Source: Clostridia bacterium (GTDB lineage: Bacteria > Bacillota > Clostridia > Oscillospirales > CAG-272). From it: DNA of 39,699 bases. Below the pieces are notes generated by a model that saw only the letters and a list, made by a program, of their open reading frames with translations, made no database searches and was not told where the DNA came from. Position 1 is the first letter of the stretch. Every line of letters starts with the position of its first letter. This document shows, piece after piece, positions 1 to 39,699 of this stretch. The DNA is taken from positions 1 to 39,699 of the forward strand of contig JAFQPI010000043.1 of NCBI GenBank assembly GCA_017411805.1, read 5' to 3'. The position numbers and the translations under genes were made by a program.

Positions 1-95
1 GCTCCGCGAGGAAATCATTATACCGATAATTTTGTTTCTGCGTAATAGCCTATTGCATTGTAATAAACTGAAGTTTTGCAAAGATTATAAATAAC

Positions 96-145
96 AAAAT
101 CGAGATGTTTTGAAGTTTTTGCTTCATTACATCTCGATTTTTCTA
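96..145 (+). terminator. Rho-independent terminator of an upstream gene
   Basis: Thirteen-base arms, 96-108 and 129-141, pair perfectly (AAAATCGAGATGT with ACATCTCGATTTT). A second small stem lies inside (TGAAG with CTTCA) and a T tract follows. It probably ends a plus-strand transcript entering from before position 1. The A-rich left flank means it could also act on the minus strand, for the SGNH hydrolase transcript. Confidence 0.8.
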
Positions 146-209
146 TTTACTTATTATAGGTTTAAACCTGACAAAGGATTATTAAGACAAAACAAAATTA
201 TTGTTATAT

Positions 210-305
210 GCTTTTCGAGCAACGCTCGAAAAGCTACCTCAATTTTGCATTTTGCATTCTGCATTTTGCATTTATCACCTTGCATTTATCAGCTTGCATT
301 TTGCT
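210..305. repeat. Hairpin plus heptamer array, element 1
   Basis: An 11-bp perfect hairpin (GCTTTTCGAGC, loop AAC, 210-234) is followed by the spacer TACCTCAA. Nine 7-nt units in strict register follow at 243-305: TTTTGCA, TTTTGCA, TTCTGCA, TTTTGCA, TTTATCA, CCTTGCA, TTTATCA, GCTTGCA and a last TTTTGCT. The array ends 6 nt from the stop codon of the minus-strand SGNH hydrolase gene, so the array is gene-proximal and the hairpin gene-distal. Confidence 0.8.
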
Positions 306-311
306 CTACCC

Positions 312-941
312 TCAGCAAAGCTTCTCTGCCACTATCTTGCCGACCGTCTCAAACGCTTCCTTTGTCAGATGGCAATAATCCTTGAAACACTCCTCGCCCC
401 AATCGCGGGTCGCGGCGAATAGATCGTTGATCTCGACGCCCTCGCGGCGGCAGACATCGCAAGCAAGCTCGTTATAACGAATGATCTCATGGTTATATCT
501 CGGATTCGTGGCAACCTTGCCGTTCGGATTCATCGGTGTCGTTGTGGCAAAAATGATCTTGGCGTTCGGGAAAAGCTTGCGGATAAGGAAGATGATCTTT
601 CCGATATTTCTCGCGTACTCATCCTCGCTCGTCAGCGATTCGGGGGTACCGCTGAAATGCGCCGTATCCCAATGTCCGCAGTTGAAATGAACAAGGTTGA
701 CCTTACTTCTGTCGCTGAACATATTCGCCCATTTGCGGATCGAAAAAATGACGTACTGCGTGCTGCGGCAGTTATCGTCAACGTAAAAGACCTCTGCCTT
801 GCCCTTAAGCTCGTCCTTCACGGTCTTGCAATAGCCCTTTCTGATCGAGTCGCCGATCAGAAAAATATTTGGGAGCGTGTCGCTGCATATAAACTCCGCG
901 CTTGCCGCGCCGTCCTCAACGTATTTGATTACTTCACTCAT
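312..941 (-). CDS. SGNH/GDSL-type hydrolase
   Basis: 209 residues with no signal peptide, so probably cytoplasmic. The family block I appears as FLIGDSIRKGY with the presumed nucleophile Ser32. A block III-like segment reads HFNCGHWD, and a C-terminal DYCHLT supplies the Asp and His expected of block V. SGNH enzymes hydrolyse esters, often acyl or acetyl groups on sugars or lipids; the substrate cannot be read from the sequence. The start overlaps the stop of the upstream glycerophosphodiesterase gene by 4 nt (ATGA), so the two are translationally coupled and may act on one lipid- or glycan-derived substrate. The replacement of the usual GxND by a CGHWD context is mildly divergent. An esterase or a carbohydrate deacetylase are both possible. 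Confidence 0.8.
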   Translation of the reverse strand: MSEVIKYVEDGAASAEFICSDTLPNIFLIGDSIRKGYCKTVKDELKGKAEVFYVDDNCRSTQYVIFSIRKWANMFSDRSKVNLVHFNCGHWDTAHFSGTPESLTSEDEYARNIGKIIFLIRKLFPNAKIIFATTTPMNPNGKVATNPRYNHEIIRYNELACDVCRREGVEINDLFAATRDWGEECFKDYCHLTKEAFETVGKIVAEKLC

Positions 942-1720
942 TTTCTGAGTCCTCTCTTTGCAAGATATTCCTGTGCCAAAGGCAGGTTATTCGTCGTAAG
1001 ATTTACGCAACGCGCGTTGATGGCGTTGTCCATCTGCTCCTCTGTTGTGCCCGAAAGGAAGAGGACGAGACCCTTTCCTTCAACAAAATCCGCGCCGTCG
1101 AGCGTCTTCTTTACGCTCTCCGCGTCCGTCTTCGAGCCGGGGAGAGAAACACCGTAGAGCCTGTCGTAGATCGACTCGTCGAGTCTCTTCATCGAATATG
1201 GCATAAAGGAGAGGGTCTTGAACTCGGGATAGTAATCCTGGAGATATTTGAGCGTCGGGCAGTCTCCCGCTTCGATGACGGTGCGCTCAACGAGATCGTA
1301 CTCGCGGAGCATTTCAACCACTATATCTACGCACTGCGGACGGAAATCCTTGATCTCGACGATATGGAGCGGCTTATAGTCGTAACTGACGAAGAGGTCG
1401 AGCGTCTCCTTGAAGGTCGGAACGCGGCAACCGCGGAATTCCTCGCCGAATTTGATGCCCGCGTCGAGCTTCTTGATCTCCTCAAGGGTCATAAAGCTAA
1501 TCGCGCCGAAGCCGTCGGTCGTGCGCTCAACCGTCTGGTCGTGCATAATGACGGGGACGTTGTCGCGGCTGAGATGAACGTCGTATTCAAGGACGTCGCA
1601 CCGTCCGTCGAGAGCCGCGCGAAAGGATTCAAGCGTGTTCTCGGGATAGAGATCCTTGATTCCTCTGTGCGCCGTGATCTGGATATTCTGTCTTGTTGCG
1701 TCTTCCCATCTGATAGCCAT
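938..1720 (-). CDS. Glycerophosphodiester phosphodiesterase family protein
   Basis: 260 residues. This family hydrolyses glycerophosphodiesters to glycerol-3-phosphate and an alcohol on a TIM barrel. The N-terminal signature is present: AHRG at about residues 17-20, PENTLESF soon after, then the metal and acid residues in EYDVHLSRD and the MHDQTVERTTDG block. The length is normal for a cytoplasmic UgpQ-type enzyme and no signal peptide is visible. AAAGGA lies ahead of the ATG. It is the first gene of a two-gene operon with the SGNH hydrolase (4-nt overlap). The class is firm; the exact substrate is not known. Confidence 0.9.
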   Translation of the reverse strand: MAIRWEDATRQNIQITAHRGIKDLYPENTLESFRAALDGRCDVLEYDVHLSRDNVPVIMHDQTVERTTDGFGAISFMTLEEIKKLDAGIKFGEEFRGCRVPTFKETLDLFVSYDYKPLHIVEIKDFRPQCVDIVVEMLREYDLVERTVIEAGDCPTLKYLQDYYPEFKTLSFMPYSMKRLDESIYDRLYGVSLPGSKTDAESVKKTLDGADFVEGKGLVLFLSGTTEEQMDNAINARCVNLTTNNLPLAQEYLAKRGLRK

Positions 1721-1739
1721 GAGAATTTTTCCTTTCTAC

Positions 1740-1768
1740 TTGTAATTTGTCTGTTTTTGTGATAAAAT
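1740..1768 (+). promoter_or_regulatory. Sigma-A type promoter of the 1795 operon
   Basis: -35 TTGTAA at 1740-1745, a 17-nt spacer, and -10 TAAAAT at 1763-1768 preceded by an extended TGA. GGAGG follows at 1785-1789 just before the ATG at 1795. Confidence 0.6.
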
Positions 1769-1794
1769 ATAGCTAATAAGTTTCGGAGGCAAAA

Positions 1795-2202
1795 ATGAAA
1801 ACTTTCACCCTTGACTCGAATATAATAAATCTTGAGGATGCGCGGGGAGCGGATATGATCTGCTTCGTCCCGACCGCGGGATCGCTCATCGGGTGCCGAA
1901 GCGCGTGGCGCGAGGTGCTGATCGACGCTCTGCGCCGCGATATTCCGATAACGGCGGTCATCGAGGGCTTCGTCTCCCCGCTTGAGCACGCGGAATACGA
2001 CTCGATCTGCGAGATGCTCTCCTACGTCAACTTCATCTTCATCGACTCGCCCTCCGCGGAGCTTTTTGTCAAGGAGGACGTATTCGAGGACGAAGCGATA
2101 CTCCGCGCGATACATAAACGCTTCGGCGTCACGTCCGTCGTCCTGACCGACGCCTCTCTCGCCTTCGACGGCGAAAAAATCACACCCTTTGAAGGAGAAT
2201 GA
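1795..2202 (+). CDS. Hypothetical protein, possible PfkB-like fragment
   Basis: 135 residues of unrecognised function. GGAGG five nucleotides before the ATG and a good promoter support expression. The body alternates predicted beta strands and helices: ICFVPTAGSLIG near 22-33, ITAVIEGF near 52-59, FIFIDSPSAELF near 80-91 and SVVLTDASLAFDG near 116-128. The last two segments resemble the nucleoside/sugar kinase (PfkB) arrangement, where an NxxEA-like segment precedes a GxxG loop. The key GxGD motif is absent, so kinase activity is unlikely. The stop overlaps a possible ATG of the next gene, which suggests co-expression with the flavin reductase. Confidence 0.7.
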   Translation: MKTFTLDSNIINLEDARGADMICFVPTAGSLIGCRSAWREVLIDALRRDIPITAVIEGFVSPLEHAEYDSICEMLSYVNFIFIDSPSAELFVKEDVFEDEAILRAIHKRFGVTSVVLTDASLAFDGEKITPFEGE

Positions 2203-2204
2203 AT

Positions 2205-2720
2205 ATGTTATTCAAAGAAATCGATCCTTGTGAGCTTGAAAATTTGAATGCCTTCCGCGCCGTTGGCAAGGAATGGTTCCTCATCACGGCAGAGCACGGC
2301 GGCGTCCGCAACGCGATGACGGCGTCCTGGGGCTTTCTCGGCAATCTCTGGAACAAGAACGCGGCTGTCTGCTTCGTCCGTCCGCAGAGATTCACCCACA
2401 CTCTGACAGAGCACGCCGACCGCGTCAGCCTTTGCTTCTTCGGCGACGGATACCGTCCCGAGCTCGGGAAGATCTTCGGCAGATTGAGCGGCCGCAACCT
2501 CGACAAAGCCGCAGAAGCGGGCTTCCATTACACCTACCTCGACGGCGTTCCCGCATTCGAGGAGGCAAGCCTCGTCCTCGTCTGCCGCAAGATGTACACC
2601 GACCTTATCCGTGAAGAAAATTTCCTCGATCACGAGGTCGACGCAAAATGCTACCCCGAGAAGGACTACCACACGGTATATATTTGTGAGGTTGAGAAGG
2701 CGTACGTCAAAGAAGTGTAA
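2205..2720 (+). CDS. Flavin reductase family protein
   Basis: 171 residues resembling the FMN-binding split-barrel flavin reductase group (DIM6/NTAB type). The recognisable core is the N-terminal stretch with FLITAEHGGVRNAMTASWGF, where the family binds FMN, followed by AAVCFVRPQRFTHTL. These proteins reduce or bind flavin, often next to an oxidoreductase; the partner is not evident here. I start at ATG 2205, not the earlier ATG at 2199, because AAGGAG at 2192-2197 is 7 nt from 2205 but only 1 nt from 2199. The TAA stop lies inside the first unit of a heptamer array. Confidence 0.85.
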   Translation: MLFKEIDPCELENLNAFRAVGKEWFLITAEHGGVRNAMTASWGFLGNLWNKNAAVCFVRPQRFTHTLTEHADRVSLCFFGDGYRPELGKIFGRLSGRNLDKAAEAGFHYTYLDGVPAFEEASLVLVCRKMYTDLIREENFLDHEVDAKCYPEKDYHTVYICEVEKAYVKEV

Positions 2721-2782
2721 AGTGAAAAGTGTAAAGTGTAAAGTTAAGGAGAATTCCCGCCAAGGCGGGAATTTTCCTTTTT
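2715..2782. repeat. Heptamer array plus hairpin, element 2
   Basis: Units GTGTAAA, GTGAAAA, GTGTAAA, GTGTAAA occupy 2715-2742, then GTTAAGG, then a perfect 10-bp hairpin (AATTCCCGCC 2752-2761, GGCGGGAATT 2764-2773) and a T-rich tract. Read from the flavin reductase the order is stop codon, array, hairpin, T tract, so the hairpin could also terminate transcription. It mirrors element 3 across the same intergenic gap. Confidence 0.8.
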
Positions 2783-2871
2783 ATTTTAATGTTTTCTTGA
2801 TTTATTTCTGTGCGAACGGTGTCTGTACTGTATAAAAATCAGGGGCAGATTTTATTTAATAATAATCTGAA

Positions 2872-2938
2872 AATTTTCGAGCAAAGCGAGAAAATTAACC
2901 TTTCACTAGTCACTAACCACTAGTCACTAGTCACTTTT
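2872..2938. repeat. Hairpin plus heptamer array, element 3
   Basis: Hairpin arms AATTTTC 2872-2878 and GAAAATT 2890-2896 enclose GAGC-AAA-GCGA. After AACCTTT come heptamers CACTAGT, CACTAAC, CACTAGT, CACTAGT, CACTTTT (2904-2938). It is in the opposite orientation to element 2, has a wholly different heptamer, and stops 20 nt from the end of the minus-strand aldolase gene. Confidence 0.8.
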
Positions 2939-2958
2939 TTCAAAGTAAAATCCGCAAA

Positions 2959-4233
2959 TTAAAGATTAAATGCTACTTCTATTTCCCTGATCTCTTCCTC
3001 GCTGATCGGAACGATGGTTCCGTTCATTGCCGCGATGTCGCAGAGAGATTCCGCGCCGAACTCGAGGACCTCGAGGCGGTCGTAGGCGTTGAGAAGCGAG
3101 GTTCCGCCGACGATCACGCAGTCGTTTTCAATGATCGCGATCGGCGACTTGATGCTGATACTGTCAACAATTTTCTCGGGCGCGTTCTCGATCGTTCCGT
3201 AGGGATGGCGGACGGTGTTTCGAAGGCAGATATAGCCCTCCGGAATGAGATGCGAATTGAACTCGGCATCGGTTGCCGCGAACGCCATAATATAGGGCGC
3301 GCGGGAGAAGGCGATGCTGTCGATATCGTCGCGTGCGGCAAAGATTTCGCCAGCGATCTTTGCAAATCGAGAGGGAACCTTGCCCGCCTCGCACTTGCCG
3401 CCCTCAACTCGGACGTGCATATCGGGAGTCAGGCGGAGCAGATCCTCGTCGTCGGGGGTGATGATAAAGCCGTTCTCAAGCTTCTTTGCAAATGCGCCGA
3501 CGCCCATCGTGAAGATGCGGTTCTTACAGCATCTTGCGCACATAGCAGAGATCTCCTCGCGGATAGCGGTCTCGTTATCCGATCCGAGCACTGCCTCGTA
3601 AACCTTCGTATCGTTCTTGATAGCAAGCTCGTCCGCGGTGAGTGTACGCGCGGTCTTCTTGAGCATCGCTGCAGCGATTCCGGTTCTTGCGGCGTAATCA
3701 AGCGCCTCGAACATCATAAACGCTCTCTCAAGGCTATCCGCGCCGAGAACGACACCATGGTTTTCAAGCAGAACGGTGTCGCAGCCGCCCGCAAACTTCT
3801 CCGCGATCAGGTCACCGAGCTTCTTCGAGCCGGGGAGCGCGTATTTTGCGATCGCGATCTTGCCGCAGAGCTTTGATACGCCGGGCATGATATCGAGATC
3901 GGGAAGCTTTCTCTCAAGGCTGTATGCAACGAGAGCGGCGGGATGCGCGTGGAAGACTGCCTTAAGGTCGGGGCGCGAACGCAGGACTGCCAAGTGGAAG
4001 GGATATTCGGTCGAGGGACGGTGCTTGCCGTGGACAACTCCGTCGGGAGTGACCCACATTATATCCTCCGCCGTCAGATGCGCCTTGTCAACGCCGGAGG
4101 GCGAGATCCACATAACGCCGTCGTCATCCATGATCGAGAGGTTGCCGCCCGATGTGGTGGTCAGCTTGTTGTCGTAAAGTCTTGTCATTATGTAGGCTAT
4201 CTTTTCAGCCGAGGTCATATTGAGTAATTTCAT
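2959..4233 (-). CDS. Tandem class II aldolase/adducin protein with a degenerate second domain
   Basis: 424 residues, twice the usual aldolase length. Residues 1-200 form a normal class II (zinc) aldolase domain: TTSGGNLS near 26-33, STEYPFH with the presumed catalytic Glu76, the zinc ligands in FHAHP (His95, His97) and ENHG (His159). The family splits sugar phosphates such as fuculose-1-phosphate. Residues 230-424 repeat the fold (PEGYICLRNTVRHPYG matches MPGVSKLCGKIAIAKYALPG; ENDCVIVGG matches ENHGVVLG), but the metal histidines are replaced (AFSRAPY, ENDC). The second half therefore looks structural or regulatory. It is divergent from a DeoR regulator that probably controls it. The substrate is unknown. 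Confidence 0.9.
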   Translation of the reverse strand: MKLLNMTSAEKIAYIMTRLYDNKLTTTSGGNLSIMDDDGVMWISPSGVDKAHLTAEDIMWVTPDGVVHGKHRPSTEYPFHLAVLRSRPDLKAVFHAHPAALVAYSLERKLPDLDIMPGVSKLCGKIAIAKYALPGSKKLGDLIAEKFAGGCDTVLLENHGVVLGADSLERAFMMFEALDYAARTGIAAAMLKKTARTLTADELAIKNDTKVYEAVLGSDNETAIREEISAMCARCCKNRIFTMGVGAFAKKLENGFIITPDDEDLLRLTPDMHVRVEGGKCEAGKVPSRFAKIAGEIFAARDDIDSIAFSRAPYIMAFAATDAEFNSHLIPEGYICLRNTVRHPYGTIENAPEKIVDSISIKSPIAIIENDCVIVGGTSLLNAYDRLEVLEFGAESLCDIAAMNGTIVPISEEEIREIEVAFNL

Positions 4234-4266
4234 CTTGATTTCCCCTTAAAACATTTATATAACAGA

Positions 4267-4295
4267 ATTATATCATATAATTACAGATTATTCAA
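4267..4295 (-). promoter_or_regulatory. Promoter of the aldolase gene
   Basis: On the minus strand: -35 TTGAAT (4295-4290), 17-nt spacer, extended TGA and -10 TATAAT (4272-4267). AGGGGA serves as ribosome site before ATG 4233. Confidence 0.75.
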
Positions 4296-4384
4296 GAGTT
4301 TGGCCTTCGTTTTATGAAAAAACCGAAAATCACCGCGAAACGCGCAAAAGTATTTCATTTTTTGCGTATTTGACAAGCTTCTGC

Positions 4385-4413
4385 TTGACTCGAATGCGCA
4401 ATTGTGGTATAAT
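4385..4413 (+). promoter_or_regulatory. Promoter of the DeoR regulator gene
   Basis: -35 TTGACT at 4385-4390, 17-nt spacer, extended TGG and -10 TATAAT at 4408-4413. Upstream, CGCAAAA (4343-4349) and TTTTGCG (4360-4366) form an inverted repeat between the two divergent promoters and could be an operator; that is a guess. Confidence 0.75.
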
Positions 4414-4441
4414 CTATTTATCAAACACGGGAGAAGATGCC

Positions 4442-5200
4442 ATGTCAAAGGAAGAAAGATACGCGCAGATACTCGATATTTTACGCACGCGGGGCGACGT
4501 TACCGTGGGCTATCTCGCAAAAAAGCTTTTCGTCAGCCCATCGACGATCCGCCGCGACTATCAGGAGCTCGAGGCGCGCGGGCTTTTGCACCACACCTAC
4601 GGCAAAGCGACGCTGAATTACGGCGAGGAGGCGGGGCTGCCCATCCTTTTGCGCCGCAAGAGCATGCCCGAGGCAAAGCTCAATATCGGAAGGCGCGCCG
4701 CCGAGCTGATCCGCGACGGCGACATCATCTTCATCGACGGCTCATCGACCGCGCTTTGCATGGTCGAGCATCTTTCGCGCTTCAATCACCTCACCGTCGT
4801 CACGAACGGTCTGCATGCGCTCGCACAGCTCGAGCATTTCAGCAACCTGACCGTCTATTCGCTCGGCGGTTTGCGTATGAATAATTCGATGGCTCTGACG
4901 GGTCAGTTCGCGCTCGAAAATCTCTCGAGAATGCACATCGACAAATGCTTCTTCTCGACCACGGGAGTCTCGACGGACGGCAGGCTTCTTGCCGCGATCG
5001 AGCCCGAGGAGACCGTCGTCTCGATGGCACTTTCGCGCTCGAACACGACAGTTTTCCTTTGCGACAGCTCAAAGATCGGGAAGACCTACCTCATCGAGCT
5101 CTGCCGCATCGAGGACGTCGATTACGTCATCTCGGACGCCGACTTTTTCGATTCGGTAAAATGTTCCGAGGAGGCAAAGACTGTCTTCATCAAAGCTTGA
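4442..5200 (+). CDS. DeoR/GlpR family transcriptional regulator
   Basis: 252 residues. Residues 1-57 form the DeoR winged helix-turn-helix (ERYAQILDILRTRGDVTV, then KKLFVSPSTIRRDYQELE). Residues 75-235 are the sugar-phosphate sensing domain with IIFIDGSSTALCMVEHL, LTVVTNGLHAL and CDSSKIGKTYL. DeoR proteins usually repress a neighbouring sugar-catabolic operon and release DNA on binding a phosphorylated sugar. Here the divergent class II aldolase is the obvious target, so the ligand is probably a sugar phosphate handled by that enzyme (inference). I chose ATG 4442 because GGGAGAAG lies 8 nt before it and the promoter -10 at 4408 lies after the upstream in-frame ATG at 4370. The stop overlaps the next gene's -35. 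Confidence 0.92.
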   Translation: MSKEERYAQILDILRTRGDVTVGYLAKKLFVSPSTIRRDYQELEARGLLHHTYGKATLNYGEEAGLPILLRRKSMPEAKLNIGRRAAELIRDGDIIFIDGSSTALCMVEHLSRFNHLTVVTNGLHALAQLEHFSNLTVYSLGGLRMNNSMALTGQFALENLSRMHIDKCFFSTTGVSTDGRLLAAIEPEETVVSMALSRSNTTVFLCDSSKIGKTYLIELCRIEDVDYVISDADFFDSVKCSEEAKTVFIKA

Positions 5201-5225
5201 CAAGTCTCCTTCAGTATGCTATAAT
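5197..5225 (+). promoter_or_regulatory. Promoter of the RCC1-repeat lipoprotein gene
   Basis: Consensus -35 TTGACA at 5197-5202, exact 17-nt spacer, consensus -10 TATAAT at 5220-5225. The -35 overlaps the TGA stop (5198-5200) of the DeoR gene. GGAGG follows about 10 nt before ATG 5255. Confidence 0.85.
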
Positions 5226-5254
5226 TATTAAATCAACCCCCGGAGGACTAACAA

Positions 5255-6340
5255 ATGAAAAGAATCATTTCCTTAATACTTGCATTCATCATGCTCATTT
5301 CCTTCGCCGCATGCGACGAAGATACAAAAAAGGACAGAGATGACAAGGATAAAGACAAGGACAAAACGAGCAAGACCACCGAAATCGAAGAAGAAACCGA
5401 GCCCGAAGCAGCCACATTCCGCGGCAAGATCGACACCATGGATGCCAACTCCTATTTTATTCTGGCAGTAAATGAAGACGGCGGCGCGGTCTACACCGGC
5501 GGAACCGACTTTACGGGCAATATCAACCTGGAAGCTTGGAAAAACATAGTCAAGGTCTCCGTCGGAGGCAATCATTTTGCCGCGATCAGCTCCGAGGGAA
5601 AGGCATACGCCGCAGGCTACGCCAAGGGCAACAGATGTCTGGTTCAGGGTTGGACCGACATCGTCGATATCTATGCGGGATTTGAGATCACCGTCGGAGT
5701 GAAGTCAGACGGCACGGTCGTTTCGACCGCCGCACAGAGCGCGTTCGAGGGCTGGAAGGATATCGTTTCCCTGACGGGATTAGGCGATACTATCTACGGT
5801 CTTTCAAAGAACGGCGACGTCTACGCACCAAACAAAAAAGCCCCGATCATGACGGACGTCAAGAGCATCCACTGCAACGTGTATTTCCCTCTCTTTATCA
5901 AGAATGACGGCACCGTTGTCGGCAACGATCCTGAATCCAGCCATTATTATTCGGGAATAGAAAACTGGACCGGCGTTAAAGATATTGCAATGAACCACAC
6001 CAATCTCTCCGCCGGACTTATGGAGGACGGAACCGTCAAGCTCATCGGCAAGGAGAACACAGTATCTCAATGCGACGTATCGGGATGGACCGATATCGTA
6101 GCCGTTGCGGTCGGAGATTACCACGTAGTCGGACTGAGATCCAACGGCACCGTAGTTGCCACGGGCATAAACGGATACGGTCAATGCGACGTATCCGAAT
6201 GGAGGGACGTCGTCGCAATTTGGGCAAATAACGTCGTAACCATCGGCTTGCGCGAAAACGGCAAGGTCGTTGTCGCCGGCCGCTTCATGGGCGAGAAAAA
6301 CGAAACTTACAAGTGGAGCGGGATCAAGACAGATAAATAA
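5255..6340 (+). CDS. Secreted lipoprotein with RCC1-like beta-propeller repeats
   Basis: 361 residues. An N-terminal lipoprotein signal (MKRIISLILAFIMLISFAAC) ends in a Cys that would be acylated. A highly charged linker rich in Lys, Asp and Glu (residues 22-50) follows, then about six to seven repeats of roughly 45 residues. The repeat signature is W-x-[DN]-I-V followed by a Gly-x-x-x-x-x-[AG]-[IL]-x-x-[DN]-G hairpin, for example GWTDIVDIYAGFEITVGVKSDGTV and GWTDIVAVAVGDYHVVGLRSNGTV. That pattern is RCC1/BLIP-II type and predicts a beta propeller on the outer face of the membrane. Such propellers mediate protein or glycan contacts; no catalytic function is expected. It has its own strong promoter and a shared bidirectional terminator. 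Confidence 0.88.
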   Translation: MKRIISLILAFIMLISFAACDEDTKKDRDDKDKDKDKTSKTTEIEEETEPEAATFRGKIDTMDANSYFILAVNEDGGAVYTGGTDFTGNINLEAWKNIVKVSVGGNHFAAISSEGKAYAAGYAKGNRCLVQGWTDIVDIYAGFEITVGVKSDGTVVSTAAQSAFEGWKDIVSLTGLGDTIYGLSKNGDVYAPNKKAPIMTDVKSIHCNVYFPLFIKNDGTVVGNDPESSHYYSGIENWTGVKDIAMNHTNLSAGLMEDGTVKLIGKENTVSQCDVSGWTDIVAVAVGDYHVVGLRSNGTVVATGINGYGQCDVSEWRDVVAIWANNVVTIGLRENGKVVVAGRFMGEKNETYKWSGIKTDK

Positions 6341-6356
6341 TATAATCAAAAAATGA

Positions 6357-6392
6357 CGAGAGTGACCATAACGGTCGCTCTCGGCATTTTTT
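6357..6392. terminator. Bidirectional Rho-independent terminator
   Basis: Arms CGAGAGTGACC (6357-6367) and GGTCGCTCTCG (6373-6383) pair with one mismatch around a short loop. T6 follows on the plus strand and overlaps the TAA of the convergent XRE gene; an A6 run on the left gives a T tract on the minus strand. It ends both convergent transcripts. Confidence 0.85.
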
Positions 6393-7161
6393 ATCCCGCC
6401 CAACAGTACATATTATTATTCTTTACGCTTATTTCCCCTGCGTACGCATCTACAACCCCAAGCATAAAAAGCTTGTTACGAGCAAAATGGTTCAATTCAA
6501 AAACCGTGACTTGTTCTTCTCCCAAGTCAAGTACCGACTCACGCAAAATACCCCAATCAAACAGGGCTTTCAGATATTTTTTTGCGATATCTGTTTCACA
6601 GGACAGTAATTTAGCCACCGATCCGATCGTCATCGAGCTGTGTGTTTCCGCAAAGAGCTTGCGTACCAATCGACGGAATCCTTTCTCTCCAAGCATATCA
6701 AACACCGCGCAAGCACCTTCCGAGGTAAAAATTTCTTCTTTCTGCTTCTTGAACAGTACCGCGCCGAGTTCTCCGCAGTAAAATACCGCGCCTTCGCCGC
6801 AATTCATAATTCCGGTTTTAAGATGCGGATCCTCCGAAAGAGCCTCGCGGTATTTGCGCTTTTCTTCGGCACTATTCTGACCCATAAATCCCCCTACGCC
6901 GTTAAGAAGCGTTTCGATCGTGTCCGAAAAGACTTCCTCCGCGCTCTTCGCTTCGTCTGTTTTGATCCGTCCGTACATCGCGTCAACCGTGACTGCGAAA
7001 ATGTCGGCAAGCACGGGAAGCAGCATAATATCGGGCATTGTCGTGCCCGTCTCCCATTTTGAAACAGACTGCGCAGACACTCCGATGATTTCCGCCAGCT
7101 TTTCCTGCGTCATTCCGTTTGCACGGCGCAGATTTGCAATATTCTCTCCGATTTGTTTCAT
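6391..7161 (-). CDS. XRE-family helix-turn-helix regulator
   Basis: 256 residues. An N-terminal XRE helix-turn-helix spans about 5-60 (IGENIANLRRANGMTQEKLA, then VSAQSVSKWETGTTMPDI). The remaining ~190 residues are not a standard sensor domain. They include a Cys-containing stretch (MNCGEGAVFYCGELGAV) and a second likely winged-helix part near residues 175-225 (MTIGSVAKLLSCETDIAKKY), so this may be a two-DNA-binding-domain regulator. The start at 7161 is chosen because AGGAGG lies nine nucleotides upstream; the longer in-frame start has no ribosome site. A TATAAT (7197-7192, minus) with a weak -35 may be its promoter. The target is unknown. Confidence 0.85.
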   Translation of the reverse strand: MKQIGENIANLRRANGMTQEKLAEIIGVSAQSVSKWETGTTMPDIMLLPVLADIFAVTVDAMYGRIKTDEAKSAEEVFSDTIETLLNGVGGFMGQNSAEEKRKYREALSEDPHLKTGIMNCGEGAVFYCGELGAVLFKKQKEEIFTSEGACAVFDMLGEKGFRRLVRKLFAETHSSMTIGSVAKLLSCETDIAKKYLKALFDWGILRESVLDLGEEQVTVFELNHFARNKLFMLGVVDAYAGEISVKNNNMYCWAG

Positions 7162-7221
7162 AATCCGAAACCTCCTTTGTGTGATGACTACATTATACAT
7201 CCGCTTGCGGCATATTTCCAT

Positions 7222-7851
7222 AAATCATTCGGCGAGTGACTCGCGCAAACGGAAAGTTTATCTCCCAAAAACGCGATCAGCACCCTTTTTCAACCTGCTC
7301 GGTGATTATTATATCATATATCCGCAAATCCGTCAATTAATATGAAAAAATGTCAGCCCGCATAGAGATTTTGTCGGTATCCTATATTTTCACTTGTTTC
7401 AAATCGGAACCCCACCCTGCACCCTCCCCGTTAACCGGGGAGGGAACGAGTACGTTGCTTGAAGAAAAAACGAAGTATTGAATAATGAAATCCATGTTGC
7501 GATTTAGCAATAGGACTCACACTTTTTGTTAAGTGATTTCAATACACAGAAGGCAAAATGAGGTTGTTCGCACATTATCCCTCCCCGGTTAACGGGTAGC
7601 GAAGCGGCGACGCGGTATTGAATGACAGTCCGGGGGACTATCAGACCCGCGGCGTGACCGAGCCGCAGCGAGACGGGCAGGGTGGGGTCCCGATTTACAA
7701 ATTCAAAATTACGTGGTTATCGACAAAATGCATATAGCTGAACGAAATTTACGCAGAAACGAGGCATCCCCCGCCCCGTTTAGGGGAGGGGGAACGAGGG
7801 GGCGGGTCCCTATTGAAGGGGCGCGAAAATTCAAGTTAAAGCAAAATAATC
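7222..7851. repeat. Non-coding region with inverted dispersed repeats
   Basis: I see no gene here. Copy A (7356-7446) begins GCCCGCATAG and ends in a 9-bp hairpin CCCTCCCCG-TTAAC-CGGGGAGGG. Copy B (7578-7733) is a diverged inverse of A, with about 90 bases inserted between CGGTTAACGGGTA and GGGCAGGGTGGGGTCCCG. A shorter GC-rich hairpin copy lies at 7768-7812. A fourth relative, in the orientation of B, lies at 18979-19095. Shared landmarks are a GGTTAACGGG core, GGGTCCC, a CAAAATTA stretch and an ATCGACAAAAT or ATCGGCAAAAT stretch. Confidence 0.6.
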
Positions 7852-8037
7852 CTAATTTTCAGCAATAATATCTTTTTTGTTTTTTTGATCAAATTCGGGA
7901 AAGCAAAGCAAATAATAGTCACATTCGTCGCAACAACACTCAAAGTCTTGCTTTCCGTTGCCAAGACAAACGGTAGGCTCTCCGGGCGAAAGCTCTACAC
8001 CGGTAACATCTATTACACCTTTTCGATTCTTGTTCAT
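7852..8037 (-). CDS. Small cysteine-rich protein
   Basis: 61 residues. GGGGGAT precedes ATG 8037. Six cysteines are present (24, 34, 35, 36, 39, 45), five of them clustered in ECCCDECDYYLLCFPEF, which looks like a compact metal-binding or redox knuckle. No signal peptide or membrane segment is seen, and the ends are charged. I recognise no named family. It lies 20 nt downstream of a terminator that closes a candidate structured RNA, so it may be expressed by read-through from the promoter at 8271-8299 or be controlled by that leader. The clustered Cys and the Gly-rich VELSPGEPTVCLGNG lead argue for a real protein, not a chance frame. Confidence 0.6.
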   Translation of the reverse strand: MNKNRKGVIDVTGVELSPGEPTVCLGNGKQDFECCCDECDYYLLCFPEFDQKNKKDIIAEN

Positions 8038-8056
8038 ATATCCCCCATCAGCATAT

Positions 8057-8264
8057 AAAAAGTGCGCCGACCGAAATCAGCGCACAAAAACGCAAATTCC
8101 AGCCGTCGCCAAACAAACTAAATACAGATTGGGCATATTACTATACTCTCTCGTGTACGGAATTTGCATTTTATCAAATTCATCACAAAAGAGCATTCTC
8201 AAAAAAGGGTATAAGTATCCCAAAAGAAAATACACCCATACACTGAATATTTAGTTTGTTTGGC
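8057..8264 (-). ncRNA. Candidate rod-shaped structured RNA or leader
   Basis: The minus-strand promoter at 8271-8299 would start RNA at about 8264. That base opens a perfect 17-bp closing stem (GCCAAACAAACTAAATA at 8264-8248 with its complement at 8124-8108). Inside, CAG/CTG, TGGG/CCCA, TGTATT/AATATG, ATACT/AGTAT and GTG/CAC steps lead to an apical 7-bp hairpin (GAATTTG, loop ATAAAATG, CAAATTC). A terminator follows: GTGCGCTGA/TCGGCGCAC at 8085-8062 plus T5. The bulged-rod shape recalls 6S RNA, but I could not match 6S sequence signatures. A regulatory leader for the 61-residue protein or a transcribed MITE are alternatives. Confidence 0.5.
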
Positions 8265-8270
8265 ATCTTT

Positions 8271-8299
8271 ATTATATCACAATTTTTGCGGTTTGTAAA
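8271..8299 (-). promoter_or_regulatory. Promoter of the candidate structured RNA
   Basis: Minus strand: -35 TTTACA (8299-8294), 17-nt spacer, extended TGA and -10 TATAAT (8276-8271). The expected start, 7 nt on, coincides with the first base of the RNA's closing stem. Confidence 0.65.
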
Positions 8300-8405
8300 T
8301 ATATTTGATAAATTTTGCAAAATTCCAGACAAGCACAGCATTGACGTACACAAAAATACGGCATACCTCTTTTGAGATATAGCCGAAGAGAGCCGAACCC
8401 ATAAG

Positions 8406-8514
8406 CTCTGCGGCGATAAATTTTCGCGTCTTTCGGCGTGATAGATCTCGCAAGGTTAATACCTTGCTTCGCTACATCCCACCAAAATCCATCAAAAATT
8501 TATTCGCCGCAGAG
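8406..8514. repeat. Inverted-repeat element (MITE-like)
   Basis: Outer arms CTCTGCGGCGATAAATTTT (8406-8424) and its complement at 8495-8514 differ by one extra base. In the middle lies a perfect 7-bp hairpin (GCAAGGT 8450-8456, ACCTTGC 8461-8467). There is no coding potential. The rest of 8300-8682 holds nothing I recognise. Confidence 0.55.
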
Positions 8515-8682
8515 TGCAAAGCAGTTTTCATCGAGCAAATATTCGGATAGACAAAGAAAAAATACGATGCAAGATATTAATCTTACGAGGATTTTTTCTG
8601 CAGTATATGCGGATATTTGCCGATGAAAACCTTATGTGTTCGACTCCCTTCGGCTATACCGTATTCTTACAAACGGGACATT

Positions 8683-9192
8683 TTATTTATTAAAAAGTCT
8701 TCTTCTCTTCTTGAAATACACGTAGTTGCATCCGATCAGCACCGCGTTCATAATGACCGAAGTTCCGACCGACAATCCCGTAAGGATAAGATCAACGGGC
8801 TCGTACGAAGACGCCGTCATCGAAAGCACGGCGGCGTTATAGCCGAGCGAGATCACAAAACCGTAAGAGAAAAGTCCGACGGTCAGAGCCGGCGCGTTTT
8901 TTCTGTAGTTTGCGAGCGCAAATCTCGCAAGCAGGGCAAGCACACCCATTCCGAGTGTAAGCACGCCGTAGACAAGATCGATCGTCTTAAGCATCGGGAA
9001 CGCCGCAAGCATCTCCTCGGTCTGCGCGCTGCCCGTAACGTAGGAATACGCGGACAAAATATTCGCCGCCGCGGATACCCACAGAAAAACGTAAATCAGA
9101 AACTTGTACCACCTCATCGGAAGCTCTCGAAGCCCGCCGCGAACGGCAGAGTCCGACGTGCCCTTGTAGTTGTCAAAGGGGTTGTTGTTCAT
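8683..9192 (-). CDS. Four-helix integral membrane protein, unknown function
   Basis: 169 residues. After a polar N-terminus (NNNPFDNYKG, then a Leu/Arg-rich stretch) come four predicted membrane segments: about 28-48 (FLIYVFLWVSAAANILSAYS), 67-88 (IDLVYGVLTLGMGVLALLAR), 102-122 and 135-155. The C-terminus is basic (KKRRRLFNK) and probably cytoplasmic. I start at ATG 9192, which has AAGGAG six nucleotides upstream, instead of an upstream GTG. It starts 2 nt after the end of the NERD gene and is co-transcribed with it. No family name can be given; small Clostridial membrane proteins of this type are common. Confidence 0.75.
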   Translation of the reverse strand: MNNNPFDNYKGTSDSAVRGGLRELPMRWYKFLIYVFLWVSAAANILSAYSYVTGSAQTEEMLAAFPMLKTIDLVYGVLTLGMGVLALLARFALANYRKNAPALTVGLFSYGFVISLGYNAAVLSMTASSYEPVDLILTGLSVGTSVIMNAVLIGCNYVYFKKRRRLFNK

Positions 9193-9193
9193 T

Positions 9194-9937
9194 TCAATCT
9201 CCTTCACTAATATTTGCAGTAAATCTGCATTCGGGATAATTGGAACATCCTAAAAATGCGCCTCTTTTGCCATTTCTGACAACAAGAGTTCCACCGCATC
9301 TAGGACAAATGTGATTGGCTATATCTTTTTTAGTATTATTGATATTCTCTATATGTTCTCTATTGCTAATCGTACCACTCTTGTTGTTCTGAACAAGTAA
9401 TTCATACGCATTTTTCATTTCTTCTATGGAAAGCTGGCGTTCTCCTGGAGTATTCAATTTTGAATATAATCCGAACAATGTATACACATATTTTGATTTT
9501 ATGTATTCAATATTCCCTTTTACAAAAACGACTGCCGAGTATACCGGAATATCTTCCGGTAGAAATTCAGTAATACGGTGCATATGAACAGCATTTTGCT
9601 TAACCGGACTGTAAAAATGATTTTTAACTTTTCCATAATTCAAGACCTGAGTCCATTCTTTTCTAACATCGTCGCCGTATATTCTGCCCGAATAGTTTTT
9701 TGTTTCTATTACAAAAACTCCGTTTATATTTATTACAATATGATCAGTCTGTGATGTTTTCCCCTCCTCGATTTGAAGAAGTAGATTGTTAATCACGAAC
9801 TTTTCTTTTCCAGGCTTATCAGAACTTCTACCTATAAGAGCTTTAACAATCAGTTCTCCTATAGCACCTTTAACGATTGGTAGCTTTAGAACAACCAAAA
9901 CAACAATCGCAAAAAGCAAAAATACATAAAATCCCAT
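9194..9937 (-). CDS. NERD domain protein with C-terminal topoisomerase-type zinc finger
   Basis: 247 residues. An N-terminal membrane anchor (about 3-20, VFLLFAIVVLVVLKLPIV) is followed by a NERD (nuclease-related) domain at roughly 28-140. It shows KGAIGELIV, then TDHIVININGVFVIETKNY, which carries the Asp and Glu-x-Lys core of the PD-(D/E)xK-like fold. A C-terminal four-Cys zinc ribbon of the topoisomerase I type (CPRCGGTLVV, then FLGCSNYPECRF) spans about 211-241 and probably contacts single-stranded nucleic acid. The composition is AT-richer than the housekeeping genes, which suggests recent transfer. It is the first gene of a pair with a small membrane protein. Nuclease activity is plausible from the family but unproven. 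Confidence 0.9.
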   Translation of the reverse strand: MGFYVFLLFAIVVLVVLKLPIVKGAIGELIVKALIGRSSDKPGKEKFVINNLLLQIEEGKTSQTDHIVININGVFVIETKNYSGRIYGDDVRKEWTQVLNYGKVKNHFYSPVKQNAVHMHRITEFLPEDIPVYSAVVFVKGNIEYIKSKYVYTLFGLYSKLNTPGERQLSIEEMKNAYELLVQNNKSGTISNREHIENINNTKKDIANHICPRCGGTLVVRNGKRGAFLGCSNYPECRFTANISEGD

Positions 9938-9984
9938 TTACATCTCCTAATAATTCGATCGACAAAATAATGAATGAGCGCAGC

Positions 9985-10062
9985 GAAATCTGAAGCTTTC
10001 GCATTAGTCCGAGGCTCTGCCTCGTGCTCCGCGAACTTTTGAAAAAGTTCGATCAAAACTTC
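9985..10062. repeat. Dispersed palindromic repeat, copy 1 of 3
   Basis: GAACTTTTGAAAAAGTTCGATC followed by AAAACTT, split here as GAACTTTTGAAAAAGTTC plus GATCAAAACTT, lies at 10031-10062 next to a CGAGGCTCTGCCTCG hairpin. The same palindrome in reverse lies at 13463-13493, and a shorter form at 19296-19325. Confidence 0.6.
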
Positions 10063-10079
10063 AAGCTATACATTGCCAG

Positions 10080-10283
10080 CTATAATTTCACCGGTGGCTC
10101 GTTCTTAAGGCATTCCTTATAGATTTCGGGAACGCCGTAATGGTGCATACACTTGAAATCGAGCATCCGCATTATCATTTTGTCGCGGACGGCGTGGTAA
10201 CGCTCGTCGTGATAGATATTGACCCTCTCCTCGGGGTCCTGCGCGAGATCGTAAAGCTCGTCCTCGCTCTGCTCGGAAATCAT
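10080..10283 (-). pseudogene. C-terminal remnant of a sulfatase
   Basis: A 67-codon open frame whose protein matches the extreme C-terminus typical of type I sulfatases: EDELYDLAQDPEERVN, then a helix (HAVRDKMIMRMLDF) and a short tail. In intact sulfatases this segment follows ~400 residues holding the CxPxR active site. Here nothing upstream matches, and the frame instead enters the hairpin of heptamer element 4. The fragment is therefore a stranded 3' end, broken at or near the repeat element. No credible ribosome site precedes the ATG. Expression is doubtful. Confidence 0.7.
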
Positions 10284-10294
10284 TATAAAATAAA

Positions 10295-10364
10295 AACTTT
10301 TCGAGCAACGCGAGAAAAGTTACCTTAACTTTACACTTTACACTTTCCACTTTTCACTCTACAA
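10295..10364. repeat. Hairpin plus heptamer array, element 4
   Basis: Hairpin arms AACTTTTC (10295-10302) and GAAAAGTT (10314-10321) enclose GAGC-AAC-GCGA. Spacer ACCTTAAC, then heptamers TTTACAC, TTTACAC, TTTCCAC, TTTTCAC and TCTACAA (10330-10364). It faces the 3' end of the minus-strand gene that stops at 10412. It also marks the break point of the sulfatase remnant. Confidence 0.8.
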
Positions 10365-10411
10365 AGAACGGGACTGTCGCAAAATCCGCCAGCCCCGTTA
10401 TATTGCGAGAA

Positions 10412-10756
10412 TTACTCGTTCTCTTCTTCCTCTTCGTCCTCGTCGTCGAATTCGAATTCGTCGTCAATGCATGCAAGGCAATCGCAGTCGTCGCAATCGC
10501 AATCACAATCGTCGCAGTCGCAGCAATCGCAATCATCCTCGTAGCAATACTCCTCGAGCTCGCCGAGATCCTTATCGATCTCCTCGATGTAATCACCGAG
10601 ATACTCCATATCCTCGCCGATAGCGTCGATGGTGTCGGTCATCTCGTCAAGAAGCTCGAGCATAGCGGCAATAAGCTTGCCCTCTGCGGTGGTCTTGTCA
10701 AAATCAAGACCGTCTGCAAGACCCTTAAGATAAGCTGCCTTTTCCTTGAGTGCCAT
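10412..10756 (-). CDS. CD1247 N-terminal domain-like protein with Cys/Asp-rich tail
   Basis: 114 residues. The N-terminal ~65 residues (KEKAAYLKGLADGLDFD, then a helical, acidic stretch LLDEMTDTIDAIGEDMEYLG) match the small CD1247-type domain I know from Clostridia, often found beside efp. The C-terminal part holds 11 cysteines in Cys-Asp alternations (residues ~70-95, e.g. DCDCCDCDDCDCDCDDC) and ends in a poly-acidic tail (DDEDEEEEENE). That composition suggests metal binding (zinc, iron or copper) in place of the ordered zinc ribbon expected in relatives. It is 18 nt downstream of efp with GGAGG ahead of the ATG, hence an efp-operon member. Its biochemical function is unknown. Confidence 0.8.
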   Translation of the reverse strand: MALKEKAAYLKGLADGLDFDKTTAEGKLIAAMLELLDEMTDTIDAIGEDMEYLGDYIEEIDKDLGELEEYCYEDDCDCCDCDDCDCDCDDCDCLACIDDEFEFDDEDEEEEENE

Positions 10757-10774
10757 ATTATCCGACCTCCGGAA

Positions 10775-11332
10775 TTATGCGCGGGAGAGATACTCGCCGG
10801 TTCTGGTGTCGATCTTGATGACCTCACCAACCTCGATGAAGAGCGGAACCTTGATCTCTGCGCCGGTCTCAAGAGTAGCGGGCTTGAGAGTGTTGGTAGC
10901 GGTGTTGCCTGCAAAGCCGGGGTCTGTATCGGTAATCTCGAGCTCTACGAATGTGGGAGGCTCAACGCTGAATACCTTGCCCTTGAAGGAGCAAAGCTTG
11001 CACATCATCTCTTCCTTAACGAACTTGAAGGAGTCGGGAAGAACTTCCTTGTTCAGGGGAACCATATCAAAGGATTCCATATCCATGAAATAGTAAAGAT
11101 CACCGTCGTTGTAAGAGTACTGCATATCTCTTCTCTCGATATATGCGCTGTCAAACTTGTCGGTGGGGGAGAAGGAACGCTCGATCACAGCACCTGTGAT
11201 TACGTTCTTCATCTTTGTGCGGACGAAAGCCGCACCCTTTCCGGGCTTAACGTGCTGGAATTCGATAACCTGGAATACGTTACCTTCCATCTCGAATGTT
11301 ACACCATTTTTGAAATCGCCGGCTGTTACCAT
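10775..11332 (-). CDS. efp: Elongation factor P
   Basis: 185 residues, the normal length. EF-P binds between the P and E sites of the ribosome and relieves stalling at polyproline. Domain I begins [16 protein letters not shown] and contains the loop [14 protein letters not shown], whose Lys is the usual modification position. Domains II and III follow, ending [18 protein letters not shown] chose ATG 11332 because GGAGG lies 8 nt upstream; a longer in-frame start has no ribosome site and lies upstream of the predicted transcript start. It is first in an operon with the CD1247-like gene. No modification enzyme is recognisable in the window. Confidence 0.97.
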
Positions 11333-11375
11333 AGTAAATACCTCCGTGGTTTTTGGTTTTTGTAAATTACAATCT

Positions 11376-11404
11376 ATTATATAATATTTTTTTCGATTTT
11401 GCAA
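11376..11404 (-). promoter_or_regulatory. Promoter of efp
   Basis: Minus strand: -35 TTGCAA (11404-11399), 17-nt spacer, -10 TATAAT (11381-11376). It sits about 45 nt upstream of the efp start and diverges from glmS. Confidence 0.7.
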
Positions 11405-11548
11405 GGGGTTTGCACTCTTTTGTCACAAAAAATGCCGGTTTTTGATCAAGTTTTAAAAAAAGTTTACATTTTTCGAACCCAAATGCAACGATCCGCGCAA
11501 ATTTGTATATACTAAACTGTGAAAAAAACATGAAACGAGGTACAGAAA

Positions 11549-13351
11549 ATGTGCGGAATTATCGGATATACGGGACGCGAAAACGGCATCCCGAAGATCG
11601 TGCGGGGGCTCTCCGTCCTTGAATACCGCGGCTACGATTCCGCGGGGATCGCCGCCCGGACCGAGTCGGGAACCGAAATAATCAAATGCCGCGGACGCAT
11701 CGGCACGCTCTGCGAAAGACTTGCGGAGACTCCGATATCGTCGCAGACCGCCATCGGGCACACCCGATGGGCGACCCACGGCGTGCCGAGTGACGTCAAC
11801 GCCCACCCCCACCGCGCGGGTCGCGTCACTCTTGTCCACAACGGCATAATCGAGAACTACTCGGAGCTTTGCGAGGAGCTTTCGGGGCGCGGTTGGAGGG
11901 CCGTCTCCGAGACCGATACCGAGGTCGCCGCGGCACTCATCGCGGAGGAATACGAACGCACCGATTCGCCCCTCATCTCGATCAGAAACGCCTGCTCGCG
12001 TATGGTCGGTTCTTACGCCTTTGCCATAATTTTCGAGGACGTGCAAGGTGTAATTTTCGCCGTCAGAAGGGGCTCTCCGCTGCTGATCGGAAGGAGCACG
12101 GACGGCTCTTATCTCGCCTCGGATATGACTGCACTTCTGCCCTTCACACGGCAGTATTATCCCCTCGCGGAAGGCGAGATCGCATGTCTTTCCGCAGATG
12201 AGATCGAAATCAATAATGGCGCGATCTCCCATTCTCCAACTTGGCAAGTCAGCGCATTGACCGCCGAATCGGCGCAAAAGGGAGGATATTCCCATTTTAT
12301 GCTCAAGGAGATCTTTGAGCAGCCCGAAGCTCTTCGGAAGGTACTTTCGCCACGTCTGCGCACTCCTCTCCCCGACTTTTCGGGCGACTCGATCGAGCCC
12401 GATTTCTGGCGCGGGATCACCTCATTTCAGATCGTTGCATGCGGCTCGGCGACACACGCGGGGATGGTCGGCGCGCACTTCATCGAGCGTTACGCCCGCA
12501 TCCCCGTGACCGTCCACACCGCCTCCGAATACCGCTATTCACCGCCCCTCGCGGCGGAGGGGACGGCAGTGCTTCTGATCTCGCAATCGGGCGAGACAGC
12601 GGACACCCTCGCCGCGCTCAGATACGCGAGATCGCAGGGGCTTCCCACCCTCGCGATCGTCAACGCAGTCGAAACCTCGATCGCGCGCGAAGCCGACCGC
12701 AGGATCTACACCTACGCGGGTCCCGAGATCGCGGTCGCAACGACTAAGGGCTACGCAACGCAAGTCGCCGCCCTCGCCCTTATCGCCATCGCGGCGGGGC
12801 TGGCGCGGGGTGCGCTTTCGGCATCCGCAGGCGAGACGCTTTCAAACTCCTTGCTTCATTCCGCGCCCGACGCGATCACTGAAATGCTCACAAGACGCGG
12901 CGAGATCGCATCCTTTGCGCAAAGGCTCAAGTCGCACGCGCACGTCTTCTTCATTGGGCGCGGACTCGACTATTCGCTTGCGCTCGAGGCCGCGCTCAAG
13001 CTCAAGGAGATCTCCTATATCCACGCCGAGGCATACGCGGCGGGCGAGCTCAAGCACGGAACGATATCCCTCATCGAGCAGGGCACGCCCGTTGCCGCCA
13101 TTACCACCCTTCCCGCCCTTTCCGCCAAGACCGAGAGCAATATCCGCGAGGTCGCAAGCCGCGGCGCGGACGTCATCCGCATCTCTGCGGACGAGTCGGA
13201 AAACGCTATACGAGTTGCGAACGGCTCGGAATTCGCCGCCTTCTTCTCCGCCATGACTGCCTGTCAGCTTCTTGCCTTCGAGACCGCGCTTGCGAGAGGA
13301 TGCGATATTGATAAGCCGAGAAATTTAGCGAAGTCGGTAACTGTTGAATAA
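11549..13351 (+). CDS. glmS: Glutamine--fructose-6-phosphate aminotransferase (isomerizing)
   Basis: 600 residues, full length. It makes glucosamine-6-phosphate from fructose-6-phosphate and glutamine, the first step to UDP-GlcNAc and peptidoglycan. The N-terminal glutaminase domain starts MCGIIGYTG with Cys2 as nucleophile and shows EYRGYDSAG and HTRWATHG. The two SIS isomerase domains show SQSGETADTLAAL and GRGLDYSLALEAALKLKEIS, and the C-terminus is DKPRNLAKSVTVE. The ribosome site is ACGAGG, 8 nt from ATG. A TATACT (11508-11513) with a weak -35 may be its promoter. The ~145-nt leader is too short and lacks the core of the glmS ribozyme. A hairpin array begins directly at the stop codon. 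Confidence 0.97.
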   Translation: MCGIIGYTGRENGIPKIVRGLSVLEYRGYDSAGIAARTESGTEIIKCRGRIGTLCERLAETPISSQTAIGHTRWATHGVPSDVNAHPHRAGRVTLVHNGIIENYSELCEELSGRGWRAVSETDTEVAAALIAEEYERTDSPLISIRNACSRMVGSYAFAIIFEDVQGVIFAVRRGSPLLIGRSTDGSYLASDMTALLPFTRQYYPLAEGEIACLSADEIEINNGAISHSPTWQVSALTAESAQKGGYSHFMLKEIFEQPEALRKVLSPRLRTPLPDFSGDSIEPDFWRGITSFQIVACGSATHAGMVGAHFIERYARIPVTVHTASEYRYSPPLAAEGTAVLLISQSGETADTLAALRYARSQGLPTLAIVNAVETSIAREADRRIYTYAGPEIAVATTKGYATQVAALALIAIAAGLARGALSASAGETLSNSLLHSAPDAITEMLTRRGEIASFAQRLKSHAHVFFIGRGLDYSLALEAALKLKEISYIHAEAYAAGELKHGTISLIEQGTPVAAITTLPALSAKTESNIREVASRGADVIRISADESENAIRVANGSEFAAFFSAMTACQLLAFETALARGCDIDKPRNLAKSVTVE

Positions 13352-13443
13352 GTTAATATCCGCCTTCGGCAGAGTTAAGATTGCTTCGCAAGTTAAGATC
13401 GGCTTGCGCCGAGTTAAGATTCGCCTGCGGCGAAGTTGAATAG
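13351..13443. repeat. Hairpin-linker array, AGTTAA family, copy 1
   Basis: Four mini-hairpins with different stems are separated by 9-nt linkers AGTTAATAT or AGTTAAGAT: CCGCC-TTC-GGCAG (13360-13372, one mismatch), TGC-TTC-GCA (13382-13390), CGGC-TTGC-GCCG (13400-13411) and TCGCC-TGC-GGCGA (13421-13433). It starts on the last base of the glmS stop codon and its linkers match copy 2 after rpoZ. Confidence 0.75.
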
Positions 13444-13462
13444 TTTTTTTGATAAAAACGCG

Positions 13463-13617
13463 AAAGTTTTGATCGAACTTTTTCAAAAGTTCGTGGGGTC
13501 AAGGGGCAAAGCCCTTGCCGACCTCCGCAGAGGTCGGAATGCTTTCTGCGCTTCAAACAGGCACCGCCCTCGGTGACTGTTTGGAAGGAGTAAAACCTCC
13601 CCTCGCGGGAGGTTTTT
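13463..13617 (+). other. Chain of hairpins ending in a terminator
   Basis: Copy 2 of the GATCGAACTTTTTCAAAAGTTC palindrome (13463-13493) leads into successive stems: CAAGGG/CCCTTG (13500-13517), CCGACCTC/GAGGTCGG (13518-13537), and a two-tier stem CAAACAG/CTGTTTG (13554-13583) enclosing CACCG/CGGTG. A Rho-independent terminator ends it: AACCTCCC (13594-13601), GGGAGGTT (13607-13614) and a T tract. This could be the distal glmS terminator region or an unannotated structured RNA. I see no reading frame. Confidence 0.55.
13594..13617 (+). terminator. Rho-independent terminator
   Basis: An eight-base perfect stem with loop CTCGC and a trailing T tract. It is the first convincing plus-strand terminator after glmS, about 240 nt downstream. 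Confidence 0.7.
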
Positions 13618-13721
13618 GCTCCTTCGCCCCATTTTTGTGCGATTTTTGCGTCGTTCATAAAAATTTTACAACCTAACTTATGCCCGTTTTTCTCCTTGCC
13701 GAGCTATATTTTTTAAAGAAC

Positions 13722-13750
13722 TTGACTTTTGCTTTAAAATATAGTATAAT
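13722..13750 (+). promoter_or_regulatory. Promoter of the yicC-remA-rpoZ operon
   Basis: -35 TTGACT at 13722-13727, exact 17-nt spacer, consensus -10 TATAAT at 13745-13750. About 70 nt of AT-rich leader precedes AAGGAG and the yicC ATG. Confidence 0.8.
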
Positions 13751-13827
13751 TAAGTATATATGCAATAATGGGTAAGTCTATTTATTATATAATATAATAA
13801 TTGCACCATCCCCGAAGGAGAAAAATC

Positions 13828-14715
13828 ATGTTCAGAAGTATGACTGCATACGGCCGTCACGCCTATATGAGCGAGAGCCGCGAGATCACCGTCGAGCTGA
13901 AATCGGTCAACAGCAAATTTCTCGACCTCTCGGTAAAGGCTCCGCGAACCCTCTCTCCGCTTGAAGCAAGGATCAAGGGCGCGGTCACAGCGCATCCGAT
14001 CAGCCGCGGAAGGCTTGACGTTTTCATAAATTACGTCAGTTCGGATTCCTCGGGCACGACTCTCGCGCTTGACGAGGGCTACGCAGCGGGATATATTGCC
14101 GCTCTGCGCGAGCTGCGCGACAAATTCGACCTGCGCGACGATATTTCGGTAATGACAGTGGCGCAGAACCGCGACGTCTTCACCTTCCGCGAGGTCGGCG
14201 AGGATCTTGACGAGATCTGGGCAGAGCTCGAGCCCGTTATCAATGCCGCTTGCCTCGAATTCGTTGCCGAAAGAGAGCGCGAGGGCGAAAATCTCCGCCG
14301 CGATATCCTCGGAAAGATCGCGCATCTCCGTGAGCTTACCGACCGCATTGAAAAGATCTCCGAGGGCGAGATCGAATCGGCACGTGACCGCATCAAGCAG
14401 CGGCTCATAACGGTCCTTGCCGACAACCGCATAACCGTCGACGAGAACCGTATCCTCACAGAATGTGCCATCTGGGCAGACAAGATCGCAATCGACGAGG
14501 AGCTCGTCCGTCTGCGTTCCCACTTTGCCGCGCTCGAGGCTATGGCAGAGCTCGACATCCCCGTCGGGCGCAAGTTCGACTTCCAGCTTCAGGAATCAAG
14601 CCGCGAGATCAACACCATCGGCTCGAAATGTCAGAACGCCGAGATCGCAAAGCTCGTCGTTGAGATGAAAAACGAATCTGAAAAGATCCGCGAACAGATA
14701 CAAAACATAGAATAA
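13828..14715 (+). CDS. yicC: YicC/YloC family endoribonuclease
   Basis: 295 residues, normal length. It begins MFRSMTAYGR, the family start, then ELKSVNSKFLDLSVKAPRTL and SRGRLDVFI. The C-terminal DUF1732 part holds RKFDFQLQESSREINTIGSK, which carries the conserved Glu and Arg residues, and a final helix. In E. coli and Bacillus relatives are hexameric RNases acting on small RNAs or mRNA. ATG 13828 is chosen because AAGGAG lies 7 nt upstream and the family N-terminus starts there. It is first in the run yicC-remA-rpoZ, with 12 nt to remA. Confidence 0.93.
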   Translation: MFRSMTAYGRHAYMSESREITVELKSVNSKFLDLSVKAPRTLSPLEARIKGAVTAHPISRGRLDVFINYVSSDSSGTTLALDEGYAAGYIAALRELRDKFDLRDDISVMTVAQNRDVFTFREVGEDLDEIWAELEPVINAACLEFVAEREREGENLRRDILGKIAHLRELTDRIEKISEGEIESARDRIKQRLITVLADNRITVDENRILTECAIWADKIAIDEELVRLRSHFAALEAMAELDIPVGRKFDFQLQESSREINTIGSKCQNAEIAKLVVEMKNESEKIREQIQNIE

Positions 14716-14727
14716 GAGGCAAAAACA

Positions 14728-14988
14728 ATGAAATTCATCAGCATCGGCTACGGAAATTCGGTTGCCGTCGAGCGCGTCGTCGCTCTTGTCAGCCCCGAAT
14801 CCGCGCCCGTCAAAAGACTAATCCAGGACGCAAAGGAAATGGGGCGCATCATCGACGTCTCCTGCGGACGCAAGACCCGTTCCGTCCTGATCACCGACTC
14901 CGAGCACGTCATCCTCTCTGCACTTACAACCGAAAAGATCGCTCTCAGGCTTGAGGGCGTTGCATCGTCCGACGACGATGAAGAATAA
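14728..14988 (+). CDS. remA: RemA-type DUF370 DNA-binding regulator
   Basis: 86 residues, typical for the family. The signature MKFISIGYGNSVAVERVVAL is followed by RLIQDAKEMGRIIDVSCGRKTRSVLI, where the conserved Arg residues bind DNA in the Bacillus RemA ring. RemA activates biofilm matrix genes in Bacillus; in Clostridia the targets are unknown. AAGAGG precedes the ATG. In the classic order gmk should lie next, but here rpoZ follows after only 41 nt. Confidence 0.95.
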   Translation: MKFISIGYGNSVAVERVVALVSPESAPVKRLIQDAKEMGRIIDVSCGRKTRSVLITDSEHVILSALTTEKIALRLEGVASSDDDEE

Positions 14989-15029
14989 ATTTTTAATATA
15001 ATTATTTCACAAAATAAAGGAGAAACATC

Positions 15030-15335
15030 ATGATCTATCCCACCATCGCAAAGCTTACACAGGGCAAGTACAACCGCTATCAGCTCGCCATCGCAACAGC
15101 TAAGTGCGCCCGCATCATCACCGACGAGTATTCCACCCAGCGCAAGAACGCGGAAAAGCAGCTGACAGGCAACAAGGACATCGACCGTCCCATGATGGAG
15201 CACGCAGTCAACGCCGACTACCGCGACAGAAAGGCAGTTAAGATCGCTATCGACAAGCTCGACGACGGCGAATACGTCATCTGCGAGAAAACAGAAGACG
15301 GAATGAGTTTTGAGGGAAACCCGAATAATTCGTGA
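15030..15335 (+). CDS. rpoZ: RNA polymerase omega subunit
   Basis: 101 residues. Omega supports assembly of RNA polymerase around beta-prime. The core motif NRYQLAIATAKCARIITDE (residues ~14-32) is the RpoZ signature, and KAVKIAIDKLDDGEYVI is the following helix-turn. An insertion of about 15 residues (STQRKNAEKQLTGNKDID) between these blocks is longer than in E. coli but is seen in Firmicutes. AAAGGAG precedes the ATG. It is the last gene of the short operon before a hairpin array. Confidence 0.93.
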   Translation: MIYPTIAKLTQGKYNRYQLAIATAKCARIITDEYSTQRKNAEKQLTGNKDIDRPMMEHAVNADYRDRKAVKIAIDKLDDGEYVICEKTEDGMSFEGNPNNS

Positions 15336-15339
15336 TTAT

Positions 15340-15437
15340 CGGCTTTGCCGAGTTAATGTCACGCTTCGCGTGAGTTAATATTGGCTTCGCCAAGTTAATG
15401 TCGGCTTCGCCGAGTTAAGATTTCCGCTTGCGCGGAA
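15340..15437. repeat. Hairpin-linker array, AGTTAA family, copy 2
   Basis: Five perfect mini-hairpins alternate with 9-nt linkers AGTTAATGT, AGTTAATAT or AGTTAAGAT: CGGC-TTT-GCCG (15340-15350), CACGC-TTC-GCGTG (15360-15372), TGGC-TTC-GCCA (15382-15392), CGGC-TTC-GCCG (15402-15412), TTCCGC-TTGC-GCGGAA (15422-15437). Stem bases change between units while pairing is kept in each. The array starts 5 nt after the rpoZ stop and runs into heptamer element 5. Confidence 0.8.
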
Positions 15438-15452
15438 AATGATCAAAAGGAA

Positions 15453-15511
15453 AATTTTCGCCTCGGCGAAAATTCACCTTAACTTTACACTTTACACTTT
15501 ACACTTTACAC
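15453..15511. repeat. Hairpin plus heptamer array, element 5
   Basis: A perfect 10-bp hairpin AATTTTCGCC-TC-GGCGAAAATT (15453-15474), spacer CACCTTAAC, then four identical TTTACAC units (15484-15511) ending 13 nt before the priA GGAGG. Confidence 0.8.
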
Positions 15512-15537
15512 TTGCGCAGCACACGGAGGTACGCCAA

Positions 15538-18048
15538 ATGCAAAATAAATACGCCGGCGTGTACCTCCTGGATGCGCCATTCTCGCTCGACCGCGAATAC
15601 GATTATCTCATCCCGCAGGGGATCGAGATCGAACCCGGCGACTTTGTCGGTATTCCCTTCGGAAACGGCAACCGCCGCCGTATCGCGCTCGTCACTTCGA
15701 CAAAGGACAAAACCGACGTCCCCGCCGATAAGGTCAAGCCCCTGCTTGCCAGATGCGCGGACGGACTCCGCCTTGACGGTGAAATGCTCGAAATATGGCG
15801 TTTTCTCCGCGCAAATACACTCTGCACGACCTCCGACGCCATCCACGCAATGATCCCCTCCGCCGCTCTCTCGCGGCTCGAGGAAATATATACTCCGGGC
15901 GAAAAGACTCCGACCAAATCGGTGATCGAAAATGCTCAGGCAATGATGATATATAACCTCATCGTCAGCCGCGGCCGTATAGGCGAGGAGGCTCTGCGCT
16001 ACCGCTTCGGTGTCAAGACCTCGGAATCGATCGAAAAGCTGCTGCGGGCGGGCTGTATCAAAAAAGAGCTTGAGCTCCGCGAGCCCTCCGAGGGCAAGCA
16101 AGAATCGCTCTATTCGCTCGGGGTATCAGCCGAAGCAGTCAGCGTTTACGCCGAGGGAGGCATCATCGACGGCAAAAAAGCGCCGAAGCTCCGCTCCGAG
16201 GGTCAGCTCTGCGTCCTTCGTATGCTTCTCGAGAAGGGCGAGCCGATGACCTCCGCCGAGCTCCGCGCGAACACCTCCGTCACCGCGGCAAACATCTCCG
16301 CGCTCCTCAAGAAGGGTCTCATCATCGAAGAAAAGAGATCCGTTTTCCGCGATCTTACTCTGATCGGTGCGCAAGCCGAGGCCTCCGAGCGCAAGGCACT
16401 TAAGCTGAGCGACGAGCAAAGCGATGCTCTGCGGACTCTCTCCGAACTCTATTCATCGGGCGAGCCGCGCGCCGCTCTCCTTGAGGGCGTCACGGGAAGC
16501 GGAAAGACCAGCGTTATGCTTGCTCTGATCGACCGCGTTCTTGAATCGGGGCGCGACGTCATCCTGCTCCTTCCCGAGATCGCGCTTACACCGCAGACTC
16601 TCTCGATCTTTTGCGCGCGCTACGGCGAGAGCGTCGCGCTTCTCCATTCCGCGATGTCCGCGGGCGAGCGACAGGACTCATGGGGCAGAATTAAATCGGG
16701 AGAGGCAAGGCTCGTTATCGGAACGCGCTCCGCCGTCTTCGCTCCCACGAAAAAGCTCGGTCTCATCATCATCGACGAGGAGCACGAGCACACCTACAAA
16801 TCCGACGCCTCTCCGCGCTACCACGCGAGGGATATCGCGCGTCTTCGCTGTGCCTACTCAAAAGCCCTGATGCTTCTTGCCTCGGCAACTCCGTCGCTCG
16901 AGAGCAGAAAGAAGGCTGAGGACGGCGCGTACACCTTAGTCAGACTCACGAAGCGTTACGGAAACGCCATTCTTCCCGAGGTCATAGTCGCAGATATGCG
17001 CGACGAGGCAAAATCGGGAAATTCCTCCCCGATCGGACGCGAGCTCTCAGCGGCTCTGCTCGAGACCTATGAGCGAGGCGAGCAATCTATTCTCTTTCTC
17101 AACCGACGAGGATACAATAATTACGTTTCATGCGCCGCATGCGGCGAGGCGATCAAATGCCCCTCCTGCAGCGTTTCTATGACCTATCACACAAACCGCC
17201 GCAGCTACGAGGAGGGTTACCTCGTATGCCATTGGTGCGGACGTCGTATGCCCCTTCCGCGCGAGTGCCCCGAATGTAAATCCGAGCACCTCGTCCGCAT
17301 GGGCTACGGCACGCAAAAGGTCGAGCAGGAGCTTTCCATCCTCCTTCCCGACGCAAAAATCCTTCGTATGGATACCGACACGACGCAATCGAAAAACTCG
17401 TACCGCGATCTGCTCGGCAGATTCCGCCGCCACGAGGCTGATATCCTGCTCGGCACGCAGATGGTCACGAAGGGGCACGACTTCCCCGACGTCACCCTCG
17501 TCGGCGTTCTTCTTGCCGACACCTCGCTTTATTACGACGACTACCGCGCAGAGGAGCGCACCTTCGCGCTTCTGACGCAGGTGATCGGACGTGCGGGCAG
17601 GCGCGACAAGCCGGGGCGTGCGATCATCCAGACGAACAATCCCGACCACGAGGTCATCGAACTTGCGAGCATGCAGGATTACGAGACCTTCTACCACCGC
17701 ACGATCCGCTTGCGCCGTGCGCTGACCTTCCCGCCCTACTGCGATATCGCGCTCCTGACCGTCACGGGCAGGGTCGAGCAGGACGTTCTCAAGGCTTCAA
17801 ACGCGATGAACGATCTTCTCCGTGCGCTCACGCAGTCGGAAAAATACCGCGATCTCCCCTTCATAATCTTCGGGCCCTTCGAGGCACCCGTCTACCGCGT
17901 CGACGGCAAATACCGTATGCGTATGGTCGTCAAATGCAAGCTGAATGCAAAATCGCGCAGGCTTTTCGCGCAGTTACTTACCGAATTTCCCGCCGAGGGT
18001 GCGCAGTCACCCACGCTTTCAATAGATTTCAATCCAACAAATCTCTAA
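15538..18048 (+). CDS. priA: Primosomal replication restart helicase PriA
   Basis: 836 residues, full length. PriA recognises stalled forks and reloads the replisome. The N-terminal 3'-end-binding domain starts AGVYLLDAPFSLDREYDYLIP. The helicase core has Walker A GVTGSGKTSVML, the DEEH box IIDEEHEHTYK, and LLASATPSLES. The inserted zinc region has eight cysteines, CAACGEAIKCPSC and CHWCGRRMPLPRECPEC. Helicase motifs GTQMVTKGHDFPDVTLVGVL and QVIGRAGR follow. I start at ATG 15538 because GGAGG is 8 nt upstream and the family N-terminus fits; an earlier in-frame ATG would translate the heptamer array. coaBC, usually just upstream, is absent. Confidence 0.97.
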   Translation: MQNKYAGVYLLDAPFSLDREYDYLIPQGIEIEPGDFVGIPFGNGNRRRIALVTSTKDKTDVPADKVKPLLARCADGLRLDGEMLEIWRFLRANTLCTTSDAIHAMIPSAALSRLEEIYTPGEKTPTKSVIENAQAMMIYNLIVSRGRIGEEALRYRFGVKTSESIEKLLRAGCIKKELELREPSEGKQESLYSLGVSAEAVSVYAEGGIIDGKKAPKLRSEGQLCVLRMLLEKGEPMTSAELRANTSVTAANISALLKKGLIIEEKRSVFRDLTLIGAQAEASERKALKLSDEQSDALRTLSELYSSGEPRAALLEGVTGSGKTSVMLALIDRVLESGRDVILLLPEIALTPQTLSIFCARYGESVALLHSAMSAGERQDSWGRIKSGEARLVIGTRSAVFAPTKKLGLIIIDEEHEHTYKSDASPRYHARDIARLRCAYSKALMLLASATPSLESRKKAEDGAYTLVRLTKRYGNAILPEVIVADMRDEAKSGNSSPIGRELSAALLETYERGEQSILFLNRRGYNNYVSCAACGEAIKCPSCSVSMTYHTNRRSYEEGYLVCHWCGRRMPLPRECPECKSEHLVRMGYGTQKVEQELSILLPDAKILRMDTDTTQSKNSYRDLLGRFRRHEADILLGTQMVTKGHDFPDVTLVGVLLADTSLYYDDYRAEERTFALLTQVIGRAGRRDKPGRAIIQTNNPDHEVIELASMQDYETFYHRTIRLRRALTFPPYCDIALLTVTGRVEQDVLKASNAMNDLLRALTQSEKYRDLPFIIFGPFEAPVYRVDGKYRMRMVVKCKLNAKSRRLFAQLLTEFPAEGAQSPTLSIDFNPTNL

Positions 18049-18062
18049 AAGGAAAAATTACC

Positions 18063-18575
18063 ATGGCTAAACGCAAGATACTTACAGACAACGATCCCAC
18101 CCTCCGCACGGTCTGCCGTCCCGTACCGCGCATCACTCCCCGTGTCATCACCCTTCTTGACGACATGGTCGAGACCATGCGCTACGCAAACGGCGTCGGA
18201 CTCGCGGCTCCGCAGGTCGGAGTTCTTCTCCGCGCCGTAGTCATCGAGACCGAGCCGGGCGTGGTCCACGAGCTGATCAACCCCGAGATCATCGAGACTT
18301 CGGGCGAGCAGGAGGGCAGCGAGGGTTGTCTTTCCCTTCCCGGACGTTCGGGGCACGTAAAGCGTCCGAATTACGTCAAGGTCAAGGCTCTCAACCGTAA
18401 CGGTGAGGAATACGTTCTCGAGGGAACCGAGCTTCTCGCGCGTGCGATCTGCCACGAGACCGATCACCTCGACGGTCATCTCTACATCGACTTTGCCGAC
18501 TATATGTACGAGCCCGAAGAGGAGGAGCGAGTTTCGCCCCGACTCCGTAAGCACGCGAGGAAGCACGAGAGATAA
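18063..18575 (+). CDS. def: Peptide deformylase
   Basis: 170 residues. It removes the N-formyl group from nascent proteins, paired functionally with fmt downstream. All three motifs are present: GVGLAAPQVG near 40-49, EGCLSLPG near 83-90 (Cys metal ligand) and HETDHLDG near 125-132 (HExxH ligands plus catalytic Glu). The C-terminus is an Arg/Lys-rich tail. AAAAGGA overlaps the end of priA and the ATG is 14 nt after the priA stop, so the genes are coupled. The fmt gene, normally adjacent, is separated here by about 860 nt of repeats. Confidence 0.97.
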   Translation: MAKRKILTDNDPTLRTVCRPVPRITPRVITLLDDMVETMRYANGVGLAAPQVGVLLRAVVIETEPGVVHELINPEIIETSGEQEGSEGCLSLPGRSGHVKRPNYVKVKALNRNGEEYVLEGTELLARAICHETDHLDGHLYIDFADYMYEPEEEERVSPRLRKHARKHER

Positions 18576-18631
18576 TATAAGTTGCTGGTTTAAGGTGAAT
18601 TTCCGCCGTGCGGAAATTTCCGATTGAACTG

Positions 18632-18708
18632 TCTCTGCCTCCCTCTGAGTGAGGGAATACCTGCTGACGCAGCTTAGGACCGTCGCTTGACGACGGTGGA
18701 GGGAGAGA
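18632..18708. repeat. Multibranch structured element
   Basis: Outer arms TCTCTGCCTCC (18632-18642) and GGAGGGAGAGA (18698-18708) pair with one mismatch. Inside are three hairpins: CTC/GAG near 18643-18653, CTGC-TGAC-GCAG (18661-18672), and ACCGTCG/CGACGGT (18679-18697). The cloverleaf-like design is suggestive, but no anticodon or T-arm is present, so it is not a tRNA. Confidence 0.55.
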
Positions 18709-18740
18709 TACCCTATTCCAAGCACCGAATTAAGTAAACA

Positions 18741-18949
18741 CGATATATTCGCTCCGCGAATGCGATATATGAATACGATATATCTTCGATACGATATGTT
18801 CGCCGACGGCGAACGTGAATTAGATCGGTGAATTTCCGCCGTGCGGAAATTTTCCTTAACGTTCCGCTTTGCGGAACATATAGCATCCGCAGGATATATC
18901 GTGCCGTAGGTATATCGTATCCGTAGGATATATCACGTGCCGTAGGCAC
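18741..18949. repeat. Hairpin-linker array, ATATATCG family
   Basis: Hairpins ATTCGC-TCC-GCGAAT (18747-18761), GTTCGCC-GAC-GGCGAAC (18798-18814), GTTCCGC-TTT-GCGGAAC (18861-18877), ATCC-GCA-GGAT (18885-18895), TATCC-GTA-GGATA (18918-18930) and GTGCC-GTA-GGCAC (18937-18949) are joined by CGATATAT or ATATATCG-like linkers. The logic is the same as in the AGTTAA arrays but the linker differs. Confidence 0.65.
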
Positions 18950-19165
18950 ATATAATAATATTCAGAACGCTTAACAAAAGGTTCGCACTCTCTTACTCCC
19001 CTTCCCGGTTTACGGGAAGGGGGCGGGGGATGGGTCCCTATTTGCAGATACAAAATTATCAGGATATCGGCAAAATCCCTATGCGGGCGCAAAATTACCT
19101 GTATGCGCCTACGGAGAAATGAAAACTCTATCGGGATTGCGCGCCGAAGGCGCGCGGAGTGACAA

Positions 19166-19262
19166 AGTCAATACTTCCCTACACTCGGGAAGTATTGACT
19201 CTGTCCAAAACGGAGAAGCAAAGCTTCACCGTTTTGAAGCATAGTAGCGAGACCTGGAGGTC
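19166..19262. repeat. Run of long hairpins
   Basis: A perfect 14-bp stem AGTCAATACTTCCC / GGGAAGTATTGACT (19166-19200), then CAAAACGGAGAAGC-AAA-GCTTCACCGTTTTG arms with one mismatch, then GCGAGACCT-GG-AGGTCTCGC. No T tract follows any of them, so none looks like a standard terminator. Confidence 0.65.
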
Positions 19263-19351
19263 TCGCATTGAAATGGGGCTCTGCCCCAAACCCCGCAAAC
19301 TTTGAAAAGTTTGATCAAACTTTCCCGCTGTTTTACTTTTAATAAAAATCG

Positions 19352-19420
19352 GAAATTTCCGAGCGTAGCGACGGAAATTCTCCCTATTGTGCATTTTGCA
19401 TTTTGCATTTTGCATTCCCC
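19352..19420. repeat. Hairpin plus heptamer array, element 6
   Basis: Hairpin arms GAAATTTCCG (19352-19361) and CGGAAATTC (19372-19380) surround AGC-GTA-GCGA. Heptamers ATTGTGC, ATTTTGC, ATTTTGC, ATTTTGC, ATTCCCC (19386-19420) run up to the AAAGGAGG of fmt. Confidence 0.8.
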
Positions 19421-19436
19421 TTAAAGGAGGTACAAA

Positions 19437-20381
19437 ATGAAAATACTCTTCATGGGCACTCCCGACTTCGCCGCCGTCGCGCTTTCCGCAATCTGCGACG
19501 CGGGCGAGAATGTCATCGGTGTCATAACTCTCCCCGACAGACCCGTCGGACGCGGCTACAAGCTGACTCCCTCCGCCGTCAAGGTCTGCGCACTTGAAAG
19601 AAATATTCCCGTTTATCAGCCGACGACCCTCAAGGGCGAGGAATTCGCCGCGCTCCTTGACTCGATCGCGCCCGAGCTGATAATCGTTGCCGCTTACGGC
19701 AAGATCCTGCCGAAAAACGTTCTCGACTATCCGAAGTACGGCTGTATCAACATCCACGGCTCGCTCCTTCCCGAATACCGCGGTGCCGCTCCTATGCAGC
19801 GCGCCATCATCGACGGCAAGCCCTTCACGGGAATCACCACGATGATGATGGACGTCGGACTCGACACGGGCGACATCCTCCTTACCGAGCGCGTCGATAT
19901 CCTTCCCGAGGACAATTTCGAAACCATCCACGATAAAATGGCGGCGGTCGGCGGCTCACTTATGCTTAAAACCATCGACGCCATCCGCGCGGGCACTCTC
20001 GTCCGCATCCCTCAGGACACGACGGGAATCGAGCCGACCTACGCCGCAAAGATCGAAAAAGCGGAATGTCTCATAAATTTCGCACTCGACGCAAATACTA
20101 TCCATAACAAGATACGCGGACTCTCCCCCTTTCCGCTCTCATACGCTCGTATGCCCGACGGCAAGATGCTCAAGTTCGTAGCATCTCGCGTAGCTCCGAG
20201 CGGTGAGCCCACCGAGATCGGCAAGGTAGTCTCTGCTGACAGATCCATCATCATCGCCTGCGGCGAGGACGGACAAGATCGCATCGAGATCACCCGCGTC
20301 CTTCCCGAAGGAAAGGGACGGATGGACGCAGCGGATTTTCTCAGAGGGCGCAAGCTCGTTCTCGGCGACATCTTAAGTTAA
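19437..20381 (+). CDS. fmt: Methionyl-tRNA formyltransferase
   Basis: 314 residues, full length. It formylates initiator Met-tRNA with 10-formyl-THF. The N-terminal Rossmann part starts KILFMGTPDFAAVAL. The formyl-transfer core shows CINIHGSLLPEYRGAAPMQRAI, with the HGSLLP motif, and MMDVGLDTGDIL with the catalytic Asp. The C-terminal OB-like domain, from about residue 205, shows IRGLSPFPLSYARMPDGK. AAAGGAGG sits 8 nt before the ATG, right after heptamer element 6. Neighbours def and rsmB are the usual ones. Confidence 0.97.
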   Translation: MKILFMGTPDFAAVALSAICDAGENVIGVITLPDRPVGRGYKLTPSAVKVCALERNIPVYQPTTLKGEEFAALLDSIAPELIIVAAYGKILPKNVLDYPKYGCINIHGSLLPEYRGAAPMQRAIIDGKPFTGITTMMMDVGLDTGDILLTERVDILPEDNFETIHDKMAAVGGSLMLKTIDAIRAGTLVRIPQDTTGIEPTYAAKIEKAECLINFALDANTIHNKIRGLSPFPLSYARMPDGKMLKFVASRVAPSGEPTEIGKVVSADRSIIIACGEDGQDRIEITRVLPEGKGRMDAADFLRGRKLVLGDILS

Positions 20382-20407
20382 GCTTTTATTCTCGTTCCAT
20401 CATATAA

Positions 20408-20469
20408 ATGCAAAAGGCAAAATGCAAAAGGCAAAATTATGGTAACTTTTTGCGAATTGCACAAAAAGT
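20408..20469. repeat. Heptamer array plus hairpin, element 7
   Basis: ATGCAAA, AGGCAAA, ATGCAAA, AGGCAAA (20408-20435) begin 26 nt after the fmt stop. Then comes GGTAA and hairpin ACTTTTTG/CAAAAAGT (20445-20469). It is the reverse orientation of element 8; together they bracket the fmt-peptidase gap. Confidence 0.75.
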
Positions 20470-20481
20470 ATTAAATAAAAT

Positions 20482-20550
20482 GATTTTCGAGCCTCGGTGA
20501 GAAAATCTTCCTTCCATTTTGCATTCTGCATTCTGCATTTTGCATTCCAA
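20482..20550. repeat. Hairpin plus heptamer array, element 8
   Basis: Hairpin arms GATTTTC (20482-20488) and GAAAATC (20501-20507), spacer TTCCTTCC, heptamers ATTTTGC, ATTCTGC, ATTCTGC, ATTTTGC, ATTCCAA (20516-20550), directly followed by the AGGAG of the peptidase gene. Confidence 0.8.
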
Positions 20551-20561
20551 AGGAGTTCACA

Positions 20562-21281
20562 ATGCCTTTCTTCTACTACTTCGACCCCACCTATATCCTC
20601 GTCGTTATCGGTTTATTAATCACCGTCTGGGCGCAGATATCGGTACAGTCAACCTTCAACAAGTATTCAAGAGTCAGAATTTCGCGCGGGCTTACCGGTG
20701 CCGATGCGGCGCGTCAGGTGCTCTCGGGCGGTAAGGTCTCGGGCGTATCTATCAAGTCGATCCGAGGCAGTATGACCGACCACTACGATCCGCGCGACAA
20801 TTCGATCAGCCTCTCCGAGACCGTCGCGGGCGTCTCTACCGCCGCCGCAATCGGAGTTGCCGCGCACGAGGCAGGCCACGCGCTTCAGCACGCCGAGGGC
20901 TACGGTCCGATCAAGCTGAGGATGGCTATCATCCCCGTTTGTAACTTTGCATCGGGACTTGCCATGCCTCTCTTCCTTCTCGGAATCCTCTTCTCAGCTT
21001 GGAATCCCGAGACGGGAATCGGCTATTTTATGATGCAGGCGGGAATCATCGCCTTTTCCGTCGCGGTATTCTTCCAGGTCGTGACCCTTCCCGTCGAATT
21101 CAACGCATCACGCCGCGCTATGGCTGCTCTTGAAGCCTCGGGCGCATACACCGACGAGGAGCTCGACGGTGCACGCCGCGTTCTCCGCGCCGCCGCTATG
21201 ACCTACGTTGCCGCTCTTGCGGTCTCGCTCCTTCAGATCCTCCGACTCGTAATCCTTTCGGGCGGAAACAGAAGACGCTGA
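20562..21281 (+). CDS. YugP-type membrane zinc metallopeptidase
   Basis: 239 residues. Membrane segments lie near 10-28 (TYILVVIGLLITVWAQISV), 120-145, 155-178 and at the C-terminus (~210-230). The zinc motif AAHEAGHALQH at about residues 100-110 gives the HExxH ligands and catalytic Glu, on the cytoplasmic or membrane-proximal side. A downstream acidic region (PVEFNASRRAMAAL) carries the likely third ligand Glu. The family is common between fmt and rsmB in Clostridia; its substrates are not established. The stop TGA overlaps the rsmB ATG (TGATG), so the two are translationally coupled. Confidence 0.9.
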   Translation: MPFFYYFDPTYILVVIGLLITVWAQISVQSTFNKYSRVRISRGLTGADAARQVLSGGKVSGVSIKSIRGSMTDHYDPRDNSISLSETVAGVSTAAAIGVAAHEAGHALQHAEGYGPIKLRMAIIPVCNFASGLAMPLFLLGILFSAWNPETGIGYFMMQAGIIAFSVAVFFQVVTLPVEFNASRRAMAALEASGAYTDEELDGARRVLRAAAMTYVAALAVSLLQILRLVILSGGNRRR

Positions 21282-22582
21282 TGGCAGAAGTCAAAAACGT
21301 ACGCCGCGCCGCCCTCGACGTTCTTATGCGAATGGAAAAGGAGCAGGGCGAGGGCTATTCAAACCGCCTTGTCGACTCGGCAATTTCAAAACACGGCTTT
21401 GACGGTGCCGACCGCGCGCTTCTCTCACAGCTTGTTTCGGGCGTGACCGAGCGGCGCATCACACTCGACTATATCATCTCGAAATTTTCAAGATCGCCGC
21501 TCTCGAAGCTCGACTCGGATGCGCTCTGTCTTTTGCGGATGGGCATCTATCAGCTCAGATACCTCGACCGCATCCCGCAGCACGCCGCCGTCAACGAGAC
21601 GGTAAACCTCGCGCGTTCGCGTTCACGCGGCTTCATCAACGCGATTCTGCGCTCATATCTGCGCACCGATTCGATAAAATTTCCCGAAAAACCCGACGAT
21701 CTTCGTCTGTCGGTAACTTATTCCGCACCCCGCGAGCTTTGCGCGAAGTTCATTTCGATCTTCGGAGCGGTGGAATCCGAAAAGATCCTCGCGTCCTACC
21801 TCGATGCTCCCGCGCTGACTCTGCGCGTAAACACACTTAAGACCACGCGCGACGAGCTTATCTCGATCCTTGAAGCGGAAGGTTTTGAATGTATTCCGAC
21901 CACGACCTCGCCCTACGGCATTCGCGTCACGGGCTCGGGTCTGCCCACGGCTATCCGTGAAGGACTCTGCTTCGTCCAGGACGAGTCCTCGCAGATCTCC
22001 TCGCTCGTGCTCGACCCGAAGGCGGGCGACGTACTGCTCGATGCCTGCGCCTGCCCCGGCGGAAAATCCTTCTCGGCGGCAATGCTTATGGAAAACAAGG
22101 GCAGCATCACCTCGCGCGATCTCCACGCCTCAAAACTCCCGCTTATCTCGTCGGGTGCCGAGCGGCTCGGAATTTCAATAATCAAAACGGAGGAGCGAGA
22201 TTCCTCTCTCCCCACCGACAAAAAGTACACCAAGATCATCTGCGACGTGCCCTGCTCGGGTCTCGGCGTCGCGGCAAAAAAGACCGAGATCAAATACCGC
22301 TCACTCTCGGAGAACGCGGAATTACCTCCGCTGCAGTACTCGATCCTCGCGGCGGTCTCAAAGTCACTCGAGGTCGGCGGCGTGCTCGTCTATTCGACCT
22401 GCACGATCCTACCCGAGGAAAACGAGAACGTCGTAGACAAGTTCCTCTCCGAACATACGAATTTTGAAGCCGTTCCCTTCAAGGTCGGCGAACATAACGC
22501 TCCCTCGGGCAAGCTGACATTGCTTCCCACGGCGGAGCACGACGGATTCTTCATCTTAAAAATCACAAAAAAATCTAACTGA
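21281..22582 (+). CDS. rsmB: 16S rRNA (cytosine-967-C5)-methyltransferase RsmB
   Basis: 433 residues. The N-terminal NusB-like RNA-binding domain spans 1-135. The SAM-dependent methyltransferase follows with LDACACPGGKSFSAAML (SAM loop), ICDVPCSGLG (PC motif) and VYSTCTILPEENE (catalytic TC motif). Both catalytic cysteines are intact. RsmB methylates C967 of 16S rRNA in E. coli. It shares one base with the previous stop codon and is followed after 1 nt by rlmN, so a tight operon is expected. Confidence 0.95.
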   Translation: MAEVKNVRRAALDVLMRMEKEQGEGYSNRLVDSAISKHGFDGADRALLSQLVSGVTERRITLDYIISKFSRSPLSKLDSDALCLLRMGIYQLRYLDRIPQHAAVNETVNLARSRSRGFINAILRSYLRTDSIKFPEKPDDLRLSVTYSAPRELCAKFISIFGAVESEKILASYLDAPALTLRVNTLKTTRDELISILEAEGFECIPTTTSPYGIRVTGSGLPTAIREGLCFVQDESSQISSLVLDPKAGDVLLDACACPGGKSFSAAMLMENKGSITSRDLHASKLPLISSGAERLGISIIKTEERDSSLPTDKKYTKIICDVPCSGLGVAAKKTEIKYRSLSENAELPPLQYSILAAVSKSLEVGGVLVYSTCTILPEENENVVDKFLSEHTNFEAVPFKVGEHNAPSGKLTLLPTAEHDGFFILKITKKSN

Positions 22583-22583
22583 C

Positions 22584-23666
22584 ATGACAGAAATTACTCA
22601 AACAGACCTGCTCTCGCTCTATCCCGAGGAGCTTGCGGAGCTTGTCGTCTCGCTCGGCGAACCGAAATTCCGCGCGGGACAGATCTTCCCCGCTCTGCAC
22701 AAGGGACTTGTGCCACGGGAAATGACGAATATTTCAAAATCAACCGCCGAAAAGCTTGAAGCGGCAATGCCGACGAGAATGCCCGCAATCGAGCAAAAGC
22801 TCGTCTCGCAGGTTGACGGAACGGTGAAATACCTCTTCCGCCTCCACGACGGCGAGTGCATCGAATCGGTGCTGATGCGCTACAACCACGGCAACACCGT
22901 CTGCGTCTCAACTCAGGTCGGATGCAGGATGGGTTGCGCCTTCTGCGCCTCGACGATCGGCGGAAAAATACGCGACCTCAGCGCAGGTGAGATACTCGCA
23001 CAGGTCATCCTCGCCTCAGCAGACACGGGCGAGCGCGTATCGAACATAGTCCTGATGGGCATCGGCGAGCCTATGGACAACTACGAAAACGTACTGCGAT
23101 TCCTCCGTCTCGTCAACGACGAGCGCGGAATCTGCATCGGCTATCGACACATATCCCTCTCGACCTGCGGCCACGTTGACGGTATCCGCCGACTTATGAA
23201 GGAAAACCTGCCGATCACGCTCTCGATCTCGCTCCACGCCGCATCCGACGAGGCGCGCGACAAGATCATGCCGATCAACCGCCGCTGGAACGTCTCCGAG
23301 CTGCTTGCCGCCTGCCTTGATTGGTGGCACGCCACGGGACGCCGCATATCCTTCGAATACACCCTCATCGACGGTCATAATTCATCCCCCGCCGATGCCG
23401 CCTTCCTTGCGGGAGTGCTCAATTCCGCGCTACGCGGCAAGCCCTCGCGCGGCGAAAAATTCCCCATCCACGTCAATCTAATCCCCGTAAATCCCGTCAA
23501 GGAGACGGGTCTGATGCCTCCGAATGCTGAAAAGATCGAGGCATTCCGCGCCGCCCTCGAGAAAAAGGGTATCCGCGCAACCGTCCGCCGCAAGCTTGGG
23601 CCCGATATCAATGCCTCTTGCGGACAGCTGAGACGGCAGCATAAAGAAGAAAAGAGTAAGAATTAA
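22584..23666 (+). CDS. rlmN: 23S rRNA/tRNA adenine-C2 methyltransferase RlmN
   Basis: 360 residues. A radical SAM enzyme that methylates A2503 of 23S rRNA and A37 of some tRNAs. The radical SAM cluster motif CRMGCAFCAS (CxxxCxxC) is preceded by STQVG. A GGKIRDLSAGEI segment and MGIGEPMDNYENVL follow. The methyl-carrying C-terminal Cys is in DINASCGQLR. Length and order fit the family. It is separated by one base from rsmB and followed 72 nt later by the PP2C gene. Confidence 0.96.
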   Translation: MTEITQTDLLSLYPEELAELVVSLGEPKFRAGQIFPALHKGLVPREMTNISKSTAEKLEAAMPTRMPAIEQKLVSQVDGTVKYLFRLHDGECIESVLMRYNHGNTVCVSTQVGCRMGCAFCASTIGGKIRDLSAGEILAQVILASADTGERVSNIVLMGIGEPMDNYENVLRFLRLVNDERGICIGYRHISLSTCGHVDGIRRLMKENLPITLSISLHAASDEARDKIMPINRRWNVSELLAACLDWWHATGRRISFEYTLIDGHNSSPADAAFLAGVLNSALRGKPSRGEKFPIHVNLIPVNPVKETGLMPPNAEKIEAFRAALEKKGIRATVRRKLGPDINASCGQLRRQHKEEKSKN

Positions 23667-23738
23667 ATGCCAAAGCAGCCATGGATCAATCATTGACCCG
23701 GTTTGCTTCGGCTCCCAAACACGCAGAAAGGTGTTCTC

Positions 23739-24512
23739 ATGAAATTCTACGGAAAAACAGACGTCGGCGTCAGCCGCACAGAAAATCAGGACTGCTTCGG
23801 TATCTACGAAATCATACCCGGTGTCACTCTGCTTGCCGTTTGCGACGGTATGGGCGGAATGGCGGGCGGAGCTGTAGCTTCGCGCCTTGCCCTCGACACA
23901 TTCGTGCAGTCGATGCGCGAGCACATCATTCCCGATAATCCCGAGGACGAACCCGATCTCGGCAGCGTCGGTCTGCGTTTTTCGCTCTCGGCTTCGGCTT
24001 CCGAGGCTAACCGCGCGGTATGGCAGGAGGCGGAGGATTCGCGAGGCAAGCTTGAGGGCATGGGAACAACTCTCGTCGCTCTCCTTGTAGTTGAGAACAC
24101 TCTGATATACTCTCTCAATATCGGCGACAGCCGGCTTTATGAAATAACCGCCGATAAGATCGAGCAGATCACAAAGGACCATTCATACGTCCAGCACCTG
24201 CTCGACCTCGGCAAGATTACATACGAGGAGGCTCAGACCTCGCCCGTACGAAATATTATCACGCGCGCCGTCGGTATTGAAGACGACGTCGTTGCGGATA
24301 TCAAATCGCTGAATCCCGCGCCCGGCACGCCCTCCGCTCCGCGTTGGCTGCTTCTCTGCTCGGACGGTCTTTCCGGAGTGGTCTCCGACGAGGAGATCGC
24401 AGAACTTGTCAGAGAAGGCGAAACGCTTCAGAAAAAGACGGAAAGCCTCGTTGCCGCCGCAAGAGCCGCCGGAGGTCCCGACAATATCACAGTTGTCCTC
24501 GCGGAGCTCTGA
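23739..24512 (+). CDS. PP2C-family Ser/Thr protein phosphatase (Stp/PrpC)
   Basis: 257 residues. It reverses phosphorylation by the adjacent PASTA kinase. All metal-binding motifs are visible: VGVSRTENQDCFG at ~10-22, VCDGMGGMAGG at ~40-50, GTTLVALL, NIGDSRLYEI, CSDGLSGVV and GGPDNITVVL near the end. I start at ATG 23739 with AAAGGTG just upstream; a longer in-frame start lacks a ribosome site and adds residues not found in the family. The phosphatase/kinase pair is the usual Firmicute stp-prkC module. Confidence 0.95.
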   Translation: MKFYGKTDVGVSRTENQDCFGIYEIIPGVTLLAVCDGMGGMAGGAVASRLALDTFVQSMREHIIPDNPEDEPDLGSVGLRFSLSASASEANRAVWQEAEDSRGKLEGMGTTLVALLVVENTLIYSLNIGDSRLYEITADKIEQITKDHSYVQHLLDLGKITYEEAQTSPVRNIITRAVGIEDDVVADIKSLNPAPGTPSAPRWLLLCSDGLSGVVSDEEIAELVREGETLQKKTESLVAAARAAGGPDNITVVLAEL

Positions 24513-24545
24513 TCTCGCTCATAACTCAATTTTACGGATATAAAT

Positions 24546-26882
24546 ATGGAAAATAACAATGTATTCAACGATCTTGTCGGCACTACGCTTGACAAGAGAT
24601 ATAAAATAGAAAAATGCCTCGGAACCGGCGGTATGAGCGTCGTTTTCAAGGCTACCGACGTCCGCGACGGCTCTGCGGTTGCAATCAAAATGCTCCGCGA
24701 TGAGATCGCAGACGACAAGGAAGCGCTCGACCGTTTTATGAACGAGTCGAAGGTGGTCTCGATGCTCTCGCATCCGAACATCGTCTCGATCCGCGCCGTT
24801 TCCTTCAACACAAAGAGAAAATATCTCGTAATGGAATATATCGAGGGCATTTCTCTGCGAACCTATATGGACAAGCGCGGGAAGCTTGACCTTGAGGAGG
24901 TCTTGTCCTTCTCGGAGCAGATCCTTGCCGCGCTCGAGCACGCTCACAGCCGCGGCGTCGTTCACCGCGATATCAAGCCGCAGAACATTCTTGTCCTCAA
25001 AGGCGGGCTTGTCAAGGTCACCGACTTCGGAATCGCAAAAATGCCCGAAAAGAACCGCGGAAAGACCGTTACCGACTCAGCTATCGGAACAGTATACTAT
25101 ATCAGTCCCGAGCAGGCGGCAGGTAAATCCACGGATACCCGCTCCGACCTTTACTCCTTCGGCGTCATGATGTACGAAATGGCAACGGGTGAACTCCCCT
25201 TCGACGACGAACGCCCGATCTCGGTCCTCATGATGCAGATCCATGACAGACCTCTGCCGCCAAGACAGATCAACAAAAAGATCCCGCGCGGGCTTGAGCG
25301 TCTGATCCTTACGACAATGGAAAAGGATCCGCGAAGACGCTATCAGAACGCCAAGGACATCTTCTGCCAGATCCGCAGGCTGAAGGATAACCCCCATTGC
25401 GCAATACCATCGCCGCGTCAGATCGCCTCCACCACGCGCTCGACGAGAAACCGCGCCAAGCATCCGCCCAGCCGTTCCTTCTTCCCCGTAGCACTCGGAA
25501 TTGCCTGCGCCGTCTGCTTTGTCGGACTTATCTCGGTATTCTACGGGCTTGACATGCTCAATTTCGGCGCGCCGGGCTCGGCAAGTATTAAGATCCCCGA
25601 CGTTATGGGGCTTGAATATATCGAAGGCGCGGAGGAAACTCTCGGCTTTGACTCGGAAAACTATATCGTCAATATCGAATACGAGACCTCAACCACCGTT
25701 GCGCGCGGCATGATCATTACGCAAAGCCCCACAGCGGGCTCTCGCCGTAAGCCGCCCTGCAAGGTGACGCTTACCGTCAGCCTCGGCCCCGAGGAGGTCA
25801 CCCTCGGCGACTACCTTATGATGAACTGGAGATCCGCTCAGACGCTTCTGCGTGAGGCGGGATACGCCGTTACCATCGTAAGGCAGGAAAACGCCGCGAT
25901 CCCCGAAGGATACGTTTATTCAACCGACCCGGCTCCCGGCTCCAAGATCCAACCCGGCAGCTACGTTACAGTATACGTCAGCGCGGGAACAGAGCAGAAG
26001 CTCGTCATAGTTCCCGATTACAAGGGGCGTCCCGAGCGAGAGGTCAAAGCCATGCTTGACGCAGACGGACTTCTCGTCGGCAAGGTGACCTACACCCGCT
26101 CGCCCGAGCCCGCGGGTACCGTCCTCGCATCCTCACTCGAGCCGGGCGCGAACGCCTATGCCTACGTCACCGCCATAGACTTCGTCGTAAGCGGCGGCTC
26201 GGATTTTGACGTCAACGTCTGCCCCGACGTCATAGGTCAGCTCGCACAAAGCGCAAAGACCCTGCTCGAATACTACGGCATGAAGGTCACGCTCAGAACA
26301 GTCCGCGACCTTTCCCCCGTCGGCACGGTCCTGACACAGACGCCGAGCGCCGAGCAAGCAGTTCAAAACAATTCAAAAGAGATCGTCCTGGCTGTCAGCG
26401 GCGGTCCTACATACTCGCAGACGGTTGATATGATGAATTTTGTCAACCAGACTCTCCCGAGAGCCGAAGCCATCATCGAATACATGCTCGATGGCATTTG
26501 CGAATACAGGATCACCGTCAAATACGCCCAAAGCCTCAAGCCGCGCGATACCATCCTCGCGCAGACACCCGCGGCAGGCAAGGTTGCCATAACGTCGGGC
26601 GTGCTTGAGATCGAATTCACCCTCAGCGGCGGCCCCGGATATACTCCTCCTCCCGAGGAATTTACTGTGCCCTTCGTTGAAGGTCTCTCGCTTGCGGATG
26701 CCGAAATGAAGCTTCTTGCGGCGGGGATCTCGATCGGTAACATCTCCTACATCAACAGCGGCGCGCCCGCGGGAATCGTCGTCCTTCAGTCGTCAGCCCC
26801 CGGAAGCATTATTTCGGGTCAGCCCGGCAGAGTCTCGATCGACCTGACGGTCAGCCTCGGTACAGCCGAAACGCAGCCCTAA
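24546..26882 (+). CDS. prkC: Ser/Thr protein kinase with six PASTA repeats (PrkC/Stk)
   Basis: 778 residues. The cytoplasmic kinase domain (about 19-275) has GTGGMSVVF (P-loop), invariant Lys48 in VAIKML, HRDIKPQN (catalytic loop), DFGIAK (Mg loop) and YISPEQAAG. A basic juxtamembrane stretch is followed by one membrane helix near 312-337 (VALGIACAVCFVGLISVF). The outside part, about 348-778, reads as six PASTA repeats, each with an IP-x-V or similar start and a GxxI/V-x-x-x-P-x-x-G core. Bacillus PrkC has three, so this ectodomain is long. PASTA domains bind muropeptides, so the kinase senses cell-wall fragments, including at spore germination. Confidence 0.95.
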   Translation: MENNNVFNDLVGTTLDKRYKIEKCLGTGGMSVVFKATDVRDGSAVAIKMLRDEIADDKEALDRFMNESKVVSMLSHPNIVSIRAVSFNTKRKYLVMEYIEGISLRTYMDKRGKLDLEEVLSFSEQILAALEHAHSRGVVHRDIKPQNILVLKGGLVKVTDFGIAKMPEKNRGKTVTDSAIGTVYYISPEQAAGKSTDTRSDLYSFGVMMYEMATGELPFDDERPISVLMMQIHDRPLPPRQINKKIPRGLERLILTTMEKDPRRRYQNAKDIFCQIRRLKDNPHCAIPSPRQIASTTRSTRNRAKHPPSRSFFPVALGIACAVCFVGLISVFYGLDMLNFGAPGSASIKIPDVMGLEYIEGAEETLGFDSENYIVNIEYETSTTVARGMIITQSPTAGSRRKPPCKVTLTVSLGPEEVTLGDYLMMNWRSAQTLLREAGYAVTIVRQENAAIPEGYVYSTDPAPGSKIQPGSYVTVYVSAGTEQKLVIVPDYKGRPEREVKAMLDADGLLVGKVTYTRSPEPAGTVLASSLEPGANAYAYVTAIDFVVSGGSDFDVNVCPDVIGQLAQSAKTLLEYYGMKVTLRTVRDLSPVGTVLTQTPSAEQAVQNNSKEIVLAVSGGPTYSQTVDMMNFVNQTLPRAEAIIEYMLDGICEYRITVKYAQSLKPRDTILAQTPAAGKVAITSGVLEIEFTLSGGPGYTPPPEEFTVPFVEGLSLADAEMKLLAAGISIGNISYINSGAPAGIVVLQSSAPGSIISGQPGRVSIDLTVSLGTAETQP

Positions 26883-26908
26883 TATATAATATAAGGAAAG
26901 CAAAATTT

Positions 26909-28384
26909 ATGTCAAACTCAAAAAATACCAAGGGATCAAGAATAATATCCTTCTTTGTCAAGCTCATTGCGGCAGCCGTCTTCATCACGCTTCTCGTGAC
27001 GATGCTCCCCGCCGCAATGCCCGAGACAGATACGAAGGACGGGGAGGAGTGCGTTACCACCCGCCCCGAGTTATCCATCCCCTTCGACGAAGAGATGCCC
27101 GATATGGATGCCGTGGCAAGGCCGGATCTCTTCCCGCATCTCGTCATCATCTACCCCGAGGCGGATTCATGGGGCGCGGAGGAAGCCGCGCATATCAAGG
27201 CTCGGCTCGAATCCCGTTTCCACGCGCATTTCGTTATCCTCTCGGATAAAGAATACCTCGCGCTCGACGAGGCAAAGCTTATGCTTTATAACGCCGAGCC
27301 CTCGCTGACTATCAATCTTGGAGTTAATTCTCTCATTGAAGGCTCTTATCTTGAGATCCGCGCCCGTCTCGGCGCGGATGGAATCGAGGTCAAGCGGACG
27401 GACAACCGCATTGATTTCACCTCGATCTCTTATTTGCGCATACATAACGCCGTGGACAGCCTTATCGATTCGCTCAGCTTCGACGGTGAATATAAGTACT
27501 CCGAGGAGATATTCATCTGTGATGAGCGTCCTTCCGAGGAGACGGATTTCAAGCCCGATTTCATAACGGACAGCAAGCTTGATATCCTCACCTTCTCATA
27601 CGTCGATTCCGATCCGCACACTCTCCGCGCCATCGAGGGTATCGTCGGACATGTCTCTCCCGATCTCGTGGTTTTCAACGGCTCGGTTGACGGCGGGTCT
27701 GCCACAAGACACGAGCTTGCCCTGCTCTGGCAGAGCATTTCGGATATTCTCGCAAAGACGAACACGCCCTGGTGCTTCACGCCGGGCACGCTGGGCGGAA
27801 AGCTTCCGCGCGTAACCGTCTGCGAGGTAATATCCTCCTTCCCGGGATGTATCCGCCCGATGCAAGGATACGAAGCCGCGGCATTTTCGCTTACCGTAGC
27901 AAATTCGGACGGGATCGTCACCGCAAGCATCTATATTGCCGACACTTTTGACGATTGCTCCGTGCTCTGCGACGTGATCGAATCCGAAAACAAGCTTTAC
28001 GCCCGTGCATCGTCATACAAAAGATCGGTATCCGCGATCCTTCCCGCATTGCCGCAACAGCTTTACGATGCGGCAGACGGACTTGACGAAGAATACGTGG
28101 AGGACAAGCTTTACGATCTCTTTGATACCCTCGGATCGTCCGGCGCGGACAGCTTCGTTTGCGCATCAGACTCGGTAAACACGAGCATTATTGATTGTAT
28201 TGAGGGCTCTATTGCGCTCTGCGGCTCGATCGGCTTCAAGGCACACGGCCTCGGCGGCAGATTCGACTATAACAACAGCCTCCGCGGAGGTGTCCTCATG
28301 ACCGTCACGGCACGCCGCGCAAATTACTCGGAAAGCGAGCTCTCCTATATATACGCGGCTGACCTCGGTCTCAATGAGAGGTAA
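26909..28384 (+). CDS. Membrane-anchored protein resembling an inactive metallophosphoesterase
   Basis: 491 residues, not a named family to me. A single N-terminal membrane helix (about 13-33, ISFFVKLIAAAVFITLLVTM) is followed by an acidic linker. From about 220 the order of blocks looks like a calcineurin-like phosphoesterase: KLDILTFSYVDSD where DxH is expected, SPDLVVFNGSVDGG where PDLVVxTGD is expected, TPWCFTPGTLGG where GNHD is expected, and GFKAHGLGGRFD near the end. The metal ligands are replaced, so catalysis is unlikely. It lies between prkC and rsgA, with 26 and 3 nt gaps, in the kinase operon. A role as an extracytoplasmic partner of the PASTA kinase is only an inference. Confidence 0.75.
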   Translation: MSNSKNTKGSRIISFFVKLIAAAVFITLLVTMLPAAMPETDTKDGEECVTTRPELSIPFDEEMPDMDAVARPDLFPHLVIIYPEADSWGAEEAAHIKARLESRFHAHFVILSDKEYLALDEAKLMLYNAEPSLTINLGVNSLIEGSYLEIRARLGADGIEVKRTDNRIDFTSISYLRIHNAVDSLIDSLSFDGEYKYSEEIFICDERPSEETDFKPDFITDSKLDILTFSYVDSDPHTLRAIEGIVGHVSPDLVVFNGSVDGGSATRHELALLWQSISDILAKTNTPWCFTPGTLGGKLPRVTVCEVISSFPGCIRPMQGYEAAAFSLTVANSDGIVTASIYIADTFDDCSVLCDVIESENKLYARASSYKRSVSAILPALPQQLYDAADGLDEEYVEDKLYDLFDTLGSSGADSFVCASDSVNTSIIDCIEGSIALCGSIGFKAHGLGGRFDYNNSLRGGVLMTVTARRANYSESELSYIYAADLGLNER

Positions 28385-28387
28385 TCA

Positions 28388-29398
28388 ATGGAATATAAAA
28401 CTCAATGCCGCATTCTGCGCGGTGTCGGCGGACTTTATTTCGTAAACCTCGCCTCACCCGATGCACACGCCGAGCTTTATCCCGGCACTCCCTCGCCCCT
28501 TGCGGGCAAGTGCCTTCTCTCGCGTGCGCGCGGTTCTCTCCGCACGCCCGACGGAGGAAAGATCAAGGTCGGCGATATCTGCGAATTCATTTATACAGAT
28601 AATTCCTTCACCGAGGACGGTCTACCGCGTGACGATTCTTCGGGGCTTCCCGAGGGCGCGGTCTCTGCGATCCTTCAAAGGCGCAATTCCCTCATCCGTC
28701 CGCCCCTCTCGAACCTTGATCTGCTCGTGATCGTCTGCGCCGCGGCGGCACCCGCTCCCGCGACAGAAACGATCGACAAGCTCCTCTCGGTCGCCGAATA
28801 TCACAATATCGAGGCGGCTGTCGTCATCGGCAAATGCGAGCTTGATCCCGTGCGCGCGGACAAGCTTGAGAAGACCTACCGCTCTGCCCTCTACCCCACC
28901 TTCAAGCTCTCCTGCTACGAAAGCCATGGGCTTGAGGAATTTGAAAAATATATCAAATCCACGCTCCCCGGCAAGGTTGCGGCATTCGCGGGAGCATCGG
29001 GAGTCGGAAAATCGACTCTGATCAACGCCCTTTTCCCCGAAATGAAGCTCGAGGCGGGCGAGATCAGCCGCAAGATTGCGCGCGGCAAGCATACGACCCG
29101 TCAAGCTGAGCTTTTCCCGCTCGATATCGGCGGATTCCTCGCCGACACGCCGGGTTTTTCAATGATAGATTTCGAGAACTTCGATTTCTTCCCCTTTGAT
29201 GCCCTGCCGGATACGATGCGCGAGTTCCGCAAGCATTACGGCGAATGCCGTTACCTCGACTGCTCGCACACGAAGGAGGAGGGCTGTGCCGTCCTTGATG
29301 CCATCGAGCGCGGTGAAATTGCCGAATCGCGCCACGAAAGCTATCTTTCTATGTACCGCACGCTCAAGGCGAAGCCCCGTTGGGAGAAAAGATCATGA
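28388..29398 (+). CDS. rsgA: Ribosome small-subunit-dependent GTPase RsgA
   Basis: 336 residues. This circularly permuted GTPase helps mature the 30S subunit. An N-terminal OB fold (1-90) includes KIKVGDICEF. The G domain shows the P-loop FAGASGVGKSTLINAL, the GKHTTRQAEL switch and DTPGF. The zinc module reads CRYLDCSHTKEEGC. The G4 motif, normally (N/T)KxD, reads IGKCELD, which may weaken guanine recognition. It ends in an ATGA overlap with thiN. The rpe gene that often separates the two is missing. Confidence 0.95.
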   Translation: MEYKTQCRILRGVGGLYFVNLASPDAHAELYPGTPSPLAGKCLLSRARGSLRTPDGGKIKVGDICEFIYTDNSFTEDGLPRDDSSGLPEGAVSAILQRRNSLIRPPLSNLDLLVIVCAAAAPAPATETIDKLLSVAEYHNIEAAVVIGKCELDPVRADKLEKTYRSALYPTFKLSCYESHGLEEFEKYIKSTLPGKVAAFAGASGVGKSTLINALFPEMKLEAGEISRKIARGKHTTRQAELFPLDIGGFLADTPGFSMIDFENFDFFPFDALPDTMREFRKHYGECRYLDCSHTKEEGCAVLDAIERGEIAESRHESYLSMYRTLKAKPRWEKRS

Positions 29399-30024
29399 AA
29401 GCATTCATCTACGTCGGCGGTAAGATCGACCCCGACTTCATAACAGAACACCCCAAGGGCGACGATCTCACCGTTGCCGCCGACTCGGGCATCCGCAACG
29501 CACAGCTTCTCGGAGACCATATCGACATCGCCGTCGGCGATTTTGATTCCTTCCCCGAGCGCGATATCCCAGAGGATGCCGAGATCGTCCGTCTGAGACC
29601 CGAAAAGGATCTTACCGACTCGCAGGTCGCGGTTGAGATCGCGCTCGAGCGCGGCGCGGAATCCTTCGTCATCATCGGCGGTCTTTCGGGCAGGCTTGAC
29701 CACACGCTTGCCAATCTCTCGATCCTTGAAGATCTCACCGCACGCACTCACTACGCGATCATGACCGACGGAGTCTCGCGCGTTCATTTCATAAACGGCG
29801 GCTCGGCTCTGATCGGCAGAAGCGGATTCAAATATTTCTCCCTCATCGCCGCCACCGATATTGCAAAGGGCGTTTCTATCGAAGGCGCAAAATATCCGCT
29901 GAAGAATGCACGTCTTAGCCGTCGAAACGGCGGTTTTGCCACATCAAACGAGATCGACGGCAACTGCGCGCTCATCTCGGTCAAAAAAGGCGCGCTTTTC
30001 ATTATAGAATCGCGCGACGCGTAA
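29395..30024 (+). CDS. thiN: Thiamine diphosphokinase
   Basis: 209 residues. It makes thiamine diphosphate from thiamine and ATP. Motifs: VAADSGIRNAQLL, VGDFDSFPE (metal-binding DFDS), RPEKDLTDSQVAVEIAL, GGLSGRLDHTLANL, and a C-terminal thiamine-binding part with GFATSNEI. The start at 29395 overlaps the rsgA stop (ATGA); an in-frame ATG 15 nt earlier is less plausible. Position between rsgA and spoVM matches Bacillus. Confidence 0.95.
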   Translation: MKAFIYVGGKIDPDFITEHPKGDDLTVAADSGIRNAQLLGDHIDIAVGDFDSFPERDIPEDAEIVRLRPEKDLTDSQVAVEIALERGAESFVIIGGLSGRLDHTLANLSILEDLTARTHYAIMTDGVSRVHFINGGSALIGRSGFKYFSLIAATDIAKGVSIEGAKYPLKNARLSRRNGGFATSNEIDGNCALISVKKGALFIIESRDA

Positions 30025-30081
30025 TCATTTTCCGCGCTCTCCGCATATACTTTCATTGAAAACGTTTTGCGGAGGTGGATC

Positions 30082-30234
30082 ATGAGAGACTGCAGAAGAC
30101 TGAGAAAAACCGTCGGAGTGCTGACGCTGACTTTTGGCGCGGGCATACTCCTCGCCTTTCTTCTGCCCGGAAAAATACTCGCCTTTATCGAGGCGGCCGT
30201 CCTCCTCTGCGCAGGTTTACTGCTCATCAAATAG
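30082..30234 (+). CDS. Small hydrophobic protein upstream of spoVM
   Basis: 50 residues. A basic N-terminus (MRDCRRLRKTVG) is followed by two short hydrophobic segments (VLTLTFGAGILLAFLLP and ILAFIEAAVLLCAGLLLI) divided by a Pro-Gly-Lys turn, consistent with a hairpin in the membrane. GGAGG lies 6 nt before the ATG. It is 9 nt upstream of spoVM and 57 nt after thiN. I know of no name for it. Because SpoVM is expressed in the mother cell under sigma-E in Bacillus, this protein may be a sporulation membrane protein (inference). A CATATACT at 30044-30051 loosely resembles a sigma-E -10, with a poor -35. Confidence 0.65.
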   Translation: MRDCRRLRKTVGVLTLTFGAGILLAFLLPGKILAFIEAAVLLCAGLLLIK

Positions 30235-30243
30235 GAGGAAGCT

Positions 30244-30327
30244 ATGAGGATCGTTCTGATGCGCCCGCCCGCCTTTCTGGCACCTATTTTAAGAAAATTC
30301 TTTGGAATAAAGAAGACAAAAAAGTAA
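30244..30327 (+). CDS. spoVM: Stage V sporulation protein SpoVM
   Basis: 27 residues, easily missed because of its size. It reads MRIVLMRPPAFLAPI then LRKFFGIKKTKK. Bacillus SpoVM is a 26-residue amphipathic helix with the same pattern: a short hydrophobic start, a Pro at position 9, FL, then I(V/L)R and a Gly before a charged tail. It also lies just downstream of thiN (yloS) in Bacillus. SpoVM recognises the convex forespore membrane and anchors SpoIVA for coat and cortex assembly. AGGAGG is 5 nt before the ATG and overlaps the previous stop. Its presence says the host makes, or recently made, endospores. Confidence 0.88.
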   Translation: MRIVLMRPPAFLAPILRKFFGIKKTKK

Positions 30328-30357
30328 TTGAATTAAAAGTACACATATCTTTTATGC

Positions 30358-30424
30358 AGTGCAGACGGCGATCTCCTCATCCACCGCACCAAGCGTGGTG
30401 GATGAGGAGAATGAAGTCTGTACT
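30358..30424. repeat. Long two-tier hairpin between spoVM and ygiQ
   Basis: Outer arms AGTGCAGAC (30358-30366) and GTCTGTACT (30416-30424) pair with one G-T. Inner arms TCTCCTCATCCACC (30372-30385) and GGTGGATGAGGAGA (30397-30410) pair perfectly over 14 bp. No T tract follows. It could be a MITE or an attenuator-like structure 10 nt ahead of the ygiQ ribosome site. Confidence 0.7.
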
Positions 30425-30446
30425 CACTAAATTCAGGAGAAATAAA

Positions 30447-32390
30447 ATGCTCGGAACAGAATTTCTGCCCATAAACCCCGAGGAGGTTAAAGCTCGCGGC
30501 TGGGACAGACCCGATTTCGTATACGTCACGGGGGATGCGTACGTCGACCATCCTTCATTTGGCGTTGCAATAATTTCGCGTGTGCTTGAAGCGGCGGGAT
30601 ACCGCGTTGCAATACTTGCGCAGCCTGACTGGAAGACCCTCGACGATATCAAGCGATTCGGCAGACCACGTCTGGGCTTCCTTGTGACCGCGGGCAACGT
30701 CGACTCGATGGTATCCCACTACTCGGTCACCCGCCACCGCCGCTCATACGACTACTATTCCCCCGGCGGGAAGACGGGACTGCGCCCCGACCGCGCAACG
30801 ATCGTCTATTCCAATCTGATCAGACAAGCCTTTGGCGACGTGCCGATAATTCTCGGCGGCCTTGAAGCCTCGCTTCGCCGCTTTGCCCACTACGATTACT
30901 GGGAGGACCGCATGCGCCGCTCAATCCTCATTGACAGCCGCGCCGACATCCTCACCTACGGCATGGGCGAGAATATCCTCGTCCGCATCGCAGATCTGCT
31001 TGACCGTGGAGTTCCCGTCAAAAAGATCCGCGACGTGCGCGGTTCCTGCTATCTCTGCCCCGCGGACAAGCCCGAGGTGCACTACGAGGTTGCCGCGGAG
31101 CTTGACTGGGAGGAGCTCAAGGAGGGCGGACGTGCCTACGCTGACGCCTTCGGAAAGCAGTACCGCGAGCAGGACGCCATCGGCGGACGCGCCATCATCG
31201 AGCACTATGGCGACAAGATCCTCGTCCAGAATCCCCCGATGCCTCCGCTCGAGCGCGAGGAGCTTGACCGCGTCTACGCACTTCCCTACACAAGGAAGGT
31301 CCATCCCGTCTACGACCGTGACGGCGGCGTGCCCGCTATCGCGGAGGTCGCCTTTTCGATCACGCATAACCGCGGCTGCTACGGCGCATGCAATTTCTGC
31401 GCCCTCGCATTCCATCAGGGACGAAGCGTCCGAAGCCGATCAAAGGAAAGCGTCCTCGAGGAGGCTCACGAGATCGTCAAAATGCCCGATTTCAAGGGTT
31501 ACATACACGACGTCGGCGGCCCGACCGCGAATTTCCGCGCGCCCGCCTGTGATAAACAGCTTAAACACGGCGTTTGTCCTAACAGAAAATGCCTCGCGCC
31601 GAAACCCTGCCCCAATCTCAAGGTCGACCACAGCGAATATTCCGATCTGATAAGCGCGATCGAGGCTGTCCCCGGCATCAAAAAGGTCTTCATCCGCTCG
31701 GGAATCCGCTTCGATTATCTTATGGCAGACCCCGACGATTCCTTCTTCCGCAAGCTCGTCCGAGACAACGTCTCGGGTCAGCTCAAGGTTGCTCCCGAGC
31801 ATTGCTCGGCTGGTGTTCTCGCGTATATGGGCAAGCCCGATTTCTCGGTCTACCGCCGTTTCCGCGAGAAATTCTTCGATCTTTGCCGCGAGTGCGGCAA
31901 GGAGCAGTACCTTGTCCCCTATCTGATGTCAAGCCATCCCGGCTCGACCCTCCACGACGCGATCGCACTCGCACTCTACCTCAAGCGTGAAAATCTCTCG
32001 CCCGAGCAGGTTCAGGACTTCTACCCCACCCCCGGCACGGCATCGACGGTCATGTTCGCCACGGGAATCGATCCCTTCACGGGCAAGAAGGTATACGTCG
32101 CACGCGATCCGCGCGAAAAGAGACTTCAGCGCGCGCTCCTGCAGTACGGCAAACCCGAAAACGCTCCTCTCGTCCGCGAGGCACTCATCGCCGCGCACCG
32201 CGAGGACCTCATCGGCACGGGCAAGGATTGCCTCGTCAGACCCGAAAACACCTTCAAGCCGCAGGGCAAGAATCACGGTAATAATCAAAACAATCGCAAT
32301 CGCAACAATTCCCGCCCGCAGAAAAACGCAAGGAACTCCAAGCCCGCAGGCAATCAGAAAAACAACAGAAAGAATGCAAAACGCAAATAA
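30447..32390 (+). CDS. YgiQ family (UPF0313) radical SAM protein
   Basis: 647 residues. The N-terminal part begins MLGTEFLPINPEEVKARGWD, the family start, followed by a B12-binding-like region (DAYVDHPSFGVAIISRVLE, LGFLVTAGNVDSMV). The radical SAM cluster motif is CYGACNFCAL. A second Cys-rich region follows (GVCPNRKCLAPKPC), and QDFYPTPGTASTVMF is a family block. The C-terminal ~45 residues are a basic, Asn/Lys-rich tail. The reaction is not established in the family. I start at ATG 30447 with AGGAG 7 nt upstream; an in-frame start far upstream would run through spoVM. A Rho-independent terminator follows the stop. Confidence 0.95.
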   Translation: MLGTEFLPINPEEVKARGWDRPDFVYVTGDAYVDHPSFGVAIISRVLEAAGYRVAILAQPDWKTLDDIKRFGRPRLGFLVTAGNVDSMVSHYSVTRHRRSYDYYSPGGKTGLRPDRATIVYSNLIRQAFGDVPIILGGLEASLRRFAHYDYWEDRMRRSILIDSRADILTYGMGENILVRIADLLDRGVPVKKIRDVRGSCYLCPADKPEVHYEVAAELDWEELKEGGRAYADAFGKQYREQDAIGGRAIIEHYGDKILVQNPPMPPLEREELDRVYALPYTRKVHPVYDRDGGVPAIAEVAFSITHNRGCYGACNFCALAFHQGRSVRSRSKESVLEEAHEIVKMPDFKGYIHDVGGPTANFRAPACDKQLKHGVCPNRKCLAPKPCPNLKVDHSEYSDLISAIEAVPGIKKVFIRSGIRFDYLMADPDDSFFRKLVRDNVSGQLKVAPEHCSAGVLAYMGKPDFSVYRRFREKFFDLCRECGKEQYLVPYLMSSHPGSTLHDAIALALYLKRENLSPEQVQDFYPTPGTASTVMFATGIDPFTGKKVYVARDPREKRLQRALLQYGKPENAPLVREALIAAHREDLIGTGKDCLVRPENTFKPQGKNHGNNQNNRNRNNSRPQKNARNSKPAGNQKNNRKNAKRK

Positions 32391-32396
32391 AAAATT

Positions 32397-32425
32397 CGGC
32401 TGTCTCGAGGGACAGCCGTATTTTT
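32397..32425 (+). terminator. Rho-independent terminator after ygiQ
   Basis: Perfect 8-bp stem CGGCTGTC (32397-32404) / GACAGCCG (32411-32418), then TA and T5. Confidence 0.85.
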
Positions 32426-32534
32426 ATAGATAAACTCCATAAACAAGCACGGAGTAACCGTTGCCCGAGGAGGTTATTTCGATTCTTTTTACCGTCTTTT
32501 TCGCGGAAAGCGGAATTTCAAGGCGGAGAATTGA
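32424..32534 (-). pseudogene. C-terminal remnant of a beta-rich protein
   Basis: A 36-codon minus-strand frame without a start codon, bounded by stops. Its residues (LRLEIPLSAKKTVKRIEI, then TSSGNGYSVLVYGVYL) look like the last strands of a secreted, discoidin-like or lipoprotein beta domain, not a random frame. It lies directly after, and partly overlaps, the truncated YgjV-like remnant in a different frame. The two seem to have been joined by deletion. The parent gene cannot be named. Confidence 0.5.
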
Positions 32535-32651
32535 TCAAGCCGAAAAGCTGAAAGGCGAGAACGCCCTTTTGCTTTTTTGCCGGAAGGAAAAACAGTTCAT
32601 TGCCATCGCGCCGATGCCGATAGCTTGCGCGATGATATCGTACATTTCCAT
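32518..32651 (-). pseudogene. Frameshifted N-terminal remnant of a YgjV-family membrane protein
   Basis: The frame starts MEMYDIIAQAIGIGAMAMN then CFSFRQKSK, which matches the first membrane helix and QQK turn of Firmicute YgjV-family proteins. At about 32562-32570, in a run of T/A bases, the reading frame shifts: the continuation KGVLAFQLFGLINS is in the next frame and stops after a few codons. Intact members have about 160-190 residues and several more helices, which are missing here. The ATG overlaps the TAA of the upstream secreted-protein gene (TAATG). Confidence 0.65.
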
Positions 32652-33712
32652 TATTTTCTCTTCTTAAACACGAATACCGCGGCAATAGCGACGGTGATCG
32701 CGCCCGATGCCGTAACCGCTGAAGTGCAACCCTTTTCCTCGGGCGCGGGCTCCGTTACATGCTCTGTTACGGGTTCGGTTTCGGGTTCTGTCTCGGGAGC
32801 GGCGGTGGTTTCGGGTGCCTCTGTAGTCTCGGGAAGCTTGATCTCCTCCCAGCATGGCTCGCCCGAGCCCTTGTAAACTACGATATTGTCCACGCAGCCG
32901 TTAACCGCGCCGCCAACCTTGAGCACGAGTGCCTTGCCTCCCGTTTGACGCCATGCGCCGTTCGAGAATTCTTCGCCTCCCGCTCTCGAAACGAGAACAA
33001 AATGTCCTCCGTCGGTATTGTTTCGGACGTAAACACGGGGTCCGACGTCATATTTCTCGCAAACGATACGAACCGTCAGATCTACGTTCCGGAGCACCTG
33101 ACTGCCGTCGAAATCGCGGCGCATGATCTTTTTGGAAATCGAGCTTGTTCCGTCGGTGTCGTCCTGATCTGCGGCATAGTATTCGCCCGGCGCGTCAAAA
33201 TTGCTCCATCTGCCGTTCATTCGAGCTTGACTGTTCGCAGAGCCGTTTATACGGAGATGAAATGAATGATAATATCCCGCCGTGCTGTCCTTATAGTCGG
33301 TCAGAATGGCAATATAGCGCGAGTTGTTGCCCGCAGAGGTGAGAGTAACGTCAAACTGAACGGTATAATCGCTCATCCACGTGCTGAACATCTGCCTCTC
33401 GTCAAGTATCTTGATGTAGGAATCAGCCGCACCGCTCTTATTGTTCGTGACCCAAAGCTTGCCGTCCTTGATCGCGTAGGCAGCCGTCGGATCGGTCACG
33501 GCGGTCTTTGCCGACTTTGAAAGCTCACTCCAGCCGAGAAGCTTTGCCACGGCGGGGTTGCCCGCTGTATTTTCGTAGTTGAATTCCTCGTAATAAACGA
33601 CGTTATAAGCCTCGCCGGGCTCAGCTTCGTCGCGCGGAGCGGCGGATGCGGCAGTAGCAAGCATGGATGCCGTAAGAATCAGAGTGATGATGCTGAATAG
33701 TGTCTTTTTCAT
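32651..33712 (-). CDS. Secreted protein with lectin-like domain and C-terminal membrane anchor
   Basis: 353 residues. A classic signal peptide (MKKTLFSIITLILTASMLA, cleavage near ASAAP) is followed by a ~250-residue beta-rich domain with SDYTVQFDVTLTSAGNN, YYHSFHLRINGSAN and NVDLTVRIVCEKYDVG. That pattern is like a concanavalin A-type jelly roll used for glycan binding. A Thr/Glu/Pro stalk (ETTEAPETTAAPETEPETEP) and a terminal GCTSAVTASGAITVAIAA helix with KKRK follow. This Cys-before-helix tail replaces a standard LPxTG. It lies 7 nt after the frameshifted lipoprotein gene in one transcript. A surface adhesin or polysaccharide-binding role is inferred. Confidence 0.8.
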   Translation of the reverse strand: MKKTLFSIITLILTASMLATAASAAPRDEAEPGEAYNVVYYEEFNYENTAGNPAVAKLLGWSELSKSAKTAVTDPTAAYAIKDGKLWVTNNKSGAADSYIKILDERQMFSTWMSDYTVQFDVTLTSAGNNSRYIAILTDYKDSTAGYYHSFHLRINGSANSQARMNGRWSNFDAPGEYYAADQDDTDGTSSISKKIMRRDFDGSQVLRNVDLTVRIVCEKYDVGPRVYVRNNTDGGHFVLVSRAGGEEFSNGAWRQTGGKALVLKVGGAVNGCVDNIVVYKGSGEPCWEEIKLPETTEAPETTAAPETEPETEPVTEHVTEPAPEEKGCTSAVTASGAITVAIAAVFVFKKRK

Positions 33713-33719
33713 TGATTTA

Positions 33720-34248
33720 TTATCCTTTTTTGATGGTATCTACAAGATCTGTGCCTATATAGCTTTCAAGCGCGAACGGATAACGTGCGCGATTATACTT
33801 CTTTAACATTTTAAGCTCGTTTTCGCCGATCAATCCGTTTTCGTAAGCCTCGCTGAGGGTATAAAGTTTTTCGTCGGCGTATATGTGGATATTATAATCG
33901 CACACATACATGAACGTCTCGCCGCCGACCGTCTCACAACTCAGGGGCGTACCACGTCTTCCAATCCTCGTGTCGGTCAATCTGAAATCAAACAGGTGCG
34001 CTCCCCCGTATTCGCCGAAATAATTGATGATATGGACGTCATTCGTATCGAAGGTATCGAGGAAATGCTTGGCGTATTTTTCAAAGGTCGCGCTCTTAAG
34101 CGTCTCCTCGATATCTGCCGTCGGCTTCGGAAGCTCCACCTCGGGCACGTATATCATATTCGATCCCGAATCGTTCACCATGCCTTCAGGATGGTAATAA
34201 CAATAATAAAGCTAAAATGATACTGAGTACATAAGAGGTTCTTTTCAT
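33720..34248 (-). pseudogene. Lipoprotein gene interrupted by a frameshift at the lipobox
   Basis: From ATG 34248 (GGAG 5 nt upstream and a strong promoter) the frame encodes a signal peptide, MKRTSYVLSIILALLLLLPS, and then hits TGA. Shifting one frame at that point continues EGMVNDSGSN into a 153-codon frame with no stop until 33720. An intact gene would read LPS, a lipobox Cys, then Glu-Gly, so one or two bases appear changed at about 34183-34188. The mature part (HIINYFGEYGGAHLFDFRL, CETVGGETFMYVCDYNIHIY) is unrecognised. It could be a genuine mutation, phase variation, a sequencing error, or internal initiation at ATG 34181. Confidence 0.65.
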
Positions 34249-34277
34249 CATTTCTCCGTTTTTCTAATGATAATATT

Positions 34278-34306
34278 ATAATATCATATTATTATTCCTA
34301 TGTCAA
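34278..34306 (-). promoter_or_regulatory. Promoter of the frameshifted lipoprotein operon
   Basis: Minus strand: consensus -35 TTGACA (34306-34301), 17-nt spacer, extended TGA and -10 TATTAT (34283-34278). Confidence 0.75.
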
Positions 34307-34336
34307 GAATATTTTTCGAATTAAAAAACAAAAAAG

Positions 34337-34366
34337 CCTTGACTTTTCGCGTCAAGGGTGTATAAT
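34337..34366 (+). promoter_or_regulatory. Promoter with overlapping palindrome, phosphoribosyltransferase gene
   Basis: -35 TTGACT (34339-34344), 16-nt spacer, -10 TATAAT (34361-34366). The palindrome CCTTGAC-TTTTCGC-GTCAAGG (34337-34357) covers the -35 and spacer and would suit a repressor operator. Confidence 0.7.
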
Positions 34367-34404
34367 TATATATGGTAAGAATTTTTCATAAGGACGGTAA
34401 AAAC

Positions 34405-34965
34405 ATGGCAAAGACACATTATAATATGAATATCGCGGGATGCGAGCGCGCGCTGCCCCTCTGCCCAATCAGCGACACACTTCAGATCGGTGCTTTCGTC
34501 ATCTTCGGCGATCCCGAGCTGACCACGGCTTGCGCAGAAAAGATGCTTGAGATTGCTCCCGAATACGACTACCTCATCTCCGCCGAGGCGAAGGGCATAC
34601 CGCTCGTCCACGAAATGGCGCGTCTTGCGGGAAATCAGAAATACTTCCTCGCGAGAAAGGCGGCAAAGCTCTATATGTCGGGCGTTTTCGAGGTGACCGT
34701 CAACTCGATCACCACCGCCAAGGAGCAGAAGCTTTATCTCGACAAGGCTGACGCAGAGCTGATGCGCGGCAAGAGAATCCTTATCGTTGACGACGTTATC
34801 TCGACAGGCGAGAGCCTGCTCGCCATCGAAAAGCTCGTAAACGCCGCGGGCGGCAATATCTGCGGACGTATGGCGATCCTTGCCGAGGGCGACGCAACCG
34901 AGCGCGACGATCTCATCTACCTTGAAAAGCTTCCTCTCTTTGATAAGGACGGCGAGCCGATATAA
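34405..34965 (+). CDS. Phosphoribosyltransferase family protein (adenine/xanthine PRT-like)
   Basis: 186 residues. The type I PRT PRPP loop is ILIVDDVISTGESLLA at about 134-149, with the flexible-loop and pyrophosphate segments YDYLISAEAKGIPLVHEMA and FLARKAAKLYM ahead of it. The family transfers ribose-5-phosphate to a purine or similar base; the hood region fits Apt/Xpt-like proteins, but the base cannot be fixed. The start at ATG 34405 has AAGGAC nine nucleotides upstream; an earlier in-frame start at 34372 lies almost on the -10. It stands alone with its own promoter and ends at a bidirectional terminator. Confidence 0.88.
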   Translation: MAKTHYNMNIAGCERALPLCPISDTLQIGAFVIFGDPELTTACAEKMLEIAPEYDYLISAEAKGIPLVHEMARLAGNQKYFLARKAAKLYMSGVFEVTVNSITTAKEQKLYLDKADAELMRGKRILIVDDVISTGESLLAIEKLVNAAGGNICGRMAILAEGDATERDDLIYLEKLPLFDKDGEPI

Positions 34966-34977
34966 GAAGCTAAAAAT

Positions 34978-35006
34978 AAAGCGGAGCTCGCGCTCCGCTT
35001 TGTTTT
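34978..35006. terminator. Bidirectional Rho-independent terminator
   Basis: Perfect 10-bp stem AAAGCGGAGC-TCGC-GCTCCGCTTT (34978-35001) with T tracts on both strands; it overlaps the end of the DUF378 gene. Confidence 0.85.
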
Positions 35007-35223
35007 ACATTGCAGACGATTCCTCGTACTCGTCGCGGGCGCGGAAGAGGAGCGTAACGCACCAGAGCCCCGCAAGGGCAACGAGCGTATAGACGATACG
35101 AGCCCAAAGGCTGTCGTTGCCGCCGAAGAGCCAGGCAACTGTATCGAATTTAAAGAGTCCGACGCCGCCCCAGTTGAACGCGCCGACGATCGTCAGAATG
35201 AGAGCAATACGGTCGATGATCAT
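35005..35223 (-). CDS. DUF378 family small membrane protein
   Basis: 72 residues. The signature is DRIALILTIVGAFNWGGVGL, in which the NWGxxG motif after the first helix is diagnostic of DUF378 (Bacillus YuzA-like). A second membrane helix spans about 42-62 (IVYTLVALAGLWCVTLLF), ending in a charged cytoplasmic tail. GGAGG lies 8 nt before the ATG. Function is unknown for the family. It is convergent with the phosphoribosyltransferase gene. Confidence 0.9.
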   Translation of the reverse strand: MIIDRIALILTIVGAFNWGGVGLFKFDTVAWLFGGNDSLWARIVYTLVALAGLWCVTLLFRARDEYEESSAM

Positions 35224-35412
35224 AGGTAAGCCTCCATAATTTTTTGCAACAATTCACTTTTTTGAGAGCCGTTGCGCTTGAAAATATTATTCACCGCCGC
35301 GCGCTTTTCTATTCACCGCGGAGAAAATTCCGCCACATACGCAAAATTTTCCTCAAAAAAAGAAATAATAATAAAAAAACGCATTTTTCTCAAACTTTTT
35401 TTCAAAAAAGGG

Positions 35413-35441
35413 TTGACATTCTCCCGAAACTATGCTATAAT
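35413..35441 (+). promoter_or_regulatory. Promoter of tRNA-Glu
   Basis: Consensus -35 TTGACA (35413-35418), 17-nt spacer, extended TGC and consensus -10 TATAAT (35436-35441), about 18 nt before the mature 5' end. Confidence 0.88.
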
Positions 35442-35459
35442 ATTCAAGCACCAAACGAT

Positions 35460-35534
35460 GGCCCGTTGGTCAAGCGGTTAAGACACTAGCCTCTCACGCT
35501 GGGAACATGGGTTCGATTCCCGTACGGGTCACCA
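35460..35534 (+). tRNA. tRNA-Glu (anticodon CTC)
   Basis: 75 nt including encoded CCA. Acceptor GGCCCGT pairs with ACGGGTC (one G-T). The anticodon stem CTAGC/GCTGG flanks loop CTCTCAC, giving anticodon CTC. T arm TGGGTTCGATTCCCG is standard. It strongly resembles Firmicute tRNA-Glu. Ordinary Firmicutes use a TTC anticodon for Glu; CTC would be an additional isoacceptor reading GAG. It has its own promoter and terminator, so it is a single-gene unit. Confidence 0.95.
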
Positions 35535-35535
35535 A

Positions 35536-35577
35536 AAAAGATAACATCCGAACTTTTAAGTTCGGATGTTATCTTTT
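35536..35577 (+). terminator. tRNA-Glu terminator
   Basis: A perfect 20-bp stem starting AAAAGATAACATCCG with a two-base loop (TT), ending in TTTT. An unusually long, perfect stem. Confidence 0.9.
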
Positions 35578-35580
35578 TAT

Positions 35581-35760
35581 CCAAGCCGCAGGCTTGGTAT
35601 GGAATCAATGCGCTTGCGCATTGTATGGAATCGCCGAAGGCGTATGGCATCACGCGCAAGCGTGTATACGCGTCTCACTGCGGCTTGATTACATACGCGA
35701 CTGCGTCGCAATTCCATTCCGCAACAAGTTGCGGATCTCATACACGCCTTCGGCGTGATT
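35581..35760. repeat. Hairpin-linker array, TATGGAAT family
   Basis: Perfect mini-hairpins CCAAGCC-GCA-GGCTTGG (35581-35597), CAATGCGC-TT-GCGCATTG (35606-35623), CGCC-GAA-GGCG (35632-35642) and CACGC-GCAA-GCGTG (35651-35664) are joined by TATGGAAT, TATGGAAT and TATGGCAT. After an irregular stretch the linker appears inverted (ATTCCATT) with GCGAC-TGC-GTCGC (35697-35709), CCGCAAC-AA-GTTGCGG (35719-35734) and CACGCC-TTC-GGCGTG (35743-35757). Confidence 0.8.
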
Positions 35761-35781
35761 TGGATGCGAAAAGAGAATGAT

Positions 35782-35826
35782 ATGGCAAAGAATTTATTGC
35801 TTGAATATTCCGAAATAAAGCAAGGT
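35782..35826 (+). other. Possible start fragment of a small protein
   Basis: ATG at 35782 begins MAKNLLLEYSEIKQG and stops within the arm of the following terminator. The start resembles small phage-type proteins, but 15 codons is too little to name. I treat it as a probable remnant. Confidence 0.25.
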
Positions 35827-35845
35827 TGAAAAGCCTTGCTTTTTT
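35818..35845 (+). terminator. Rho-independent terminator
   Basis: Arms AAGCAAGG (35818-35825) and CCTTGCTT (35834-35841) with a trailing T run. No complete gene precedes it; it may belong to a lost gene. Between here and 36016 lie further small hairpins (TCGGGC/GCCCGA; CACCGCC/GGCGGTG; CAATCC/GGATTG) and no gene. Confidence 0.7.
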
Positions 35846-36023
35846 AGTGGGTTCGGGCTTCTGCCCGATATTGTCCCAGCGTGAGCGCAGGAACGGTGCG
35901 AGGAGGGCACCGCCATTTGGCGGTGGACATCCACGCGCTATGCTTGCCCCAGACGCGAGCGTCGGGAAAGCGGAAAAAGATACAATCCAAGGATTGCTTG
36001 GATTTGAAACAACGAATTGATAA

Positions 36024-36052
36024 TTGTTTTTTTCACAAACATGTGCTATAAT
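36024..36052 (+). promoter_or_regulatory. Promoter of the XRE-TPR gene
   Basis: -35 TTGTTT (36024-36029), 17-nt spacer, extended TGC and -10 TATAAT (36047-36052). Confidence 0.65.
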
Positions 36053-36090
36053 ATAATCACACCGGTGAAATGAATTTTGGAGGTGCTTTT

Positions 36091-37272
36091 ATGCAACTTG
36101 ATTTAGGACAAAAAATACGCGAACTGCGTCATCGAGATGGACGCACACAAGAAGCACTTGCCGAGGCTATCGGGATGACATCTCAGGCTGTTTCTCGATG
36201 GGAAGCCAATGGTGGTTACCCAGACATGGAAATGATTCCGTCTATTGCTAATTATTTTGGCATTTCAATTGACGAACTCTTTGGCTACAACAATGAGCGT
36301 TCAAAAAAGATTGACGAGTTAGCTGCAAAGATCGATCAAATGAATTTTCAAAACAACGGAGTAGATATTAACATCGATGAATGTATTTCACTCGCAAGGA
36401 ATGCGTTGATCGAATTTCCGGGTAATGAAAAAATCATGCTGTGCCTTGCTTCGGTACTGTACAATGCAGGATATGTTCGTTATGGTGAATGTCATTTATC
36501 CGATGATGAAGGCTATGATGTTTTGGATATTGAAAAACATCGTACTTACTCCGAATGGAAAGAAGCAATATCTCTTTATGAGAAATTGTTAAAAACCATG
36601 GAAAACGGAGAACCTCGCCATCGTGTAATCCGCGAGCTCACCCAGCTGTACTTGAATACCGGCGAACACACACGAGCACTTGAAGTGATTGAATCTGCCC
36701 CAAATATTTACGGAACAAGGGAATTTCTCAAAGCCAAGGCAGTAGACGGAAAGAAACGTGCCGAGGCTTACGGTGAGGCGTTGCTAAAAACAGTAAGAGC
36801 TTGTTCTGAGCTTATGGTCAGCGGTACGCTCACCAATGAAAAGAATATGTCCGTAGCGGAAAAAGTACAAAGCTTGAGAAACGCTATCGAAATATTTAAT
36901 ACTGTTTGCACCGACGGTAATTGTGGCTTGCACCATTCCTATATTGCGCGTGTCTACACTTTACTTTCCCTGTATCTGTGGTTAGACGGTAAAAAGGACG
37001 ATGCATTTATGGCTTTGGACACTGCACTTCTACACTTCAAACGCTTTGATGAGTGCCGTATCAAGCATACAGGATACTATACTGCACCGCTTATTAAATT
37101 AGTTCAGCATGAAATGTGTAAAAACGCTTCGGATGTTGACTTGCCGATTGAAACATCTCACATGAGCCTTGCGGAAGATTGGCCTTGGTGGAGTGTTTCT
37201 GAATATGAGATTGTGAAACACGAAATTCAAGCAGATCCCCGATGGAATGAATGGGTGTCCAAATTACAGTAA
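36091..37272 (+). CDS. XRE regulator with C-terminal TPR-like repeats
   Basis: 393 residues. The N-terminal XRE helix-turn-helix (about 5-62) reads KIRELRHRDGRTQEALAEAI then SQAVSRWEANGGYPDMEMIP. The rest is helical and tetratricopeptide-like: repeated paired helices with conserved Ala/Leu/Tyr positions (SLARNALIEFPGNEKIMLCL, LYEKLLKTMENGE, LTQLYLNTGEHTRALEV). XRE-TPR proteins in Firmicutes often bind a peptide signal (Rgg/PlcR-like logic); no peptide gene is seen next to it. GGAGG is 7 nt before ATG 36091. The coding sequence is AT-richer than the core genes. It is followed by a GCCCCGC/GCGGGGC terminator. Confidence 0.88.
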   Translation: MQLDLGQKIRELRHRDGRTQEALAEAIGMTSQAVSRWEANGGYPDMEMIPSIANYFGISIDELFGYNNERSKKIDELAAKIDQMNFQNNGVDINIDECISLARNALIEFPGNEKIMLCLASVLYNAGYVRYGECHLSDDEGYDVLDIEKHRTYSEWKEAISLYEKLLKTMENGEPRHRVIRELTQLYLNTGEHTRALEVIESAPNIYGTREFLKAKAVDGKKRAEAYGEALLKTVRACSELMVSGTLTNEKNMSVAEKVQSLRNAIEIFNTVCTDGNCGLHHSYIARVYTLLSLYLWLDGKKDDAFMALDTALLHFKRFDECRIKHTGYYTAPLIKLVQHEMCKNASDVDLPIETSHMSLAEDWPWWSVSEYEIVKHEIQADPRWNEWVSKLQ

Positions 37273-37285
37273 TAATTCTACTCTC

Positions 37286-37309
37286 GCCCCGCCTTGCGCG
37301 GGGCTTTTC
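37286..37309 (+). terminator. Rho-independent terminator of the XRE-TPR gene
   Basis: Perfect stem GCCCCGC (37286-37292) / GCGGGGC (37298-37304) followed by TTTTCTTTG. Confidence 0.85.
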
Positions 37310-37340
37310 TTTGTTTCCTCCGACGCAGATTTTGAATGGT

Positions 37341-37362
37341 GTGACAGCGTGACAGGTGACAG
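37341..37362. repeat. Triple GTGACAG repeat
   Basis: Three GTGACAG units (37341-37347, 37349-37355, 37356-37362), the first followed by one extra C. Next to it CTGCTTTT occurs twice. They might be binding sites or recombination scars; function is unknown. Confidence 0.5.
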
Positions 37363-37430
37363 CTGCTTTTCTGCTTTTCCAAAATTTTAAGAGCTGATAC
37401 TTCATATTACAAACTTGTTGGGTATTTGCC

Positions 37431-37459
37431 ATTATACTACAATATCATTGTGTTGTCAA
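37431..37459 (-). promoter_or_regulatory. Leftward promoter without an evident gene
   Basis: Minus strand: consensus -35 TTGACA (37459-37454), exact 17-nt spacer, consensus -10 TATAAT (37436-37431). The transcript would run left from about 37424 over the GTGACAG repeats and into the antisense of the XRE-TPR 3' end. I see no credible gene there. Confidence 0.65.
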
Positions 37460-37490
37460 TAGTTTTATATAACATTTTTGGAGTTTTCTC

Positions 37491-37519
37491 TTGACAAATA
37501 CAATTTTATATGGTAAAAT
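37491..37519 (+). promoter_or_regulatory. Promoter of the S24 repressor gene
   Basis: Consensus -35 TTGACA (37491-37496), 17-nt spacer, extended TGG and -10 TAAAAT (37514-37519). TTTTATAT occurs at 37463-37470 and 37504-37511, one copy in each half of the divergent region; these could be operator half-sites. Confidence 0.75.
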
Positions 37520-37551
37520 GTAGCCGTAATATAATTTGGAGGTATATCCGT

Positions 37552-38262
37552 ATGAGCTTTATTGGAGAACAGATAAAGAAGTACCGTAATATAAAAGGCA
37601 TGACCCAGCAGGACATCGCTGATGCACTTGGTGAGAGTTCGGGCAGAGTTATCTATAACTGGGAGAAAGGTATCGGCCGCCCTGATTGTGATAAGTTGGC
37701 GAGACTATGTGACCTGCTTGGTGTATCCGCTGACGAGCTGATCGGATGCAAATCCATGGCACAGCGCCCTACCGCTACTGAGTGGACGACATTACAAAAA
37801 TACCGCGCCCTTGATGAGCACGGTAAAGAGATTGTTGATTATTTGATTGATAGTGAATACAAGCGAGTAAGGCTTTCTATGAAAAAGCCGAAGCCTCGTA
37901 TGCTGAAGATTGATTGGTTTACTCTCCCTGCATCGGCAGGTACGGGCAATATCCTTGACAGTGAGCTGGCAGAAGAGCTTCTCGTTCCCGAGAGTGCAGA
38001 AGCAGAACAGGCGGATTTTGTTATCTCCGTTGACGGTGATAGTATGGAGCCTACATATCACGATGGGGACAAGGTGTTTGTAGAAAAGTGCGACGCTGTC
38101 GACATTGGCGAGGTCGGTATCTTCGTTGTAAACGGCGATGTTTACATCAAGGAGCTTGGTAACAAGTGCCTGATTTCGTATAATGAAAAATATAAGCCTA
38201 TTCGCATCGGTGAGAACGATAGCGTTTACTGTTGCGGTAGGGTTATAGGAAACATCGGATAA
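37552..38262 (+). CDS. LexA/CI-like repressor with XRE domain and S24 peptidase
   Basis: 236 residues. The N-terminal XRE helix-turn-helix (about 6-62) shows KKYRNIKGMTQQDIADALG, and VIYNWEKGIGRPD. A linker follows, then the S24 self-cleaving domain. The cleavage context is LPASAGTG (Ala-Gly bond), the catalytic Ser is in VDGDSMEP and the Lys in VYIKELG. This is the architecture of phage CI and LexA-type switches, which self-cleave on RecA filaments during DNA damage. GGAGG is 9 nt before ATG 37552. It faces a divergent promoter, as in lysogeny switches, and is followed after 9 nt by the 38272 gene. Confidence 0.92.
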   Translation: MSFIGEQIKKYRNIKGMTQQDIADALGESSGRVIYNWEKGIGRPDCDKLARLCDLLGVSADELIGCKSMAQRPTATEWTTLQKYRALDEHGKEIVDYLIDSEYKRVRLSMKKPKPRMLKIDWFTLPASAGTGNILDSELAEELLVPESAEAEQADFVISVDGDSMEPTYHDGDKVFVEKCDAVDIGEVGIFVVNGDVYIKELGNKCLISYNEKYKPIRIGENDSVYCCGRVIGNIG

Positions 38263-38271
38263 GGGGAAGTT

Positions 38272-39195
38272 ATGGAGTTTAGAACAATAACTTGGAAAGT
38301 CGATTTGGAAATACAAAGAATTGGTATAGATGAGATAGAACACATATCGAAAGAGTTTCAAACATTTGAACGGGCACAAAAGGAAGCTCAGAAAATCATC
38401 TCGGATCAATTTTCAAACAACATAAATCTTGCTCCATATCTGAAAGAATTACGAAAAGGCACTCACATATCTTATCGTAATGCAATAGCGGATTTTATGG
38501 AGCAATTGCTTTCCTCGGGTGCAATTTTCAATTCAAAAAAAGAAATTCCTTCTTCCATTTACCGTAAAGATTATCCCCCGGACATACACAATAAATATAG
38601 GGATATGAAAATATGGCGCGATGACTCAGGAAATCAAATTGAGGATACGGAAGTAGAATGCGAGGAAAAAGAATTTAAAATTTTCGGAACTCCGTATCCA
38701 GAGGTTATTACTTTCGAATGCTTGTATGGCGCTCATCCTAAAATCAACACCAATATTGTTTTTCTGGATAAAAATACGGCAAACAGTTATAAGCATCTTA
38801 CATTTCAGTTCAAATACTTAAAGAAAAGCGAATTGGAACGAGGACAAGTGTTCAATTGTAAGGTTACCTTAGATTCGAATTTCAAAAAGAACAAATCAAG
38901 ATATTCAGCGCAAATTCTTGATTTGTTAAACCGGAGCAACAGACCGCTCAAGCAATGTGAGATTGTAAAAGCAATAAAGTTGGATAGAAAAACAGTTTGG
39001 CGAAACATCAATGCACTTATACAGTCCGGAACCGAAATCCAGAAGGATGAAAACGGCGGCTATTATATACCCCAAAAAGATGTCGTATTATCGCACGAGG
39101 ACATTGAAATTATAAAAAGAAGCATTTTATTGAATCCAAACGTATCAATCGAGGAAAAAGAACGATTGTTAGCGTTGTTATCCAAAATGTTATAG
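38272..39195 (+). CDS. Unknown protein with C-terminal winged helix-turn-helix
   Basis: 307 residues, no recognised name. The N-terminal ~130 residues are mostly helical and charged (MEFRTITWKVDLEIQRIGID). The middle is beta-rich (VITFECLYGAHPKINTNIVF, HLTFQFKYLKKSELERGQVF). At about 208-262 there is a winged helix-turn-helix (QILDLLNRSNRPLKQCEIVK, then LDRKTVWRNINALIQSG). A short helical tail follows (LSHEDIEIIKRSILL). It is co-transcribed with the damage-responsive repressor, 9 nt apart, so it may be a partner or effector. AAGGGG precedes the ATG. Confidence 0.7.
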   Translation: MEFRTITWKVDLEIQRIGIDEIEHISKEFQTFERAQKEAQKIISDQFSNNINLAPYLKELRKGTHISYRNAIADFMEQLLSSGAIFNSKKEIPSSIYRKDYPPDIHNKYRDMKIWRDDSGNQIEDTEVECEEKEFKIFGTPYPEVITFECLYGAHPKINTNIVFLDKNTANSYKHLTFQFKYLKKSELERGQVFNCKVTLDSNFKKNKSRYSAQILDLLNRSNRPLKQCEIVKAIKLDRKTVWRNINALIQSGTEIQKDENGGYYIPQKDVVLSHEDIEIIKRSILLNPNVSIEEKERLLALLSKML

Positions 39196-39230
39196 TTCCA
39201 TTTCCGCCCCGTTGTGTCGTTCAAAACAAT

Positions 39231-39259
39231 TTGGAAATTTTAAAAATATGTGCTATAAT
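39231..39259 (+). promoter_or_regulatory. Promoter of the last gene
   Basis: -35 TTGGAA (39231-39236), 17-nt spacer, extended TGC and consensus -10 TATAAT (39254-39259). Confidence 0.7.
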
Positions 39260-39260
39260 T

Positions 39261-39351
39261 GTGGCAACTTAACAAGTGCGGCCACTTACTATATGCTTTT
39301 GGCATTACAGTCAGCACCACTTGTAATCAAACATCAAAAGGAGATTATATT
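39261..39351 (+). promoter_or_regulatory. Structured 5' leader
   Basis: GTGGC (39261-39265) can pair with GCCAC further on, ACAAGTG with a later CACTTGT, and ATGC-TTTTG-GCAT forms a small hairpin. Alternative pairings are mutually exclusive, as in switch-like leaders. No known riboswitch is recognised. Confidence 0.4.
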
Positions 39352-39699
39352 ATGAAATATCCCGAGTTTCAGCAGATCATTGATACCATGACAAAGGCAG
39401 GTTACGATTATAAGAAAGAAATTGAGGAAATTGAAGTTATGCAAAAGCGCGCAACGCTTGGCATAGGTTCTGCAATATCACTCAATTCCTCTGCAGCTTC
39501 TGTAATATCGCTTACGCTGCCCGACCATGTAAAAGCTATGATTTACGCACAGCTTTCCAATAACCGTACATGGCAACCTATCTATGACAATCGTCTGACA
39601 ATTGATGCAATATTCAGTAATTATGATATTGACACGTTAAAAAAAGCTGATCCGGATGTTCTCGTTAATAGAATTACAGATATTCGTTGCGGTAACAGA
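39352..39699 (+). CDS. Partial protein, possible HhH-type DNA glycosylase relative
   Basis: 116 residues are visible; the gene runs off the window. AAAGGAG lies 8 nt before ATG 39352. The start MKYPEFQQIIDTMTKAGYDY is helical. Later LSNNRTWQPIYDNRLTIDAI and DPDVLVNRITDIRCGNR follow a pattern I associate with an uncharacterised Clostridial family resembling helix-hairpin-helix base-excision glycosylases; that assignment is from memory and tentative. Position next to a LexA-type repressor would fit a DNA repair function. The rest of the gene is needed to decide. Confidence 0.6.
   Translation, partial: MKYPEFQQIIDTMTKAGYDYKKEIEEIEVMQKRATLGIGSAISLNSSAASVISLTLPDHVKAMIYAQLSNNRTWQPIYDNRLTIDAIFSNYDIDTLKKADPDVLVNRITDIRCGNR

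Follow-up and report, generated by a model that had tools for sequence, protein, structure and literature searches.

Hairpin-heptamer repeats of a Clostridia genome as probable ends and gene-less copies of a small insertion element carrying, in its full-length form, a 23S_rRNA_IVP gene

Composite features adjoining protein genes

The window, a stretch of 39,699 nucleotides from a Clostridia genome (84.7% complete, 73 contigs), contains eight composite features of hairpin, spacer and tandem heptamers (Table 1). They adjoin protein genes, e.g. priA, def and fmt (names from family searches). None lies inside an rRNA gene, and an Rfam scan of the window returned one tRNA and no rRNA. All copies in the window are without a gene, and the most fitting reading is that each feature is either a single end or a gene-less, MITE-like copy of an insertion element.

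Table 1. Composite features of the window and how each was detected
Feature	Position	Strand	Detection
Gene-less long-form element (~330 bp family), truncated by contig start	1..304	-	sequence alignment
Right end of the 1..304 element: hairpin, spacer TACCTCA, array ATTTTGC	210-234, 235-241, 242-304		
Left heptamer array AAGTGTA of gene-less inverted pair	2713..2744	+	TRF, lag-7 scan
Left spacer (7 nt) and hairpin of the 2713-2938 element	2745..2777	+	by eye
Right hairpin (TTTTCGAGC..GCGAGAAAA) and spacer of the 2713-2938 element	2872..2902	+	by eye
Right heptamer array CACTAGT of the 2713-2938 element	2903..2938	+	TRF, 17/21 scan
Right end: hairpin, spacer TACCTTA, array ACTTTAC (10328-10363)	10296..10363	+	lag scan
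Single end immediately before priA: hairpin, spacer CACCTTA, array ACTTTAC (15482-15513)	15453..15513	+	lag scan
Single end immediately before fmt: hairpin, spacer, array TTTTGCA (19386-19416)	19350..19416	+	lag scan
Left end of short gene-less pair: array AAATGCA/AAAGGCA, spacer, hairpin	20406..20470	+	lag and pair scan
Right end of the same pair (20406-20547): hairpin, spacer, array ATTCTGC/ATTTTGC	20483..20547	+	lag and pair scan

The feature at 210-305 is, as judged by sequence alignment, the right end of an element of ~330 bp whose left part would have been lost at the contig start. The 1..304 element shows 85% identity to copy G000:C31:30600-31000 over positions 40-328 of the query, and was aligned with 10 further copies or fragments. 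The array at 2713 is paired in inverted orientation with the one at 2903, the two units being unlike each other, and the RNA fold of 2712-2940 gave z = -5.1. The pair at 20406-20547 encloses a core of 74 nt and its inverted units match. At locus L110 of a related species, an inverted array pair is found at the site matching 10296..10363, and the end at 15453..15513 has a counterpart at L110:6397-6433. The def-fmt gap, the site of 19350..19416, is occupied in L108 and L109 by elements carrying an IVP gene (see below).

Arrays of period seven

All eight arrays claimed by the first-pass annotation were found at their positions by TRF and by a lag scan, which counts self-matches per 21 positions at a given lag (thresholds varied: 17/21, 18/21 or 12/14). 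With at least 18/21 self-matches, seven arrays were detected in the window at lag 7, none at lags 4-6, 8-13 and 15, and five at lag 14, the double period; the eighth, at 2903, passes at 17/21. Over 424 kb of the same genome, lag 7 gave 28 arrays, lags 14 and 15 gave 12 and 5, and each of the remaining lags between 2 and 13 gave 0-1. Five related array-rich genomes (1.22 Mb in all, in non-random stretches, several from contigs with known matches) yielded 97 lag-7 arrays, with no array at any lag from 8 to 11; lags 2-6 totalled 6, and lags 12, 13, 14 and 15 gave 9, 1, 35 and 9, respectively. Lag-7 arrays fell to 0 when the five genomes were shuffled in 60-nt blocks. A unit of 7 nt, free in sequence and differing between elements, was confirmed. 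Among the Clostridia sampled, 69/116 arrays are ~4.5 units long, the lower tail of this distribution being clipped by the detection floor. Cyanobacterial arrays at IVP loci are widely spread, from about 3 to 22 units.

Arrays as the outer ends of a larger unit

Of 116 arrays, 61 have a hairpin of at least 9 net pairs no more than 55 nt away on one or both sides; in 400 single 55-mers taken at random the rate is 2%. Ninety-eight of the 116 arrays are mostly outside ORFs of at least 100 aa, which make up 86% of the sample, and the median distance from array to nearest ORF end is 20 nt (116 arrays; crude ORF caller taking the longest non-overlapping ORFs). The composite design and the link with gene boundaries hold. 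The spacer is present as described, with its consensus corrected by eye to YACCTYA; it too is 7 nt long and keeps the register of the array. The inner spacer and hairpin often read GGTAG-stem.

Neighbouring array pairs in the 1.22 Mb are inverted with matching units (at most two mismatches) in 28/34 cases and direct in 2/34, in agreement with the bracketing of gaps by inverted pairs noted earlier; 3 of the 28 are a chain within one tandem duplication (L008:4134-4589). The larger unit is array - spacer - hairpin - core - hairpin - spacer - inverted array. The gene-proximal position of the arrays follows from this unit: by eye, arrays lie outermost in an inverted pair and hairpins to their inside, so that an array facing a gene says no more than that the element occupies an intergenic gap.

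Short gene-less copies with terminal inverted repeats are scattered in many copies, as judged by sequence alignments and the pair scan, and resemble MITEs in being short, gene-less, dispersed copies with inverted-repeat ends. Unit concordance, the pair scan and RNA folds indicate that the terminal repeats can form a long stem. Three element folds (z = -9.7, -13.3 and -5.1) appear compatible with RNase III excision from a transcript.

Association with the 23S_rRNA_IVP gene

The sole ATG-started ORF of at least 60 aa inside the 28 inverted pairs is 23S_rRNA_IVP (PF05635), present in 3/28, the three stretches concerned being on contigs previously known to carry IVP genes. At L108:5944-6495 the order is array, GGTAG hairpin, IVP gene, hairpin and array, the hairpin resembling those of the window. 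An element in G001 (L212) has the same arrays, and its protein matches PF05635 at 2.5e-41. IVP, also named 23S_rRNA_IVP or S23, is a four-helix bundle described in the literature as a pentamer. Seven times the pentamer was considered as the reason for array length; it is attractive for the Clostridia (~4.5 units) and, given the cyanobacterial spread, is retained only within the more far-reaching proposal below. Family searches of two IVP proteins found no catalytic domain. The IVP protein has sub-threshold profile matches to Avd of diversity-generating retroelements.

The PF05635 search produced 74 IVP matches in 39 genomes, of which 71 were examined at the coordinates given by the search. In the five array-rich genomes, arrays (at least 17/21, within 350 nt) occur on both sides of 7/26 IVP genes vs 11/901 other ORFs from the same crude caller (odds ratio 30, p = 1.5e-7); one-sided arrays showed no excess there (3/26 vs 109/901). 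Among the 71 genes, 46 have no array (17/21) within 350 nt on either side and 16 on one side only. Seven IVP-bearing genomes in which the window-type element was undetected are array-poor, a 400-kb sample containing 2 arrays; beside 29 IVP genes of these genomes, 8 arrays were counted vs 0.15 expected. IVP alone is therefore not the cause of expansion, and in these array-poor controls IVP presence alone is no predictor of genome-wide arrays.

Inverted units are at most one mismatch apart at 16/19 IVP loci with both-sided arrays, compared with a mean of 2.3 and a maximum of 8 concordant loci in 2000 shuffled pairings (5/87 loci were dropped at the translation check; 16 plasmid records, out of 30 in which IVP was matched, were fetched for this test). 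There are exceptions. At L305 the period is 8 on either side, and L311 seems to share this period at a weaker level; the units of L309 are discordant, those of L191 and of L211 show two differences, and the arrays of L300 seem, by eye, to be direct. IVP genes with arrays on both sides occur repeatedly, and with unrelated units, in Clostridia, in Cyanobacteria and at one Bacteroidota locus. A test over 34 loci, one-sided arrays included, gave a Mantel r of -0.25 between unit and IVP lineage (0/2000 permutations as low), a weak indication that the unit follows the lineage; 79% of 19 IVP pairs at 60-80% identity share units within one mismatch, and the fit is worse (43%) for the seven pairs above 80%.

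Filled and empty sites on cyanobacterial plasmids

On cyanobacterial plasmids, both-sided arrays were found at 8/14 IVP genes vs 0/131 other CDS, the latter drawn from three plasmid stretches (p = 7.5e-10). On Nostoc plasmids the array-IVP-array block is filled or empty at one and the same junction. L331 is a gene-less internal-deletion copy; compared with the IVP element of L318, its ends show 86% and 89% identity. Plasmid copies with annotation adjoin annotated CDS. A candidate target duplication, TTCTA or possibly GRTTCTA, was seen by eye at one Nostoc site. Derivation of the unit from the target, examined by eye at four Nostoc sites, was unsupported beyond one suggestive case.

Search for a mobilising partner

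The Y1 transposase and the reverse transcriptase suggested earlier as partners had no counterpart in the window genome (84.7% complete), with 0 matches to Y1_Tnp (PF01797) and 0 to RVT_1. RVT_1 is matched in 16/39 genomes and, of five with the element, in G010 and G015, being absent from G000, G001 and G005; it was rejected as partner. PF01797 is matched in 18/39 genomes. RAYT-like genes of two relatives, G005 and G010, give sub-cut-off matches to NCBIfam REP_Tyr_transpos. By eye, the palindrome pair near these genes is of another, GTAGGG type, and the fetched 4-kb stretches contain no period-7 array. With the G005 protein as query, relatives were recovered in G005 and G010 and none in G000, G001 or G015. 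In G015, 98% complete and element-rich, the PF01797 match covers only 48 positions in a 62-aa frame. Profile and protein searches and inspection of gene flanks found no cognate RAYT flanked by window-type repeats (window genome 84.7% complete), and the REPIN/RAYT identity prompted by the GGTAG-hairpin was unsupported.

Interpretation and alternatives

Taken together, these results suggest that the eight features are probably ends and complete copies of a high-copy small insertion element, whose full-length form carries 23S_rRNA_IVP. The architecture, the IVP association, the presence or absence of the block at Nostoc sites and one gene-less deletion derivative were observed directly. The first-pass annotation had recognised design, unit, bracketing and gene link; its suggested partners had no match in this 84.7% complete genome, and it had not seen that the arrays would be the ends of an IVP-bearing insertion element.

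The ends consist of terminal inverted repeats of tandem heptamers (4-5 units here), followed inward by the 7-nt spacer and the hairpin. Most copies are gene-less and MITE-like, the full-length form having an identical end design and the single gene 23S_rRNA_IVP (four-helix bundle / S23). In most cases the array is purine-rich, reading inward from either end, so that a whole-element transcript would fold into one long stem, like those of 23S rRNA IVSs. Gene-less copies may be mobilised in trans by the machinery of IVP elements, and the IVP protein may participate in mobility by binding either the array or the stem into which the element folds. The two arms could be kept alike via copying across the palindrome (template switching), in which case the unit of one element could change as a whole. 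The 7-nt unit may stem, as proposed earlier, from copying that measures length or from a protein that reads the period. We consider rather improbable, and offer only tentatively, the more far-reaching proposal that the IVP pentamer is the mobility protein, each of its rings reading a run of tandem 7-nt units at either end of the folded element. The register set by the protein would fix the length of the unit and leave its sequence free to change. Heptamer repeats of Cyanobacteria, Xanthomonas, Geobacter and Clostridia would then form, with rRNA IVSs, one widespread class of transposase-less mobile elements, and each lineage would get its own heptamer address.

The elements could instead be moved by a conventional transposase acting in trans, with IVP as a passenger or accessory gene often captured by the ends. 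Insertion and dispersal are clear, yet IVP searches revealed no catalytic domain, and a transposase could be missed in an incomplete genome of 73 contigs. However, IVP is the sole ORF of at least 60 aa within the 28 inverted pairs, and recurrence with unrelated units in Clostridia, Cyanobacteria and one Bacteroidota locus is hard for one transposase family, which leaves this a minority possibility, on the unlikely side. REPs bear a GTAG tag, which the GGTAG-stem resembles, and the hairpins occur in inverted pairs; together with the RAYT-like genes of some relatives (the 18/39 PF01797 genomes and the sub-cut-off matches in G005 and G010), these points would fit elements of the REP/REPIN type mobilised by a RAYT (TnpA-REP) transposase. 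Given the lack of a PF01797 match in the window genome (84.7% complete), the failure of the G005 query in G000, G001 and G015, the short match in element-rich G015, and RAYT-like genes set near another palindrome type and with no period-7 array in the fetched 4 kb, we regard this origin as very unlikely.

Hardly more credible is the view that the arrays are ordinary STRR-like sequences, either simple repeats grown by slippage or binding sites of regulatory proteins, with hairpins and IVP genes as coincidental neighbours, even though parts of PMC4692102 report heptamers as over-represented among intergenic repeats and parts of PMC4679880 suggest a regulatory role for TAACTGA repeats. Against it stand the narrow lengths (with the clipped lower tail mentioned above), the inverted unit concordance of paired arrays, and the joint presence or absence of arrays and IVP as a single block.

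Comparison with known systems

MITEs and REPINs are small, gene-less, high-copy and intergenic, with inverted-repeat ends, and are apparently moved in trans; the elements described here, which probably represent an insertion element with an IVP-carrying form, are similar in each respect. They differ in that our searches found no matching transposase, the terminal repeats are tandem arrays with an interchangeable unit, and the coding relative carries IVP without a transposase.

Intergenic heptamer repeats have long been reported, to our knowledge without an accepted cause, and four-helix-bundle/S23/IVP proteins have solved structures and no function that we know of. The elements link these two orphans, and the two puzzles may be one. 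IVP genes are reportedly associated with cas loci; more simply, they may be insertions between cas genes, as at L300, L302 and L311, and not parts of immunity. Movement of an element without a known transposase is a question open to test in cyanobacteria.

As described in portions of PMC4692102, heptameric tandem repeats of Xanthomonas and Nostoc have a 7-nt unit and are mostly intergenic, four units being commonest in Xanthomonas, where convergent inverted pairs number 70 and 75 in two genomes; heptameric repeats are generally given there as without association to mobile elements. The TAACTGA repeats of Beggiatoaceae and Cyanobacteria likewise have a 7-nt unit and are mostly intergenic (portions of PMC4679880). 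In contrast to the reading preferred here, both sets are interpreted there as G-quadruplex or regulatory repeats, and the term S23 is absent from both main texts.

The closest likeness is to the 23S rRNA IVS. That of Coxiella burnetii is, in the relevant passages of PMC4990558, 428 nt long, with one IVP ORF, terminal inverted repeats forming a 28-bp stem, and tandem heptamers GACAGAT directly upstream of the ORF; it lies within the 23S rRNA gene, is excised from the rRNA by RNase III, and is named a selfish element of unclear origin and function. Coding members here also encode a PF05635 protein between inverted-repeat ends forming a long stem, and because the Coxiella IVS, in these passages, likewise has heptamers before its IVP gene, we group the elements as an intergenic variant of the 23S rRNA IVS. 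Unlike the latter, they are intergenic, occur by the dozen and are mostly gene-less; their inverted repeats are heptamer arrays whose unit varies between elements, and those of Clostridia add a subterminal hairpin.

Period-7 arrays and element architecture

The first-pass annotation had described eight elements made of a hairpin, a spacer and tandem heptamers, with the heptamers on the gene side. All eight arrays are present at the positions reported, and the overall observation was confirmed. Scored by self-matches at each lag, the window holds 7 arrays of at least 18/21 at lag 7 and none at lags 4-6 and 8-13. In 424 kb of its genome (2.46 Mb in 73 contigs, 84.7% complete, the window being contig C40), 28 arrays were found at lag 7, and none of the other lags from 2 to 13 gave more than one. 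Across 1.22 Mb from the five array-rich genomes, lag 7 gave 97 and lags 8-11 none; in the same scan the double period, 14, gave 35, and lags 12 and 15 gave 9 apiece. Period 7 is dominant. A one-unit pattern search of the window's genome returned 67 matches (forward and reverse) against 1 with the reversed-pattern control. Array length in the five genomes is narrow, about 4.5 units in 69 of 116 arrays (mean 4.4, SD 0.56, the lower tail being cut by detection).

As judged by eye, each array is adjoined on its inner side by a spacer of 7 nt (YACCTYA or its complement) that keeps the register of the units. A hairpin comes next, then a core, after which the parts return in reverse order. Among 34 neighbouring array pairs at most 700 bp apart (1.22 Mb, five genomes), 28 were inverted and had units agreeing to within two mismatches, 2 were direct and matching, and 4 matched neither way. 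The core of 25 inverted pairs measured 29-272 nt, without an ORF of 60 aa; that of the other three measured 421-455 nt and carried in each a gene of the 23S_rRNA_IVP family (PF05635, hereafter IVP), encoding a four-helix-bundle protein. The left array was purine-rich, that is, purine-rich read inward, in 25 of the 28, and of 50 arrays flanked by a hairpin on just one side, 37 showed the same polarity relative to it. Searching the genome with one element copy gave 111 matches on both strands, near-full copies together with many partial ends. Eleven aligned copies or fragments of the long form have ends ~330 bp apart and a strong hairpin at the centre. The first feature of the window is a member of this ~330-bp family, truncated at the contig start. 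Whole-element RNA folds far better than shuffles. Other repeats are listed in the table, where the TTAAT hairpins are a different small repeat type sharing the same gaps.

Features and array units in the window and in fetched loci
Locus	Position	Feature
Window	13351-13433	tandem hairpins, period ~20-21 nt (TTAAT..GGCTTCGCC)
Window	15337-15422	tandem hairpins, period ~20-21 nt (TTAAT..GGCTTCGCC)
Window	18740-18950	ATATATCG-type hairpin repeats
Window	after fmt	array unit AAATGCA
L108	after fmt	array unit GGGCAGA
L109	after fmt	array unit TTCACTG
L110	after fmt	array unit ACTTTTC
L112 (more distant)	after fmt	array unit ATTATTC
Window, L110	before priA	end of same type
L109	before priA	ATTTTGC
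L008	4133-4464	~300-bp tandem duplication including heptamer array and hairpin
L329 (Anabaena sp. 90 pANA02)	9043-10539	annotated RNA-directed DNA polymerase adjoining annotated diversity-generating retroelement (DGR) protein Avd

Arrays at IVP genes

Among 39 related genomes, 24 have PF05635, with 74 matches in all; three are in the window's own genome, none of which lies on the window contig. With arrays scored at 17/21 within 350 nt, 71 IVP genes examined had them on both sides in 9 cases, on one side in 16 and on neither in 46. In the five array-rich genomes both-sided arrays occurred at 7/26 IVP genes versus 11/901 other ORFs, and one-sided arrays showed no excess (3/26 versus 109/901). 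Seven array-poor, IVP-bearing genomes yielded 2 arrays in a 400-kb sample; the flanks of 29 IVP genes in them (20 kb) yielded 8, of which seven lay upstream. In 400 kb of six genomes lacking an IVP match, no array reached 18/21 and 2 reached 17/21. At one Clostridial IVP locus (L188) both ends are identical over 35 nt, variants included.

A plasmid tblastn with one IVP protein matched 30 records, mostly from Cyanobacteria, the others including Riemerella, Gemmatirosa and Azospirillum. Period-7 arrays (12/14 within 250 nt, also for the pooled loci) lay on both sides in 9 of 16 fetched records and on one side in 5; control CDS from three plasmid stretches gave 0/131 and 8/131, respectively. Of 82 pooled IVP loci, 19 had period-7 arrays on both sides and one had period-8 arrays there; periods 5, 6, 9 and 10 gave no both-sided case. 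The two units were inverted copies (at most one mismatch) in 16 of the 19, compared with a mean of 2.3 under shuffled pairing. In Gemmatirosa (L305) and, more weakly, Picosynechococcus (L311), IVP genes are bracketed by period-8 instead of period-7 repeats, and because of these two loci unit length may be lineage-specific. At L247 and L248 an ATATCG inverted repeat, similar to ATATATCG-type hairpins, brackets the IVP gene in place of heptamers. The Anabaena plasmid with the annotated Avd also bears an IVP element.

Occupied and empty sites

Relatives were sampled by a scan with the fmt protein (best 80 loci, 1.35 Mb), and fmt, def, priA and a zinc peptidase gene were identified by family searches. 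The gap at priA and those on either side of fmt are filled time and again, often with arrays that differ in unit (table). L108-L110, three of these loci, come from close relatives (fmt 91-92% identical). In L108 a complete element occupies the def-fmt gap, its IVP gene lying between GGTAG hairpins and inverted TTAGTTG arrays; the same gap in L109 holds another IVP gene with inverted AGTGGAC arrays on either side, without hairpins; in L110 the gap has no array. Element DNA was found in 5/39 related genomes, the window's own included. Arrays are not general among the fmt-locus relatives, since all 20 at lag 7 in the best 80 loci fall in 9.

Nostoc plasmids with surroundings 88-96% identical show both states of a site. 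At one junction four plasmids (L304, L319, L321, L322) have no insert and two (L318, L320) have array-IVP-array. At the adjoining junction L318-L322 lack an insert and L304 has another, different IVP element; at a third, L318 and L319 hold gene-less inverted-array elements with different cores, as seen by eye. In L318 the insert is flanked on either side by TTCTA, of which the empty site has a single copy; this may be a target duplication, but TTCTA also resembles the array unit. Elsewhere, an IVP element splits nrdB from nrdA (L298) and is absent from an 85% identical Calothrix region (L317). IVP elements also lie between cas6 and cas4 (L300, L302) and, with period-8 flanks, between cas10 and cmr3 (L311). 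A CRISPR association has been reported for IVP genes near cas genes (PMC3936711; PMC10910872), and such insertions possibly explain it. The L331 copy still has its two arrays, together with the beginning and the final codons of the IVP gene; the middle of the gene is gone, making the copy a gene-less derivative by internal deletion.

Proposed mobilisation and candidate partners

Block insertion, inverted ends and gene-less derivatives were observed, and no coding content other than the IVP gene was seen. The best reading of the heptamer-ended element is a genuine mobile unit present in several phyla, its parent likely being an IVP-encoding element akin to the 23S rRNA intervening sequence (IVS). 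Gene-less copies would be mobilised in trans, IVP may take part, and homogenisation would keep the two arms alike. Across 16 IVPs from elements with unrelated units, five residues (Q, S, N, E, E) never vary, a sequence pattern consistent with a function independent of unit sequence. IVP is described as a pentamer (PMC4990558), and the solved relatives 2gsc and 2rld were each deposited with five chains. Homology to Avd has been described (PMC10053308); one IVP scored 6.5e-7 and 1.3e-8 against the Pfam and NCBIfam Avd models, both below the cut-offs.

A transposase or reverse transcriptase had been suggested as a possible partner, and searches of the window's genome (84.7% complete) detected no Y1 transposase and no reverse transcriptase. 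RAYT-like genes lie near a GTAGGG..CCCTAC palindrome pair in L093 and L094 (genomes G005 and G010); this looks like a distinct REPIN-like system in these Clostridia.

Comparison with known systems

In the open-access literature, with larger result sets covered to their top 20-30 papers, no description uniting intergenic heptamer arrays and IVP genes as one mobile element was found; an earlier one is possible. Xanthomonas GGGAATC repeats, with four units commonest and convergent pairs frequent, are reported as generally unassociated with mobile elements (PMC4692102). Geobacter metallireducens has repeat families in which four or five heptanucleotide units stand in tandem, annotated as regulatory elements (PMC2700814). 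CPR rRNA genes also contain IVP-coding insertions (PMC11270868). The Coxiella 23S rRNA IVS combines an IVP ORF with terminal inverted repeats and with GACAGAT heptamers directly 5' of the ORF (PMC4990558), and in these three features it resembles the IVP-coding elements found here.
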